64,000 bases of DNA from Catenaria anguillulae PL171 (Eukaryota; Blastocladiomycota; Blastocladiomycetes; Blastocladiales; Catenariaceae): contig MCFL01000052.1 in assembly GCA_002102555.1 (NCBI GenBank), positions 62,001 through 126,000 on the forward strand, in the 5' to 3' direction. A program made the translations under genes and the position numbers. Shown here piece after piece: positions 1 through 64,000 of this stretch (positions within the stretch are counted from its first letter, which is position 1; each line of letters begins with the position of its first letter). The notes below the pieces were generated by a model. It searched no databases. It worked only from the letters and a program-made list of their open reading frames with translations, and was not told where the DNA came from.

Positions 1-1561
1 GCGACCCTGATGCCGCGGCCTCTGCGCTCGCCCGGCTCTGGTCCGCCGCCGTAATAGCAGGCGGAGCAGCAGCTGTATTGGTGCGGCCGGCGAACCGAGG
101 ATCCACGGGCTGCGGCGGAGGCGGCGGATGCACAACCGACGCGGCAGCGTTGGGGAACGTGCCTTCGGGAAGCGGGGGCTGGTGCACGTGCGGAGGTGGG
201 TGGTGCGCACTTATGGTCCACGTGGGCGGATGCATTTGGCTTGCGAGTGCAGGTGCGTGGCTCGTGGTTTCAGATGCGCTCGTGGACCTGGAGCGCAGAT
301 GTGCGTTGATGTTGGACAAGGTCGGAGGCGAGTGTGAGGGATGACCCGGAATGTGGGTCGACTCCGGGTTTGGTTGTGACAGTTGGAGAGACGATAGCGG
401 TGGTTCGTACTTGACACGGTCACGTTCAGAGGATGTCGTGGGTGTGGCAGAACGGTCGGAATTACGTGCCGCCATGTCGGTTACGGACGGTGTGCGGCTG
501 AATGGCTCGCTTTTTGCGACTAAGGGCATAGAAGTGGATTCAGGGCTCGCGACCCGTCGTTGGCCTGGAGGGAATATACTCGTAGGCGGCGAGGGACGAG
601 TTGTGGCATTTGCATTGGGCTCTGCCTTGATATTTGCGTTGAGCTCCGGTTTGACAGTCACCGCCTCTGCCTTTGCCGCTGATGGTGCAGGTTCAGGTGG
701 AGGTGGAGGTGGCGGCGGCAAAGGCGCAGCGCGATCCAGCGCCTCGCTGACCCTCTCCCGCGTCACCTTGTACATCAACAAGACCAAATGCAACGCTGCG
801 GCAGACACTGCACCCTCTTCGGATTGCGCATCGCCCGCGCACGCAATGTCATCCGACTGAGCAATCACGCGGAAATGCTGCTGGCGCTCTGGGTGCTTGC
901 GGGCCTTGTCCATCCAAAACTCAATGCCAAGCATGTCCAGGTATTGCTTGGCGTTCTTGAGGAGGTCCTTTTTCGCGAGCTTGACACGCGCCAGATCGCC
1001 TTCGCAGTCGATGAGGGAGTCATGGTACTTGTTTGTCACGTATGAATACGAATAGTAGGTATCTAGGTCGACGTATTCGTGCGGGCGGCGACGGCGGGAA
1101 GCACCACTGGGTCCAGAAGACGAGGACAATGACGACAGCGATGATGACGGCAGCATGCTGGTAAGAAACGAAGGTTGGGCGGGGGAACCTGTAGCTGGTG
1201 CCGTTGACGTGGAGGCAGCAGGAGCGGGAGCAGTGGGAGGGCGCGAGCGCTTGGCCCTGGGTAATGCTTTAGTGGGAGCTGCAGCGGCAGCAGCTGGTGC
1301 TGGGGTCGAAGTCAAAGTGGAGCTGGACGAGGAGCCGGTTCGGCTTTGAGTGCGAGACGGCTTGGGCTGGGCACGGTCCGAGGGGACGGGTGCGTCTTGC
1401 TTATCGATATCCATATCAGAGTCCGAGAGCAGCGAAATGACACATTCTGGCTCGGATGCCTTGCGCGACTTGGATTTCTTCGTGGAGATAGAGCATGTGG
1501 TCCCGGACCCTGCGATCGAGGACTTGGAATGCCGGCCAGTCGATGCCGCCGGGGTCGTCAT
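1..1561 (-). CDS. Partial low-complexity protein with one dsRBM-like module (family member, 3' end outside window)
   Basis: The frame opens at an ATG at 1561 and stays open to base 1, so at least 520 codons are present and the C-terminus lies beyond the left edge. Residues 1-165 are Ser/Pro/Ala-rich. Residues about 170-270 form the only ordered part: charged helices, a short strand segment (QQHFRVIAQ), then GDAQSEEG followed by an Ala/Leu-rich helix (AAALHLVLLMYKV). This order matches the end of the dsRBM-like modules in the family members at 5.4-8.2 kb and 27.8-29.7 kb. The remainder is disordered, with a poly-Pro run and Pro/Ser/His-rich tracts. No CPC cap or RS domain is seen in the available part. 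The function is unknown; family assignment is by eye. A weak resemblance of the helical stretch to INO80-type subunits was also considered. Confidence 0.6.
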   Translation of the reverse strand, partial: MTTPAASTGRHSKSSIAGSGTTCSISTKKSKSRKASEPECVISLLSDSDMDIDKQDAPVPSDRAQPKPSRTQSRTGSSSSSTLTSTPAPAAAAAAPTKALPRAKRSRPPTAPAPAASTSTAPATGSPAQPSFLTSMLPSSSLSSLSSSSGPSGASRRRRPHEYVDLDTYYSYSYVTNKYHDSLIDCEGDLARVKLAKKDLLKNAKQYLDMLGIEFWMDKARKHPERQQHFRVIAQSDDIACAGDAQSEEGAVSAAALHLVLLMYKVTRERVSEALDRAAPLPPPPPPPPEPAPSAAKAEAVTVKPELNANIKAEPNANATTRPSPPTSIFPPGQRRVASPESTSMPLVAKSEPFSRTPSVTDMAARNSDRSATPTTSSERDRVKYEPPLSSLQLSQPNPESTHIPGHPSHSPPTLSNINAHLRSRSTSASETTSHAPALASQMHPPTWTISAHHPPPHVHQPPLPEGTFPNAAASVVHPPPPPQPVDPRFAGRTNTAAAPPAITAADQSRASAEAAASGS

Positions 1562-1879
1562 GGCTTGGTTGGATTGGGTACGGAATGGTCGCAATCGAGG
1601 CCTTTCGGGAATTGCACAAAGTTCATGTTCTTCTCGCTACTCCATTCACATCCAACTATCATACTGTTGTTCGTGATCGTTTTGTCATGATAGTACGAAC
1701 TCAGGAAAGGAACGTCGATCAAGCGCGACGTGCACGCACAGGCAGAGCAAGAGCAGCCGGCGCCAGTGTGCAGAAGACCCCATTCACAGCACGTATTTCT
1801 TTTCCTCCAAGGAGTCAGCAATACATATTTCAAGAAAAAAGACCCTTAGAGCTGTCGCAATACCGTCCCCTCTGATTCT
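1562..1879. other. Spacer between divergent loci
   Basis: This stretch lies upstream of the minus-strand gene that begins at 1561 and before the broken plus-strand sequence. Short ORFs occur on both strands but none has recognisable content. It may hold the promoter of the minus-strand gene. Confidence 0.3.
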
Positions 1880-2786
1880 GCTGGCCCTCGCCACTCGGTC
1901 TTCTCCAACAACCAAGAGGATGCGGTCTCGCCGTCAAGAAGCCCTCGACTTTTTGTCGCGGCCAATCCATCCACGCCATGACCGAGCAAGGAGTGACTCA
2001 ACCTGCGCGCCGACCATGCCAAGAACGCGGAGATTCTCTGTGCGTACCAGTCTGTTTCCCGCCTCCCCGAACTGATTGCCAAGGTCCACTCTGTGCTGGT
2101 TGACAACTGCGGTGTGAGTCCAAGGAGGACGCTGACGCCGCCATTGCCCTCAGCGAGCTTGCTCTTAATGGTCAAGATTTGCGCTTCGTTGCCGGTGATG
2201 CCAAGCTGTGTTTCTGTTGTGGTTCCCTGGACCACTTGAGAAGTACATGCCCTACACGCCCTCAAGCCAAGACTTCGTCCTCCGTTTACTGACTGTCGTG
2301 GTTACTTGTGACGAAACAGACCATATCCCATCGTCGACGCAACAGCCATTCAAGGGGTCATCGTCGTCCGGCAGTGCCCCCACTTCACCCAGTCTGCTCC
2401 ATACCATTCGCACGTGCAACGAGAACACCATTCTCTGCGCTCATACGCGCAAACTCGTTGCCATCGTCAAGCTCGTTGCCCGTGCAGGGATCCTCCAACT
2501 TTTCGACTACATTGAAAAGTTTGTCAATGGAGTATTTGACTTGCTACACCTTGGCGGCGTTCACGAAACACGGTACCTTGGCCAGCTCAATGGCACTGAC
2601 GAGCATGTCGCTGTATCCCGCTTATTCGGCTCCGCAAGTGCATCATTGGGTGTTTCCATGACCTCGGTCGGCATTGCTTGCGCATCGGCAAAGCTTCATG
2701 CGTTGCTCGCGCATGTCCCAGCATACGATTTGGAGGAAGAGTCTGGTGCACTTCTTGTTGTCCACGTGAAAAAGTCGTCAAGTTGA
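1880..2786 (+). pseudogene. Broken sequence with a CCHC zinc knuckle (gag-like or nucleic-acid-binding remnant)
   Basis: A coding-looking stretch (RLPELIAKVHSVLVDNCG) is followed, one frame off, by KEDADAAIAL and then a perfect C-X2-C-X4-H-X4-C zinc knuckle at 2209-2250. A stop follows soon after at about 2290. A third frame stays open to 2786 without recognisable content. The frame change between the first two pieces and the lack of a long ORF suggest a decayed or mis-sequenced gene. CCHC knuckles are typical of retroelement Gag proteins and of some cellular RNA-binding proteins. No reverse transcriptase or integrase motif was found nearby, so the source stays open. Confidence 0.4.
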
Positions 2787-3124
2787 ATCTGGTGGAGGCT
2801 GCCAATCAATTGCAAGTGGCGCGACTTGCCCCAATCGTGCCCAAAGTACCCACTGCTCCGAGCCTTGGTGTTGTTGCCGCGTCATTCGACAGCGTGCGCC
2901 GAGCTGGTAAGTCCATCAACGGCAATTCGGGGGTTTTGTCATTTGAAGGAATCTGCAAACATTTTGCCACGTCGTCAATCGCTCGCCGTTGCTCAGTCAC
3001 TCTGTCTTTGCGCCGTTCGACGAACAAGGTCGTGTGGATCGCGTTTGGTTCGGGTGGCGACCTGTTCGCTCACACGCATGGTGCCTCGGCATCATTGGCG
3101 CTGCATGGGATCTTGTGGCGGTTG

Positions 3125-4126
3125 ATGCAACACCAAGAAACTCGTGGCGAGAGCGAACGCATGCTGAAGTCGATGGCAGACGAGAGCCACCATGACGGCA
3201 ACCAAATTGCGATCAATGCGTTTCGCAAGTTTGCCGCGGACCAGAGCTTGAGTTTGAGGACTGAAGCGTTTATACCTCGAAAAGAGGTATCCGCGACTTC
3301 CTTGTCGCTTATCCAGCCATTCGCAACCCATGTAAAGCGCAACCGTTGGACCAGGGCCAACAATGGTGACTCACGTAACCGTGACAATGTGTCCAAGTCG
3401 AGCGCGGTCAGCGGACATCGGCGCGACCAACGCTCCTCCCACCGCAACAACGGCAACCGCACTAAAACATCATCGAATCCGCGTACTTCTCATCATGATG
3501 GGTACCATCAGCGCACTATCAACGATCGCATACGAATGCAGATGCAGCCGCAGAAACATCAGCTGCAACATAGTGACGGCCGCCTGTTTGGGCCGCCAAC
3601 CAAGCGGCAAGACTCCGCCATGTCGGCTACCTTGGCGTCGCAAACGCCAACCCCGAATCCCACCGCAGTGTCTCCAGGCACCATTCCTTTCCCACCTGCC
3701 CGCGCTAGCTCGTACCCACGCCATTCGGTACCGGCCCGCTCAATCCTCAAGGTACAACGCCAACCTGATTCGTTGCGTCGTGTGACCAAGTCAGTCCAAT
3801 TCAAAACTGGCGACCAGCTCGAGCAAGTGCGCCGCATCGAGCATGTCCACGACGTGATGGATCGGCTGCCTGAGTCACCCTCTGATCCCGCCCCAACCCT
3901 GTCGCTTTTCGCCCAGTCGCATTTCGACTGGGAGCACGCGAAGGGCGAGTTGGCGTTTGCGCAATCGGTCGTGGCCCGGGAGGCGAAAGCGTGGCAAGAT
4001 GAGCTTGCAAGCCAGCAGCAAGTTGTTTCGGCAAAAACGAACCGAAACCTCGAGTTGTTGCATCAGCTGTATGTTCTGAAGCTACGCAACCTGGTCAAGG
4101 ACAAGAGTGGCGGTGTCTCGAGTTGA
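3125..4126 (+). CDS. Basic, disordered protein with candidate PP1 docking motifs (SILK and RVxF-like)
   Basis: The frame is open from 2678, but its first ATG is at 3125, giving 333 residues. Residues 90-180 are rich in Arg, Asn, His and Gln. At residues 206-209 the sequence reads SILK, and at 222-226 KSVQF, which fits the RVxF-type pattern. In several protein phosphatase 1 regulators a SILK motif precedes an RVxF motif. KSVQF is followed by an L-x-x-V-R-R-I stretch, as in some PP1 regulators of the PNUTS type. The last 100 residues are predicted helical (Glu/Ala/Gln-rich). No folded domain is recognised. Whether this ORF is the 3' exon of the zinc-knuckle locus upstream cannot be told. PP1 binding is inferred from motifs alone. 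Confidence 0.45.
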   Translation: MQHQETRGESERMLKSMADESHHDGNQIAINAFRKFAADQSLSLRTEAFIPRKEVSATSLSLIQPFATHVKRNRWTRANNGDSRNRDNVSKSSAVSGHRRDQRSSHRNNGNRTKTSSNPRTSHHDGYHQRTINDRIRMQMQPQKHQLQHSDGRLFGPPTKRQDSAMSATLASQTPTPNPTAVSPGTIPFPPARASSYPRHSVPARSILKVQRQPDSLRRVTKSVQFKTGDQLEQVRRIEHVHDVMDRLPESPSDPAPTLSLFAQSHFDWEHAKGELAFAQSVVAREAKAWQDELASQQQVVSAKTNRNLELLHQLYVLKLRNLVKDKSGGVSS

Positions 4127-4844
4127 AGGAGGTTGGTGTCGGAATGCGCTCGGTGTTTGGTAGGTGATTGATTGAAAGTCATACATAGCAAGAAAGGCTT
4201 TGATTTCCATAAGTTGGTGACGTGGTGCTTGTCTTTTACTTCGTCTTCTTCTTCTTTTTTACATGTGTTTTGACGTTTGACTGTCCATCGTTTTGCTTCG
4301 TTTGTGTTCGTTTGATGGCGGCGAGACGGATTGAATCAAGGAATACATACAGACTGAATCCAAGGCAGAATGACAGGGTATAACTGAAGGCAAGTGCGGT
4401 GCTCTTGACCGCCTTTGATGAGTGTCTCACTTCCAATCAATCACCTTGAGAGCAGTCGACTCTCTGCCGATAGGTCGCGTTCTTACGCCTTTTTAAACAT
4501 CGATATTCGCAAGATATTTCCCCATTCGGGCACGGCACTGTATCCCACCATGTCAAGCACCCCGTCGCCAGCCCCGTGCAGGCCACTGGCAACGTCCGTG
4601 TTGCGCATCATGGAGATCTACCTGTCTCCGACGGAATGGCGCCGAGGCCGGCAATTCACAGCAACAAACTGGCAACGGACAATCAGCCAAACTGAAGAGG
4701 TGATGGTAGGATATATATACATGTACACACGAACATGAGAGGATTCATCACACAACCGATGCTGACGCATTCCGGGCACACAATGAGCGGAATCACGAAA
4801 AGTAACAATCACTACGCCATATCACGACATTCGGAGGCAAGACA
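4127..4844. other. Convergent spacer
   Basis: This lies between the end of the plus-strand ORF at 4126 and the minus-strand fragment ending at 4845. Its first part is T-rich and fits a 3' UTR. No convincing gene is visible. Confidence 0.3.
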
Positions 4845-5245
4845 CTACACAGGCCTCGCCACCAACACGAGCGCATGCAAAGCGGCCGCCTTGAACGCCA
4901 ACTCCTTGTTTACTGTGCCCATCGCCAAACACCACATCGCGCTCGCCATCCACCAACCCATCACTCTGCTCTGCGCCCGCAAACAAAAAGCACCGGTATC
5001 CGTGCGGGTAGCGAACGCAAACACTCCGTGCGTCCGCAACCTGCTCACTTGCGCCGGCCCCGACGAGCGACGCGAAAAACAGTTTAGGCTTTGCTGCCCA
5101 GCGGGCATACCGGTCGGGGCACCGCTGCCTCAGCACCTCAAGCGATCCGCCCTTGGTGTATGTACAGATGGCGGAAAAGGCGGGCCCGGCAAAAGCCAAA
5201 ACGCAAGTGATCAACCGAAGCAAGCTAAAGAGAAAAACCAAGAGT
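4845..5245 (-). pseudogene. Short dsRBM-like family fragment
   Basis: On the minus strand a likely 3' splice site (T-rich tract ending ctttag, near 5228-5245) precedes a coding stretch with EVLRQRCPDRYARW. It ends, in a shifted frame, with MGTVNKELAFKAAALHALVLVA before a stop at 4845. The last piece closely matches the second helix of the dsRBM-like modules of the family (compare GQGAEEELAKRSAKMHALLILI in the 27.8-29.7 kb member). The two halves lie in different frames, so at least one indel is needed. No ATG, CPC cap or RS region is visible, so it is treated as a partial or decayed copy just downstream of the 5.4-8.2 kb gene. The apparent signal peptide at its 5' end starts at TTG and is probably intron sequence. 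Confidence 0.4.
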
Positions 5246-5433
5246 CAGAGTCTGGCTGTTCGTTAATGTGTCTCTACATTCATCATGTTCATACAGTACA
5301 CATGTCATCATTGGACGGGCCTGACTCGAAAAGAAATCGTGCACAATAGACGCCACCAGGTCGGCACATCCAAGTACATCAGAAAAAGACAGACACACCA
5401 CCTGCACGGCATGACGTTCCGCTACCTCAGTCC

Positions 5434-8183
5434 TCACTGCTTGCCTCCCGCAGCGTGCTGCTGCTGTTGCCGCTGCGCCTGCCCTTGTGGTGTCTGCGGC
5501 GACTCGGGCACGGTCTGCCCTTGGCCTTGGTGCCCAACGCCTCCGCCGCCAAGCAAGACGGCAGATTGCGATTGCGCTTGCCCGTGCACGCCAAATGCGC
5601 TCACGCCCGCTGGCGTTGCAGGCTGCAAAAAGGGTGCGCCCAATGCGAATGGCGCCGGCATGCCGGGCATTGCGGCCGTGGGCGGTTGCAGCAAGGACGA
5701 GACGAGCGTGGACAGAATGGTGAATTGCGATTGCAAGTACTGCACCGAATGGGTGAGCTTGTGGATGTGTTGCGAGATGAGGGCCATATCGGCGGCGGCC
5801 GGTTGGGCGGTTGGTGGTGGTAAAGCAGCAACAGCAGCGGCCGCAGGCGTCGAGGGTGGGAGCATTGTCGTGTCTGATGGGGCAGATGCCGACGATGGAG
5901 GAGGCAGTAGCGTTGAGGTGCTAGTGGACGTTTGCTCGCGGTCGCGACGGCTCAAGGAAGATGCACTTGACGACGTAGGTGCATCGTTTGCCTTGGGGGA
6001 CCGTGAACGGAGGCGGGACCAACTCGAGTCGCTTCCCGGCAGCTGTTCAGTGGCCAATGGTCGGGAGGACGACGCCGTCTTGAGAGCTGGGCGAGCAGAC
6101 TGCGAACGAGACCTGGATCGGCGCCGCGCTTCACCGACGCCATTCATCGACGATAACGAAGTGCTGAGCCGCCTCTGTCGCTCGCGATGGTCTCGAGTAC
6201 GTTCCTCGTAGTCGTGGGCTTGATTGCGGGACTGGTGGCCCCTGCGGTCGCCCCGCTGGTTCACATCCCCATCCATGTCATCGTCGTCATGACGCCTTTC
6301 CTTCCTCGCTTCCCTTTCACCCTCCCTCCTGAGCTCGTGGGCAGCGTGATCACGGTTCCAATTCCGATCCACGCTGCGTCTCCTGTGCTCGGACCCGAGA
6401 TGGCGGTCCCAATCCTGTTGATCCACGTCCCTCCTGGCATTGCGCTCGGGAACGCGAGCACGGTACTGATCGCGACTGTGGTCGTTGGCCCACTCTCGCT
6501 CACCGCGCGCCACATTCCCGTCCCTATTCCCGTCCCAGTCCCTGTTCCTGTCCCACTCACGATCGCGATCCCTATCCCTACCTTCATCCCGATCCCAATC
6601 CCGGCCGCGCTCGCGATCGCTGCCATGCCTCCTGTCCCTCTCCCACTCGTCCCTTTTTGCATCTGCCAACAAATTGCGATAATGCTTGTTCTTGACCTCC
6701 CCCTTGACCAGCAACAAGATCAAGTGCACATACGCGGCGCGTTTAGCCTCCGACTCAGAGTCGCCATCGCCAAAATAATTTCTGGAATACGTTGTGCCTG
6801 TAGCGCGATACCATCCCTGGGGCAATCGCACGGCATTGATCTTGAAGAGCTGCATGACGCGACGCAAAAACACGTTGGGCTGATCAAGCAGTGTGGCGAG
6901 CGGAAACTGGGTGGCGAGCGGCCACGTGCGCAGGTAGGCAAATTGCTCGGCATAGTCACGCTCGAGGGCAACCAGGTCTTGACGGTGAGGCGATGGATCG
7001 ACCACGGCTGCTGGCTTATGCGCGGATTCGGCATCGGCATCGGCATCGGCGGCTTGACCTGTGCCATCCTGGTTGTCGGCGTGATGATGGTCGTGGCTCG
7101 ACGAAACGTGGTGCTGATCGGCGTTCTTGCTGGAACATGCAGGGGCAACATGATGGCCATTCAGCTTGTCGGTCAAGCTCTTGAGCAGCAAGTGATAGAG
7201 GGCCACGCGCCGTGCGTCCAGGAGCGTGTGTGCGTCGCCAATCACCGAGTAATAAGGGGAGGTGATTGTGGCGCGGACAAGGTACAGATCTTGAACCGTC
7301 ACGCTCGAGTAGGCAATGTGATGGAATGCCCCGTCAAGGAGGGCGTGCTCGCGCAAGGCACGCATTGGGTTGTCCAGGACAGACGAGCGAGTGTGCGCAA
7401 GGTGCTTGATGGCAGAAGGGTAGCTTTTGTCGAGCTCCGTTTCGGTGGCTGCGTGCGGAAAGTCTACCAAGGTCGGTGCTCGCTGGAATTAGAAAAAAAA
7501 AATCAGGGGACGGAGGGAATGCTTGCAGTGTTGCCGCTCAAGTAGAGGGGAATAGAGATGGCTGGAATTGATTCGTTGGTTGGAATAGAGTGTGATATGG
7601 AAATACCCTTGGATTCGACTCGACAAAACAATCCGTGTGCTGGCTCAGGAGGCGCACTTAAAGGTCGAGGAAGCGAATTGGCCATGCCCGTGAGCAGGGG
7701 CGGAAGATTGTCCATTTCGTCGGCCACCAGGGCCAGTGCCAGATGGCGGTAGGCATTGTCGAGTGCTTGGTCGGGCGTGTCGCCCTGGCCGGCAAAGCTC
7801 ACGGTTTGGTCATTGTAGGCGAGCGTGACGGCGCGGTTAAAGTAGCCGAGGCGGCCTGAAGTGGACGGCGCAAGCGAGAGTTGCTGCGAGGAGGCAAAGT
7901 CGTCGTCCTCGGAGACGGCACTGGCGGCGTGGGGGCCGATCAGGTCGGCGACAAGGAAGCGGGGATGGTCGGTGAAGGCAGTCTCGAGATGGGGAAGGGA
8001 TTGGAGCAGGCACTCGAGATGGTTTGCATGGTGGCCGCGGATGAGGATGGCCAGGGTGGGTGAGGCGACCTTTGTGCTGCAGGGGCACTGCGAGCGGGAC
8101 GGGCGGCCGTCGTCATTCGGGTGCTCGGTGCTGGCCGTGCGGCGGAAGCGTGTGGTTGGGGACAAGGAGGTGGAATCGGCCAT
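5434..8183 (-). CDS. CPC-cap / multi-dsRBM-like / Arg-rich protein (family member)
   Basis: Best model: exon 8183-7658 (MADSTS start) joined in frame to 7478-5434, about 856 residues. CPC lies at residues 33-35. Three modules ending in a G-rich turn plus Ala/Leu helix follow: about 45-165 (AGQGDTPDQALDNAYRHLALAL), 200-280 (LDARRVALYHLLL) and 370-445 (GDGDSESEAKRAAYVHLILLL). The helix pattern resembles the dsRBM G-x-S-K-x-x-A-K-x-x-A-A signature. Residues 455-620 are rich in RD/RE/RS dipeptides. The C-terminal third is Pro/Ala/Gln-rich with a poly-Gln patch and lacks the HPMVSMW module of the other members. The splice junction is chosen because it preserves frame and phase 1. Nuclear RNA binding is inferred. 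An ATG at 8186 would add one Met. Confidence 0.72.
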
Positions 8184-8677
8184 CATGGTGGGAAACCTTG
8201 GTGAATTGTGAATTGGAGCAAAGCGAAGAATGTATATTAACATGCACAGCACATGGATACGGCAAGCAAATCATGTGTGCATGTATCATTAATAGTATAA
8301 TATATTTGCTAGATTCATCGTTTATTTATCGCAGAGATGTCGCTCGCGATCACTGTTTTTTTTGGCAGAGCTGGATCGGCGACCACACCTGATCTATCCC
8401 TGTTCCATTCGTGTTCCCGTTCCACACATGTTCTCATTGCGACGGGATCGCGATTCTTTGTCTCTCATCTCATCTCATCTCGACGACAAGCCCATGCCAT
8501 GCTGCCATGCTGCCATGCTGCTATGTCCACAAGCTGACTCTGGCCACTTGATGCATTTCTCCTGAGCGCCTGCGTCAACAGCCAACAGTGCCCACCGGCT
8601 TCATCTCGTAAACCCGCCCCTCGCCCGCCCCTTCAGCCTCGTACCAAGTCCTCTTGGCACCTCGCATACCTGTCACA
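8184..8677. promoter_or_regulatory. Divergent intergenic region (family gene / VTI1)
   Basis: The minus-strand family gene and plus-strand VTI1 begin on opposite sides of this 494-bp gap, so it should hold both promoters. The half next to the minus gene is AT-rich, around 8230-8340. Two small tandem repeats are present: TCTCA units at about 8463-8481 and CCATGCTG units at about 8492-8525. Confidence 0.45.
8492..8525. repeat. Short CCATGCTG tandem repeat
   Basis: About three and a half imperfect copies of an 8-bp unit lie in the VTI1 upstream region. Confidence 0.7.
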
Positions 8678-9627
8678 ATGGCCGACCCTGCGTCCGATCT
8701 CTTCAAGGAGTACGAGCAAGACTTGGTCACGCTCACTAGGGCCCTCCAGTCAAAGCTCCGCGACTTGTCTTCTGGCGCCGTCATTGGCGGTCCGTCTGTC
8801 GTTGTTTTCTCTCCAAGACATCGATGCACGCGCACTCACGCTGTTGTTTTCAATCGACGCTCACGGTAGACCAATGGAAGACGCTCCTGCGAGCTGCAGA
8901 GCGAGAGCTTGATGAAGCCGACGAAATTGTCCGTCAATTCACCCCGCCTCTCTATCCCCACTGCTTCAGAATGCTTACCTTGGCAACGGACAATTTCGAT
9001 TCACTATAGGTGGCGTCCATGGACAATGAACTCTTTGCCCTTCCACCACCTTCACGCTCAAAGCTCCAACCTAAATTGCGCCAGTACAAGTCGGACCAGG
9101 ACAAGTTCCGCAAGGAATTTGTATGCCCCTTTCTCCTTTTTTCCACAACAACTGTCTGCCCATTCTCTTTTCGCTCACTCGCCGTTCACCACTCGCTCGT
9201 GCCACAACACGCATCCAAACAGGTCAAACTCTCTGCCTCGCCCTCTGCCCGTGAAGCCCTCCTCGGTCCCGCCGGCGCACCTTCCAAATTCGACTCGTCG
9301 GGCGGTGTCGACCCAGACCAACGCACGCGCTTGCTTCAAGGCACCGAGCGCCTGCAACAAACGGGCGAGCGGCTTACCAACGCACAGCGCACGGCACTCG
9401 AGGCAGAGCAAACCGGCGTCGATACGTTACAGGAACTGCGCAGGCAGCGCGAGCAGCTCGAGCGCGCTCGGTCCACGCTCAGGGATGTCGACAGTAATGT
9501 GGATCGTGCGGGCAGGACGTTAAGGACAATGTTGAGGCGCGCAGCCACTAACAAGTTGATCACGGCGGCCATTGTGTTTATGCTTATTGTCTTGATTTTG
9601 ATGGTCTTGGTGCTCAAGTTCCGTTGA
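8678..9627 (+). CDS. VTI1: Vti1-type v-SNARE (Qb)
   Basis: Four exons, 8678-8789, 8870-8928, 9010-9120 and 9223-9627, join without frame loss to a 228-residue protein, close to the usual Vti1 length. The N-terminus (SDLFKEYEQDL, then ERELDEADEI and SRSKLQPKLRQYKSD) matches the Vti1 Habc-type helical domain. A heptad-rich SNARE helix occupies about residues 130-200 (TERLQQTGERL through NVDRAGRTLRTM). One C-terminal transmembrane segment (about 205-225) ends in a short basic tail, as expected for a tail-anchored SNARE. Vti1 proteins act in Golgi-to-endosome, vacuolar and intra-Golgi fusion by pairing with several syntaxins. The three introns are 80-102 bp with donors GTCCGT, GTCCGT and GTATGC. 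Confidence 0.93.
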
Positions 9628-12380
9628 GGCTGTGCTTTCATGTTGGTGTATTTCTTTGTTCATATTTGTTCTCTTTCCTCTGTGCGCTGATTGACAGCCA
9701 GAGGCGCTCCCCGTCCTTGCCTGGCCATTTGCAATTCTGTTGTCATGTACACTTGATTTTTCCATTCTGCTCTTCTGACTTGCAGCGGCAGAAGTGAATA
9801 CTGCGTTGCAACCCATATCTAGCCCAGAATGAAATCCAACACGGGCAGTTGACGACCCGATCGGCCTGAAGAGTTCTCTTGCTGCCGTCCAGGCCACTGA
9901 TCAAGATCGTTTGGCAACAGGGCAAAAGAGACGGTACCGTAACTACAGTCACTATCCCTTCTGCCCGCCTTGTGCATTCTCTCTGCACTTGGCTGTCATT
10001 CAGCCGCTCGAAAAGGCTCTGGCATCGACCAGGGACCCTGAGGCACGTCACTGTAGCTGCCGTCGCGCCGCCGCTTCCCCTCGCATCGTTCGGTGTCTGA
10101 CATGTCCGCTGTGTAAACGTACGTGGCCCGGCCTTTTTTCCAATCATCTCATCATGCTCTCACTAAGGACCATCTTGACTTTAGCCGCTGGGCAGATCTG
10201 CCGACATCTCTGTGAGGGGGAGGCTCCCCGCCGACGCCCGGGCCAAAGACTTTAATTCTTTGGAATCTGCTGGCCGCCAACTCCCACTTCCCTGTCCGAC
10301 TTTTTACTCCTCCTCCTCTCTGCCTCAATCGCGCCGTCTGCCGCCCGCGCGGTTGTCCCGCCGGGACAAGGCCCTAGTTGATCACCGACTCCAGCTACGG
10401 TTGCCAACTTCCACCAAGACTGTGGAAGTTGGCCCCTCGCCCCTCGAAAGTCGCCATTGACCCGCACATGTTCTTGGCGAGGTATGGATGCGCCCAAATC
10501 TCGCTCAACCGCGAATGCGTTCTCGAAGCGATTGAACACCTCCATCAACTGGGCAAGGGATCAAGAAGGTCGACTCGGTCATCTCATCATCGAGCGCAAG
10601 TCAAGTTTCGCCGTCCATTCAAAATCCCACTCAAGCACGCCCTTCGAGGGGACGGGCAGAGTATGAACGATGAATCGGGGATCCTGAGGGTTTGAGTAGC
10701 AGGCGGAGGAAGAGGCCGGGCAATATGTATCTCGCAACCTGCCGCCGCGTCCGCCAGCACACAGTACTCGCAATATCACAATTGGCTCAACAGATTCCTG
10801 TGCTCTTAGTCATTCAAGATTTTCTGTCGATTCACCCATTTCACAAAATCCTTACAACACCAACAACCTGTACTCTTATCTGTACAAAATCACTGCCTGG
10901 ATCGTTCTCGACAACGATGACATTGTCCCTGTGTCACTGCATCTTCTCTCATCTCTATCTGTTCCCCTGGGCATGTCCCGCCTCCCGGGAAAACGAATTC
11001 TTGTTCTGGGATGGCACTCATGGCATCCTCGCTGACAAAAATTCGAGCCCAATTGCGTACGCCCCGGCCCATTCGACAAAACGTCCCTGAGCGTGGTCGG
11101 TGTTTGCCACCTGCGACCAGCAACAACAGCAGGTCCAAGCCTCTGACACAAACAAGGTCTCGTTTGCCTCGTATGTACATGACTGGCGTGGATTTCGGCG
11201 GCGACTTCCAAACTGGTGACTTGCACTTCAATCACGTTGGAATGCCGGCTAGTACGTCTATGTTTGCTTCTGTTCTAGGCTCAGTCATGCCCTGTTTCCA
11301 TGCTGACGCATGTTTGAGCGTGTTCCTTGTCGTTCCCTGTCCTGTACAGCTTCTCCTCCAGGAAACCTGCTGTGAAACGGCGCGTCCTGGATGCACGCTA
11401 AGCACCAGTATTGCTGTGCTGGCGCAGTGAGCGCCATCGATTACGATGGCGAGTCTGTGTTATCGTTGGCACATGCGTGCTTCCAGGCTTCCGATGCGGT
11501 TGGCCACATTTCTTCTGCCCCTGTTCCTTCCTCTTCTTCAGCTGTTTCTGCTTCCGTTGACCATGAGGATGATGACGACGACCATGACGTGCCTCCAAGG
11601 AAGCTGCATCGCAATGTTTGATTTTTCCTCGTCCATACGTATAGATTTTTCTTCTCGACACACTTCCTTGCCGGTCAGACTTGCGTGTGCCTTTTGTTGT
11701 TGCTTGGATGGCGTTTCCGACAACAGGCCTGAGGAACAGCGCAAATGAACTTCCAGTGCGTGCATCAGGCAGGCCAACTGGGCCAGAGTTCCATCATCAA
11801 TCCAGTACGGTCAGTTCATAATATAGATCGGCGGTCAGTACATATTGAAATTGAAATGACTGAGCTGACCGAAATGAGGGTGGCTGCACAGCAACTTGCA
11901 CCTATGCGACATGAAATAAACCCAGGGCAACGTACTGCCTGGCACTGCTCCTGAATCCTGTGACCAACTGATCCAAATTCCCGTGCGCCAATGTTGGGGT
12001 CGAGCCCTCTCCGTATCTCAACATGTAGACAGCACTCCTCGACGTGTTCTATCGCAGGTCGACATCACATGGTACATGGTCCGTTTAGCTTCTTCACTCC
12101 CATAACTTCAACCAACCATGACTCTGACTTCACACTTCCGTCCACCTAGTCCGTCCAAGTCTTCAAGAACCTTCACAGAATGCTCGAGTTGATGGGCATT
12201 GAAGGCCTACCCTGCGTCTCCAAGTTTCTCAAGCGGAATGTTTTTGTCGAACAAATGCCGGTTGATGTGCCTTTGTCCGTGGTATGCAACAATTTCCCAA
12301 GACCCATCCACGAGTCGCTCAACTGACCACTTTTTCGCTGCATTTCCGTAGTACACGTTTCAAGTCGGCAACAAAACAGA
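9628..12380. other. Decayed or unassigned region before the piggyBac remnant
   Basis: No long intact ORF with recognisable content is present. A few stretches look coding on the plus strand. An ATG near 10100 is followed by a GT-AG interval ending at about 10183 (ttgactttag). An ORF at 11391-11621 ends in an acidic tail (EDDDDDHDVPP). A stretch near 12165-12290 contains LELMGIEGLPCVSKFL. These pieces lie in different frames. The region may be eroded 5' sequence of the mobile element or a dead host gene; I cannot assign it. Confidence 0.3.
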
Positions 12381-12381
12381 A

Positions 12382-13002
12382 GTGCTCCACCTCCCAACTA
12401 TTCCCGCCCTTGTCCGAATCCTCTTTCCCAATCCACTGTTCGCACAGCATCTGATTCGCTACCCGCGCGCAGTTGCACATGACGCACCGATTCGCCACGT
12501 CATGGAAGCCGAGCGCGTTCGTGATTCGCCCATGTTTTCGACACCGATGGCGCAAGTTCCAGGCCAAGATGGCCAGCCGCATGTGACTGTTTTTGCTCAT
12601 GATTTCGTGCGCACTCACCACGGCGACGCTCCCTTTGCAAAAGTCAAGTCGCTTTACTTTCAGCGCGAAGACCCGATTGACCAAGACGCACCAATTGACC
12701 GCCAACGTGGCTCCGCACACCGAAATCGAACCTGCTGCCGCCCCCGGCGATGCCGCTGGCCCGCTGCAGGGCGCATTGTTGCCCATCTCGTGTACAATGG
12801 TGACGACGTGACACTTTCCATCACCAGCGTCACGCACTACGTTCCTCACGACCAAGTACGCATTGCGGCTGTTGCGGTGCTTCCGAATGCCAACATACTT
12901 GGCCCATTGCGCGCGCACCAAGGGGCGCCTGCAGGACAAGTCGCGGTCGGTAATTTGCCCGATTGGCGACGGCTCGAGGTGGATGTGATCGTCAACACCT
13001 AG
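12382..13002 (+). other. ORF of unknown nature, open on both strands
   Basis: A 206-codon plus-strand frame and a 206-codon minus-strand frame (12319-12939) overlap almost completely. The plus frame continues, after one TAG at 13000-13002, into a stretch (GDDFGRRTRSFVPNYKWEMSF) that sits where piggyBac transposases have the segment before their first catalytic Asp. The plus frame may therefore be the degenerate upstream part of the transposase. The minus frame has a Cys-rich tail (RCVMCNCARV) that I could not place. Confidence 0.3.
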
Positions 13003-13958
13003 GATTCTTTTCGTGCCCGGGCTGGCGTGCGGCGTGTTGTATCACTGCCAATAAGTTTGTTTGGTGATGATTTCGGCCGCCGCACTCGGTCTTTTGTACC
13101 AAATTACAAGTGGGAAATGTCATTCGGTATGGAACACTGTTTCTTTTCCCGCGATGCATTCGCTATTGCTGTCTCTGATTCTCTCCACTCATAGCCATGC
13201 CCGCGAAGCCAACCAAGTGGGGCATCAAGCTGTGGGCGCTCGCGGATCCAAGAACGGGCTACCTGTATCACGCACAGGTGTACACTGGCAAGGATTCAGC
13301 GACGGACGAGTGGAATTCGTGCTTGGGTGATGGCGCAATCATGACCATGTTGGAACAAGCAAACCTTCTCGGCAAAGGGCACACGATGACGGCCGACCAT
13401 TTTTTCTCCTCGCCATGTTTGGTTTATCAGCCGCTTGATAAATGTACACACTTTGTCGGTATTTCGCGCACGAACCGTGTTGGTTTTCCACTCAGCAAGG
13501 TCGAGATGTCCAAGGAGCAGAGCCGAGGCGAGTACCGTTCTGCACAAGTCGATGTCCCTCGCTCTGACGGGAATGTTGGCCGTATGTGAGCTTTTGGGTA
13601 GCTCGACAGCCAAGCTGTGTATGTGTTTTCCAGCAAGCATCCTGCTGACGAGGTCGACTCAGTGCTACGGTGGGTCAGCACTGAAGGTGGCCGTGTACCA
13701 GTGGCCGCACCACCGGTCATTACCGATTACAATGCCAACATGGGGGGCGTCGACTTGACCGATCAACTACGCACGTCCGCATGGCGGCATTTCCCGTCAG
13801 TCAAGTGGTGGAAGAGTGTGTTCCATTTTTGTATCAAGCAAACGTGCACCAACGCCTTCGTCATTTATTACCAGTTGGCCAAGCAGCTCAACATCAAGCA
13901 ACCAAACAAGCGAAGACAGTTTCGTGGCTGCCTCAGTCAATGCACCCGAGCAGCCTGA
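13003..13958 (+). pseudogene. Degenerate piggyBac-family (DDE_Tnp_1_7) transposase
   Basis: The block starting MPAKPTKWGIKLWALAD at 13197 and the block TDYNANMGGVDLTDQL at 13725-13763 are hallmark piggyBac segments. TADHFFSSP carries the second catalytic Asp and TDYNANMGG the third. The segment just upstream that should carry the first Asp (D-E-x-M-x-x-x-G-R) is absent; sequence resembling a 70-bp intron occupies the place. Within the frame linking the two blocks there are two stops, TGA at 13587-13589 and TAG at 13599-13601. Each sits where family members usually have a residue such as Trp, and each could arise by one G-to-A change. The copy is therefore inactive. Terminal inverted repeats and TTAA target sites were not identified. 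Confidence 0.85.
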
Positions 13959-14858
13959 GCCTCCCTCGACCAGGCCATCGGCCACCCGTGATGTCACGCA
14001 CACCTTGGCTGGTTGTCGTGCCGCGCTGCTGCGTTGCGACACTCGGTAAAACGTGGGAAGTGTTTGCCCCTAACCCATTCCCTGTCCCTGAGCTAGATTA
14101 TCCCCACTGACCTTCTGGCACTGCCGGGGGTCTGTGCCCTGGGCCAGCCACAGCCGCAAGGCCAAGGGCGCGTTTGGCAAATCCGCGTAAATGTCATGTT
14201 TTGTTTTCCCCATTTCTTTTTTTTGTCAATGTTGCCTTCCTTCGCTGGTCGAGCTGGCTACTTCCGGTTTTGCCATAATGTGTATTGCATTGTATTTCAC
14301 CTTCAATTTTTAAGTACATGTGCCAAGTTTGTGTCCGTTGCGCTGGGGATGAACCCTCGCGAATATTTGAGTCAAGGAACGCAGTTGACGATGATTACCC
14401 AATATTTCATAGCTGTCGCGGCAAAACGTAAATCTTGAGTTTGAATAGAATGCCAACTTGAGGGAACGGGGGGAAAGCGTTTGCTTGTACTTACGATCGT
14501 ATCAGCGCTGTTCGAGATATACCTACTGGGATCATACAACAGCGGGTGCAGTGCCGTGCCATGGTGGGAATGCTGGAAATGACTCAAAAACCCAAGTGGC
14601 CGTTCCTGCAACGATCCACCTTGTGGTAACAAAAACGAAAGACAGTGTGGACTGGTCTAAAACTGCGTCGGAGTGTGTGCAGCATACATAAGTCGGAAAG
14701 GGCCAAGTTGGGATTTGCGGGAATGGAGAGTGGGACAAAATCTTTGACAAGAAGGAACGGCTCGACACGACATGAAACGGCACTGCTGGCTTTGACATAG
14801 TAAAACCACAGAGGGATAAAGGTCGACGATACATATCAGTCCCTCGCTGATGCACAGT
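13959..14858. other. Spacer after the transposase remnant
   Basis: The first 150 bp may include an eroded transposase C-terminus (Cys-containing ORF to 14049). The rest holds only short ORFs on both strands and includes the 3' flank of the minus-strand DUF4050 gene. Confidence 0.3.
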
Positions 14859-15680
14859 TTATCCAGGCAAACTGGACGTAATCCCCTTCCACAGTGCCGA
14901 TAAGCCCAAAAACCCTGCGGCAGGACCATTGGTGACTGCAGGCGGTGTGGTGGACGATGACCGCGACATGGACGGACCCGCGTTGGCTGCGCCACCCAAA
15001 CTCATGGGCGTGATTGACCTTGACCGGTCCTGAGCACGCAATGGCGGACTGGCAGGAGCGCTAACAAAGTTTTTGGGCAACAGACCTAGAGCCAGATGCA
15101 GAAGCAGCACGGATGTCAGGTCGGGTGAAGCATGTCCAGTGGCCAAAGGCCCAATGGAGAGTATCCGGAGGCAAAGGCGCACGCACCATCTTCCTTCCAT
15201 CCTTGGACAATGAGGCTGAAAGCATCCTTGAGGCGCAAGCGTTTACCGGGGGCGAGCAAACGGCATTCGCGGACCATCTTGTGATAGACGACAGGGTACA
15301 GCTCCGGTTTGAGGTCGGTCGGGGCTGCGAGTTGCACAGGCTGTGCGGGACGCTTGGCAAGCCATTGAGCGCGTTGCTGGGTCCAGTGCGAGAGGCCTTG
15401 GAGGTGGGGTGGGATGGGGGAATGCGGTAATGTTTCGGGCTCGGCAGCAGCGGCCGTGGCGAGCGGAGTGGTCGCAGCAGATGTGCAGGAGGCAGAACAA
15501 GTGTCGAGTGAGGTTGCTGCAGGACTGAGAGCGGCGGCGTGAGTGGATGGCGATGCGCTTGCAAGTGTCTTGTGAGGGAAGATGAGCGTGGTGCCAAAGC
15601 AGGAGGACTTGCATGCTGCTGGCCATGGATGGTTTGAGAAGGTGGTGGACTCGCTGTCGATGCCATCATGTGAAGGGAAC
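14859..15680 (-). CDS. DUF4050 / Gag1-like domain protein
   Basis: Two exons are clear on the minus strand: about 15680-15187 and 15085-14859, joined across a 101-bp GTGCGT...CTCTAG intron in phase 1. The junction creates GWKEDGLLP, matching the G-W-x-x-x-G-L-W-P end of fungal DUF4050 domains. Upstream are WTQQRAQWLAK and ELYPVVYHKMVRECRLL, which fit the domain's W-x-x-x-R and L-x-x-x-Y-x-K-L-V-x-x-x-R-x-L pattern. The N-terminal part is Ser/Ala/Thr-rich and disordered, as is the 75-residue tail after the domain (Ser/Pro/Gly-rich, stop at 14859-14861). The start codon is not settled; a 5' exon may exist above 15690. Proteins of this group are common in fungi and poorly characterised. Confidence 0.7.
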
Positions 15681-15690
15681 GCAACAATAA

Positions 15691-16450
15691 CGATGGAGGA
15701 AGGATGGAGCTAAGCGTGGGTGATGAGTGAAAGGATAAAGAGGACGTTGCGTCCGAGTCAGATGCCGGGGTACAAATGGTTCAGCTGCGATTGCATGGCG
15801 ACTCTACATACATGGTGTGTTGAGAGCAAGACGTAAGACTTCTCAATGCCGTGAAAATTGCTCACTGTTGGTTTCGTTTCGATTCATTTTTGCGATGGAA
15901 TTGGAATGGCGCATTGGTGACATCGGAGGCCCTCAGCTGTGACGGAAATGATCGCCAATGAAAGAAAAAAAAGCATACTACTGACTTGGATTAAATTAAT
16001 GATGTCCCCATTCCCATTCCCATTCTCGTTGCAATTGTGCTGCCCAAACTCATGAAATCACCTTGTAATTGATAATTGCACCCTTCAAGTGTTTCCCTCA
16101 TTGTTGCCCTTGATCCTCTCTGTCGTGCAACCCACCGTCACCGACGCGAACCCAACCCACTTGAACCCTGAACCCTGAACTGAACCGGAGTAGCATTACG
16201 CATACGCGGCCATGGCCCACCCGCTCACTCGCTCGGCACTTCTCGCTGTACATCTGCACACAATGTCGCTGAGCTGTCGCCACCGGCGCGGGCACGGACA
16301 CGGACACGGACACGCAAGCTCATCTGAACCAAGCTCATCACCTGCATAGGCAAAACCAGCCCGCTCAAGCGCATCGTGCACCACCCAAAGAGACCGCGAG
16401 CGTATCCACATCTCCATCAGCACTCGACACTCAACCCGACCCAACGCACC
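15691..16450. promoter_or_regulatory. Divergent intergenic region with small tandem repeats (DUF4050 gene / ATG9)
   Basis: This separates two genes transcribed away from each other. It contains a CCCATT repeat (about 16006-16028) and a GGACAC repeat (about 16291-16314). The right-hand 200 bp may encode part of the ATG9 N-terminus, because Atg9 proteins usually have a longer leader than the ATG at 16451 gives. Confidence 0.4.
16291..16314. repeat. Short GGACAC tandem repeat
   Basis: About four copies of a hexamer lie just upstream of ATG9. Confidence 0.65.
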
Positions 16451-19334
16451 ATGGGCGACCACGAACGTGCCTTGCCTCCTCTGGCTACAGGCAGAATCCC
16501 TTGACCAGTTTTACACGTCCGTGTACAATTATTTTTACGGCCGTGGCGCCGCATGCATTTCTCTCAACCGCTCGCCATGCTGCCTTCGCGTCGCAATCTC
16601 CACTTCGCTGCTCGTCTTTCTCTCCTCGTGCATCGACTACTCCAAGCTGCATCATCTCACCGGCCCAACGCCGTTGGCCACCGTCATCGACCCGGTTTGC
16701 CCGCGTATCCACCCGCTCATGCGCCGTCCTGTTGCTGGCAACAATGGCATGGGGGTGGGCTGTACTGCAGCTATGGCGCGACCAAGTCGCGTTGCGCAAG
16801 ATGAAGGATTTTCTTTACCCACGTGCTTGAAATCCCCGATGTACGCTCGCTCATGTTCGTGTGGTCATCTAATTACATTCATTACATTGCATATTCATCG
16901 CCATTTTCACACTATGTAGTCTGATATTCAAACCGCGTCCTGGTCCACCATCCTTTCTCGCCTCGAACAAGTCGCATCCACCACCCGCACCCAAGCCATA
17001 CCTCCTACCCGCTCCGCCTTCGCCCGACGCCACGCCTGACAACCCTGACCATCAATCACCACCACTGGCTGCTCCATGGTCGAAATCGTTGCACGCATCA
17101 TGCGCCGCGAAAACTACCTGATAGCCCTCTTCTCCACACCCGGCTGCTCTCACTCCGTGTGCCTGTCCAATCATTGGCCCGGCCCTGTCACCGTGCCTGA
17201 CGCGTGCACTGCAATGGACCATTGAGCAATGTGTCCTTGGCGTGCTTTTTGCCGATGCACGCCTGTGGACGGTCGCTCACAAGGGTCGGGCCAAGCCAGA
17301 AAACGCGTGCACCGTGCCGTTGCGGAGAAGCTCAGGCACACGTTTCGTGATTGCTGCCGTGGCAAGCGCCGTCTTGGGCCCTTTGTCTCGTGGGCATGGC
17401 CGTTTATATGTTTTTCCGCTACGGCGACGTACGTCCGATTTTTCGCTATTTGTTGCCTTGTGCTCTCAACTGACACCCCAACATTATGCCTCGTTCACGT
17501 TCAACTTCACACAGGAATACTACCGCAACCCGTCCCCACTTGATCACGCACATTCACCCCCGCTCTTTGCCTGCAATCGCGCGAGCTCAACGAAATGCCG
17601 CACGAGCACGAACGCCCGGCTTGCCCGTGCGCTGGTCCCAGCCAACAAGTACCTCAACGCGTTCCCAACCACGAAAACCGCCATCTTAATACGCCTCGTG
17701 GCATTCCACTCTGGGCGCCCTGGCCTCGGTGCTGCTGGCCATGTCACTCGTGTTTCCAGACACGCTATTGAACCTCGAACTGACACCCGAGCGTACGCCC
17801 GTGTACTACTTGACCTTGCTGGGCGCCGCATTGGCGGTTGTTCGGGGCATGCGCGGCGCGGATCCTAGGGTGCATGCCGATGGGTTGGGTGCTGGGGCTG
17901 ACGAGGCAGGAGCCGTGGCGGCGGGCCCGACGAGCACATGCACGAGCTCGTCAAGTACACGCATGTCTGTCCGCGGCGGTGGGCAGTCTGGGGGTATCCT
18001 CGGATCGCACCAGGCAGGAAGTGGCCGGCATGGTGGTGCCAAGGGCCATGGTCTATGTCAATGAGGTGGTCGGCATGTTGGTTGCGCCGCTCGTGTTGGG
18101 AGTGGCGGTGAGGAGTAGGGCGGATGAGATTGTGAGCTTTGTCATGGACAGAACAGTCGTGGTGCCCGGGCTCGGGTGTGTCTATGCTGGGGCACTGTTT
18201 GATGGACGTTATGCCGACGCGGGGCAAACTCCACGACGATGAGGAGGACGAAAGCGGGGAGGCGGTGTTGTGGACGTGAGTGACGACGAGGGCGGGTTGT
18301 TGGGAAAGCGAACAAGGCAGTGACGAACGGCCGACGAGGAGGGCCGCATGGGATGCTGTGGCACATCAAAAAATGACCACGTCCGTGATCCAGTTTCAGG
18401 AAAAATCACCCGAGCTGGCGTCCACCCGCCGAAGTCGTTGACCGACTGGATCGCGTCGAGGCCGCATTTCACTCGCACCGCGCCGACGTGTCTCCGGCGC
18501 AGCCGCCAACGCAAATGTCTCGGTCGCGGTTCTTGGATTCCGCGGAGCCGCGTCCGCCGCCTCCTCCCATCCACGTGTCGATTTACGAGTCCATTATGCT
18601 GTCGCCTGCGGTCCGGGCCGAGGCCGCAGCACGGTCGCGCGTCACGAGTCCAGTCCGTGAACCAACCCCTCACACACATCTCGCACCCTCGTCAGCCTCA
18701 TCTGCCCCTCATCCACCGACTGATCTTTTGGATCTCGGCCCAATTCAACCCAACACCTCACTCCACCCGGCACTCGCGCCGCGCGGGTTTGTTGCGCCAG
18801 CCACTGCTCCACCGGTCCCATCGCTTCGATCGCACCAACATGTCGCATCGCCTTCCACGCCGCCCTCATCCGCAACCTCGGACGGCGCCTTTGTTTCGCC
18901 GCCACCCGTGTCCGCCGCACCCATTGCAATCCTGGGTCCACGTTCACCGCCACCCGTGATCGGATCGCCAAGGAGAAGCTATACCGGGGGTACATCGCTC
19001 TTGTCTGCGCAGCTGCAACGGAGCGGTTCGGTTGCATCTGCAAGTGCCCTGCCAACCGCAGTGGCGGAACCTGCCCCGACGCCGGGAATGATGGCGTCAT
19101 TTGGGGTTGGGTCGACGGCCGTCACGTCCGAGGATATGGCAAGGATGGTGCATCAGGTACGATGTGACATCATTGGTGATGCTCGACTGAAAAGCTGACT
19201 ATTCTTTTCTCGCCTAGTTTTACGTCGACGACGACCATGCGGACTTTCCGCCGCGGGATCCGACAACGACAGGTGCGCCAAGTGGGTGGGGCTCGGCGGC
19301 AGGTGGAGGGCAGGGCCGGGCTTCCGGCACGTGA
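16451..19334 (+). CDS. ATG9: Autophagy lipid scramblase Atg9, interrupted by apparent single-base indels
   Basis: Successive frames give ordered Atg9 blocks: ESLDQFYTSVYNYFYGRG, LLLATMAWGWAVLQLW, HVLEIPD then DIQTASWSTIL, IVARIMRRENYLIALF, LTRALQWTIEQCVLGVLF, VGMAVYMFFRYGD joined across an intron to EYYRNPSPL, ANKYLNAFPTTKTAILIRLVAF, LVFPDTLLNLELTPERTPVYY, ELVKYTHVCPRRW, NEVVGMLVAPLVLGVAV, VIQFQEKSPEW, and a low-complexity tail ending at 19332-19334. Atg9 is the transmembrane scramblase of autophagosome precursors. At least eight frame changes are needed beyond normal introns (clear ones: GTACGC at about 16850, GTACGT at about 17427, GTACGA at about 19157). Several fall at homopolymers, and the correct-frame blocks lack scattered nonsense changes, so sequencing error is more likely than pseudogenisation. 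The exact start is uncertain. Confidence 0.85.
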
Positions 19335-19783
19335 GAACCTTGTACATGCTTGTTTCTTGTCACATTCCCTCAGTCGTTCTTGCTTTTGTCTCTTGACCAT
19401 CTCATCCATATCCCGTGTTCCAAACAGTCTGCTGCTCCTTTGTCGCGAACGCAGGCACATCCATTGTGTAGCGTCTGCTCGTGCATCTGTACATACATCA
19501 TTTTCCCAGTCGTTTTGACTGTTGCACTGTTCAGCTCAGTCCGAGTCGCCTCCCTGTGTTCAGACTGCATCGTTCCACATAACTTTTCTGCATGTGCACC
19601 GACCGACGTCGCAATCATCAGGTCTTCGATGGCCAGGGCCAGGGACGGCGAACACCAGGCACTCCCAGATATTGATGACTGAGCGTTATTGATGCGAGTA
19701 GTGTTGATGTATGTATTTGCTTATGAATTTACAGTGACCATCTCTGTGGCAGCGAAGTTCTTGAGCGACAGCAACCAAAATCT
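19335..19783. other. Convergent spacer between ATG9 and the NmrA-like gene
   Basis: This holds the 3' flanks of two converging genes. No gene is seen. Confidence 0.4.
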
Positions 19784-20686
19784 TTACTGCTGCGATACAA
19801 CCTGAGCAACAATGTCCTTGAGCGACCGCTGCTTGAGGCCAAACTCGGCCGAATGATCCTTACCCGCAACCCAGTATGACGCCTCGGTTCCCGAAAAGAT
19901 GGCCGCCTTGATCAAGTAAATGACACCAATGTGCGACGGGTCAGACAACTTGGCAAATCCTTCTTGCTTGACTTGCTCAAGCGGTGTGTGCGACACAGTC
20001 CAAGCACCAGTATCACCACCGACTTGCCGCTGCAACTCGGCCAGCAGCTCGTTTTGCGTGAACGTGGTGTCGGAAACGGCAATACGCCGGTTCACGGCCT
20101 TGTCTGGGTGCTGCAGCACGGCCACGACGGCCTTGCCCACGGATGCCAGAGAGGTGCCAGACACGCGAGCGTTTCCATCGTTGATCAAGGACGCAGACTT
20201 GTTCTTGATGTCAATGCCAAGGAATCCGTTGGCCAAGCCCCAGTCGAGGAATGGGCCAGTGGCGATGACGGCATAGGGCACCTTGGCCTTTTCGAGCTCT
20301 TGGACGAGCTGGACCTTGGCCCCAAACACCTTGACCTCCACGGATGCAGGGTGCAGCGTGTCGACGCCAAACTCGGAGGGCACAAAGAGCTTGATGCCGG
20401 CAGCAGCAGCAGCGGCAACGAGATTCTTTTGGGCATTGTCGAGAGCGGCAGCACCAATGGTGGACACGATCGCGTCTTGGCCTTGGAGTGCTTGGGTCAG
20501 CGAAGCGAGGTTGTCATAGTCCACCTTGACGACGTGGACATCGGACGGGAAGGTGGCAGTCGACGATGCGCGACTGAAGACGGTGATGTTGAACTTTGGC
20601 TCGGCGGCGCGAAGTTGTTCGAGGACGGGGGAGCCAATGTTGCCCGTGGCACCGACGAGGACAATGTTCTTGAGTTGAGCAGTCAT
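19784..20686 (-). CDS. NmrA-like / isoflavone-reductase-like NAD(P)-binding protein
   Basis: An intronless 300-residue ORF starts at the ATG at 20686 (MTAQLKNIVLVGATGNIG). GATGNIG is the glycine-rich Rossmann loop of atypical short-chain dehydrogenases of the NmrA/PCBER/isoflavone reductase group. A strand ending in FSRAS supplies the usual Arg after the second strand, favouring NADPH. FVPSEFGVD matches the F-x-P-S-E-F-G motif shared by this group, and GPFLDWGL lies where substrate-site residues fall. Length agrees with family members (about 290-310). Members reduce aromatic or other small substrates or act as redox sensors; the substrate cannot be read from sequence. The longer frame up to 20824 is probably 5' leader. 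Confidence 0.9.
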   Translation of the reverse strand: MTAQLKNIVLVGATGNIGSPVLEQLRAAEPKFNITVFSRASSTATFPSDVHVVKVDYDNLASLTQALQGQDAIVSTIGAAALDNAQKNLVAAAAAAGIKLFVPSEFGVDTLHPASVEVKVFGAKVQLVQELEKAKVPYAVIATGPFLDWGLANGFLGIDIKNKSASLINDGNARVSGTSLASVGKAVVAVLQHPDKAVNRRIAVSDTTFTQNELLAELQRQVGGDTGAWTVSHTPLEQVKQEGFAKLSDPSHIGVIYLIKAAIFSGTEASYWVAGKDHSAEFGLKQRSLKDIVAQVVSQQ

Positions 20687-21485
20687 GTTTGTGGAAAGAG
20701 GAGAGTGTGTGTGTGGGTTTGTTTGGTTAGAAGGAGGCAATGTGTGGGATGGGGTACCTGGTGAGAGATGGATGTCGGCGGGGGAGGCCCAAGTATTTGT
20801 ACCCCTCAAGCACATAGAGGGCATATCTGATTGCCCTTGAACGAGTGGTTCCTTGCCGCTGAAGTTCTCGACTTACCTACTGTGCCAAGTGTGGAGTGAG
20901 AACAAGCTGACGAATGATCACGAACTGCATTCAGTGAGACAAGACCAGTGTTCGAGAGATCGCGTCAGATTTTAGAACGATGACTAACACCTCGCAAAGC
21001 CACCTGGCTGTGAATGGCACGAAGGCAAAGTGCGCAACCTAGAATTAGTACTCTGCGTGTGATACACAACGCCTAATGGCCATGCCATCGCTTGCTGGCC
21101 CCATCACCCAATTGCTTCCATAATCAACTATTCAACTACTAATTGCGTCGCCATCAGATCCCGTTGTCAGGCAATTCGGTCCTTGCTGATGACGGTACTG
21201 TGGCCAGATGCCTGCGTCAGCAAGCATTACTGGACGAATCGCAAGGAGGCGTGGCGACTTTTGAAAATGTAGTTCGGTCATTGTGCCAGTGAGGCATGTG
21301 GAATGCGGTCGACGAACCTCCTAGACGACGATATCTCTCGACCAAGTGAATGGACGTGGAGCGTTATACGCATGCGGTCATTGCGTTGGGCGGCCATGCA
21401 GATCTGGCAAGACAAACTGGCAGCCAATGAGATCTGTCGCCATTCCAAGTGCAAACGCCTGCATGCGATGAAACCAATACAAATC
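20687..21485. promoter_or_regulatory. Divergent intergenic region (NmrA-like / ankyrin-like gene)
   Basis: Opposing genes start on either side. A GT/GA-rich tract lies near 20700-20760. No separate gene is evident. The frame of the ankyrin-like gene is open back to an ATG at 21303, so its leader may be coding. Confidence 0.35.
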
Positions 21486-23576
21486 ATGGACGCACAAGAC
21501 TCTCCGCAATATCGTGAAGCTTTTTGCATGCCGCACCATGTATGCGACTTGATTCTTGCATACACTGTCCGCCTCGCCGCCGTCCAGTTTGGGAACGTGA
21601 AGATCGCGTCCCCTCATGATGCCGACTTGGACGACAGCACTGCAGAGGACGACGACGACGACGATTCGATCGACTTGATTGAAGCATGCCTCATGGTGGC
21701 TCCAGATCTGCCACTTGCCCAGCAAACTGTCCTGTACCATCATCCAGATTTTGATGTTGTCGAAATGTGCGTGCAAGGTGCGCTTGTCATGGTCAAGACA
21801 TGGTTTATGTTGGCGTACGTGCTTCAATACATTCTTCTTGCAACAGTTCAACGCGTTTAAAAAAATGAGATGTTTACAAATCCATCTGTTCTTTGAGCAT
21901 GTAGGAACCGAACCCAAACCCGCGTGCCCGCATCGACCATCGTCGACGGCATCACCGCAGCCTCCGCCAACGGCCACGTTCATATCCTTGAGTGGCTCCA
22001 CCGCTGCTCCGGACGCCGCCTGATATATTCTCACCAGGCCATGGACGAAGCGAGTGCCGCCGGGCACGTCGACGTGCTTCAATGGTGGCTCGACTCTGGC
22101 CTCAAGCTGCGCTACACATATCATGCCATCGATGGCGCAAGTGGCAACGGCGAGGTTGATGCATTAGTGTGGTGGGTTGCGTCCGGTCTCGAGCTCAAGC
22201 ATTCTGAGCAAGCCCTGGATTCAGCCAGTGCCGAAGGGCGAATTGAGTCCTTACAGTGGCTGCTAGAGCACCGGTTTGATCTGGAACCGGAATACTCGGC
22301 AGCCGCCTTGCACGATGCCACGGCGGTGGGAAACATTGCTGTGCTCGAGTGGTGGAAGGAATCAGGGTGGGAACTCAAGTTTGACTCGGAGCGTATCGTT
22401 TCGCTTTGCATCGTGTACGGGCACGCACACTGCCTTGAATGGTGGGTAGAGGCATTGGACGGCCGTGGTGTTCAACCAGGTTTGGCTCGTGATTTTGATG
22501 ACGGCAGCGAAGCTGTCATGTGCTCGCTTGACGAGTACTGGGCGTTTTTGCGGTGGCGGCAAGATCGAGGTTACAAAGTCACTCCCAGCATGTACAACAA
22601 TGTGATTGCGTTGGCGGCTGAGGAGGGCCGATTGGATGTGCTCAAGTGGTGGGCAGACGCCGAGCCCGATCTGCGCGAACGGTGTGGAGTGGTGATGGGT
22701 GCTGCTTCTGCCACCGGCCAGCTTGAAGTGATTGAGTGGTTGGCTGGCTGCTTGGATGAGCTCGGCGTCAAGGATTGGGTCAACGATTGTGACATGTTGA
22801 TCGACGCGGCCAGTTCCCGCGGCCACGTCAATGTCTTGGGGTGGTGGAAGCAGAGGGGATTGGACCTCAAGTACACGCACCTTGCCATCGACGACGCTTG
22901 CGCCAATGGGCACCTCGATGTCATGAAATGGTGGTCCGAATCCGGCGTCGAGTGCCGTTACACTGGTCGCTGCGTTGACAAGGCTGCCGGCGGCGGCCAC
23001 ATTGAGATCCTTCGCTGGCTTCACGAACAACCGTCCACAGCCCCTCTTCATTTCCCACAAGATTACACTTGTGACGCCATGGACTCTGCCTCCTGCGCTG
23101 GTTACGTTGCCCCGTTGCAGTTCTTTCTCGACAGCGGGCACCCGCTCAAGTACACACAACAAGCCATGGACGAGGCTTCCAAAATGGGCTTCACGCACGT
23201 CCTGGACTGGTGGTTACAGCACAAGGACAAGTTGGCGCTCAAGTTTTCGGGCTTGGCCATCGATTCCGACTGGATCACGATCCCAATCCTCGAGTGGTGG
23301 AACAAGTCGGCGCTTGGGCTTTCGTTGGACATTTTCCTCGACTCCGCGACGTATGCAAGAAGCCTGACACCATCCATTCTTGCCTGGGTTCGAAGCAACG
23401 GGTATCAGGTCGAGGCTGATGACGTGAGTTTGAAGATGATCGGTGGCAATGGCCGTTTTGACTTGGTTGAGTACGTTGTGGAGGAGGTCGGGATTCGGCC
23501 GTCCCTCGCTGTGGTAGAATACCTGAAATACGATGGGAACAATTACATCGCGGATTGGCTGAGGGACAGGATGTAG
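21486..23576 (+). CDS. Tandem WW-type ankyrin-like repeat protein
   Basis: Exons to 21814 and 21905-23576 join across a 90-bp GTACGT...TGTAG intron. From the ATG at 21486 the protein has 666 residues; an in-frame ATG at 21303 would add 61. The N-terminus (CMPHHVCDLILAYTVRLAA) resembles an F-box-like leader, followed by an acidic stretch. The rest is about a dozen repeats of roughly 33 residues with the core GH-[VL]-D-V-L-x-WW-x-x-S-G-L-x-L-K-Y-[ST]-x-x-A-[MI]-D-x-A-S. This is an ankyrin-type helix-turn-helix pattern in which a Trp pair replaces the usual Leu-Leu. Such repeats are recalled as expanded in Blastocladiomycota. Protein binding is the expected role; partners are unknown. Confidence 0.85.
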
Positions 23577-23975
23577 ATTGTAGATCGGATGTGGTCTAGG
23601 CGGAGCGCTGAGCTCGTTAACTTGAATGCTTGTCTATTCTAATTCTGGGCGACTGTTTGAATGAAAAAAGACACACTCACGACAGCCACTGGAATCGACC
23701 ATCTTCCAGCGAAACTGGAAAGTAAATAAAAGATCGAAGAAATTCGAACTCTAATCATGCCAAGTCTCGTGGAATGGTATGCCAATCCCCGCCCTCGCTC
23801 CATGGCTCGTATGTAGTATGCCCGTGACGACCGTGATCGTGGCCGTCCACGTGGGCCTGGCTCGTATGCGGGTGGCCGGTCGCGGGAAACTCGATCGCGG
23901 GTCCAGGTGTCTTACCCATTGTCATTATGCGAGTTTCGGCGGTGGCGGCCGTCACTCAAGTCTGCGGGTCGATGT
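23577..23975. other. Convergent spacer
   Basis: This lies between the ankyrin-like gene and the last exon of the broken family member on the minus strand. A minus-strand His-rich ORF at 23755-23955 may be residual sequence. Nothing is assigned. Confidence 0.35.
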
Positions 23976-25319
23976 TCATCGAATGACGTCTGGTCGGTAC
24001 ACATTGCCATTATTTTCAGGCCGGTATACGTCAAACTGCGGGTCGGGGCGGTACATGTCCGTGGACGAGGGTGGCAAGCGATATCCCGTGGGTTGGCCGG
24101 GGCGTTGTGGCAGCTCAATGGACGGTCGGCGGGATGACCTCGGAGATGGTTGCCGGCGCCGAGGAGGAAGTGAATCAGGAAGGTACGTGTCCATGTCGCC
24201 ATAAACCTCCGGCTGAGTCATGAGTTTTGTGAGCCAGTCGAAGTGGAGTTCTGCATGAAGGGCACAACAAAGTGATGAGCAAAGCAGCTCAAAAACGACC
24301 AGGCAAACAATCATGGACCAGGCCGCATGTCAATGCAAACTTTGCCCGCCACAATCTACTTCCACCGACTGGGCTCATACCCTTGAACGGCGAAAATGCA
24401 CAGTTGCAAGAAGACGGCGTCCAGCTGCCTTTTGCGGCTCTGAACCAGCTACCTGGAAAACTGTGACGGGTCGTTGCTGTGACAGTATGAACTTCGTCAT
24501 CGAACTCCAGGTGTGGGTACCCGATATCGAGCCGGTCGGAAATCACGGCGACCGAATGGCGTTTGACATGGACTCGCGTAATCGGCGAGTTCGCCGATGA
24601 ATGGGGCAAACGTCTTCTTGAGGTGCTCAATGGACAAAGTGCCATCTACGCAATACGTATGCAAATCGCCAGTGACAGAACAGAAACCGAGATGCAGACA
24701 TGGCCGGCGTACCTAAACAGTCATCCCTTCCATTGCTGGCAGATGCTGGCTTCGAAGAAATGAGCGGTGCCAGCCCTAAATGATTCACTGCATCTTGTAC
24801 CCTTGGCGCCAACTTGGGATCCGCTGAGAGTAGAATGTGCGGCAGGTAGTAATGTGCGGCCCTTGTTGCCAGATCCTGTTTCCGCCCCTGCCCGTCGCAT
24901 CGAATGACGGAACCATCGGCCGTGACCAACTCGGACAAGGCGAGTTCCACGTTGTAGTGGTCGGCCCTTTGGTGGTCGTGACCGTAGTGGACGCGTTCGT
25001 GAATCACGGCCGGCTTGGGGCAAGCCGATTGGACGCAGAATGCACTCGAGGTAATGATAGATGGCGACAAGCTTGCGCACGTGTCCCTCAAGTTCCGGAT
25101 ATCGAGAGGTGAGTCGGCTGCGTGCGTTCCAGTGGTGCCGGAGAAAGTGGGCAGGACCCCGTCGTCCAACTGCAAGGGTGAATCATGCACGTGCGCATCA
25201 ACGCATCAATCGAGTGAGACGGGCGTGTCGACGCATGAGTGAGTTGGAGGAATCCAGACGCAAGGCGTACCTCCGCCGCCGAGACGTGTTTCGCATGGGC
25301 ACAGGTAGATGAGGACCAT
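23976..25319 (-). pseudogene. Broken CPC-cap / dsRBM-like family member
   Basis: Exon 1 (25319-25271) encodes MVLIYLCPCETRLGGG and ends in phase 1 at GTACGC, exactly as in the intact members. Exon 2 starts at 25169 and reads AHFLRHHWNARSRLTSRYPELEGHV, then, after a one-base frame change near 25015, VIRCDGQGRKQDLATRAAHYYLPHILL. After the next intron (GTACGC...GCGTAG) come RLDIGYPHLEF and VTATT, then in a third frame AVFLQLCIFAVQGYEPSRWK, an in-frame TAG, and IVAGKVCID. The last exon begins ELHFDWL and encodes a short Arg/Ser/Pro-rich tail ending at 23976. Every segment of the family is present in order. At least three frame changes plus one nonsense codon indicate a pseudogene or poor consensus. 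Confidence 0.7.
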
Positions 25320-26449
25320 CCTTGGCAGCGCGTCCGCAATCGAGTCTCCATCGCTTCCAAGTGTTGGAGGGAGCCAAGACGAGGAGTGATCTCCAAGGCA
25401 CCGGTGGTGCGCCAGCATGGATTTGAAATCGTGGTTGGCCACAGGTAAGGGCGCAAGTCGATAGATTCGAGTGCGATTCTTCAAGTGCGGGCAGTATCCA
25501 AGGGTTGAATCCGTGCATTCATGAGCTGGAGTGAATCCCAAAAATTTCATGATCACGATTTTCCAGTTGGTGGCAAAACTGCTGTTCGTAGAATGCGAGT
25601 AGAAGCATTGTGAAAGCTTCGAAGAGCGATAGGGGGACCGTCCTTCCCCTACGTCTGTTGTTGGTCTGTTGTTTTCGTCCATGTCCTTCTCACAATCTCA
25701 AGACGGGCTGCCGACTTCATTTCCATATTGGGGTTGTTTTCATGAGGAAGCACGGGCTGTGAAAACGTCTACATGGTGACCAAATTCGCGCCGGTTCAAC
25801 CAAGGTTGTTGCTGCGCCAACGCACCCATTCCCCGCTGAGGCAACCGCACAGATCAGATACTACTCGGTCGCCTGCGCGGCCTCGCCCTTCTCTTCACCC
25901 ACACCACTGACATGCGTCTGGCACGATCATCCAATGCTGCCTGTAGCCTTCCGATTGTCCTTATCGGCAGGCCCCCGCCTGTCCCGAGTCACACTCGAGC
26001 CAGGTATCGCCGGGGCCTCATGAACCCCACACAATCCTGGCCCACACCTCCAAAACACACTCACACACAAAAAGGATCCAACACAGCGACGTGTATTCAT
26101 TGCGCCTCGCACTCAAGACGGCAGCGCATTGAAGCGCACGTCACAACAGGCGAGTCGGTAGAGATCCACCAAACGACGACGAAATTCACGGGCACGAAGC
26201 CAGCCAGATGAAGGGAAAAAAGGCGGGAAAGAAATCAAAAAGCTTGGGAGAAACAATTGGAAAAACATTGAATGAGGGAGACGACACCAAGTGCTTGGAC
26301 TTGGACAGAATGTCCAGGGACCTCGAAGATGCGTCACTTGGGTTGGCGAGAGCAAAAACGAAAAAAAAAGGGATGAAGCGAAAGGAGGAACCAAACAGCT
26401 TGGACTTGATAAATATGGCACGATCCAAGATCCAATCATGGCAACGGGC
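25320..26449. other. Spacer between tandem family members
   Basis: ORFs on both strands lack recognisable features. The part above 25319 is the upstream region of the broken family member. The part near 26200-26449 is the 3' flank of the next gene, where a Lys-rich plus-strand ORF (26208-26453) is judged spurious. Confidence 0.3.
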
Positions 26450-27325
26450 TTAGACATCGACGATCACGAGCGCAGTCACCCTGCGCACGGCCACATCCTC
26501 GTCACGATCGCGAATGAGCTTTTCGACCTCGGTGCGGCCCATGCCGAACTTGACCCTTGCCGTCCACAGGTCTGGGTGACTGAAGCTATCCATGGTCATA
26601 AACGATGATCCGCCGCGACGGTCCCGATCGCCCCTATCCCTGTCCCTATCCCTGCGCCCGCCGGGCAATACCGACACACCGAGCTTATCCCTGATCTTCT
26701 TTGGCGGAATCACAACCAAGGCATTCGTCTTTCCCAGCTGCTTTTGCCGCTCGATAAACACATGCATGCGCATGGCTTCGATTGGGTCGGCCACCCACAT
26801 TTCCATGAGCTTGTGCTTTGCAAAGATGCGCCGCAAGTCCGGGTCGAGCGTGGCAAGTGCATTCTTGATCTGATCGGCCGTTGGGCGGCGGAACCTAGGT
26901 GCACGCGGCGGCGGTGTCGGACTACGGTTGCGCGGCGGCGAGTAAGTTGCGTCTCGCCGGGCACGACGGTCACGGTATCTGTCGCGGTCGCGGCCACCAC
27001 GGCCACGCGACCGGGACCGCGAGCGAGACCGCCGGTCTCGAGTGGTGCGAGTGCGTGACCCGGACCGGCTGCGAGAGGCACGGTCGTCGCCTCGAGCGCG
27101 GGACCGCGACCGAGAGCGCGAGGGCGTGCGAGACCGGCCATGTGCAGACACGAGTGGCTGGTCAACGTCCATTGAGCTGCCGCCGTGGGCCGTCGAGCGG
27201 GGCAGTGTGGCACGCAGGTCGTGAACCTGGTCATCGCCGTGGCGGTCGGGCTGAGCCTGGTGGTGGTGCTCCGTGGGCGACATGGGCTCGGCGTGCCCGT
27301 TGCCGTTGTATTGGTGGTCATCCAT
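26450..27325 (-). CDS. Short RS-rich family member lacking the dsRBM-like N-terminus
   Basis: From the ATG at 27325 the ORF encodes 291 residues. Residues 20-60 are His/Asp-rich. Residues about 65-140 are dense in RS/SR/RD dipeptides. The C-terminal 140 residues form the family's terminal module: FAKHKLMEMWVADPIEAMRMHVF, a VVIPPKK strand region, then EDVAVRRVTALVIVDV at the very end. This matches HPMVSMWVKDP...AVRRVTARVLL in the 44.3-46.5 kb gene. No CPC cap or dsRBM-like repeat lies in the 500 bp upstream before the neighbouring gene ends. The protein therefore corresponds to the last exon of its relatives alone. The frame is open further upstream without an ATG. RS domains mark nuclear RNA-processing proteins. 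Confidence 0.72.
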   Translation of the reverse strand: MDDHQYNGNGHAEPMSPTEHHHQAQPDRHGDDQVHDLRATLPRSTAHGGSSMDVDQPLVSAHGRSRTPSRSRSRSRARGDDRASRSRSGSRTRTTRDRRSRSRSRSRGRGGRDRDRYRDRRARRDATYSPPRNRSPTPPPRAPRFRRPTADQIKNALATLDPDLRRIFAKHKLMEMWVADPIEAMRMHVFIERQKQLGKTNALVVIPPKKIRDKLGVSVLPGGRRDRDRDRGDRDRRGGSSFMTMDSFSHPDLWTARVKFGMGRTEVEKLIRDRDEDVAVRRVTALVIVDV

Positions 27326-27825
27326 TGTTACTTGGCATATAGGGAGATAGGTCAATACATGGATCTTGGGCAATTGAACGCCGTCAGGAAGGACGTTGAT
27401 GATTGATGACACCTGGAAGCACTCAGCTTCGGTTGACAGATCGGCGTCCCTTGACAGTGCCCTCAGATTTTGCCTTGCTCTGTCGCTGCCTCCACCTCCA
27501 AGGACCGAGTCAAAAGCTGTCCACGCATGCATAATTCAAACTAATGTAAATACGGTACTCTGCGTGAGGAAAGACAAAAGGAAAGAGCAACAGCCACGGC
27601 TGAGTTGCCGCGCATCACAATTATAAGGTTGTCGTCGGGGGGAAAGCGAGGAAGAAAGAAAACGGAAATCAAATGCCAGCAAATGTCAAGATTGTCCAAG
27701 ATGCAAGATGCAGGAAAAGCGACAGCCGGAAGCTAAGCTTTCGGTGGCAAGCGAGAAAACCACAAACAGCATCAAAGATCAAGAGACAACGTCCTAAACA
27801 AAAAGCGAACGGGGGGAAATAACAA
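27326..27825. other. Spacer between tandem minus-strand genes
   Basis: This is the 3' flank of the 27.8-29.7 kb gene and the upstream region of the 26.4-27.3 kb gene, A-rich around 27540-27820. No dsRBM-like exon is visible here, supporting a truncated downstream copy. Confidence 0.4.
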
Positions 27826-29743
27826 TCAATTCTCCAAGCCAACAATGACCTTGGCCGTCGCCAATCGCACTGCTACCTCGCGGTCCTTGGACCTCCCTTC
27901 CCGGTAAAACATGCGATCGCCGTTGCCCAGCTTGACTGCGACACCAGCCACGTACTCGCCATCACGTTCCTTGACCTTGACCTGCACCGCCTGGCTGGTC
28001 AAGCTGAACACAAACATCTTTGCCGCAGCCTCTGGGTCCTCGACCCACTGCTGCACCATGGCATTGGCCTCCAACGCCTGCCGAATCGGCACGGCACTGT
28101 CAATCATGGCCAACGCGCGATCATACTTTTCGGGATCCTGCGGCACACGCACTTCAACAACCATGCTGCTCGAGTTTGCCGGCGACCCGACCGACCCGCG
28201 CCGGCGCGACGACTTGTCCCTTGACCTGGACCGCGACCGTGACCTGCGGCGGTCCCTGGACCTACTCCTGGACCGTGAATCACGGCGCGACCTGCGGCGA
28301 TCCCTCGACCTCGACCGCGACCGCGACCGGCTTCGCGACCTGCTCCGCGAACTGCGGCGCGACTTGCGGCGGCGGTCACGCGACCTCGACCTGGACCGCG
28401 ACCGCGACCGCGAATCACGGCGCGACCGGCGGCGCGACCGACTGCGGGACCGCGACGAGGACCGACGACGAGAACGGCGCGACCGCGAACGAGACCGCGA
28501 ACGAGACCGGGAGTCACGGCGGCGAGAGCGCCGGTCGCGCGAACGCGAACGAGAACGGCTGCGCGAGCGTGACCTCCGCCGGGCGGGGACGATCGGCGCG
28601 CGGTTCACCATCCAGGCCGGGCGGGCGGCAAACGAGAGAGCTTTAAAGTCCACCTCTGTGTGATAAGCAAGCGGGGGCGTGGTCACGTCAGACTAGCCAT
28701 GACGTAAGGGCCTTCGAAATCGAACGTACCGGTGTTCAAATCCACCTTGAGGGACCCATCGGCAATCTGAGCCCACACACTCGGCTCGTATCCCTGCACG
28801 GCCAAAATCACCAAATGCAACAAGGCTGCTTCGCGCGCATCCGTGACTTGCGGCCCATGGCCGCAGCAAATGACGTTGGCCGACGTGGCCGTGGTTTGCC
28901 ACTTGCCGCCGTCTTGCGTAAAGAAGCCGAGGAACGGGTAGGCGATTTTCAAACGATGGATCATGAACATGGGCGAGTGACGGTTCAAGTCAAAGCCCTT
29001 GTCGCGCAACTTGAAGATCTCGTCCTTGTACGTGTGGCATAGGTTGGCCGTGGTATAGAGCACATCGGGAGCGGCTAAAGACCACACATTCAAAAGTTGG
29101 CGGCTGCAAGCACAAGGCAAACAACTAAACGTGCACCAGTGAGAGCGTACGCAAAAACTCTTTCCGATCTGCCATGGGCTCTGGCTGCGAAATAATCGCC
29201 GGCGGCAACTCGAGCGCATCCACCTGCGCCTGCACGGCTTCGGGCAACGGCACACGACCCGAAATCAGAATCAACAAGGCATGCATCTTGGCCGACCGCT
29301 TGGCCAGCTCCTCTTCGGCTCCCTGGCCGAGGCATTGGATCGAACCAGCAGCTTCCGACAGCGTGAGTTGTGCATCGAACCCAGTGGCTGCGCGCACACA
29401 TGCCATGGAAATGAGCTGGGATTCTGGGACACCTGCGGGCCACAGACGGCGAAGCAGGTAGTCGATGGCTTGGACCTTGTAAATATGGCGATCGAGTTCG
29501 GGAAAGCGGGAAACGATGCGGGCAATGTCCATCCAGTGGAAGGTGGCGAGGAAGGACGGGTTGATCTTGGACGCTGGGTCTTGCACTGCAAGTCCTGTGG
29601 AACAGTGACACGGTCGACTAAATCAGTCGCTGCTGCACGTCCAGCGGCCAAGCCATGCGAAACATGCACGATCGATCGAACGTACCACCCTGGGACTCGC
29701 ATGGGCAAATGTACGGCGCAGGGGCCGGGATTGCCTCATCCAT
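27826..29743 (-). CDS. CPC-cap / two dsRBM-like modules / RS domain protein (complete family member)
   Basis: Four exons (29743-29686, 29594-29151, 29074-28730, 28655-27826) join in phase 1 throughout to 558 residues. Exon 1 holds the cap APYICPCESQ (CPC at 13-15). Module 1 (about 25-140) has HWMDIARIVSRFPELDRHI and ends CLGQGAEEELAKRSAKMHALL. Module 2 (about 190-270) has RLKIAYPFLGFF, WQTTATSANVICCGHG and AREAALLHLVILAVQG. Residues about 300-445 are almost pure RS/SR/RD. The C-terminal module contains NAMVQQWVEDPEAAAKMFVF and ends EGRSKDREVAVRLATAKVIVGL, which closely fits the dsRBM second helix. Introns use GTACGT or GTACGC donors. RNA binding in the nucleus is inferred from fold-like pattern and RS content only. 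Confidence 0.82.
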
Positions 29744-30238
29744 TTTGGTCCACTGTCAGAGTCGGGCAGCTGGCGGGATGTGATCGCCGGATGTGTTGCA
29801 GACGGTCACGGTGGACGGAGGCCGGATAAAGGATGGAGCTGGCAAGCAAATACGAGAAATGCAGCCGGTGTCAGCGGACAGGTGACAATGGTTGCATTGG
29901 ACTGACTGCGTGCCTCGAATCATCGTCAAAGCATTATTGTGATCGTCAAGCGCACGTGACGGCCGCGGGTGGCCGTGAATGTGAACTTGGCTGTTCGTCA
30001 CGACCAAGTCAGCACAAAGTCGCGGCAGCTCGTTCCGGCGACCGCGCGTGCAATAATGCGAGAAAGCGAGGCCCAGGGAGGATGACAAGCAAGGACATAT
30101 CAGTTGCGAAGCAAAAATGGACGTGTATCTTTGCAGGGTAAGCAACAACGTAGTATGGATACATGAGGCAATCTAGCAAGTTACCGAATCAAATTGGTGA
30201 CAACAGCAAGCAAGGTCAGTCCCACCCAGTCGCTTTGC
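29744..30238. other. Spacer upstream of the family gene, 3' of the Tmc-like gene
   Basis: No coding signal on either strand. It should contain the promoter of the gene starting at 29743 and the terminator region of the gene ending at 30239. Confidence 0.4.
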
Positions 30239-33200
30239 TCACTTGCTGGTTGCCTCTTCGTCATCCGACTTCATGAACAGCATGAGTCCACCCGTTTCGA
30301 TGAGCTTGCCAACCTCGGGCACATCCCGCATGTGCTCGCTGCCAATCAAGAACATAAGCCCAATGATGGCCTCTGTGCGATTCAGCATCCTCTTGACGGC
30401 CACCTTATAGAAGACGTATCCCACGGCGCCGAAAACAGCCAGCGTGAGCACAAACATGCCCACGCACATGGAAATCAGATTCGCTACTTCGCGATGGACC
30501 TGAGCCAGAGTGAGCGCATTAACCTCTTGGACACGCTGGATCACGTCCTGGGCGACGGCTCGGCCATACAACCAAGTCTTGTATGCTCGTGTACTCGTGT
30601 CGACGGGCGACGTGCTGGTGGCGGGGCCCTGTGAGCTGAATTGAAGGGCGAGGTGATCGCAATTTATGTTGACAACGGAAGTCAGCAGGTCCGCTTCGGC
30701 TTCCAAAGACATTGTTGCTAGTGCGCGAGTAAATCCCACGTCGGGTATATCCGACGCTGCTGGGCAGGATGCGGCCAGTGTGCAGTTGCGCGGGTAGATG
30801 GTTGAGTTGGGAAAGAGTAGATAGATGGTTGCGCTGATAGTCTCGAGCTTTTCATGCTCCAAGCCAATGTCTCGCACATTTCCGCGAAGGGACTTGAGCA
30901 TTCCTGTTGCCGTCAAAGTACATTAGCCAGACAGCGAACAGGGAATTGATATGGATGTGAAACGCACTGGAGCTTGCTATAGAGCCGTCTGCAAAGAATG
31001 CTTCCTGCGAAAAAACCAGCCATGATTGCATTTCATACCGCCGATTCCCGGATGTCACGAGCCAGTCAATGTGCCCCTTGAGGCCAGTGCTCCTGCACGA
31101 CGCATAATCGACAGCGCCGTCAACAATGCGTCAAGAGTACGGAGGAAGAAACGCAGTCAGTAGGAAGACACGTACATAAGCGGAGCACCAAGCATCATGC
31201 AGACAAGACAGCCAATGGCAAACGCAATAGACGCAATGAGCATCTTGACCTTGAACGCGCGCTTGTTTCCCGAAGAAAGCCATGCAAATAGCGATGTGCC
31301 CGACCTGGAATGCAATGTTTGGTGCTCGTCGGTTCCGTCCAGCTCAGTGACCTCGCGAAAGGTCTCAAGGTCTTCTTCCGCTTGTGTCAGCAAAGTCGTT
31401 GCGGTTTTCTTTGGGATCTTGAGCAGCATTTGAAGCACTTGATCTTCTTGATGAAAGAATGTGTTGATGACCTGTCTTGCAATTTGTGAGTCAACCTTGC
31501 GAACACGAACCAAAGGTGACCCTTTTGGACCAAGACACGTACAAGCGAGTACACCAATACACCCAACCCAACAAGCGCAAGAATGGACCCAAACATGGAA
31601 GCGAGCATGTATGCTTCGCTCCACTCAACCAGTCGGTTGTACTCTTCGACGCTCGACTGGGCAACCATCATAATGGCATCGACAATTGCATCCAAATTCT
31701 TGGCCAGAAACGAAAGCGAGGATGATGTCCATGCTCGACTGTCGTGGCTTGTGTTTGGATCGCCATGGTTGACAACCAACGTGGCAGCTTGCATGACTCG
31801 GTTGATAACGTCAACCGACGTCAGTTCAGCCAGTGAGAAACGCTCCGTGTACATAACTTTAAAGACGGGAAAGATAATGTCTTGCACGGCAAGTGACACT
31901 TTGCGTTCAGCGACGCTGGAGAGGGAAGCATTCACGGCGGGGAGTGTTTGGTTTCGCATGCGCCAGTAGGCGGAGCGATACTCGTGGTGCAGGTTTGGCC
32001 GTGATCGTGTGAGAGCCATGGTGCGGACAGATTGGAGCGTCTCGAGCGTGTTGGATCGGAGTGTGCGGCTCGTCATGAACTCCTCGACAATGGATAGCAA
32101 TCGCTCAAAAAACAGGAGGCAATAGTAGAGCCCTATGGTGACCGCGCAAAGAAATAGTGCCGACATGATATACATGGGTATCCTCGTCCGCAATGGCCGT
32201 CCCAGTCTATCGCACAAGACTCGTCGCTGGGCGCCGCGAAATCGTGCGAGCCCCGAATCTCGTGAAGCATGGGAATCGCTGTAGTTGAGCCCTGCCACGG
32301 ACTTTTGCACGTCATTTTGATTTATCTTGGTGGTGCTCCACATGGAATTCATCGGGGAACGAGATGCCTGTTTTGCGGGAAGCGGTGCAGAGAGACCCAT
32401 CGGAGCCGGGAGATTGGGCAAGGCGGCAAACGTCGGGCGGCGACTGGTTGGTGACGAAGGTTTGTTTCCCGCACCTGGCAGTGGCGTCGGGGGTGCACTG
32501 CCGGGCATGATTGATGCACGACGCACGTCAAGACGCTGTGGAGCTCGCATTGGCCGCTGTTTCATTTCGTGCAACTCGACCTCCTCGGCTCTTTCCATAA
32601 GCTGCTCGGCGCGCAGTCCATCTGCTTGGCAACATGAAAGAAAGGAAGCGTATGCTCGGAGAACAGTCTTGTCTCGCGGACTTTTTTCGAGCAAACGACG
32701 ATAGGTGGCATCCGTTTGCACTTGGGACCGGGACAAGTCGCTGATTATCACAGCCAACTTGCTCAACGGTGCTCCGATTCGAACCGCCTCCCATGCATTT
32801 CTGACAAGGCAAAGTGCACGAAGATGGCTCTTGCGCACCTCATTATTGAGGGCATCCAACGCAGCCTTGTCAAGAACGTGCTCACCACGCGACTGAGCAG
32901 CCCGTTGCCGAGCGTACGCAACATACTTGACGGCAAGTGGAACGGATCTGCTCGAATGGTGGAGCTGTTGGATGAGAACATCTGCTGCACGCTGTCCTTC
33001 AAACCCAAAGTATTCTGCGAGATAGGTCGCTGCGAGTAAGAGTAGCAACGGGTCGGATGGGAACTCCATCAATCCACGTTCTAGGAGTTGGAGTGCCAGA
33101 ACGACTTGCACCTCGGTCGGATTGTCACGGACAAAGCGGACGCCTGCAGCGAGGAGGCTCAAAGGTGAGCTTGCGCTTCACACACGTACGAATTGGGCGA

Positions 33201-34832
33201 GACTACGTACAAACTTCAACCTGAAGTGGCGAATCAAACACCTTTTCCCGCCGTTTCTCCACCGTGGCTGCAATCTTATTTATTGCGTCTGACGACGGGT
33301 CCTTGAGAAGCTCTGCAATGATGGCGTGCGTCTCGGACATTACTGGAATACTGACACTTGATTGCTTGCTGTTGACGCTGGCAGATAACTTTCGAGGTGT
33401 CGCAGGAAGACTGCTGATTTCCGCCTCGCCCAGCCGACGAGTCATGCGCTCCAGTGTCTGCTGGCCAATTCCATGGACACTGGTTGCAAACCGCTCGTCA
33501 CTTGGCATCAACTCGCCGCGACACACTTCGTGCCAATATTTCACGGTCCTTTCCAGGTACCGGTTCGCATACACCTTGGATCCAGCGGCTGCTGCGACGA
33601 ATCCCACCAGAGCTGCGGGAAGGAGAATGACCCATGATCCTTGATCGACCATGCCGATGATGGTTAGCACCATGTTTGCTATCATGGCTGCGGCCGACGC
33701 AAATGTCAGACCTGAGCGCAACATGGTGACTCGAGAGTCAAAGTACGGTTGCTGCTGGATCAGCCGAAATGTCAGATAGAGCAGGCCAATCGACGTCACA
33801 ATCATGTAGAGCCAGATTGCTGCGCCTGATTGGATTGTTGGTGTTACGGCGTCCAAGACGACAAAAACGATACGCAATGCCATGGACCTCAGCTCAACTT
33901 GACCATGAGCCTTTGCGCTGGGGCTGGTTGAAGTGGGTGATGTTTCAATGAGCTATTCCAAGAGGCAGATCAGATCCATTACCAGTCCGTCATGTCATGG
34001 GTGATTGACCGAAATCATTCCTTCCAAGGCAGAGCTCATACGTACCACCACAGACGCCAGCAGAATCAAGGGAACGAACATGAATAGCCCGAGAGTGTTG
34101 AAAAGGACGAGCGGCAAATGTGGACCTCGAAAGCATGGAACATCAAACGGCTCGAGAGTGCCGTCGCTGACGGAACAATTGATACCGCCGAAAAACAGCG
34201 TGGCGATAGGAATGTTGAGTGTTGAGACAATTAATGTGAACAAGATTCGAAGCGCCTTGAGCGCTGAAATGGGGACCTTGGTTTGTCGATGCATCAGCAT
34301 GCTTACAACTGCTGCAAGTGTAATCGTAGAAAACACCATCACCAACGCTATTAATCCAATCACTGCTGGGTCAGCCCGCATGTTTTCTTCATCACCCAGT
34401 TTTGACTGAACGAACCCAACACATTTGCAATCGAAAAGCTGGTGTACGTATCCAGGAGTCGTGTTGGCTCCATAAAAGCTGCCAGCGCACAAGGAATGTC
34501 GTGGTGAATGTGTGGATTGAGTGCGAATGAGAGCAGTTGAAAGTCGTCAAGCAGCTGTAGGAATGACATGATTCAGCCGTCAGTCTGGCTCCATGCGTTT
34601 GCATGGCGGATCCAATGCGCGCGGGCATCATTCGCACCGTCAGGATCCATGTGACTGAATTGGGCATCTCATTGTCTGTTGTGGTGATGTACGCGACGGC
34701 AAAAATCGTGTCTTCGACAGCGTTAACAGGTAGCACGCTCTTGAGCTGATGGCTGACTCGAGAACGAGCGGCCGCTGCCATCATCTGTTCGGCGCTCCCC
34801 TTGTCTTGGTACATGTAGTCGTTCGACGCCAT
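30239..34832 (-). CDS. Tiny-macrocysts (TmcB)-like multi-pass membrane protein
   Basis: Exons: 34832-34638, 34554-34046, 33952-33211, 33143-31543, 31471-31176, 31092-30968, 30903-30239. All phases agree except that 34554-34046 is one base short of frame, implying one missing base; the corrected length is about 1377 residues. The N-terminal third has several transmembrane helices (LQLLDDFQLLSFALN, VIGLIALVMVFSTITLAAVV, IWLYMIVTSIGLLYL). A helical-repeat region follows (VRFVRDNPTEVQVVLALQLLERG, LLEKSPRDKTVLRAYASFL), as in TmcB/TmcC. After a disordered linker, three more membrane regions and LQMLLKIPKK, VTSGNRRYEMQSWLVF and a last membrane pair complete the pattern. Homologues occur widely in protists and zoosporic fungi; their role is not established. 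Sensory or mechanosensory signalling is speculative. Confidence 0.8.
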
Positions 34833-35309
34833 TCTGATTCGCGCGCTTTTCAATCCAGAGGCGTCGTGGGACAAGGGCGAGAATTTCAGTGCTTGAACGC
34901 GGATGTCACGTAATCATTGCGCTGAGTGGCTATTCAAAGAGTGTTGACGCCTAGTCTCGGTGGAGGGAAAGCGTTGGACCTAATCCCTTTTCCCACGATC
35001 GGTGTTCCGAAACCTGTCCGTCAGTGCGAACATTTGTCAATTCAATTATTCTCGAACCTGCCATCCAGATCTGCGAATCGGGGCATGATTCGACCAGGGT
35101 GCAGATTCCCTCGATTTCCTTGCAGATTCTCTAAGATATGCAACAACTAGAGTCTGCACAGCTCGTCTAAACCCCGAACTCTACGCAAATGTGGTACCCT
35201 GACCAGGGACCATCACGATCGCAGAAGGACCCTATACTCTATTATCATTGCCTACTCTGCAGTGAAAATCAAATTTGTGTGTGCACATGATAAATAGTGT
35301 TCACGCGAT
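34833..35309. promoter_or_regulatory. Upstream region of the Tmc-like gene
   Basis: This 477-bp gap lies between tandem minus-strand genes. No ORF of interest is present. Confidence 0.4.
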
Positions 35310-38227
35310 TCACCCGGCGGCATTCGTTCCTGATCCAACCTTGGCTACCGCAATTCGCCCGGATAGCTCTTGAATCTACGACACAGAGACATCATCAGTC
35401 ATAAAGCAAGTGCCATTCATGTGATCCGTACCTGCTTTTCAAGTGCAGCGACCCTGCTTTCTGCCTTGCTGCATCGCATCAAGAGCTCGAGATCGTGCTG
35501 ACTCGCGGCAACGCCTGGCGGCAAGGGCGCTATTGAAGCGTTGCCAAGTCGTGTCCGCGAGGAAGTGCTCGCGAACCGTTCAAGGTGCTGAATAACTGAC
35601 TCTTGTTGGTGAACGAGGGCCTTGAGTCGCTCCGATTTCTTGCGAAACACTTGTAGCTCTTGGAGCTGAAGCTGTTGTTTGGATACGGTCTCTTGCAAGT
35701 GGCGGATTTGGTCTTGCAGAATTTGGGTCTGAGAATCGTCACCTCCACATTGTCAGTCATCCAGTGGGAAACATATCCGTTGAGCAAACGAGCATTTGAA
35801 ACCGTGCCGTTTCCGTCTGATTCTGCAACTTGGCCGCATCGGCTTGCTTGATGGACTCGGTCGCTTTCGCTGTCCTTAGTGCACTTTGCACACCCACTGT
35901 GCACAGACACGCCAAGCTGTCGGTCAACACTCTGCTTTCATGCAAGGAAGCGAATTGGACGTAAGGTGCAAACGCACAACAGTATTCGATCAACTCGTTG
36001 TTTGCCATGCTTTTCAACTGCTCGCTCGTCACATGCATCCATCCATCCACTCGTCCCGAGCTGCTGACTGATCCGCCGTTGGCAAGCTGCGCCTCCAATC
36101 GCGCGCAATCGCGCGCCAGCCGCTGCTTTTCGAGCCTGAGATCCATGATGGTCTTGGCCATGTCTTGAAACTCATCCAGCAGGGCGTGTTGTGACGGCTG
36201 TTAGACAATTTGAATCGCTCCAGTAACAAAGACCTCGCGAACGGTGAGGAAAGAAAACGTCGCTGCAACGAACCGGTTCCAAAACGGGCAGGTCAACCAT
36301 GGTCTCATCACCCACTGACGAGCCATTTGCCGCCGCCTGCACCTGACCGGGCAAGTGCGAATGATGAATGTGCACGCCAACGTCCAAGTACACGCGCCCG
36401 CACTCGGCTGTTGCGAACACAGTACGATATGCTGCTGTGGGGAACAGGCGGACGCGATGAGGGTGCTGGACGTGGCTTTGCAGCCCTGCACTTGTTCCAG
36501 CGTGGTCCAGCTCTAATGTGCCGTAGGCGACCAAGACGTAATCATGCCCTGGAGAAACCACAGCAAAGAGCTGGAATGCAAGGTTGATGGCAGATCGATG
36601 GTCTGCTGACGACACCAAGACAGTGCGGCGTTGAAAGGAAACCGGCACGTTGTCTGTAATGGCGGATCTTCCAGGCTCGCTGATGAGGTACTTGGCATGC
36701 GATTTGACCGACGGCGGAGGTGGTGGCCAAGTACAAGTCGGAGTGCCCGAGCCGTCAAAGGTGACAAGCGGAAACTTGGCCAAAGGCCGCGGTGCTACCA
36801 ATGATGTCGGAGATGCCGCAGATGTTTCCGAAGGGGAAGGGTTGCACATCATCATGTCGTTGAGAAATGCGTCGACGGAACCCGTGCTGCTGGCTGGAAG
36901 CGCCTGGACGTGAAGCAGACATCTGCCAGCGCGCGAAACGGGGAGCGGAGCAGTCGTCGACTTGACATTGAGTGTGGTGACAATGGATGAATGTGACTTT
37001 GCAGCGTCGGCCAGTCGGACCAGCAATGCCGCAGGGGACGAGATTGTGAGATCCAACGTTGACATGAGCACATGCAGCTCCAGACCCTCGATTGACGATC
37101 CAGAAGAGGATGTCGAGCTGCATTTCAAGACCGTTGCGAGCTGGGCATGCGATGGCCACAGAGGGGATAAAGTTGCTGGCAGCGAGAGATGGAACTTGGC
37201 TCGTGGCTTGTCCCGTTCAAAGAGGACAAGTGTTGTGAGGGTGGAAGCTGTCGGCAAGTTGATCGTGTCAATAACGCAGTTGAGCGATAGGCCCAAGTGC
37301 ATCACTCTGTGGTTTGCAAGCGTTGACATGAAATGAATTGCCATAAGGGAAGAATGGTCACGTATTGAAGACGCACTCTCCGGATCCTGTTACAATAACG
37401 GGGGCAGATCTCGTCTTGATGGCGGTGCCGGTCATGATGGCAAAAGAAAGGGCAGAGTTCTTGAATGAGTGCGCATTTCGCAAGGAAACGATGGTGAGGG
37501 CGAGTCGTTTTCCGCACTGACCAGGTTCCGCATCTTCAAGAAATAGTAGAGAAAACAGCATATGTAAGAATGCAGCACATTGACACAGTGCGCTGTGCCA
37601 TCAAGCCGTACAAGCTTCGGATGAGTCGATTCGACTGCCACCAGTCGGCTGTGGTGCATTAGCTGGACCATATTCGCCTTCTTCGCTGCCCACATTCATG
37701 CCATGCATTTCGTCCAACTCTGATGGGTTTGCCCCACTGGCAGCCCCGTTCCCAGGTGTTGTCCCCGAAAACGCCCTGGATGTCGCCCTGATCACTCCTA
37801 CCTGTGACTGCTGCGCTCCATCGGGACTGAGCGGCGCCATGAGCGCCAATGGGGGCGCAGAATCAACAAGAGCAGCCACATTGGACTTTGCCGACCCAAC
37901 GAGCCGTGGGCCCGCATCAGGCGAGATCTCGTACACATCAAGCAACACGGTCAAGAGTTGATCATTGCTCGGTTGGTGCTGGGGCTTCTTCTTGTCGCTG
38001 CCGGTGGTTGGGAGCGCGGGAAGTTTGAAATGGAGTTTGGGCAGCCGGAAAGTAGGCGTGAGGGTTGGCTCGGTGGAAATGTCGGTGCGCAGCGTCAGCT
38101 GGAGAGCGGTGCTGGACTTTGCAGCGTTGGCAGTTGGTGGCGACTGGAGTGTCACTCGCACAAAGAAGAGGCGCGGGTTGCCCGCCGAGATCTCGACCTG
38201 GTTGATGTGAACAAAGACAACTCGCAT
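35310..38227 (-). CDS. C2-domain and coiled-coil protein, CCDC33-like
   Basis: Exons include 38227-37612, 37533-37362, 37306 to about 36217, 36197 to about 35760, about 35730-35432 and 35375-35310. The first exon starts MRVVFVHINQVEISAGNPRLFF and has a C2-like strand pattern. A second C2-like unit spans the next two exons (KRLALTIVSLRNAHSFKNSALSF joined to HLGLSLNCVIDTINL). The 3' half is coiled coil: FQDMAKTIMDLRLEKQRLARD, LQDQIRHLQETVSKQQLQLQ, and KALVHQQESVIQHLERF. The motif order (C2 units, then DI-x-x-LR-type coils, then Q-Q-E-x-V-I-x-x-L-E) resembles CCDC33, a protein linked to motile cilia. The junctions near 36200 and 35740-35960 are not resolved and may include indels. A flagellar role fits a zoospore-forming fungus. 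Identification is by pattern only. Confidence 0.55.
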
Positions 38228-38450
38228 GATGGCATTGCATTGATTGTACCCAATTTGGGACAAGGTCCTTGTGGCCATGGGAATGTGATGGATGGAATCC
38301 TGATTGTGCGTTGGCGACTGGCCGCGCGTTGGATCGGACGCGCAGGATCGAAGGTCCGAGTACTACGCAGCTATGTATGGTATGAATGACACTGATCGAT
38401 TGACATGCGCTCCCAAAGTCATTCGCCATGAGAACGATTCACACACCACC
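38228..38450. promoter_or_regulatory. Compact divergent promoter region
   Basis: The CCDC33-like gene (minus) and the hypothetical gene (plus) start 223 bp apart, so they probably share regulatory sequence. Confidence 0.4.
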
Positions 38451-39587
38451 ATGCACTCAATGCAACTGCCTCGCGTACTCCGCCACTTCTTCCCGATGGC
38501 GCTTTCCCGCCAAGCCTTAGTCATTCGAGCACCACCACCATGCCGGCCCCAATCCACTCTCGCCTGGACCCACCTCTCGCCCCACATCTCGCACGCCCAA
38601 CGTTCACAATGGATCTCGCGCACCGACCCTCATGACACTGCCACAGTCGTGTACCGCTGCACACACACTTCGCCACCGCTGGTCGTGTTCTCCAGCCCGC
38701 TCATGGCCGATTTCGACGGGTCCAGCGGCGACACGGCCATCTGCACGCTCGGATCATGGCCATCACCCCCTCATGCACCTGCATCCGAAGCACTCGTCCG
38801 CCTCCGCCTCACTGGTTCAAGCACCCACCCAGATGCCTGCATCGTGCACGTCCCGCCCTCGGCACTTGCCATTATCCCGCCGCTCATGTACTGGCCCGAC
38901 GACCCGGATCGTACGCACGCGCCGCCCGAGCTCGGTGAGCTAATCCCACTGGCGTCTCGGGCCGACTTGGGCGCCCTTGCAAGCACGCTCGCGGCAAGCG
39001 TGGCGCCACAGCCACAAGCAATCCTGTCGCATTTCCACCCGGCGCCGCTGATTCCCGGCCTGCTTGGCACTGGCTCGTTTGCAGGCATCGTGCATCACGT
39101 GTTTGCCAGGCTCAAGTATCGGATATGCGCCAAACTGAGAAATGCAACGCGGCCAATGACAGCGGATGATCTGGCTACCGAATTGCTTGGCCCGAGCATG
39201 CCCGACATGGTTGTTCGGCTGCCCAGGGGCAGATTTGCCGGTGCAGTTGCAAGCATGTTGGCTGAGTTACAAGTGGAGGGCAAGGTGCGGGACGTGGTGT
39301 CGCCTGTCCAGAGTGGCGAGGCGTATCAGTTCAAGGCGTCGCATGGCGCATTGGGAAGTAGTGCATCACGGGTCGAGGATGTGACAAAGTTGGATCCCGA
39401 ACGTGTGTTTGGGCCAGGTGGGTTGAATATGCGGCAAATCATGGACAAGGTCAAGGCCGCCGATCAGCAAGGAAGAGGTAACAAGGTCGCTGACAGTCAG
39501 GCAAGGGCGGAAACGAGCAAGAGGGAGGCGAGCAGTCAGCAAAAGCTGGCAGAAAATAGGAGTGGCAAATGGGTTTGGGCGGCATAA
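38451..39587 (+). CDS. Hypothetical protein, possibly organelle-targeted
   Basis: An intronless ORF from the ATG at 38451 encodes 378 residues. The first 30 residues (LPRVLRHFFPMALSRQALVIR) are basic, hydrophobic and free of acidic residues, as in mitochondrial presequences. A central part contains HVPPSALAIIPPLMYWPDDP. Residues about 215-300 look like a small helical DNA- or RNA-binding-type fold (RYRICAKLRNATRPMTADDLA, VASMLAELQVEGKVRDVV). The tail is Lys/Gln/Ser-rich. I do not recognise a family. Its last 222 bp overlap, antisense, the reading frame of the kinase gene, whose true 3' end is uncertain. Confidence 0.65.
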   Translation: MHSMQLPRVLRHFFPMALSRQALVIRAPPPCRPQSTLAWTHLSPHISHAQRSQWISRTDPHDTATVVYRCTHTSPPLVVFSSPLMADFDGSSGDTAICTLGSWPSPPHAPASEALVRLRLTGSSTHPDACIVHVPPSALAIIPPLMYWPDDPDRTHAPPELGELIPLASRADLGALASTLAASVAPQPQAILSHFHPAPLIPGLLGTGSFAGIVHHVFARLKYRICAKLRNATRPMTADDLATELLGPSMPDMVVRLPRGRFAGAVASMLAELQVEGKVRDVVSPVQSGEAYQFKASHGALGSSASRVEDVTKLDPERVFGPGGLNMRQIMDKVKAADQQGRGNKVADSQARAETSKREASSQQKLAENRSGKWVWAA

Positions 39588-41114
39588 AATGATTGGCTGG
39601 ATTGCCATATTGTGTATAGATTGCTGCCTCAAGGATAGGGATATGCTAAACAACAAACGTGCACAGACAAGAATCGTTAAGCACCAAACATGATCGAAAG
39701 AGCGGGGTATCTCAGCACAAGGCTCGACTTTAACCAACCAACCGAAACATATCCACCCCCTGCGCCTCTGCCTCTCCATCAACTGCTGGCCAGCCCTCCT
39801 GGCCCGCCACTCGCCCGGTGTCATGTAGCGAAAACTCTTGTCGGCGAGCTCCTTGCTCTTGAGCACCTGCAACCACGGATGCCTGGCGGCCTGTGCGGCC
39901 GTCAACCTCAGGTACCGATGTCCCGGATTGGGCGTTGCGGGTGTCGACGACGTGATCAACCTTAACAACAAATCCGCCGCAAGCTGCAAGATGGGCGGAA
40001 ACAAATCGTCGTGCGCCAATGCATCGATTTCCACAAACTCCCGTACATCGGTAAACACCTCTTCCACATGCACCGGGTAGGATGCCGACCCGCCCAAGAT
40101 GCGCACATTGCAGTGTGCCAAGTACGGATCGAGCATTTGGCCGAGCACAATGCCCGCAGAATACATGTCGGGCGATGTCGAGTGGCAGATCTTTGGCGGA
40201 AACAGTTCGGGCGCAACGTACCCGCGTGTGCCTCGGCCGGGCGGATGGGGTGTTCCGTCGCACACGCGCGCAAGGCCGAAATCAATCAGCACCAGCTGGC
40301 CGTGCGCGTCTTGCATGATGTTGGATGGGTTCACGTCCAAGTGGGCAATGCCCATGGCGTGAATGGCGTCGAGCGCAGAAAAGAGTTGCAGGGCCAGTTC
40401 GGCGGCGCGGCGCAACGGTAGGTCGCGCAGGGGCAGTTCGAGCAGCGGGTCAAACACCACAACGTGTTCGCCGAGGTCGTTGAGGTACACGTCGCGCGGG
40501 CACACAACGTGGCGCAGAGCGTGCGGGTCGCGGTCCTTGGCAGCAGCGAGCATGGCAAGGATTTCGACTTCGGTGGGCGTGCCATGGCGCGATGGGCCGT
40601 GCGTGGTGGAGGTGGCGGTCGTGGTGGACGATGTTGGTGACGTGTTGGAGCTGGTTGCCGGTTTGGCTGGGTAGTTGTCGGGGTGTGCACGCAGGGTTTT
40701 CAGGACAATGGGCGATTTTGGTCCATCCTCGCCCTCGTCGAGTTCTGGAAGCGCATGGTCAAGGACTTCTACACGCGCAGTGGGTGTTTCCTTTGTGGGC
40801 TTGCTTGCTGCTGGGGAAGCAGAAGACCCGGGCGAGGAGTGGCCATGTCCGTGGCCGCCGGTGAGAGTGGCCTTGATCTTTTTCCACGAGAATCGGCGCA
40901 GCAATTTGGATTTGGATGAAGTTGTAACCATGGACGCGTCGCCACCGTTGGAAGCAGAAGCAGTGGCGGTGGACTTTAGGGAAGCGGATGAAGATTTGAA
41001 TGTCAGAGTGAGAGGCTGTGAAATGGTGTTGGAGCGCGTGTCCAACGGAATGGGTACGGGGGTGACTGCCGGCATCCCGGAATCTTTTGAAGCGGGCGGT
41101 GACGAGATGGACAT
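39366..41114 (-). CDS. Divergent protein kinase-like protein
   Basis: The first good ATG is at 41114; the frame is open to 41291 without ATG. About 180 residues are Ser/Thr/Pro-rich. The kinase part shows VLKTLR (candidate ATP-anchoring Lys) and EVEILAML (candidate helix C Glu), but no glycine-rich loop. The catalytic loop reads HLDVNPSN instead of HRD-x-K-x-x-N, keeping the Asp and final Asn but replacing Arg and Lys. Then come DFGLA, GTRGYVAPELF and SPDMYSAGIVLGQML. The G-T-R-G-[FY]-x-A-P-E segment and serine-rich N-terminus recall Cdc7-type or stress kinases. Loss of the loop Lys and of the glycine loop suggests weak or absent activity. After PGEWRARRAGQQ the frame becomes unlike a kinase and overlaps the plus-strand gene, so an unrecognised intron or earlier stop is likely. 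Confidence 0.7.
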   Translation of the reverse strand: MSISSPPASKDSGMPAVTPVPIPLDTRSNTISQPLTLTFKSSSASLKSTATASASNGGDASMVTTSSKSKLLRRFSWKKIKATLTGGHGHGHSSPGSSASPAASKPTKETPTARVEVLDHALPELDEGEDGPKSPIVLKTLRAHPDNYPAKPATSSNTSPTSSTTTATSTTHGPSRHGTPTEVEILAMLAAAKDRDPHALRHVVCPRDVYLNDLGEHVVVFDPLLELPLRDLPLRRAAELALQLFSALDAIHAMGIAHLDVNPSNIMQDAHGQLVLIDFGLARVCDGTPHPPGRGTRGYVAPELFPPKICHSTSPDMYSAGIVLGQMLDPYLAHCNVRILGGSASYPVHVEEVFTDVREFVEIDALAHDDLFPPILQLAADLLLRLITSSTPATPNPGHRYLRLTAAQAARHPWLQVLKSKELADKSFRYMTPGEWRARRAGQQLMERQRRRGWICFGWLVKVEPCAEIPRSFDHVWCLTILVCARLLFSISLSLRQQSIHNMAIQPIILCRPNPFATPIFCQLLLTARLPLARFRPCLTVSDLVTSSLLIGGLDLVHDLPHIQPTWPKHTFGIQLCHILDP

Positions 41115-42130
41115 GGCTTGTAGGCTGGATGACAGGAGGCTCTGCTTCTTTGCTGCGGGCGACAGACTGTTGGGTGGCGATGAAGGTGCGACGACGCGGG
41201 AGCGGGCGGTGAATTGCCAGGTACTGTGGACGATGGCGGTGTCATTGTCATGTTGAGTTTGGTGTTGGTGAGCGCACGGTGCTGATGACAAATGATTATG
41301 TGGGTGTTGAATGCTTGGGATTCAATTGGAAGTGGCCGTGGGGTGTGTTGCCTTAAGTAAATATTAAGGTTCGTTCATTGAGATAATTACCACAATGTAT
41401 AGATAGGGCAATACCGTAGTCCGTCAGGCCCCTCGAAAGTCAAGTCCAGTCTGATCGGAGTGCCCATGATGAGTCTGCTGCGCGCCAGCTGACCACCTGC
41501 AGTATACCGGCCGCGAGCGGTTGACATGACCCTGCAACTGCAGCCAGCCGCCAGCTGCGGCCGCGGGCGGGCCGTGATGAGCCAATCCGTTACCGTTCTC
41601 AGAGCTTGCTGTGGGAATTGGGAGCTCTGGTGGATTCGAGCGTGAAATCGATTCGCGGACGCGTGATAAGCGTGACGGATCGAATCATGGACGTGAGGCG
41701 AAGCATGCAGTGGAGTTGATTCATGCCAGTTGCATCAGTGGTCGGATCGAGTAGCTTCGAGAACTCGTCTAGAAAGCGACTCTCGAAGCTCTCACCCCAT
41801 GACGAATCGTGACACAAGTTTACCAGCCAATGTCCGGTGACGACCGCCGATCCGCCGATCGGATTCGAAATTCAAATGAATGCTTTGACGTCGACGCGTC
41901 TCGCACACAACTTTGTCAAGTGTGGTGTGGTGCAAGTGCAAACCTGTCCACTGCAGGTGCAGCTGGGGCCTCCCGCCACCTCAACTCAACGTCAACGTCA
42001 TACCGGAAACGTTAACGGATTCTCCGACGTCTTAAAAGGCATTGACCCCACCCGCCTGTCCTTGCCCTTGCGCATGTCTGCAACCATCTTCGTTGCACCT
42101 GTCCGATCCATCGACTCCTCCCATATCACC
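41115..42130. promoter_or_regulatory. Divergent intergenic region (kinase / ACH1)
   Basis: No supported gene. A small minus-strand ORF (41599-41817) has no recognisable content. The right end upstream of 42131 should include the ACH1 promoter. Confidence 0.35.
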
Positions 42131-43627
42131 ATGCTCCGTCTTGCTCTACCCCACGCCGCCGCCGTCGCAGCCACGCGCCCAGCCCTATCGCTGGCCGCCC
42201 GCCTCATCTCGAGCTCAGCCGTCCCTCCCAACATGGCCACCACAGGCATCGCCAACGCCCAGCGCACCGCCTCCATTGCCCGCGCCGCGTTTGGCGGGAA
42301 AAAGCGCAAGCGCCGCTTTCGGACCGGATCAAAATCAAGCGCACCCCACCCCAAGTGGTCTCTGCCGACGAAGCCGTCAAGCACATTCCCAGCCACTCGC
42401 GCGTCTACGTCCATGGCGCCGCCTGCACACCTTCGATCCTGCTCGACGCACTCGCCAAGCGCGACGACGTCACGGGCATTGAGTTTATGCACCTGCATCT
42501 CGAGGGCCCCAACCCGTGCATGGCCTACCCGGACAGGTTCTACTCCAACAACCTGTTTGTGGGTGCGGCAGAGCGCGCCAATGTCGCCCAAGGCAAGGGA
42601 TCTTACATTCCGCTCTTCTTGTCCGAAATGGGCCGCGTCATGCGCCAAGGCGTGGCCACGCCGAAAGTTGCCCTGCTCAACGTGAGCCCGCCCGACAAGC
42701 ACGGGTTTGTCACGCTGGGCGCAGAAGTGGCGTGCTCGCTGCCAGCCGCGAAACGGCCGACATTTTGATTGCCCAAATCAACCCGCACATGGTCCGAACT
42801 CGCGGGTCTGGGTTTTTGCCATTCAATGCCTTTGATTACGTGGTCCCTACACCCAACGCCGCCATGCACCAGTCGCCCATGGCGCCCATTTCCGATGCGA
42901 GCGGCGCATTGGCCAGCACATTGCCGCCATGGTTGAGGATGGCGCCACATTGCAGATGGGCATCGGCGCCGTGCCGAATGCCGTCTTGGCCGAGCTCAAG
43001 AACCACAAGCATCTCGGCATTCACACCGAGATGTTTAGCGACGGCGTGATTGAGCTCATCAAGTCGGGGGTTGTGGACAATTCCCAAAAGGTTTACCAAA
43101 AGGGTCGCACGGTAACGAGTTTTGTGGTTGGATCGCAGGCCTGTACGATTTCGTCGACGACAACCCCAAGTCCTGTTCCAAGAAGCCGCTGTGACCAACG
43201 ACCCGGTGGTGATTGGGTCCAACCCAAAAGTCACAGCCATCAACTCTGCCGTGGCCGTGGACCTCACTGGCCAAGTGGCTGCCGATTCCGTCGGCATCTA
43301 CCAAGTGTCTGGCGTAGGCGGCCAGATCGACTTTGAACGCGGCGCTGCCATTTCGCGCGGTGGCCTCCCATCATTTGCTTGCCCAGTACAAACTTGAAGG
43401 ACGGATCCAGCAAGATTGTCAACATGCTGTGGCCGGGAACAGGCGTCACCACCACGCGGTACCATGCGCATTACATTGTCACGGAACATGGCGTGGCGTC
43501 CTTGTTTGGCCAAAACTATCACGAGCGCGCTCGCAGGTTGATTGCCATTGCGCATCCAGACCATCGCGAGCAGTTGGAGAAGGAGGCCTTTGAGAGGTTC
43601 AGGATTAAGGCGTGGAGGGTTTTGTAA
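42131..43627 (+). CDS. ACH1: Mitochondrial acetyl-CoA hydrolase / succinyl-CoA:acetate CoA-transferase with six one-base deletions
   Basis: The ATG at 42131 begins a basic Ala/Arg/Ser leader of about 35 residues, a typical mitochondrial presequence. ACH1 blocks then follow in order: PLSDRIKIKRTPPQV, EFMHLHLEGPNPC, PPDKHGFVTLGAEVACS, ETADILIAQINPHM, MVEDGATLQMGIGAVPNAV, HLGIHTEMFSDGVIELIKSG, TAINSAVAVDLTGQVAADS, GVGGQIDFERGAA, LWPGTGVTTTRYHAHYIVTEHG, ERARRLIAIAHPDHREQLE. The enzyme transfers CoA between succinyl-CoA and acetate or detoxifies acetyl-CoA. Frame is lost near 42300 (A run), 42741, 42897, 43138, 43172 and 43369; each is repaired by one added base, usually in a homopolymer, giving 500 residues, the family's normal size. 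With no nonsense substitutions, consensus error is more likely than decay. Confidence 0.9.
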
Positions 43628-44256
43628 GGGGTCAAGGTGAGTGGGAAAGGAAGGGGTCGGTGGTCGACCTTGTAATGTTCTAGATTAACTATGGTTGGAT
43701 GCGATGTGATGCGAATGAATACACAGCTGCCATCGTTGCTCCCAATTCCACTCTCACTCACACTGAAAAGCTGACACGACGAGAGCAGCCAGACTTGGCA
43801 CTGACTCGTTGGTTTTGGTGTGCGACTCGCGACCACGTCAGTCACGGCTCCCAGCCAGCCTAAGAACAGCTATGTAGAACCAATAGACGAGACGGGTTCA
43901 TCAGTGGCATTTATTGTCGGCGACTCTGCAATGATTTGGCATGCGTTGTTGATGGCCGTCTGTCGTGAGTTGTGTGTGATCAGCGGCCGTCGTCCATCGC
44001 CAACCCAAAAGCTGTAGGCACAGGCACAAGCAACCGCCGCCGTATTGACTGCCCGACTGCTGCTATGGACATTTGATGCATTCCATGCAAGAAACCCATG
44101 GCAATTTGACATTGCGATAGCATCCCGCCCGTACACTTCTGCGTGGCCCCCTAGCTACCTGCGTAATCATCGGTTCCATCAATTGCGTCCCCGCCACTCT
44201 GCCGCCGCACTCTCCTGCCGCCGGCGCACAGAAAAGAACGACGATCGCCATCCGAA
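43628..44256. other. Intergenic spacer
   Basis: This lies between ACH1 and the next plus-strand family gene. Short ORFs on both strands (43820-44017 plus, 43870-44136 minus) have no recognisable features. It should hold the promoter of the gene at 44257. Confidence 0.35.
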
Positions 44257-46474
44257 ATGACTTTGGAAATCCCTCGAGCCTGTCCGTGCACACAGCGCCC
44301 TGGTACGTCGCCGCCGAAACGCTGTCCCGGACCTCGTTCAAGGTTCTCACGACTTGACTGTCCATGCCTTGCACAAAATTACTTTATCAGGCGTTGGCAC
44401 CCGGCAGCAACGCCTCACCTCAACCTACCTCCTGATCCACCACGCCGCAGACCGCGGTCGCCTTTGCACTCGCTTTCCGGAGCTTGATGGCCACCTGCAC
44501 ACGTTTCCAATCATCAACCACTTTCTGTCCAAGTTCCACCCGGACGAAAAAGACATGCCCGCAGGCACCTACACGATCCAATCGCCCTCGTCTGGCGAGC
44601 CCATTCACGTGCGCTTTGGGCCCGGCCAAGTCATTCGCCTCGTGACTGCGCCGTCGGTCGACACGGACCGCGACCGCCCCGACTATTACACGACCGATAT
44701 TTTTGTGCACCCGCGCCTCGCCAACATTGCGTGCTATGGCCAGGGCAGGGGCGATTGGCAGTCGCAGCGCACCGCCAGGCTGCACTTGTTGCTCGTGTTG
44801 ACGGGTGGCAAGATGGAGTTGCCCGTTGGATTACAACGTGCCGTCGATGATATGCAGCTGGGCCCGCTCTTGTCATTGGTACCGCCGCAAGCCGCCGACG
44901 GGTGGCAGCGGCGCACGTTATTGAGCGCAAACGACCCAACGAATCACAATCAAGTCACACAGGCGTATCTCGAGTCCCAGTTTGCTACCGAGCTTTCCGC
45001 GCTGGCCGAGGTCGGGTTCGATTTGGCAAAACACACAGCGGTGTTTATTTTGCACCGGTTGGGCGTGCCGTATCCGCACTTGGGTTTTACGCAGCAAACG
45101 CCGCCGTCAGGGAAAGCGGGGAGTGGAACCGGCACTTGGCAAGTGACTGCAACAACCCCGCACGTGGTGTGCTGTGGACACTCGAATGATCCGGCAAAGG
45201 CACAGGATGCTTGCCTGTTGTACTTGGTCGTGTTGGCAGTCCAGGGACACCAGCCGAGCATGTGGGACGAAATTCGTGCGGGCAAGCATAAGGTGGACTT
45301 GGTGCCTGGTATGTACCTTCACATTTCTCTATTCATCTTTGCCTCAATTGCGCAATAATAACTCGCATTTCGCTTTGTAGAAATGGACGTCAATGCCCTC
45401 GTCGACCCTTCACTCAATGGCGCCTTTGAGAAAAAATCCCTCGCCGCCGCCGACGCAAAACCTTCCTCCTCGTCTGGCAAGCCACACTGGATCGGGTCGC
45501 CCTCTTCTCACTCACACCACTCACGCCGCTCCTCCCCTTCGCACCACCGCCGCCGGCGCTACTCGCGCTCGCGCTCACGTTCGCGGTCGCGGTCGCCACC
45601 CGTGCGCCGCTCCCGCCGGTACCGCAGCCGCAGCCGATCCACGTCGCCGCCACCCGCGGGCCACCGCGGTCGCAAGACCGCTCGATACATGAGCCGCAGC
45701 CGCAGTCGAAGCCCGAGCATCGGCTCGCGTGACGGCGGCGGCAGGGACAGGAGACACCGCGACCGGTATCGCAGCCGCAGCCGGTCCGTGAGCCGCGGGC
45801 GAGGGCGCGACCGTGGCCGGTCGTCGCGTCGCAAAAACGCATCGTACTCGCCCATCCCGTCTGGTGGACCTGCCAGCCGGTCAAGGTCACGGTCTCGATC
45901 ACGGTCGTGGTCTAGGTCGCGGTCACGGTCTCGGTCTCGCTCTCGGTCGCCCTACGGCACACGCAGGACATTGTCGCGCCCAACATCTTCGCGCACCAAC
46001 GGCGCCTCGTCCGCCTCATTGCCCTTGGAAACGGCGCTGCCCACGTACGACCCACGCGCACTCGACAAACACACACAACGCGCACTTCGGATGCTTTCGA
46101 GCGACGCGCAGCGTGCGGCCATGGCTGCTCATCCCATGGTGTCCATGTGGGTCAAGGACCCGATTCAAGCCACGCGCATGTGGATTTGGGCACACACGGA
46201 TGTGGCCTTGTCCAAGCGCGAGACGGTCCGGATGGATCGTCCCGTGGATAATGGGGCGGGCACGAGTGCGTCGTCAGTCATGGTGGCGTTTGTCAAGGTG
46301 CCCCCGAGTGGCGAGCTTGTGACCGAGGTGGGAACCGATGAACCAAGTGCCGTGAGGAGGGTCACGGCCAGAGTATTGTTGGAAATGCCCGGACTTGGCG
46401 CCCCAGCAGGGAAGGGGACGAGTCCCGCCGGATCGGCCGCCGGCGGAAGTGGCGGAATCAAGAGGGAAAGGTAG
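44257..46474 (+). CDS. CPC-cap / two dsRBM-like modules / RS domain protein (complete family member)
   Basis: Three exons (44257-44302, 44391-45308, 45381-46474) join in phase 1 to 685 residues. Exon 1 is just the cap MTLEIPRACPCTQRP. Module 1 (about 25-150) includes CTRFPELDGHLHTFPIINHF and ACYGQGRGDWQSQRTARLHLLL. Module 2 (about 215-310) includes ILHRLGVPYPHLGF, VTATTPHVVCCGHS and DACLLYLVVLAVQG, ending PSMWDEIRAGKHKVDL. Residues about 375-545 form a dense RS domain. The C-terminal module (about 555-655) includes AAHPMVSMWVKDPIQATRMWIW and AVRRVTARVLLEM. The two modules share one exon here, while in the 27.8-29.7 and 49.3-51.7 kb genes an intron splits them, suggesting intron loss. Function unknown; nuclear RNA binding inferred. 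Confidence 0.85.
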
Positions 46475-47455
46475 CATTGCGAGACGGGATTCGTATTGAT
46501 GTGTCTGTGTCGATTTCCTAGAGCGTCGTTCGCCTCCACCCCCATATTCCGTGCGTCGTCCGTTCCTCATTCCATTGACAATTGCCACGTGTTGGACTTT
46601 GGGGCTCGCCTTCTCATTTTTCCCCGGTTTTCTTTGTAATTCCATCATCCTGTTGTTTTTCGAGTGTCTGCTCATTGCCGTCTTGTTTTCCCCTCCCTCA
46701 TTGTGTCGAAAGCTTGGTTCAACATGATCTGCCAACTTGCCCGAACTACCACCGCTTTTCCAGTTCAGTTCGCATCGAGCAATTGTCCTGCCGCCAACCA
46801 CAAGCGACTCACCATCACTCGTTTCAATGGTAAATGACTCACAAGCTTGTGCACACACCATGTTCCCTTGAATCACCGGTCAACTCTGGGCCGCCCAAGC
46901 TCACTTGGTCACAGCATGGCCAGTCGGGACGCGTCTGCCCACTGAAACAATGCCCCAACATTTCGCTCACGGAGCGTCCTCAAAGTGAGGCGCTTGAATG
47001 GAGGGATTACGATAAGGCATTCAGTACATCAGCCGAGTGCCGACACAGAAATCGTGCTCATTCAAACCCATAGTGACCATGCATGCAGGTATCGTTCATG
47101 GGTTAGGTGCATATCAAAATAGAAAAGAAAAGAATCATGTCCAATACAGACGAAATAAAGAACGAAACGCATTGGCAACCGACGCAAATTTCAAGTAAAC
47201 TGGAAATGAAAGAACCCCTGATACCACGTCCAACTCAACTATGGCCTCAACGATCAGTTCCGTCTTCCTCCTCCTCCTCGTCATCATCTCCCATCTCGTC
47301 GGATGATCTGGCCGCCCAAACTGCCTGCCTCATGCCCTCGTCCTCATCTTCCGACTCGATCACATGCACGATCGGCGCCTACCGCGACTTTGCCGTCCTG
47401 TCGCGCCTACGCGAAGCACCGCGTCGTCCTCCTTCTCCTCTTCCTCCTCTTCCTC
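46475..47455. other. Convergent spacer
   Basis: This is the 3' flank of the 44.3 kb gene and, to its right, of a minus-strand gene ending at 47456. The only longer ORFs are low-complexity (CTC/TCC-rich 47262-47460) and antisense to the acidic tail of that gene. Confidence 0.35.
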
Positions 47456-48866
47456 CTACTCCTCCAAATCGTTGTCGCCTGACCCCAGGTCCATCCTCAT
47501 GGCCAACGGCCGCGGAAGCAATGCAGCGTCGATGCCAGCGGCAGCCAAGTCCGCCGCCTGCATTTCTGCCAACGTCATGCTACCCGGGCTAAACACGATC
47601 ATTGGGCTCGTAAATGCTCCAAAGCGCGACAGGAGTGACTTGGCTGCCGGAAACCATCAGCGAACTTGTTGTGGACGGCCTTGTACACGGTGGCGGCCTG
47701 GGGCTCGTTGAGCGGGTATAGATGCGTCGGCAGCGAGTTGGCCTGTGGGCTCAAGCACATCAGCAGGCAAACGTAAGGCACTCATTCAGAGTTGGGAATC
47801 GGGTAACCTACCACCGTGTAGACCAGGCTGAGGAGAGCGGCCAGTCGCGGAAAGTTGCTTTGACCGGGGTCGTCACCGGCGGTCTTGTTTGGCTTCCAAC
47901 CGGAACACTCGCGTATCAATGGTCTAAGCATCTTTTCTGAAGGAAGCAGAGACGAGAGGTTAGATGGCTCGGGGTGTTCGCGTCGTCAAAAACAAACAAT
48001 ACCCACCGACACCGTGACGAGCTGCGCGAAAACCGCGTGCGCCCCAGGGACGTAACCAACGTGGCCCTCGACTGTGTCGGAAAAAATACAGCCTATCCGA
48101 GTAATGGTAGCGTGGGGGTATAGCGGGGTCTTTGCGGCTCATGAGCGCATTGACCTGTGGAACGCTGGGAATGGTAGCCGATGCGTGATGGTACTGCTTG
48201 AATGCCTCGTGGTAGGCAGCAAGCACGGGCAGAAAGTCGAACGGTAGACTTGAGACAGGCTGTTGCGAGGGATGCTTGCAGCTTGTTCTGGAGTGCTGCT
48301 TGTTGTGGCTCCTCGCTTGCTGGAGCTGCGTGTTTCGCGAGTCGTGCATGTCGAAGAAGCTGGCGTTGGCGGAGGGCGTTGCTTGACGACCGGGCTAACG
48401 TGGGCATTGATATGATCTACGTCGGAATCTGGAGGTTGGACAAAGGCTTCGCCATCGGCATCGACACGACAAAAAAAAAAAAAGCAGCCCCAGTCCCAGT
48501 CGGAGTTCCAGCGAGAGTTGCAAAGGAGGCGGCCGGCACTGATACACTTGGGAGTGGAGCAGAATCGAATCACTTTGATCTGATCGGCCATGCAGCCCAT
48601 CACGGCACAATGAATGACGGCCAGCAATAAATCTTCAAACTCCGGCTCAGCTGTACAGGAGGCGCAGGAATCTTCGGAATGGTTTCGTTCACAGCAACGG
48701 TGAAACACGGTCCCAGCAGCATCAGGTGTGGCCTAGCCTGGCAGTCTCGCACAGCGCACCGCTTGTTGAGCTTCGGGGCTTGGAAGGGACTAATCGGACT
48801 CGCCGGCGCACAACATGACAGCAGAACGGAATCAATCTTGAGCGAGATTGCGGCAGTTGTAGACAC
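47456..48866 (-). CDS. Hypothetical protein, possibly a distant family relative, with frame changes
   Basis: Coding segments on the minus strand are SSLPFDFLPVLAAYHEAFKQYHH, then GHVGYVPGAHAVFAQLVTVS ending at a GTGGGT donor, SNFPRLAALLSLVYTV ending at a GTAGGT donor (intron to 47743), and ANSLPTHLYPLNEPQAATVY from 47742. One base must be added near 47665 to continue into AAKSLLSRFGAFTSPMIVF and a Glu-ending tail with a stop at 47456-47458. The FPRLAALLSLVYTV...LPTHLYP stretch loosely resembles FPELD...LHTFPIINHFL of the family's module 1. A Cys-rich 5' stretch near 48500-48720 may be an upstream exon. No known domain is recognised. Gene existence is likely; details and the start are uncertain. 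Confidence 0.4.
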
Positions 48867-49323
48867 GGTGATTGGTGACGGTGAGCTTTAGCGTCGCGGT
48901 GGAGCGTGAAGATGGAATGAGTGGTGCGTTGAAAGCAGGGGGCCGAGTGGACGGGTCACTCTGCACGCAGGCGAAGTAGGACGGGGGGGGGGGGGGGCTC
49001 TTTCTATCTGGCAGCCGCTTGGCCTATGTTGGTTTTGGTGGTTGGGGTTGGGAGGTCAATCCTTGCCAGTGAGGCGTGTGTGATCGGCGGGCCACAGCTC
49101 AACCAAGTCGATAAAAACAGAATAAGTACTGCAACACATTAGGCAGTAATTTACATCCCCGACTGCGGGATTCTGTCCATGAAATCAGTGCATGTACCTT
49201 GGGCAGTCCCTCAAGGAGCGCAACTTGAACCCTGACACACCCGCGGCAGCACCCTTCGCCAAGCATCCTGTGGGCCCCTCTCTGTCTTCTGTTTCGATTT
49301 CGTTGCCGCAGCACACCATCAAG
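48867..49323. promoter_or_regulatory. Divergent intergenic region containing a G15 tract
   Basis: This lies upstream of the 49.3 kb family gene and of the minus-strand hypothetical gene. It includes a run of 15 G at 48983-48997. Confidence 0.4.
48983..48997 (+). repeat. G15 homopolymer
   Basis: Fifteen consecutive G on the plus strand lie about 330 bp upstream of the ATG at 49324. Such a run can form G-quadruplex DNA and is also a common site of length error in sequencing. Confidence 0.95.
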
Positions 49324-51683
49324 ATGGCTGATTCTGTTACAGAGACGGCGGGCAAGGAAACCTACATTTGCCCCTGCGAATCCCAATGCGGTATGTATCC
49401 CGCCGGCACCACACCCAGCCAACGAACCAGCCGCCTTGACCTGCATTGCTGTGCGATCTGCTCACTGTGAATGACTTTCATTAGGCGGCATTCAGGGCTA
49501 CCGCCTGCCCGACCGCATCGGACCTAGCTTTCTGACGGTGCAACACTGGTATGATCACTTCCGTCCCACTTTCCTCCCTTGATCCAAACACAACTCGTCC
49601 CCTGCAACCTTGTTCACTGATGATTCGTCCCCCGAACCACACTTGCATGTAGGCAAGATCGCTGCCGCATTGTCCAGCGGTGGCCAGAAATGGACAACTG
49701 CTTACACACCTTCCCCATCATCAAACACTTGCTCTTCCGCATTCTTCCCGACACGGACTCGCCAGAGTGGCGAAAACGGCTCAGTCGGGTGTCGTCCGAC
49801 TACGCAACCGGCGCCGATCCGCCCAGCATCAACATCACGCTGGGCGACGGCCAAGCCCTGACCATGCGTACTGTTTATGAAGACGATGCGACGGGGCTTG
49901 CGAGCCGCGGGAACGCAAAGACGGATTCGTGCACCAGTACCTTGTTTTTGCACCCGGAGCTCGCAAAGATTGCTTGCCGTGGGCAGGGCAAGAAGGATGC
50001 GCTGTCGCAGCGGTCAGCAAAGTTGCACTTGTTGTTGATTTTGATTAGTGGCCGCGTGCCCTTGCCCAAGGAAATCCAGGACAATATTGACAAGCTGGAT
50101 TTGCCGCCGCCGCCGCCGAATGAGCCCCCCGAGCCAATTGGCAACCGTCCGGAATTCTTGCGTATGTTCCTGCACTCTTGACACTTTAACCCACTTCATG
50201 TTCCCATTCTGATTCGACCGCCTGTGAACCTCATTGCCGAGGGCAGCCGCCAGCGACACGGATCTGTTCACCACCACTCGGCATCGCAACAAGTATGCCA
50301 AGGAAATCGAGGAGCTCGGCAAACTCGGCATCAACATCAACCGCCACTCGCCCATCTTTTTGCTTAAACAATTGCGCATTTCCTTCCCGTTTCTCGACTT
50401 TTCGACCAATGGCCGCGACTTGTGGATGGTCAAAGTGTTCACGCCGCACGTTGTGTGCTGTGGCCAGGGCAACGAGGTGGTCAATGCCCTTGAAGCCGCC
50501 CTGTTCCAGTTGGTGATTCTCGCCGTTCAGGGACTCGAGCCGAGCGCATTGGACGATATCAAGGCAGGCAAGGTCCAGATTGACTTTACTCCCGGTACGA
50601 TGCCCTTTGCCTCGCCCCTGTTCATGCTTCACTTTCTTGTGCTTTGGACTGACACGCCATCATGGCGATGCCGTCCCCACAGAACTCGACACCGATACCA
50701 TGGTCAATGGCCGCCTGCGCGACTTTGGCCAGCGCCCAAACCACCGCGGGTCGCCCAACCGTTCACGCTCGGCCTCGCGGTCCGTGTCGCGCGACCGCTA
50801 CCGGCGCCGCAACGCATCACGGTCACCATCCCCTTCGCGCACATCGCGTCAAGCCCGGCGCGGCCGTGAACGTGAGCGTGAGCGCGACCGCCGCAGCAGG
50901 AGTCGCAGCCGCAGTCGTAGTCGTAGCCGCAGTCGCGAGTATCGCCGTGGGGGAGGAGGCAGGGATCGCGACCGCGGATGGTCGCCGTCGCCCGCACCAC
51001 CGTCGTCGCGCGCGTCGCGGCGCGGCCGGTCCAGGTCCCGTAGCGCGAGCCGAGAGCGCGCAAGACACAGGAGTTCGAGCAGGAGCCGTGGGTATGGTGG
51101 CGAAAAGCGCAAACGTCGCGGATCGCCGTCCAGATCCAGATCCAGGTCGCCACCGCCACCTGCCGATCGCCGCCGGGATCGCGATCGCGAGCGCGAGCGT
51201 GAACGTGATCGCAAGGGGAGGTCCACTCGTGATGTGTCGCCGCCGCCGCCGCCCGCATCGTCATCGTCGGCGCGCCAACAAGACCAGCCGTTTTCGCCCG
51301 CAGCAGCTTCGCGCCAATCGTCTGCGCGTAACCTGCCGCTCGATTCCAATGGCGTGTCGCGGCCGTCGTCGGCGTACGCGGCCAATGCTGGCGCTGAGCT
51401 TTCGGTGCTGCCTACGGAAATGCGGTCCATCATGGCCAGGCATCCCATGGTATCCATGTGGGCCGCCGATCCCGTCACCGCCATGTGCATGTGGGTGTGG
51501 AAGGAGACGAAAAAGGATTTGGCCGCGCACGGCAACCCGGTCCAGATCAACCGCACCGTGGACGGGTCGTTTGTGATTGCCAGCGTGCGGTTGCCTGGTG
51601 GAAATGAGGTCCAGGAGGTGGCCACCGAGGAGAGGATGGCAGTGGCAAAGGCGACGGCCAGGGTCATTTTGGGAGACGCTTGA
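49324..51683 (+). CDS. CPC-cap / two dsRBM-like modules / RS domain protein (complete family member)
   Basis: Five exons (49324-49390, 49485-49548, 49653-50161, 50247-50594, 50683-51683) keep frame throughout and give 662 residues. Exon 1 encodes MADSVTETAGKETYICPCES (CPC at 16-18). Exon 2 adds GYRLPDRIGPSFLTVQHW. Module 1 continues with CRIVQRWPEMDNCLHTFPII and ends ACRGQGKKDALSQRSAKLHL. Module 2 has NRHSPIFLLKQLRISFPFLDF, FTPHVVCCGQG and EAALFQLVILAVQGLEPS. Exon 5 holds a long RS/RD domain and the C-terminal module (MARHPMVSMWAADPVTAMCMWV, ending AVAKATARVILGDA). The intron after EFL and the one after DFTP match those in the 27.8-29.7 kb gene in position and phase, direct evidence of common origin. 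Confidence 0.85.
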
Positions 51684-51959
51684 GGTGCACGATGTGTGTT
51701 GGTCTTTTCTCCCGGGATTCATGTGAGAGCCTCTGGCTTGGCTGGTTGATGATGGTTTCCCAATTGTTTTTGTTTTCGTTTGTTGTTGCTTTGCTGTTGC
51801 GTTGTAGAACCTACGGTACATTTATACAGTATTTATTTGCCACAGAAATAATGAAAGAAAGCTAGCGTCATCGAAAAAAAAGAAAAAAAAAAGAAAAAAA
51901 AAAAAAAGAAGTATACTGTCCAGTGAATAGAAACCGATTCAAGCGAGGATACAATCTTG
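51684..51959. other. 3' flank with A-rich tract
   Basis: This lies downstream of the family gene and is T-rich, then A-rich. A nearly pure A tract with a few G interruptions spans 51873-51910. Confidence 0.5.
51873..51910. repeat. A-rich low-complexity tract
   Basis: Long A runs broken by single G bases lie between two convergently transcribed loci. Confidence 0.9.
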
Positions 51960-53020
51960 TTAGAGGAGGGCTCGGCCATTGCTCGGTCGGCAACCTCTTG
52001 GCGCCGAGCAGAAGCCGCAAGCCAAACGGGCGGGCGGGCGGGCGATGTTGCAAGATGTGTTGGGCGAGTTGGTAGCGAGCCGATTGGTGTCGGCTTGGGC
52101 GTTGACGGGTCGGCTGGCAGTGAATGGCGCCCAGGACGGGGAACAGGCTCCCAAGTTTGTTTCGATGACGCAGCCTGTGGAGTGTTTTTGCGGGCGCCTG
52201 AAACAGTCGCAGCACCTGGATGAACGAGGGTGATGGCAGCAGTAGTTGACAATGGCAAGGTCGAGTTGTGTTTGCCAACCAATGTAGCGAGAGCGCCGAG
52301 AGCTTTCCGCTGCATCTCACTCCAACCAGAAACGTCAACGTCTAATCCAGCGACGGAAATCGAATTGGTTACCGGCGAGGATATTGAAATGCCTTGCTGC
52401 CTCAAACTGGCGCCAGCAGCAGCTTCCTCTTCACGCCCTGACGGATCGCGTGCTTGTCCGCATCGGTCACGCCTCTCAAGAAGCGCTTTGGCTTCGGCGA
52501 CAATCATGTAGCACGAGCTGCTCGGTGAGCGCGCAGAGAGCATCCAGCGCCGAACCTGCTGTCGCCCGACAAATCGTGCGAAAGTCTGTTCCTGCCGCCA
52601 CCCGAACCAGCGCCGTCGTCCGCGCGCCTTCTTGACGGTCGTTGAACTCGACCAGATCAACCTGCGCACGCGCTTAGTGTACTGCCCGAACTAACGGGGA
52701 ATCGGTCATGTTGGGCAGAATGAATGCCCTGCGAAGCGTTTGCACCGAGGTAATTGGAAAATGGGTCTTCTCATTCAGGGTATGCTCGTCGAAATGTCGT
52801 TGCACGCAGATGGGAACGCCATCCTTTTTGAGCTTTTTCGAGAGCGTGTCCACAACGTCACTGTTCGGGAAAACTGACGAACAAATAGGATCGGGGGACG
52901 GGATAGACGGCAGAGCACAGGGATGATTAAGTGAGTATGTAGGAAACGACTCACCATATTCTTGGTGAACTCAAGCACTTGACATGATTTACTCGTCGCA
53001 TTCACTGTAAATGATGACAT
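51960..53020 (-). pseudogene. Possible degenerate family member
   Basis: Minus-strand coding pieces lie in different frames. An ATG at 53020 starts a short exon ending at a GTGAGT donor near 52955. Next comes VVDTLSKKLKKDGVPICVQRHF with THFPITSVQTLRRAFILPN, whose end resembles LHTFPIIKHLLFRILPDTDSP of the 49.3 kb gene. Then VDLVEFNDRQEGARTTALVRVAA and SALDALCALTEQLVL recall the module-1 strand and second helix. Another frame carries SGWSEMQRKALGALATLVGK. No CPC cap or RS tract is seen. Similarity to the family is weak and judged by eye. The 3' limit is unclear. Confidence 0.3.
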
Positions 53021-53151
53021 GTGATAATGCCATGAGAGCCGAAGCACCCACCGTCGATGCCTGGCATCTCATCTTGTTTCCCACGAGAACGGCTTCGCGC
53101 TGTGCTCATGGTCAGTCGCGATCAACACGACCGGCTCGAACACGAACGACG

Positions 53152-55480
53152 ATGCGCGCTCGGCCGACGGCGCTCATTTCTACATTGGTTGCGGCCGTGC
53201 TTGGATTGCTGGCCATGACGACTTTTGTGAGCGCCGCACGGAAGATGGAACCAGTGGCCTCGCCGCTGTGCGCGCCAGGCAACGCCCAGGGCGGCATGTT
53301 TGGCTATAGCGTCGCGACCGTGACATTGGGCAACTGGACTTGGCTTGTACGTGAACAAGGGGCTTCGTTGTGAACTTGTAAAGGGGTCACTGTAATCACA
53401 CACTCAGCTATTGAAATCAAATAGGCGGTCGGCCAGCCGTGGTCCTCCTCTGTTCACCTTTACCGCACGCCCTTCACTCAAGTCACCGTGTCTGTCGTCA
53501 ATGTCACATCCACAGTCACCGTGTGCCAAAACGGCACTTCGACCTTCACACTCGCCCCATCTACTTCTGCCTCCTCATCGACCGCATCCGCCACTTCCAC
53601 GCTCCTCTCCACAACCACCTCGGCAAGCACATTGACCACAGCAACAACCACTACTGCCAACTTGCAGTGCTCTACAACAACCTCAACAAAGCAGTCGGTC
53701 CAGTTCTCACACAATCTCACCACACCCGTCACATGGACCCTCCTAACCACCTTGACCGACCCGCTCGAATCGTCGTCCACCGGCGGCCGTCCCTGGGACG
53801 GCACAAAAGATGCGTCGGCCCGCTCGCTCTTTGGCTACGACATATCGCTCTCCGCCGACGCATCCTGGCTCGCCATCGGGACACCTGGTCGCTCATTTAC
53901 AGCCTTTACCAACCTGACGTTGCCGCACGTATCGTGGCACCCATACCATGGGTCTGTCGTTATGTACCAAATCAACACAAACACAAGTGCCGTGACATAT
54001 CACTCGGAACTGCGGCTCAATCAGATACCAGGCATGTCACAGCGGTACTTTGACCGTTTCGGATCCAAGGTCCGGTTTTCGCCAGACACCCAACCCGATC
54101 GCGTTCACTTGTTTGCGAGCGCCAACGGTGCCTGGGATGGCGTGAGCGCGCCGGGCGGCGTCAAGTCCAATGGAGCCAGGCCAGTTTATGGCCAAGATGT
54201 GGATGCCGGATGGCCCGTGCTGCCAACCACCACAAATGACAACCAGGGTGTGGGCGTGTTCCGGTTCTCCACGTCGGGCAGCAGCTGGTACACGCATTCC
54301 TCGACAACCTCACGTATTTCTTGACTCACACAACACAATTGCCATAGGCAACCGATCCAATTCCTCCGCTCACGCTCGCCCGTTCCCCTCGGCACGCTCG
54401 GCATCGACTTTGCGGTTACTGGCACAGGCGCACGCGACACGGTGCTGGCAGTCCGCGACTACGACGTGACGCTGACGCCCGGCATCACCAACGACACTTC
54501 CTCGGGCATGGTAGTCATTTACCGACAAGACGTGAACCAGTTTACGGAATCATCACGGATCGTTGGCAATCGCCTCGGGCTCAGCTCGCTCATTCGCCAA
54601 GAAGACTGGTTTGGGCTTGGTCTGACGAAACGCATTGGGATTTGGGATACGTGGACCGTGGACGGGTCGCCGCGCACCAATCCGGCGGCCGTGGTTGTTC
54701 CGAGGCACAGCTTTTATGGTGGAACGCTTGCGAGTGCAAGGGCGGGTAGGGTCGTGTTTGCGAGTGATGCGGCAGGGGCAAATGGGAGGGGCACCGTGTA
54801 CATGATGCATCGGCGGGTTGCAGGGTGGGCTGTGGGCGGGTACGAGGATGTGCTGAGGGATGCGACTTCCACAACGAGTTCCACTGCCAGTTTGGAGTAT
54901 GATTGGATCGGGACAATGAATGCACCAACGTCCGGGGCGGGGGCTGGCGCAAGCGAGGCGGGTGTGTATGCGGCGGATCAGTTTGGCAAGGCGGTCGCCA
55001 GTTCGGGCAATGTGGTGGTTGTCGGCGCACCAGTCGGCGAGTGCCTGTATACGTACAGTGTGCCTGTTTCTTGTACGTTTGGATCATCATTCGGCTGGCC
55101 AAGGCAGAAGGATTCACCCTGCATGCCATTTCCAGATCCGATCCCAGGATGGATCAGCGATGTCGTATTGCCGAACAACACAATCACGGCCGACCCAAGG
55201 CCGACGCTGCCGCCAGACGTCAACAATCGGGTTTCAGAGGACCAGACCATCATGTACGCCATTATCGGATCGGTTGCTGGAGTCTTGCTGTTTGGTACGC
55301 GTGCACACTCTTGGCTGCAGTTCCCACAATTGATGGTTCACTAACGGTGTTGGCGCTTTGTGGGCAGTTCCACTTGCGATTTACACGGCCATGCGTTTCC
55401 ACAAGAAGAAGTTGATGGCGCAGCTGGCCGCAAGTCAGGCGGCACAGTCGAGTACTGCGCCATTGGCCGACGGATTGTAA
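53152..55480 (+). CDS. Secretory type I membrane protein with FG-GAP-like beta-propeller repeats
   Basis: Four exons (53152-53346, 53425-54287, 54348-55294, 55368-55480) join in frame to 705 residues. The ATG at 53152 gives a signal peptide (LISTLVAAVLGLLAMTTFVSA). FG-GAP-like blades follow: MFGYSVATVTLGNWTWLAVG, LFGYDISLSADASWLAIGTP, RFGSKVRFSPD, and QFGKAVASSGNVVVVGAPVG. A Ser/Thr-rich insert sits after the first blade and fits an O-glycosylated linker. Near the C-terminus a single membrane helix (MYAIIGSVAGVLLFVPLAIYTA) is followed by a basic MRFHKKK stop-transfer and a short cytosolic tail. This topology resembles integrin-alpha ectodomains. Many N-x-S/T sites are present. The role is likely at the cell surface or in the secretory path; the ligand is unknown. 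Confidence 0.85.
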
Positions 55481-55592
55481 GCCAAGGCGTTCTGGTGGGC
55501 GGCGGTCGTATAAAATACCTGACAAGTGGAAACTGATTTGACTCTTTGGCTCACGTATAACTTATGCAATCACACTCAGTCTCTGTGATTCA

Positions 55593-56764
55593 ATGATGAT
55601 TCCGAAGCCTGTTACAGCAGACACTTTTGTGCACTGGTTGCGGGACTTGTTCATCACAAGCAGGGTGAGTCGGACCTCAGCTATGCAAGTCGATACTCAA
55701 TGCAGTTGTCACCGCAACCGTTCCTCGGCTTGAAGTCCAGCTCAATCACCCATGCCTCCACGTCTGCCATCCCGTGCGAGCTCGTCGTCCCCATTGCATT
55801 TTCTCGGATGATGCATTTCACGCGGTCAAGAATCGCTCAGTTTTGGATTGGCGGTTCTCGCAACCCGATTTGCAGCTCAAGAACTCCCCCGCAAAGCCAT
55901 CGAGACCGCAACCGACAATGGTCGCACTTTTTGTCCTCGGCTGGTGATTGGAGGCGTTCCAGTCCGCCCGCATTCATGAGCTTGGGTACGACGAGTCCAT
56001 CATGGCCCACACAATGTTGGTTTTGCATCAAGAGTACGAGAATCGCGGACGCGACAAAGCTGACGATTCATGGGGGATGCAAGGATACCTACGCATTCTG
56101 TTGCTCGAATGGCGGCTCCAATCTGCGGCTGGATCTCAAGTTTCCTGGACCCAGCACGCTGTCGGCAGCGTCCCTCATCGGCGCGTGCATCGAGCCGTGC
56201 ATTCTGTAATGGTGGCTTGATCGCGCCGAGCGACTTGATGCCAAATCCGGCCTGCCCGTCCAGGATCACTTTCCATACTACACAACGGCAGCCATTCATC
56301 GCGCAAGCTATTGGGTCGGACGGATGCTATCGGCAGGTGGCTCTCGGTCTCGGATACGCTCGAGCTGCGATACTCGCCGCACCGCGTTGTCGAGCTCTCG
56401 GTCATTAGCCCACGCACATATCCGTGACGCTCAAGCGGTGGAATGATACGCTGGGCGATCAATTTGCGTTTGACGGGGACCTCGTGGAGTGGGCGCAGCT
56501 GTCATTGTTCCCAAGGGTGAATGGGCCGCTCGTGTGCGAGGTATGTGCTGGCCGTGCTCGAAGATGCAGATGTACGCGATTGATGGATGGCGGATACGAC
56601 ATGCATGTGACAGGGTACGGTCTACCAAAGCAGAGCGAGGCCAAGAGGCCAAGTGGGTTGTGCCACGCAATCCACTGCAAGCCGAAGATCCCGCCATTGA
56701 TTCCATCGACAAGTTGCAGAGGACCATCAAGGTGGCCAGGCGTGAAGCCCTGGAGACAATGTAA
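55593..56764 (+). pseudogene. Unassigned broken locus
   Basis: A plausible start (MMIPKPVTADTFVHWLRDLF) leads to a GTGAGT...TGCAG intron near 55660-55704. Coding-looking pieces then change frame repeatedly: DAFHAVKNRSVLDWRFSQPD, LGYDESIMAHTMLVLHQEYE, LDAKSGLPVQDHFPYYTTAA with YWVGRMLSAGG, and NPLQAEDPAIDSIDKLQRTI, ending at 56764. The ordered, amino-acid-like pieces suggest one gene of about 350 residues broken by indels. I do not recognise the family. Dead gene and consensus error are both possible. Confidence 0.35.
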
Positions 56765-56964
56765 AAGTCGACGCCGAGCGGGCTGTGTCATCGGTGGCTG
56801 TGTGAGCTGGATTGTGATCTTGTTATTTAAATACTTTGATTTTTATATTTACAAAGTGTGCGATTTCGATACAAATCTCAGGCAAGAAGACCGGAATACA
56901 TGCTCGTGAGCAGATATACATACCCACGACAACGCACCGCCAGCTAACCCGACTCTGTCTCGTT

Positions 56965-59547
56965 TCAAGCGACCTGCGTCTGTACCTGCGTCACCGTCAC
57001 CTGCGTCAATGACTGCTGCGTCTGCGTCAAGCCAGGCACCACTACCGCACCAACAGCCGCCTCTAGCTCTGCAATCATTTCCAAATCGAACGTTTTGGCT
57101 GGCATGTGCGTGTTCTCCTCTTTTTGTCGCCTCGCTTCAACCCTCTGCCTCAATGACCGTGGTCTGTGCTCATCGAACATGGCTCCCCGCTCTCGCTCTG
57201 CTGCAACCCACCGCCTCACATTTGCCAAGATCGCCATCAACCTCGTCTGCGTCCACACGCCCGCAACCCCGCCGGCCTCACCGCCTGCCGGCGCGATCAA
57301 CTGATCCAACCTGACAGCCGCATCCGCCCGCGCACAATACACCACCAACACGTACACAATGCACAACCCATTCCTAACGGCCTCGACCCTCTCCCGCTCG
57401 CTCACACCCTCCTGCTGTCGCGCACCATACACCAACAAATGCGCCTCCCGATGCACACGCTCCACCACGACGCCAACGCCCTCCTCCCATGCCCACCTGC
57501 CCGCCACCTTTGCAGGCCACCTTGCCGCCAACACATGAACGGCGCCCAACACGCCGCGCACAACCTTTAGGTCGGGCGACCGGTGGGCAAGCTTGACGAG
57601 CACAGACAAGAGCGATCGGCCTGCGGGCGCGTGAGCGAGCATGGGTCCTGGGTCGGCATATGCAAACACGACGCGCGCCCACCGGGCAAGCGCCAAATGG
57701 ACGGGTGCGGGCCAGTCGCGGGCGTGTGCCAGGTATTCGGGTTCCAGGGCCGTCAGGTAGGCTGAAGACGGCAACCCCAGCAGCGAGGGGGTTGGTGTCG
57801 GCGGACGGGTGAAGAGCAGGTCCAGGGTCGAGAAGAGAAGTGGGATGAGGGTCGATGGCCAGGTTGGTCGAGGTGAAGCGGGTGTGGGCTTGGGTAAGGT
57901 TGCGGTTGCGGTTGCGGCTGGCGGGTACGTTGCGCGGAAATGAAATGTGGCCGCTGCGCAGATTGTGTCGAGAAATGCAGGGACAAGGCGCGGAGCATAT
58001 GAGGAGGGTGGTTCGGCGGTCGAATGGCGCGCGAGCCAGTGTGTTAGGTGCGCTGTGGTGAGTGCAGTGTTGACAATGGGCTCGGTGGCGGCGGATCGAA
58101 GGTGCGGAGTGATATGAGAGAGGACTTGAACGAGCGGTGGGAGGAGCGTAGCGGCCGAGGTGGGCGGAGGAGATGTGAGTGACGTGAGTAGGTTTGCACA
58201 TAGTTCGGGTGGCGCATGCAGGGTGGGCACGAGTTGAAGAAGAGTGTGAATGTGAATGAGAATGTGAGGTGGAAAGGTCAATGGTGGTGGGGCTCGAGGT
58301 ACATGTGGTTGTTGATGTTGTTGATAGTGAGCGACAGTCGTAGGTGAGGATGGCGGTGGAGAGGTGGCCACGTCAATCTTTGACGGAGCAAGTGGTGAAC
58401 GGGGCCGGCCATGTGGAGACGAAGACGGCCGATGCACAAGCTCGGTCGTGAGGGGTGGTGGTGGGGCCGTCGTTGGCGCATCCAGACCATCCACATCCAT
58501 GCGATCCTCGGACGAAACCATGGGCTCGGCAACTTCGTTGACCAGCGCAGAGCTTGCTCCTGGTCCAACGTGACCAAATGACGGAAATTGTGATCCGCCA
58601 AACTTTGGCGGCGGTCCCATTGGCACCTGCATGTGCATGCTGGGCGGCCGCATCAACCCCATCCTTCCTAACCCGCTCGCGCTCACAGCCGACCTCAACA
58701 CGGCAGGCGATCGCATGGGTGACGCGGGGGCACCCGCTGTTGTTGTTGCTTGAGAAAACTGAATGCGACCCATCCGGCGCTGCGACTCGCGAATCGTTTG
58801 CTCCTGGAATGTCATTTCCGACTTGACCTTGTTGAGCTCCTGCATCATGCTCGCCATCTTTGCTTCGGTTTCCGAGCGTACGCGCTCCTCAAACTCCCGC
58901 TTGTCCTGCTCAGCCTTGCGCTGCTCGGCTTGGGCCGTCGCGAGCTTTTGCCGAAGCATGGCAGCTTCGCCGACACGAGTTTGGAGCTGGGCTTCGAGGC
59001 GGGCGATTTCCGCACGCAAGGTTGGGTCATCGGAAGACGGTGCCGCGGCAGTGACGGCGGCGGCAGATGCAGATCCTGCAGGACCGTTGCCGGTCACGGC
59101 GACCGAAGGCAAGTGAGCAACGATGCGGCCGGCCCCTCCGCCAACGGTCGGGACGTGGTAGGCGCGGGCGGATCCGTTGGTGCCCGTGTACGCTATGGGC
59201 TGCTTTCCGGGTGGAAGGGACATTGTAATGTGCTGCGTTGGCGCCGGGGCTGGGGCCGCAGGAGCGGGTGGCGGGTGTCCTGCGATGGGCGCAGCAGACG
59301 CTGTGTTGGCAATGGATGACTGGGCCTGCGCGTCAGCTTGGGTGAGAATGGCGAGGGCTTGTGGGTCCAAAAAGATATCGTCATCGTCGTCCATGAAGAG
59401 TTGGTCGTCGTCGTTTGTGGTGAGTTGAGGCGGGAGCGGCCCCTCGTCCACACGCCTGCGCTTTTCTGGCGGCGGGCCATGGTCTTGGCCTTGGTGGTCC
59501 AGGGGTGGCGGCGCAGAAGGCCGCAATGGCGCTTGTCGGGAAGTCAT
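56965..59547 (-). CDS. ATR-interacting checkpoint protein (ATRIP / Rad26 / Ddc2-like)
   Basis: An intronless ORF from the ATG at 59547 encodes 860 residues. Residues 44-70 are acidic and end in DDDDDIFLDPQALAIL, the acidic N-terminal type seen in ATRIP and Rad26, where it helps bind RPA. A clear coiled coil spans about 176-258 (LRAEIARLEAQLQTRVGEAA through VKSEMTFQEQTIRE), the position and wording typical of fungal Rad26/ATRIP. After a disordered middle, the C-terminal half is helical with HEAT-like spacing (FPPHILIHIHTLLQLVPTLH; SLLSVLVKLAHRSPDLKVV), as expected for the ATR-binding part. ATRIP recruits the ATR/Mec1 kinase to RPA-coated single-stranded DNA. Identification is from architecture and coil similarity, so alternatives remain possible. 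Confidence 0.68.
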   Translation of the reverse strand: MTSRQAPLRPSAPPPLDHQGQDHGPPPEKRRRVDEGPLPPQLTTNDDDQLFMDDDDDIFLDPQALAILTQADAQAQSSIANTASAAPIAGHPPPAPAAPAPAPTQHITMSLPPGKQPIAYTGTNGSARAYHVPTVGGGAGRIVAHLPSVAVTGNGPAGSASAAAVTAAAPSSDDPTLRAEIARLEAQLQTRVGEAAMLRQKLATAQAEQRKAEQDKREFEERVRSETEAKMASMMQELNKVKSEMTFQEQTIRESQRRMGRIQFSQATTTAGAPASPMRSPAVLRSAVSASGLGRMGLMRPPSMHMQVPMGPPPKFGGSQFPSFGHVGPGASSALVNEVAEPMVSSEDRMDVDGLDAPTTAPPPPLTTELVHRPSSSPHGRPRSPLAPSKIDVATSPPPSSPTTVAHYQQHQQPHVPRAPPPLTFPPHILIHIHTLLQLVPTLHAPPELCANLLTSLTSPPPTSAATLLPPLVQVLSHITPHLRSAATEPIVNTALTTAHLTHWLARHSTAEPPSSYAPRLVPAFLDTICAAATFHFRATYPPAATATATLPKPTPASPRPTWPSTLIPLLFSTLDLLFTRPPTPTPSLLGLPSSAYLTALEPEYLAHARDWPAPVHLALARWARVVFAYADPGPMLAHAPAGRSLLSVLVKLAHRSPDLKVVRGVLGAVHVLAARWPAKVAGRWAWEEGVGVVVERVHREAHLLVYGARQQEGVSERERVEAVRNGLCIVYVLVVYCARADAAVRLDQLIAPAGGEAGGVAGVWTQTRLMAILANVRRWVAAERERGAMFDEHRPRSLRQRVEARRQKEENTHMPAKTFDLEMIAELEAAVGAVVVPGLTQTQQSLTQVTVTQVQTQVA

Positions 59548-60284
59548 GGGGGGGGGCTATGTGTTGTACGGATTGCCTGGTGTTGTACTCACGAATTTAG
59601 TCCAGTTTTTCATGGACGTGGCCTGTAACGTTTCTCGCGATCGCGCACACAATCAATTTACGAATTCAATGTGCGCGGATAGCCAACGCCGAGTGAGTCA
59701 CCGACTCCAAGACAATGGCCATGCTGTACTTACTGCCAATGCCCAAGGTGACGACCAAGTTTTTGCAGCGACCATGTATCCACAATGCTGTCATAAGCTC
59801 CCAGCCGTCAAGCTATGTACGACTCACAATATTCATGTTCATCACCATTCAAGTTGACCTGCCAGAGCAGTGCAGTGCAGTGCAGAGCAGAGCAGAGCAG
59901 AGCAAGTGTAGAGCGAGCAGCAGATTTCGATTTGAGTGCCGCCAGCGACCGACTGTTGTGTTTTGCAGCCAGCGTCTGGGAATCTCTGACTCGGGAGTCT
60001 CGAGTAGGTACTTGGGGATTCCATAGGGGGTATGAAGAAGCTGCGAACAATCATGGGACATCCTTTTGGTGACACAAGACTGGCAGCCCATGATATTAAT
60101 TGATGGTGATCACAGCAAGCAAAGGCCGCAAAGCACACCGACCCAATTCGTCTACACGCATTCCCATGCCTGAAATATCAACACACTCCGATTCCATCCA
60201 ACATCCAACCCCTATTCACCGTCCCTTCTCTTTGTCAATCAAAGAGCTCGACTTCTGAACCTGTTCGATTGCGATTACAAAAAC
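59548..60284. promoter_or_regulatory. Divergent intergenic region with a GCAGA/GTGCA microsatellite
   Basis: This separates the ATRIP-like gene (minus) from the VWD-like gene (plus). It includes a 5-bp-unit repeat (GAGCA/GTGCA) at about 59863-59904. No gene is seen. Confidence 0.45.
59863..59904. repeat. Pentanucleotide microsatellite
   Basis: About eight imperfect copies of a 5-bp unit, GTGCA shifting to GAGCA. Confidence 0.85.
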
Positions 60285-61949
60285 ATGCACCTCACCTTCC
60301 TGTCCACGTTGGCCTTCCTCCCTGCACTTGCCGCTCTGCAAGCGTCTGCAACCATTTGGTTTCGAGACCTCAGGACAAGGGCTCCGATCACTGGCGCGCT
60401 CTATCTTCCACATTCGTACTTCGGAACCACTATTGGCATCTCGCTTCGCGAACGCCCAGCGGGTCCAGTCGTGGTCGCATGGGGCGCAGAAAATTCTGCC
60501 AATGGGAATCGTAATGAGACGCTGTATGGTTATGCTCCTTTGTCACTTGACCCGCATCTCACGACTGATTTCCCATCCACCGCGTCCAGTTACCCGAGTG
60601 ATCAAAAGTGCACCACCATCTTCACGCCTGCCAACTGGAATGTGACCCAGTCCTTGACACTGGCCAACCCCATGCGTGCCTCACTTGCCCGCGACGCACT
60701 GATTGCTCCCGTCAAGTTCCAGGCCTTTTCAAGCGAATGCGGATACAAGGATCATGGCAATGTCGTCACATTAGAGGTGAATCGTCAGGCGTTCCCTAAT
60801 ACCCAGTGCTCAATCAAGACAGCTCTTGAAGGCGGCGCCGAAGGGATGAATATCAAGGCGTTTGGTGACGTGGCCTATCATTTCTTGGTATGTCCGGCTC
60901 ATTCAGCTTGCATCAGCCAACGCAATGACATTGGCTACATTTGAGAGGATGCGGGCAGAGCATGACTGACTTCTTTTTTCATGCCACGCTTTCCACACGC
61001 GGATTAGGGGGAAGGGCAGTTCTACATTCTCCAGTCAGACTCGCTTGCGATCATCACTGATCTGCGCCGCTGCAGCGGGGTCAATTCCGGCGGCAGGGCT
61101 TGCATGAACCGCCTGGCCATTGTCCTCAACGGATCAACCATCTATTTCGACCCGGTCAACATTGTACAATCAAGACTCGCCCAATCAACAGCACCCATGT
61201 CCATGTCCATGTCACCCAGTGGTGGTCTCCCGGCCGGCGTTTCCATCACCAAGTACAAGGTCAACGCGAGGTCGGAACAAGTGACCTTGGCCTTGCGCAC
61301 CGGCCTGTCGATTCAAGTCACTGTAACAGGCGGCAATCGGCCCGCTATCAACGAGTTGCTCATTCGGCCAGACCTCGAGCTGGCGCAACGGGGCGTGACC
61401 AACGGATGGTGCGGGGCATTTGACGTGAGCTTGCGTCATGATCAGCCTGTCGAAATGTTTCGCGCAGGGACCGTCTTGTACGAATCCAAGCAATTGGCTC
61501 GGGACGCAGCGACCGTTTCGCGTACAAGCCCGCAGTATGCAGCAACCACGCTGGTCAAGTTTGTCCAGTCAACACGTGTGCCTGCCAACATGAATCCGTT
61601 TGCTTCGGGATACGTGCAGCCCAGGATGGTGCTCATGGGTCCTGGGCTCATGACAAATACGTGCCCTGCTGTCAACCAAGCAGAATACACATGCTCGGCA
61701 ACCGCCGGGGCGCCCAAACCAATTGGATTCACGCGTGCCGGAATGGCCTCGCAATCTTCAGCTGTGCAAGACGAGTCCTTGTTTGCCGCCGGCTCGGCGC
61801 ATTGTTTGGACGGAGCAGACTGCGATTCGTTGAGCGTTGAGGACGCAGACGATACATTGTTCTCTGTCGACGAAAGCAGTGTGCTGAGCAACGGGTTCAC
61901 AGATGCCGTGGATCAGTTTTGGGAGGAGCTTGGGTCGGATGAGTATTAA
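60285..61949 (+). CDS. Secreted VWD-like protein
   Basis: Exons 60285-60887 and 61008-61949 join in phase 0 to 514 residues. The first 22 residues are a signal peptide (MHLTFLSTLAFLPALAALQA). The junction creates AFGDVAYHFLGEGQFYILQS, which matches the start of von Willebrand type D domains (G-D-x-H-F... then G-x-Y-x-L). Further signs are CSGVN, RACMNRLAIVLNGSTIYFD and paired Cys. The middle has strand-rich segments (QVTLALRTGLSIQVTVTGG). The last 70 residues are acidic, with a Cys pair (HCLDGADCD), and end SDEY. An extracellular or zoospore-surface role is likely. Zoosporic fungi are recalled to encode similar secreted VWD-type proteins. Confidence 0.75.
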
Positions 61950-62983
61950 GTATAGTCGAAGGAGGTCAGGTTGAAGTCAACGAGGGTGTCGGCTTTTCGT
62001 TGCCGCGTATCGCTGACTTTTGCCTGCGTTGCAGTTTCATTGGTTGATGTCCATCTAAACCAAGTAATCGAACTTTGCGTCATTTTTTTTGTGCATGACC
62101 TACCGGCCACTTGAGAGTTGATCCTCTCCAAGCTTGAGTGTTTCGCACTTGGAGCTGTTCACCGCCAACTCGTGGCTTGGTTGGGTGCAACCCATCACGT
62201 GTAGAGATGTTGGTTCAAAAATGCAGTCTTGAGAGGAAGGCTACAGATGTTGGATTATTCAAGAAGGGCCGCGACGGCCTGTCTCTGCTTCCGACTAACC
62301 GACAGTCGCTCGAACCACACACACAACGCATCCTCGACAATCCCAACCGACCAACCACACCGACTTCCTGCGTGATAGATGCTCCGCTGCACGTTGCTAC
62401 TTTCGTACTCCCAAAGATTCCCAACTCTTTGTACTCCTAGATCATTACTCTGTGGGTCTTGTTGAGCAAGCATGTTGGGCAGAGTACCCGTTGATTCGGG
62501 CATTCGACTGCGTTGAGTCCCCGTACGGACCGCTTTCATGGCTGGATTGATGTACGGGGAATTGAGCTAGCCGACATTTCATGCTCGCCGTCCCTCCCCT
62601 CTTCATTTTTGCTGGTTTTGTCTTGATTTCGGTCGGTGATTAGCAATGGCTCTTACTACAGCCGAGGCTGGACCCAGTGCCCCTTGGTCGGGGCCGGATA
62701 ATGGCAGCCCAAATTGACTACGATGGTATCTGAGACTGAATACATAAGGTGAGCCGAGCTCTCCATCTTGCTATTTCTTCCTACATATCTTTTGCCTCGT
62801 GTGCCAGACTCACGTTGAGAGTACCCTTCGACGTTCAGCTCTCCAAGCCCGTCCACATACATTATAGGACAGCACGGTAATGCATCCTCGATAAGTCCAG
62901 TTTAGACGGATTGAAGTGCTTATCGACACTGATATAGAGGCAGTCAACGGATACCATGTATGTACACACAAAGCCGAAATCTA
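61950..62983. other. Convergent spacer without a supported gene
   Basis: Several 60-100 codon ORFs occur on both strands (for example 62138-62440 plus and 62255-62539 minus), but none shows recognisable content or splice continuity. Old mobile DNA cannot be excluded. Confidence 0.3.
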
Positions 62984-64000
62984 CTAGTTGCTTGAACTCC
63001 CAAAATCTGCCGACAATGCCCGCTGAACCTGTTCCTGTTGTCCCGCCGCCAACTGCTGCCACAGCGCGAGAACCTGTTCCGACGACGGCATTGCTTCTGT
63101 TGCTGCTCCTGCTTGAGGGTGGTACTTGGTTGGTTGAGGCTGTGCTTGGGTCCTGTTAGGCGGTGCACCCCAACCTGACAGCGCCACGGGTGCTGCGGCT
63201 GTGTGCGGCGCGAGCGCAGAAGCCGACCATGGGTTTGCTGGAACATGCTGCACGGCAGGTTTCGGTGGCGATGACGAGGATGAGCCCCAACCCGTCAATG
63301 ACTTTGGTTGAGCCGTCGCAGCAGAACGGTCATGTCCGCCATATGGGTTCGCGGGCGCGGTTGACGCGTACGGGTTGGCGGACCATGTTGGTGTGCGCCA
63401 AGGAGCCGATGAACTTGCGGCAGGCGTGGGTGCAGGTGGAGCTGTCGCTTGCGGTGGAGGAAGGGGTGCGGCTGATAAAGCCATGCCTGCGGAGGTAGGA
63501 AGTGGGGGCAGCGTGGCAGGCTTGGCTGGTAGGCTGGCGTGACCACGAGCAGCAGTTACACGTGGCATGGGCCGCGGCGGCGATGGTGTTGGCAAAGTAG
63601 CTGGTGCTGGTGATGACTCGAGAGACGGAGGCTGCGGTTGTGATAGAGTCTGGGATCGTGGCGCCGCCGACGATGCAATCTCAGGCGGCGAATCGTCGCT
63701 GTCCGACCCATCTTGTTCATCTTGGGCAGCCGCCAATGGATCATTCATAAGAACATCGTCGTCCTCCTCTGGCTTCACTGTGGCCAACACAACCTCGGCC
63801 TCGGGCAGCGGCTCGCGCGTCACAACCAGCACGGGGTACTCGAGCACGGGCACATTATTGAGTGCGTCCTTGATGGATACGGCTGCATCGGGAATCGCAA
63901 CATGCAACCTGCCCGGCTGCCCACGAATCGGGTTGGGTCTGCGCCAGTAATAGTGCAGCAAAGGTTTCGACGCGAGCAGCGCAACCATGGCCACGTGCGC
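62984..64000 (-). CDS. Partial protein with BCD1/ZNHIT6-like segment (5' end outside window)
   Basis: The frame is open at the right edge and ends at 62984. The first 65 residues are ordered: LHYYWRRPNPIRGQ, then IPDAAVSIKDALNNV and VLEYPVLVVTRE. This fits the D-x-x-x-S-L-x-x-x-L-x-N-x-x-x-[IV]-E-Y-P-x-x-x-V-V pattern found C-terminal to the HIT zinc finger in BCD1, an assembly factor for box C/D snoRNPs. The zinc finger would lie beyond the window. The remaining 270 residues are an acidic patch and long Pro/Ala/Ser-rich disorder, longer than in usual BCD1 proteins. The last residues form a short helix (SEQVLALWQQLAAGQQEQVQ). Assignment is tentative. Confidence 0.45.
   Translation of the reverse strand, partial: AHVAMVALLASKPLLHYYWRRPNPIRGQPGRLHVAIPDAAVSIKDALNNVPVLEYPVLVVTREPLPEAEVVLATVKPEEDDDVLMNDPLAAAQDEQDGSDSDDSPPEIASSAAPRSQTLSQPQPPSLESSPAPATLPTPSPPRPMPRVTAARGHASLPAKPATLPPLPTSAGMALSAAPLPPPQATAPPAPTPAASSSAPWRTPTWSANPYASTAPANPYGGHDRSAATAQPKSLTGWGSSSSSPPKPAVQHVPANPWSASALAPHTAAAPVALSGWGAPPNRTQAQPQPTKYHPQAGAATEAMPSSEQVLALWQQLAAGQQEQVQRALSADFGSSSN

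Follow-up and report, generated by a model that had tools for sequence, protein, structure and literature searches.

Three questions are raised by the repeated coding pattern in this part of the Catenaria anguillulae PL171 genome: whether the copies form a real gene family, whether that family is confined to this place, and whether its architecture implies RNA binding. C. anguillulae is a blastocladiomycete fungus parasitic on nematodes. The window, meaning the whole analysed stretch of 64,000 nucleotides, comprises bases 62001-126000 of contig C406, in an assembly of 41.07 Mb and 457 contigs. An earlier note on this DNA had proposed a local, multi-copy family of RNA-binding proteins with six clear members and up to four partial ones.

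Gene models and shared architecture

Spliced models, tblastn links and profiles show that the multi-copy family is real, and the coordinates and motifs proposed for it were correct. Among the six members proposed as clear, A, C, D and E are intact, while B is a pseudogene and F a remote member; a seventh locus, G, had been absent from the earlier list as a separate item. The features are as follows.

49324..51683, plus strand: gene A, complete member, 662 aa (spliced model, tblastn); exons 49324-49390, 49485-49548, 49653-50161, 50247-50594 and 50683-51683
44257..46474, plus strand: gene D, complete member, 685 aa; exons 44257-44302, 44391-45308 and 45381-46474
27826..29743, minus strand: gene E, complete member, 558 aa (spliced model, tblastn); exons 29686-29743, 29151-29594, 28730-29074 and 27826-28655
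26450..27325, minus strand: gene C, 291 aa, one exon, only RS domain and C-terminal module
23976..25319, minus strand: locus B, pseudogene; pieces of the cap and of modules 1 and 2 in differing frames, plus an in-frame TAG
5434..8186, minus strand: gene F, remote member, 857 aa, two-exon model with uncertain donor site
2..1636, minus strand: gene G, remote member, open frame running to the left edge of the window
49654-50103, plus strand: module 1 of A (profile-building row)
44438..44860, plus strand: module 1 of D (profile-building row)
29206-29541, minus strand: module 1 of E (profile-building row)
50279-50572, plus strand: module 2 of A (profile-building row)
44966..45286, plus strand: module 2 of D (profile-building row)
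28755-29048, minus strand: module 2 of E (profile-building row)
51408..51677, plus strand: C-terminal module of A (HPMVSMW; profile-building row)
46103..46387, plus strand: C-terminal module of D (profile; structure model of 46061-46390)
27835..28095, minus strand: C-terminal module of E (profile-building row)
26453..26848, minus strand: C-terminal module of C (profile-building row)

A, D and E, spliced manually at GT-AG introns and free of internal stops, have a common order of parts: a C-x-C cap, module 1, module 2, an RS domain and a C-terminal module. In A, exon 1 encodes the CPC of the cap, exons 3 and 4 encode modules 1 and 2, respectively, and exon 5 encodes both the RS domain and the C-terminal module. 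The three genes are linked by tblastn (A-D, 9.5e-52; D-E, 5.5e-37; A-E, 3.9e-24) and share phase-1 introns between the cap and module 1 and between module 2 and the RS/C-terminal part; a further phase-1 intron separates module 1 from module 2 in A and E, and an extra phase-2 intron occurs in A alone. A related stretch is common to modules 1 and 2. The possibility that the window copies are artefacts of RS low complexity was ruled out, as the modules match outside the RS part.

Profiles of the three modules, built on rows that include A, D and E (modules 1 and 2) and A, C and E (C-terminal module), were run over the window. Considering the best 45 rows of each, no stretch beyond loci A-G was found at E 0.01, which leaves nothing at this level for the proposed additional partial copies. 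Elsewhere in the window, a frame at 31390-33177 carries a TmcB-type TPR match (E 1.2e-13), and the neighbouring frame at 33206-33952 has a weak SLATT_1 match under its cut-off.

Constraint between haplotypes and decay of locus B

Two further contigs, C416 and C453, are 85-98% identical in DNA to stretches of the window and were read as the second haplotype; their matches were accordingly ruled out as extra genes. Comparison of A, D, E and C between haplotypes revealed 61 synonymous and 15 non-synonymous differences over 1,647 and 4,887 sites, respectively, that is, a pooled dN/dS of 0.083 (Fisher P 6e-24), and the four alleles contained zero stops and zero frame-breaking changes, a 37-base gap at the end of the A allele being the edge of the compared stretch. 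Individual values were 0.02 for A, 0.11 for D, 0.08 for E and 0.22 for C. The D value refers to the L033 copy; the L035 copy, which has scattered single-base indels and lies at the end of C453, was set aside, its indels being attributed to a noisy contig end. The four genes A, C, D and E are thus real and under purifying selection between haplotypes.

Frame changes, the in-frame TAG and a 38-base gap between out-of-frame pieces ruled out B as an intact member; this gap is not an intron, since it is shorter than introns of the size seen here. By eye, the second His of module 1 also seems to be lost in B. At and below position 24805, B falls within a stretch missing from C453, the matching contig of the other haplotype. 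Besides the 3' part of B, this stretch of about 3.2 kb (21605-24805), which has no counterpart at this place on C453, contains an ankyrin-repeat frame (21897-23573). DNA resembling the ankyrin frame (66-68% identity) occurs at L037 6827-8833 and L041 6442-6777, on C301 and C93, where it also adjoins a family member, and the two are possibly a linked pair.

The remote members retain fewer recognizable parts. F has a CPC cap, and by eye its CPC and His are similarly placed. It also has a weak module-1-like stretch (7701-7832, E 0.1), two module-2-like stretches (7183-7437 and 6697-6966; E 1.6e-4 and 3.8e-4 with a profile trained without F) and a charged tail with 48% R+S; the C-module profile gives no match in F. 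G has one module-2-like stretch (776-949, E 7.9e-4).

Distribution in the genome and database searches

A search of the genome with residues 1-336 of A gave, exon by exon, 34 matches at E <= 0.1, on C406, C416, C453, C301, C93, C114, C433 and C427; beyond the haplotype contigs, E values ranged from 2e-8 (L038) to 0.025. At least eight further loci lie on three contigs (five on C301, two on C114 and one on C433), and C93 and C427 carry near copies of one C301 and one C114 locus. There are therefore at least 15 family loci altogether, seven of them in the window, and the expansion, which had been described as local, is not purely so. Frames were read in nine of 13 stretches around matches: at most distant loci, pieces of the cap or module 1, module 2, the RS domain and the C-module were readable around the match, while L044 has module 2 only, the minus-strand locus L039 is without RS and C-module, and L038 gave no C-module match; RS content was measured at distant loci other than L040. 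L042 (a stretch of C114; its positions 774-3512) is a single stop-to-stop frame of 913 aa with every part. It is uninterrupted, whereas A, D and E have 2-4 introns, and is possibly a retrocopy or a product of intron loss. In a tree of module 2, the window members form no resolved group. Among dispersed copies, dN/dS was 0.50 for L042 versus L045 and 0.36 and 0.62 for two exons of L037 versus L041, values that decay or assembly error may inflate, with ten frame-breaking gaps in L045 and one stop in an L041 exon.

No match to residues 1-305 of E was found in the protein database at E 0.01 among 6,786 candidates, nor to eight paralogues at E 0.1 among the 8,000 candidates sharing most words. The database includes Allomyces and Blastocladiella proteins. 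However, the searches returned no family protein even of C. anguillulae, whose SPT5 is present in the database; the family genes may be missing from public annotation or given other lengths there. Since the species' own copies were also missed, the null result does not imply absence from other species. The earlier statement that no described family has this combination holds for the searches made, with no match above noise to any described family in Pfam, PDB or the protein database, and no description was found in the open-licence PMC literature as represented by listings and passages. The family thus appears to be undescribed, with a real conserved architecture.

These data bear on the idea of a fast-turnover, lineage-specific family engaged in genome conflict, for instance with mobile elements, in which the RS domain would serve for nuclear entry. 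The clustered copies, the pseudogenization of B and the haplotype difference there would fit such a role, as would the seemingly relaxed constraint on dispersed members (0.36-0.62) and the lack of database homologues among sequences that include related genera. Yet the low dN/dS of A, D and E between haplotypes (0.02, 0.11 and 0.08) is not arms-race-like, and database nulls that miss the species' own copies weaken the case for lineage specificity. We consider this explanation very unlikely.

Predicted fold of the modules

Helix patterns resembling dsRBM folds had been noticed earlier, and a dsRBM-type fold is indeed predicted for the C-terminal module. In the structure model of D (46061-46390), a helical extension (model helices 3-10, 15-22 and 27-32) precedes an alpha-beta-beta-beta-alpha core, an arrangement that suggests a dsRBM fold lengthened at its N terminus by additional helices. 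Modules 1 and 2 were modelled with low confidence (pLDDT 44.7) and gave no usable structure match. They could instead have an alpha/beta fold unrelated to the dsRBM, for example one stabilized by the C-x-C and His residues, leaving only the C-terminal module dsRBM-like. Besides the poor model, such a fold would explain why the modules have no profile match to a small dsRBM alignment, nor module 2 to the C-module. It accounts less well for module 2, whose low-confidence secondary structure is helix-strand-strand-helix and whose conserved G-x-G and A-x-x-A-A-L are placed, in our own reading, as in dsRBM beta3-alpha2. On balance, an unrelated fold is rather unlikely.

The members gave no match to dsrm (PF00035) in a Pfam search. 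In the whole genome this profile has two matches at E <= 0.001, C268:5950-6126, which matches mitochondrial ribosomal protein mL44, and C447:162014-162220; neither is in the window. Several weak hits were taken as noise: globins at E 0.017 and above for the module-2 profile against PDB, an Acyltransferase match in one member of nine (best E 0.004), matches of the E and D C-modules below cut-offs (0.021-0.18) and others at 0.096 and 0.25.

RNA-contact residues

GPxH, an RNA-contact motif of the dsRBM, is absent from all 28 module sequences (eight of module 1, 11 of module 2 and nine of the C-module). The dsRBM is described as contacting RNA through helix 1, loop 2 and helix 2, the last of which carries the KKxAK stretch (PMC6486548). 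With positions that we placed ourselves, and that for modules 1 and 2 presume a dsRBM fold, K or R occupies the three KKxAK lysine positions in 0, 1 and 2 of eight module-1 sequences, in 0, 0 and 6 of 11 module-2 sequences and in 2, 1 and 0 of nine C-module sequences, so that the last position of module 2 (R) is the only one with a basic majority. Net charge was uninformative either way, as dsRBM control rows range from -1 to +9.

RNA binding, which had been part of the earlier proposal, is therefore not implied, because the modules lack most KKxAK-type residues and none of the three has GPxH. The members might still be genuine dsRNA-binding proteins, for example cofactors of RNA silencing or surveillance, that act through non-canonical basic residues and several weak modules combined with the RS domain. 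This would agree with the predicted fold of the C-module and the arginine of module 2, and a survey of fungal Dicers suggests that sequence profiles can miss divergent dsRBDs (PMC12663654). The near-emptiness of the first two lysine positions in every module and the missing GPxH loop argue to the contrary, and dsRNA binding is judged unlikely. Because neither the PF00035 profile nor these contact residues were found when tested, the family is not filed under dsRBM PF00035.

Cap, RS domain and proposed role

Seven residues are invariant in the cap and module 1 of eight paralogues (C16, C18, H43, P55, P76, G154 and H169 in A numbering). Four of these are C or H, whereas C+H make up 6.3% of the residues of the same rows (binomial P 5e-4, uncorrected, the test having been chosen after the pattern was seen and the L037-L040 rows joined by eye). 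A natural reading of the conserved sequence is that the C-x-C cap and the two invariant His form a putative zinc site.

An RS domain of the classical SR type has at least 50 residues with at least 40% R+S. A, D, E and C attain this, with 72%, 74%, 96% and 68% R+S, respectively, in the best 50 aa, and the presence of RS domains proposed earlier is thereby borne out for these four genes. Among all 55 frames of at least 200 aa in the window, the family included, five exceed 60% R+S, among them A, C, D and E. F and G reach fractions of 0.48 and 0.40, and their best 50 residues contain few RS/SR dipeptides (6 and 1, respectively). The N-terminal parts of A, D, E and F have no Pfam family at E <= 1 and no RRM; because no RRM was found, the family is not filed as a classical SR protein.

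The reading we tentatively favour, at somewhat less than an even chance, is a paralogous family of nuclear SR-related proteins in which type-B dsRBM-fold modules form a scaffold. The modules would have lost their dsRNA contacts and would act as protein-protein or dimerization surfaces, the 'type B' use of the fold. The C-x-C cap and the two invariant His of module 1 might form a zinc-stabilized unit, and the RS domain could place the protein in the nucleus and mediate phospho-regulated contacts as well as weak contact with RNA. The protein would then presumably serve pre-mRNA or RNP particles as a scaffold. A bolder version, which we regard as quite improbable, is an undescribed class of RNP scaffolds with zinc-clasped tandem degenerate dsRBM-fold modules, an RS domain and a dimerizing C-module, with at least 15 loci of which the best-kept are strongly constrained, organizing nuclear RNA processing via protein contacts and not dsRNA binding. 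Should our reading of the family hold, the domain profiles and protein database used have missed it, and an early-branching fungal lineage has re-used the dsRBM fold in a protein with an RS domain, after losing most of the residues that contact RNA; the putative zinc-plus-dsRBM arrangement is offered as testable.

Comparison with known systems

A, D, E and C resemble SR and SR-related splicing proteins in having an RS domain of more than 50 residues and more than 40% R+S, but unlike SR proteins, the N-terminal parts of the family yielded no RRM in the Pfam search. SON combines RS repeats with a dsRBM, although its layout differs from that of the family. The zinc-containing extended dsRBD of fission-yeast (S. 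pombe) Dicer offers a further parallel, since both cases link a set of Cys and His residues to a (putative) dsRBM-type module, and the protein is presumed to be a nuclear RNA protein. There, the zinc motif is a C-terminal extension of the dsRBD (PMC7827160). In the family, by contrast, the C-x-C precedes module 1 and the metal binding is putative.

Staufen dsRBD5 and Loquacious dsRBD3 are examples of type B dsRBMs. The family differs from PF00035 and type B domains in lacking a profile match, in the extra helices before the core, in the RS domain and in its other chain partners. It is like the dimerizing Staufen SSM-'RBD'5 in that the dsRBM core predicted for the C-module of D is preceded by a helical N-terminal extension. 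One type B dsRBD that does not bind dsRNA is described as dimerizing by a domain swap through its N-terminal extension (PMC11582362). By analogy, the helical extension may let the C-module behave like such a domain-swapping type B dsRBD.
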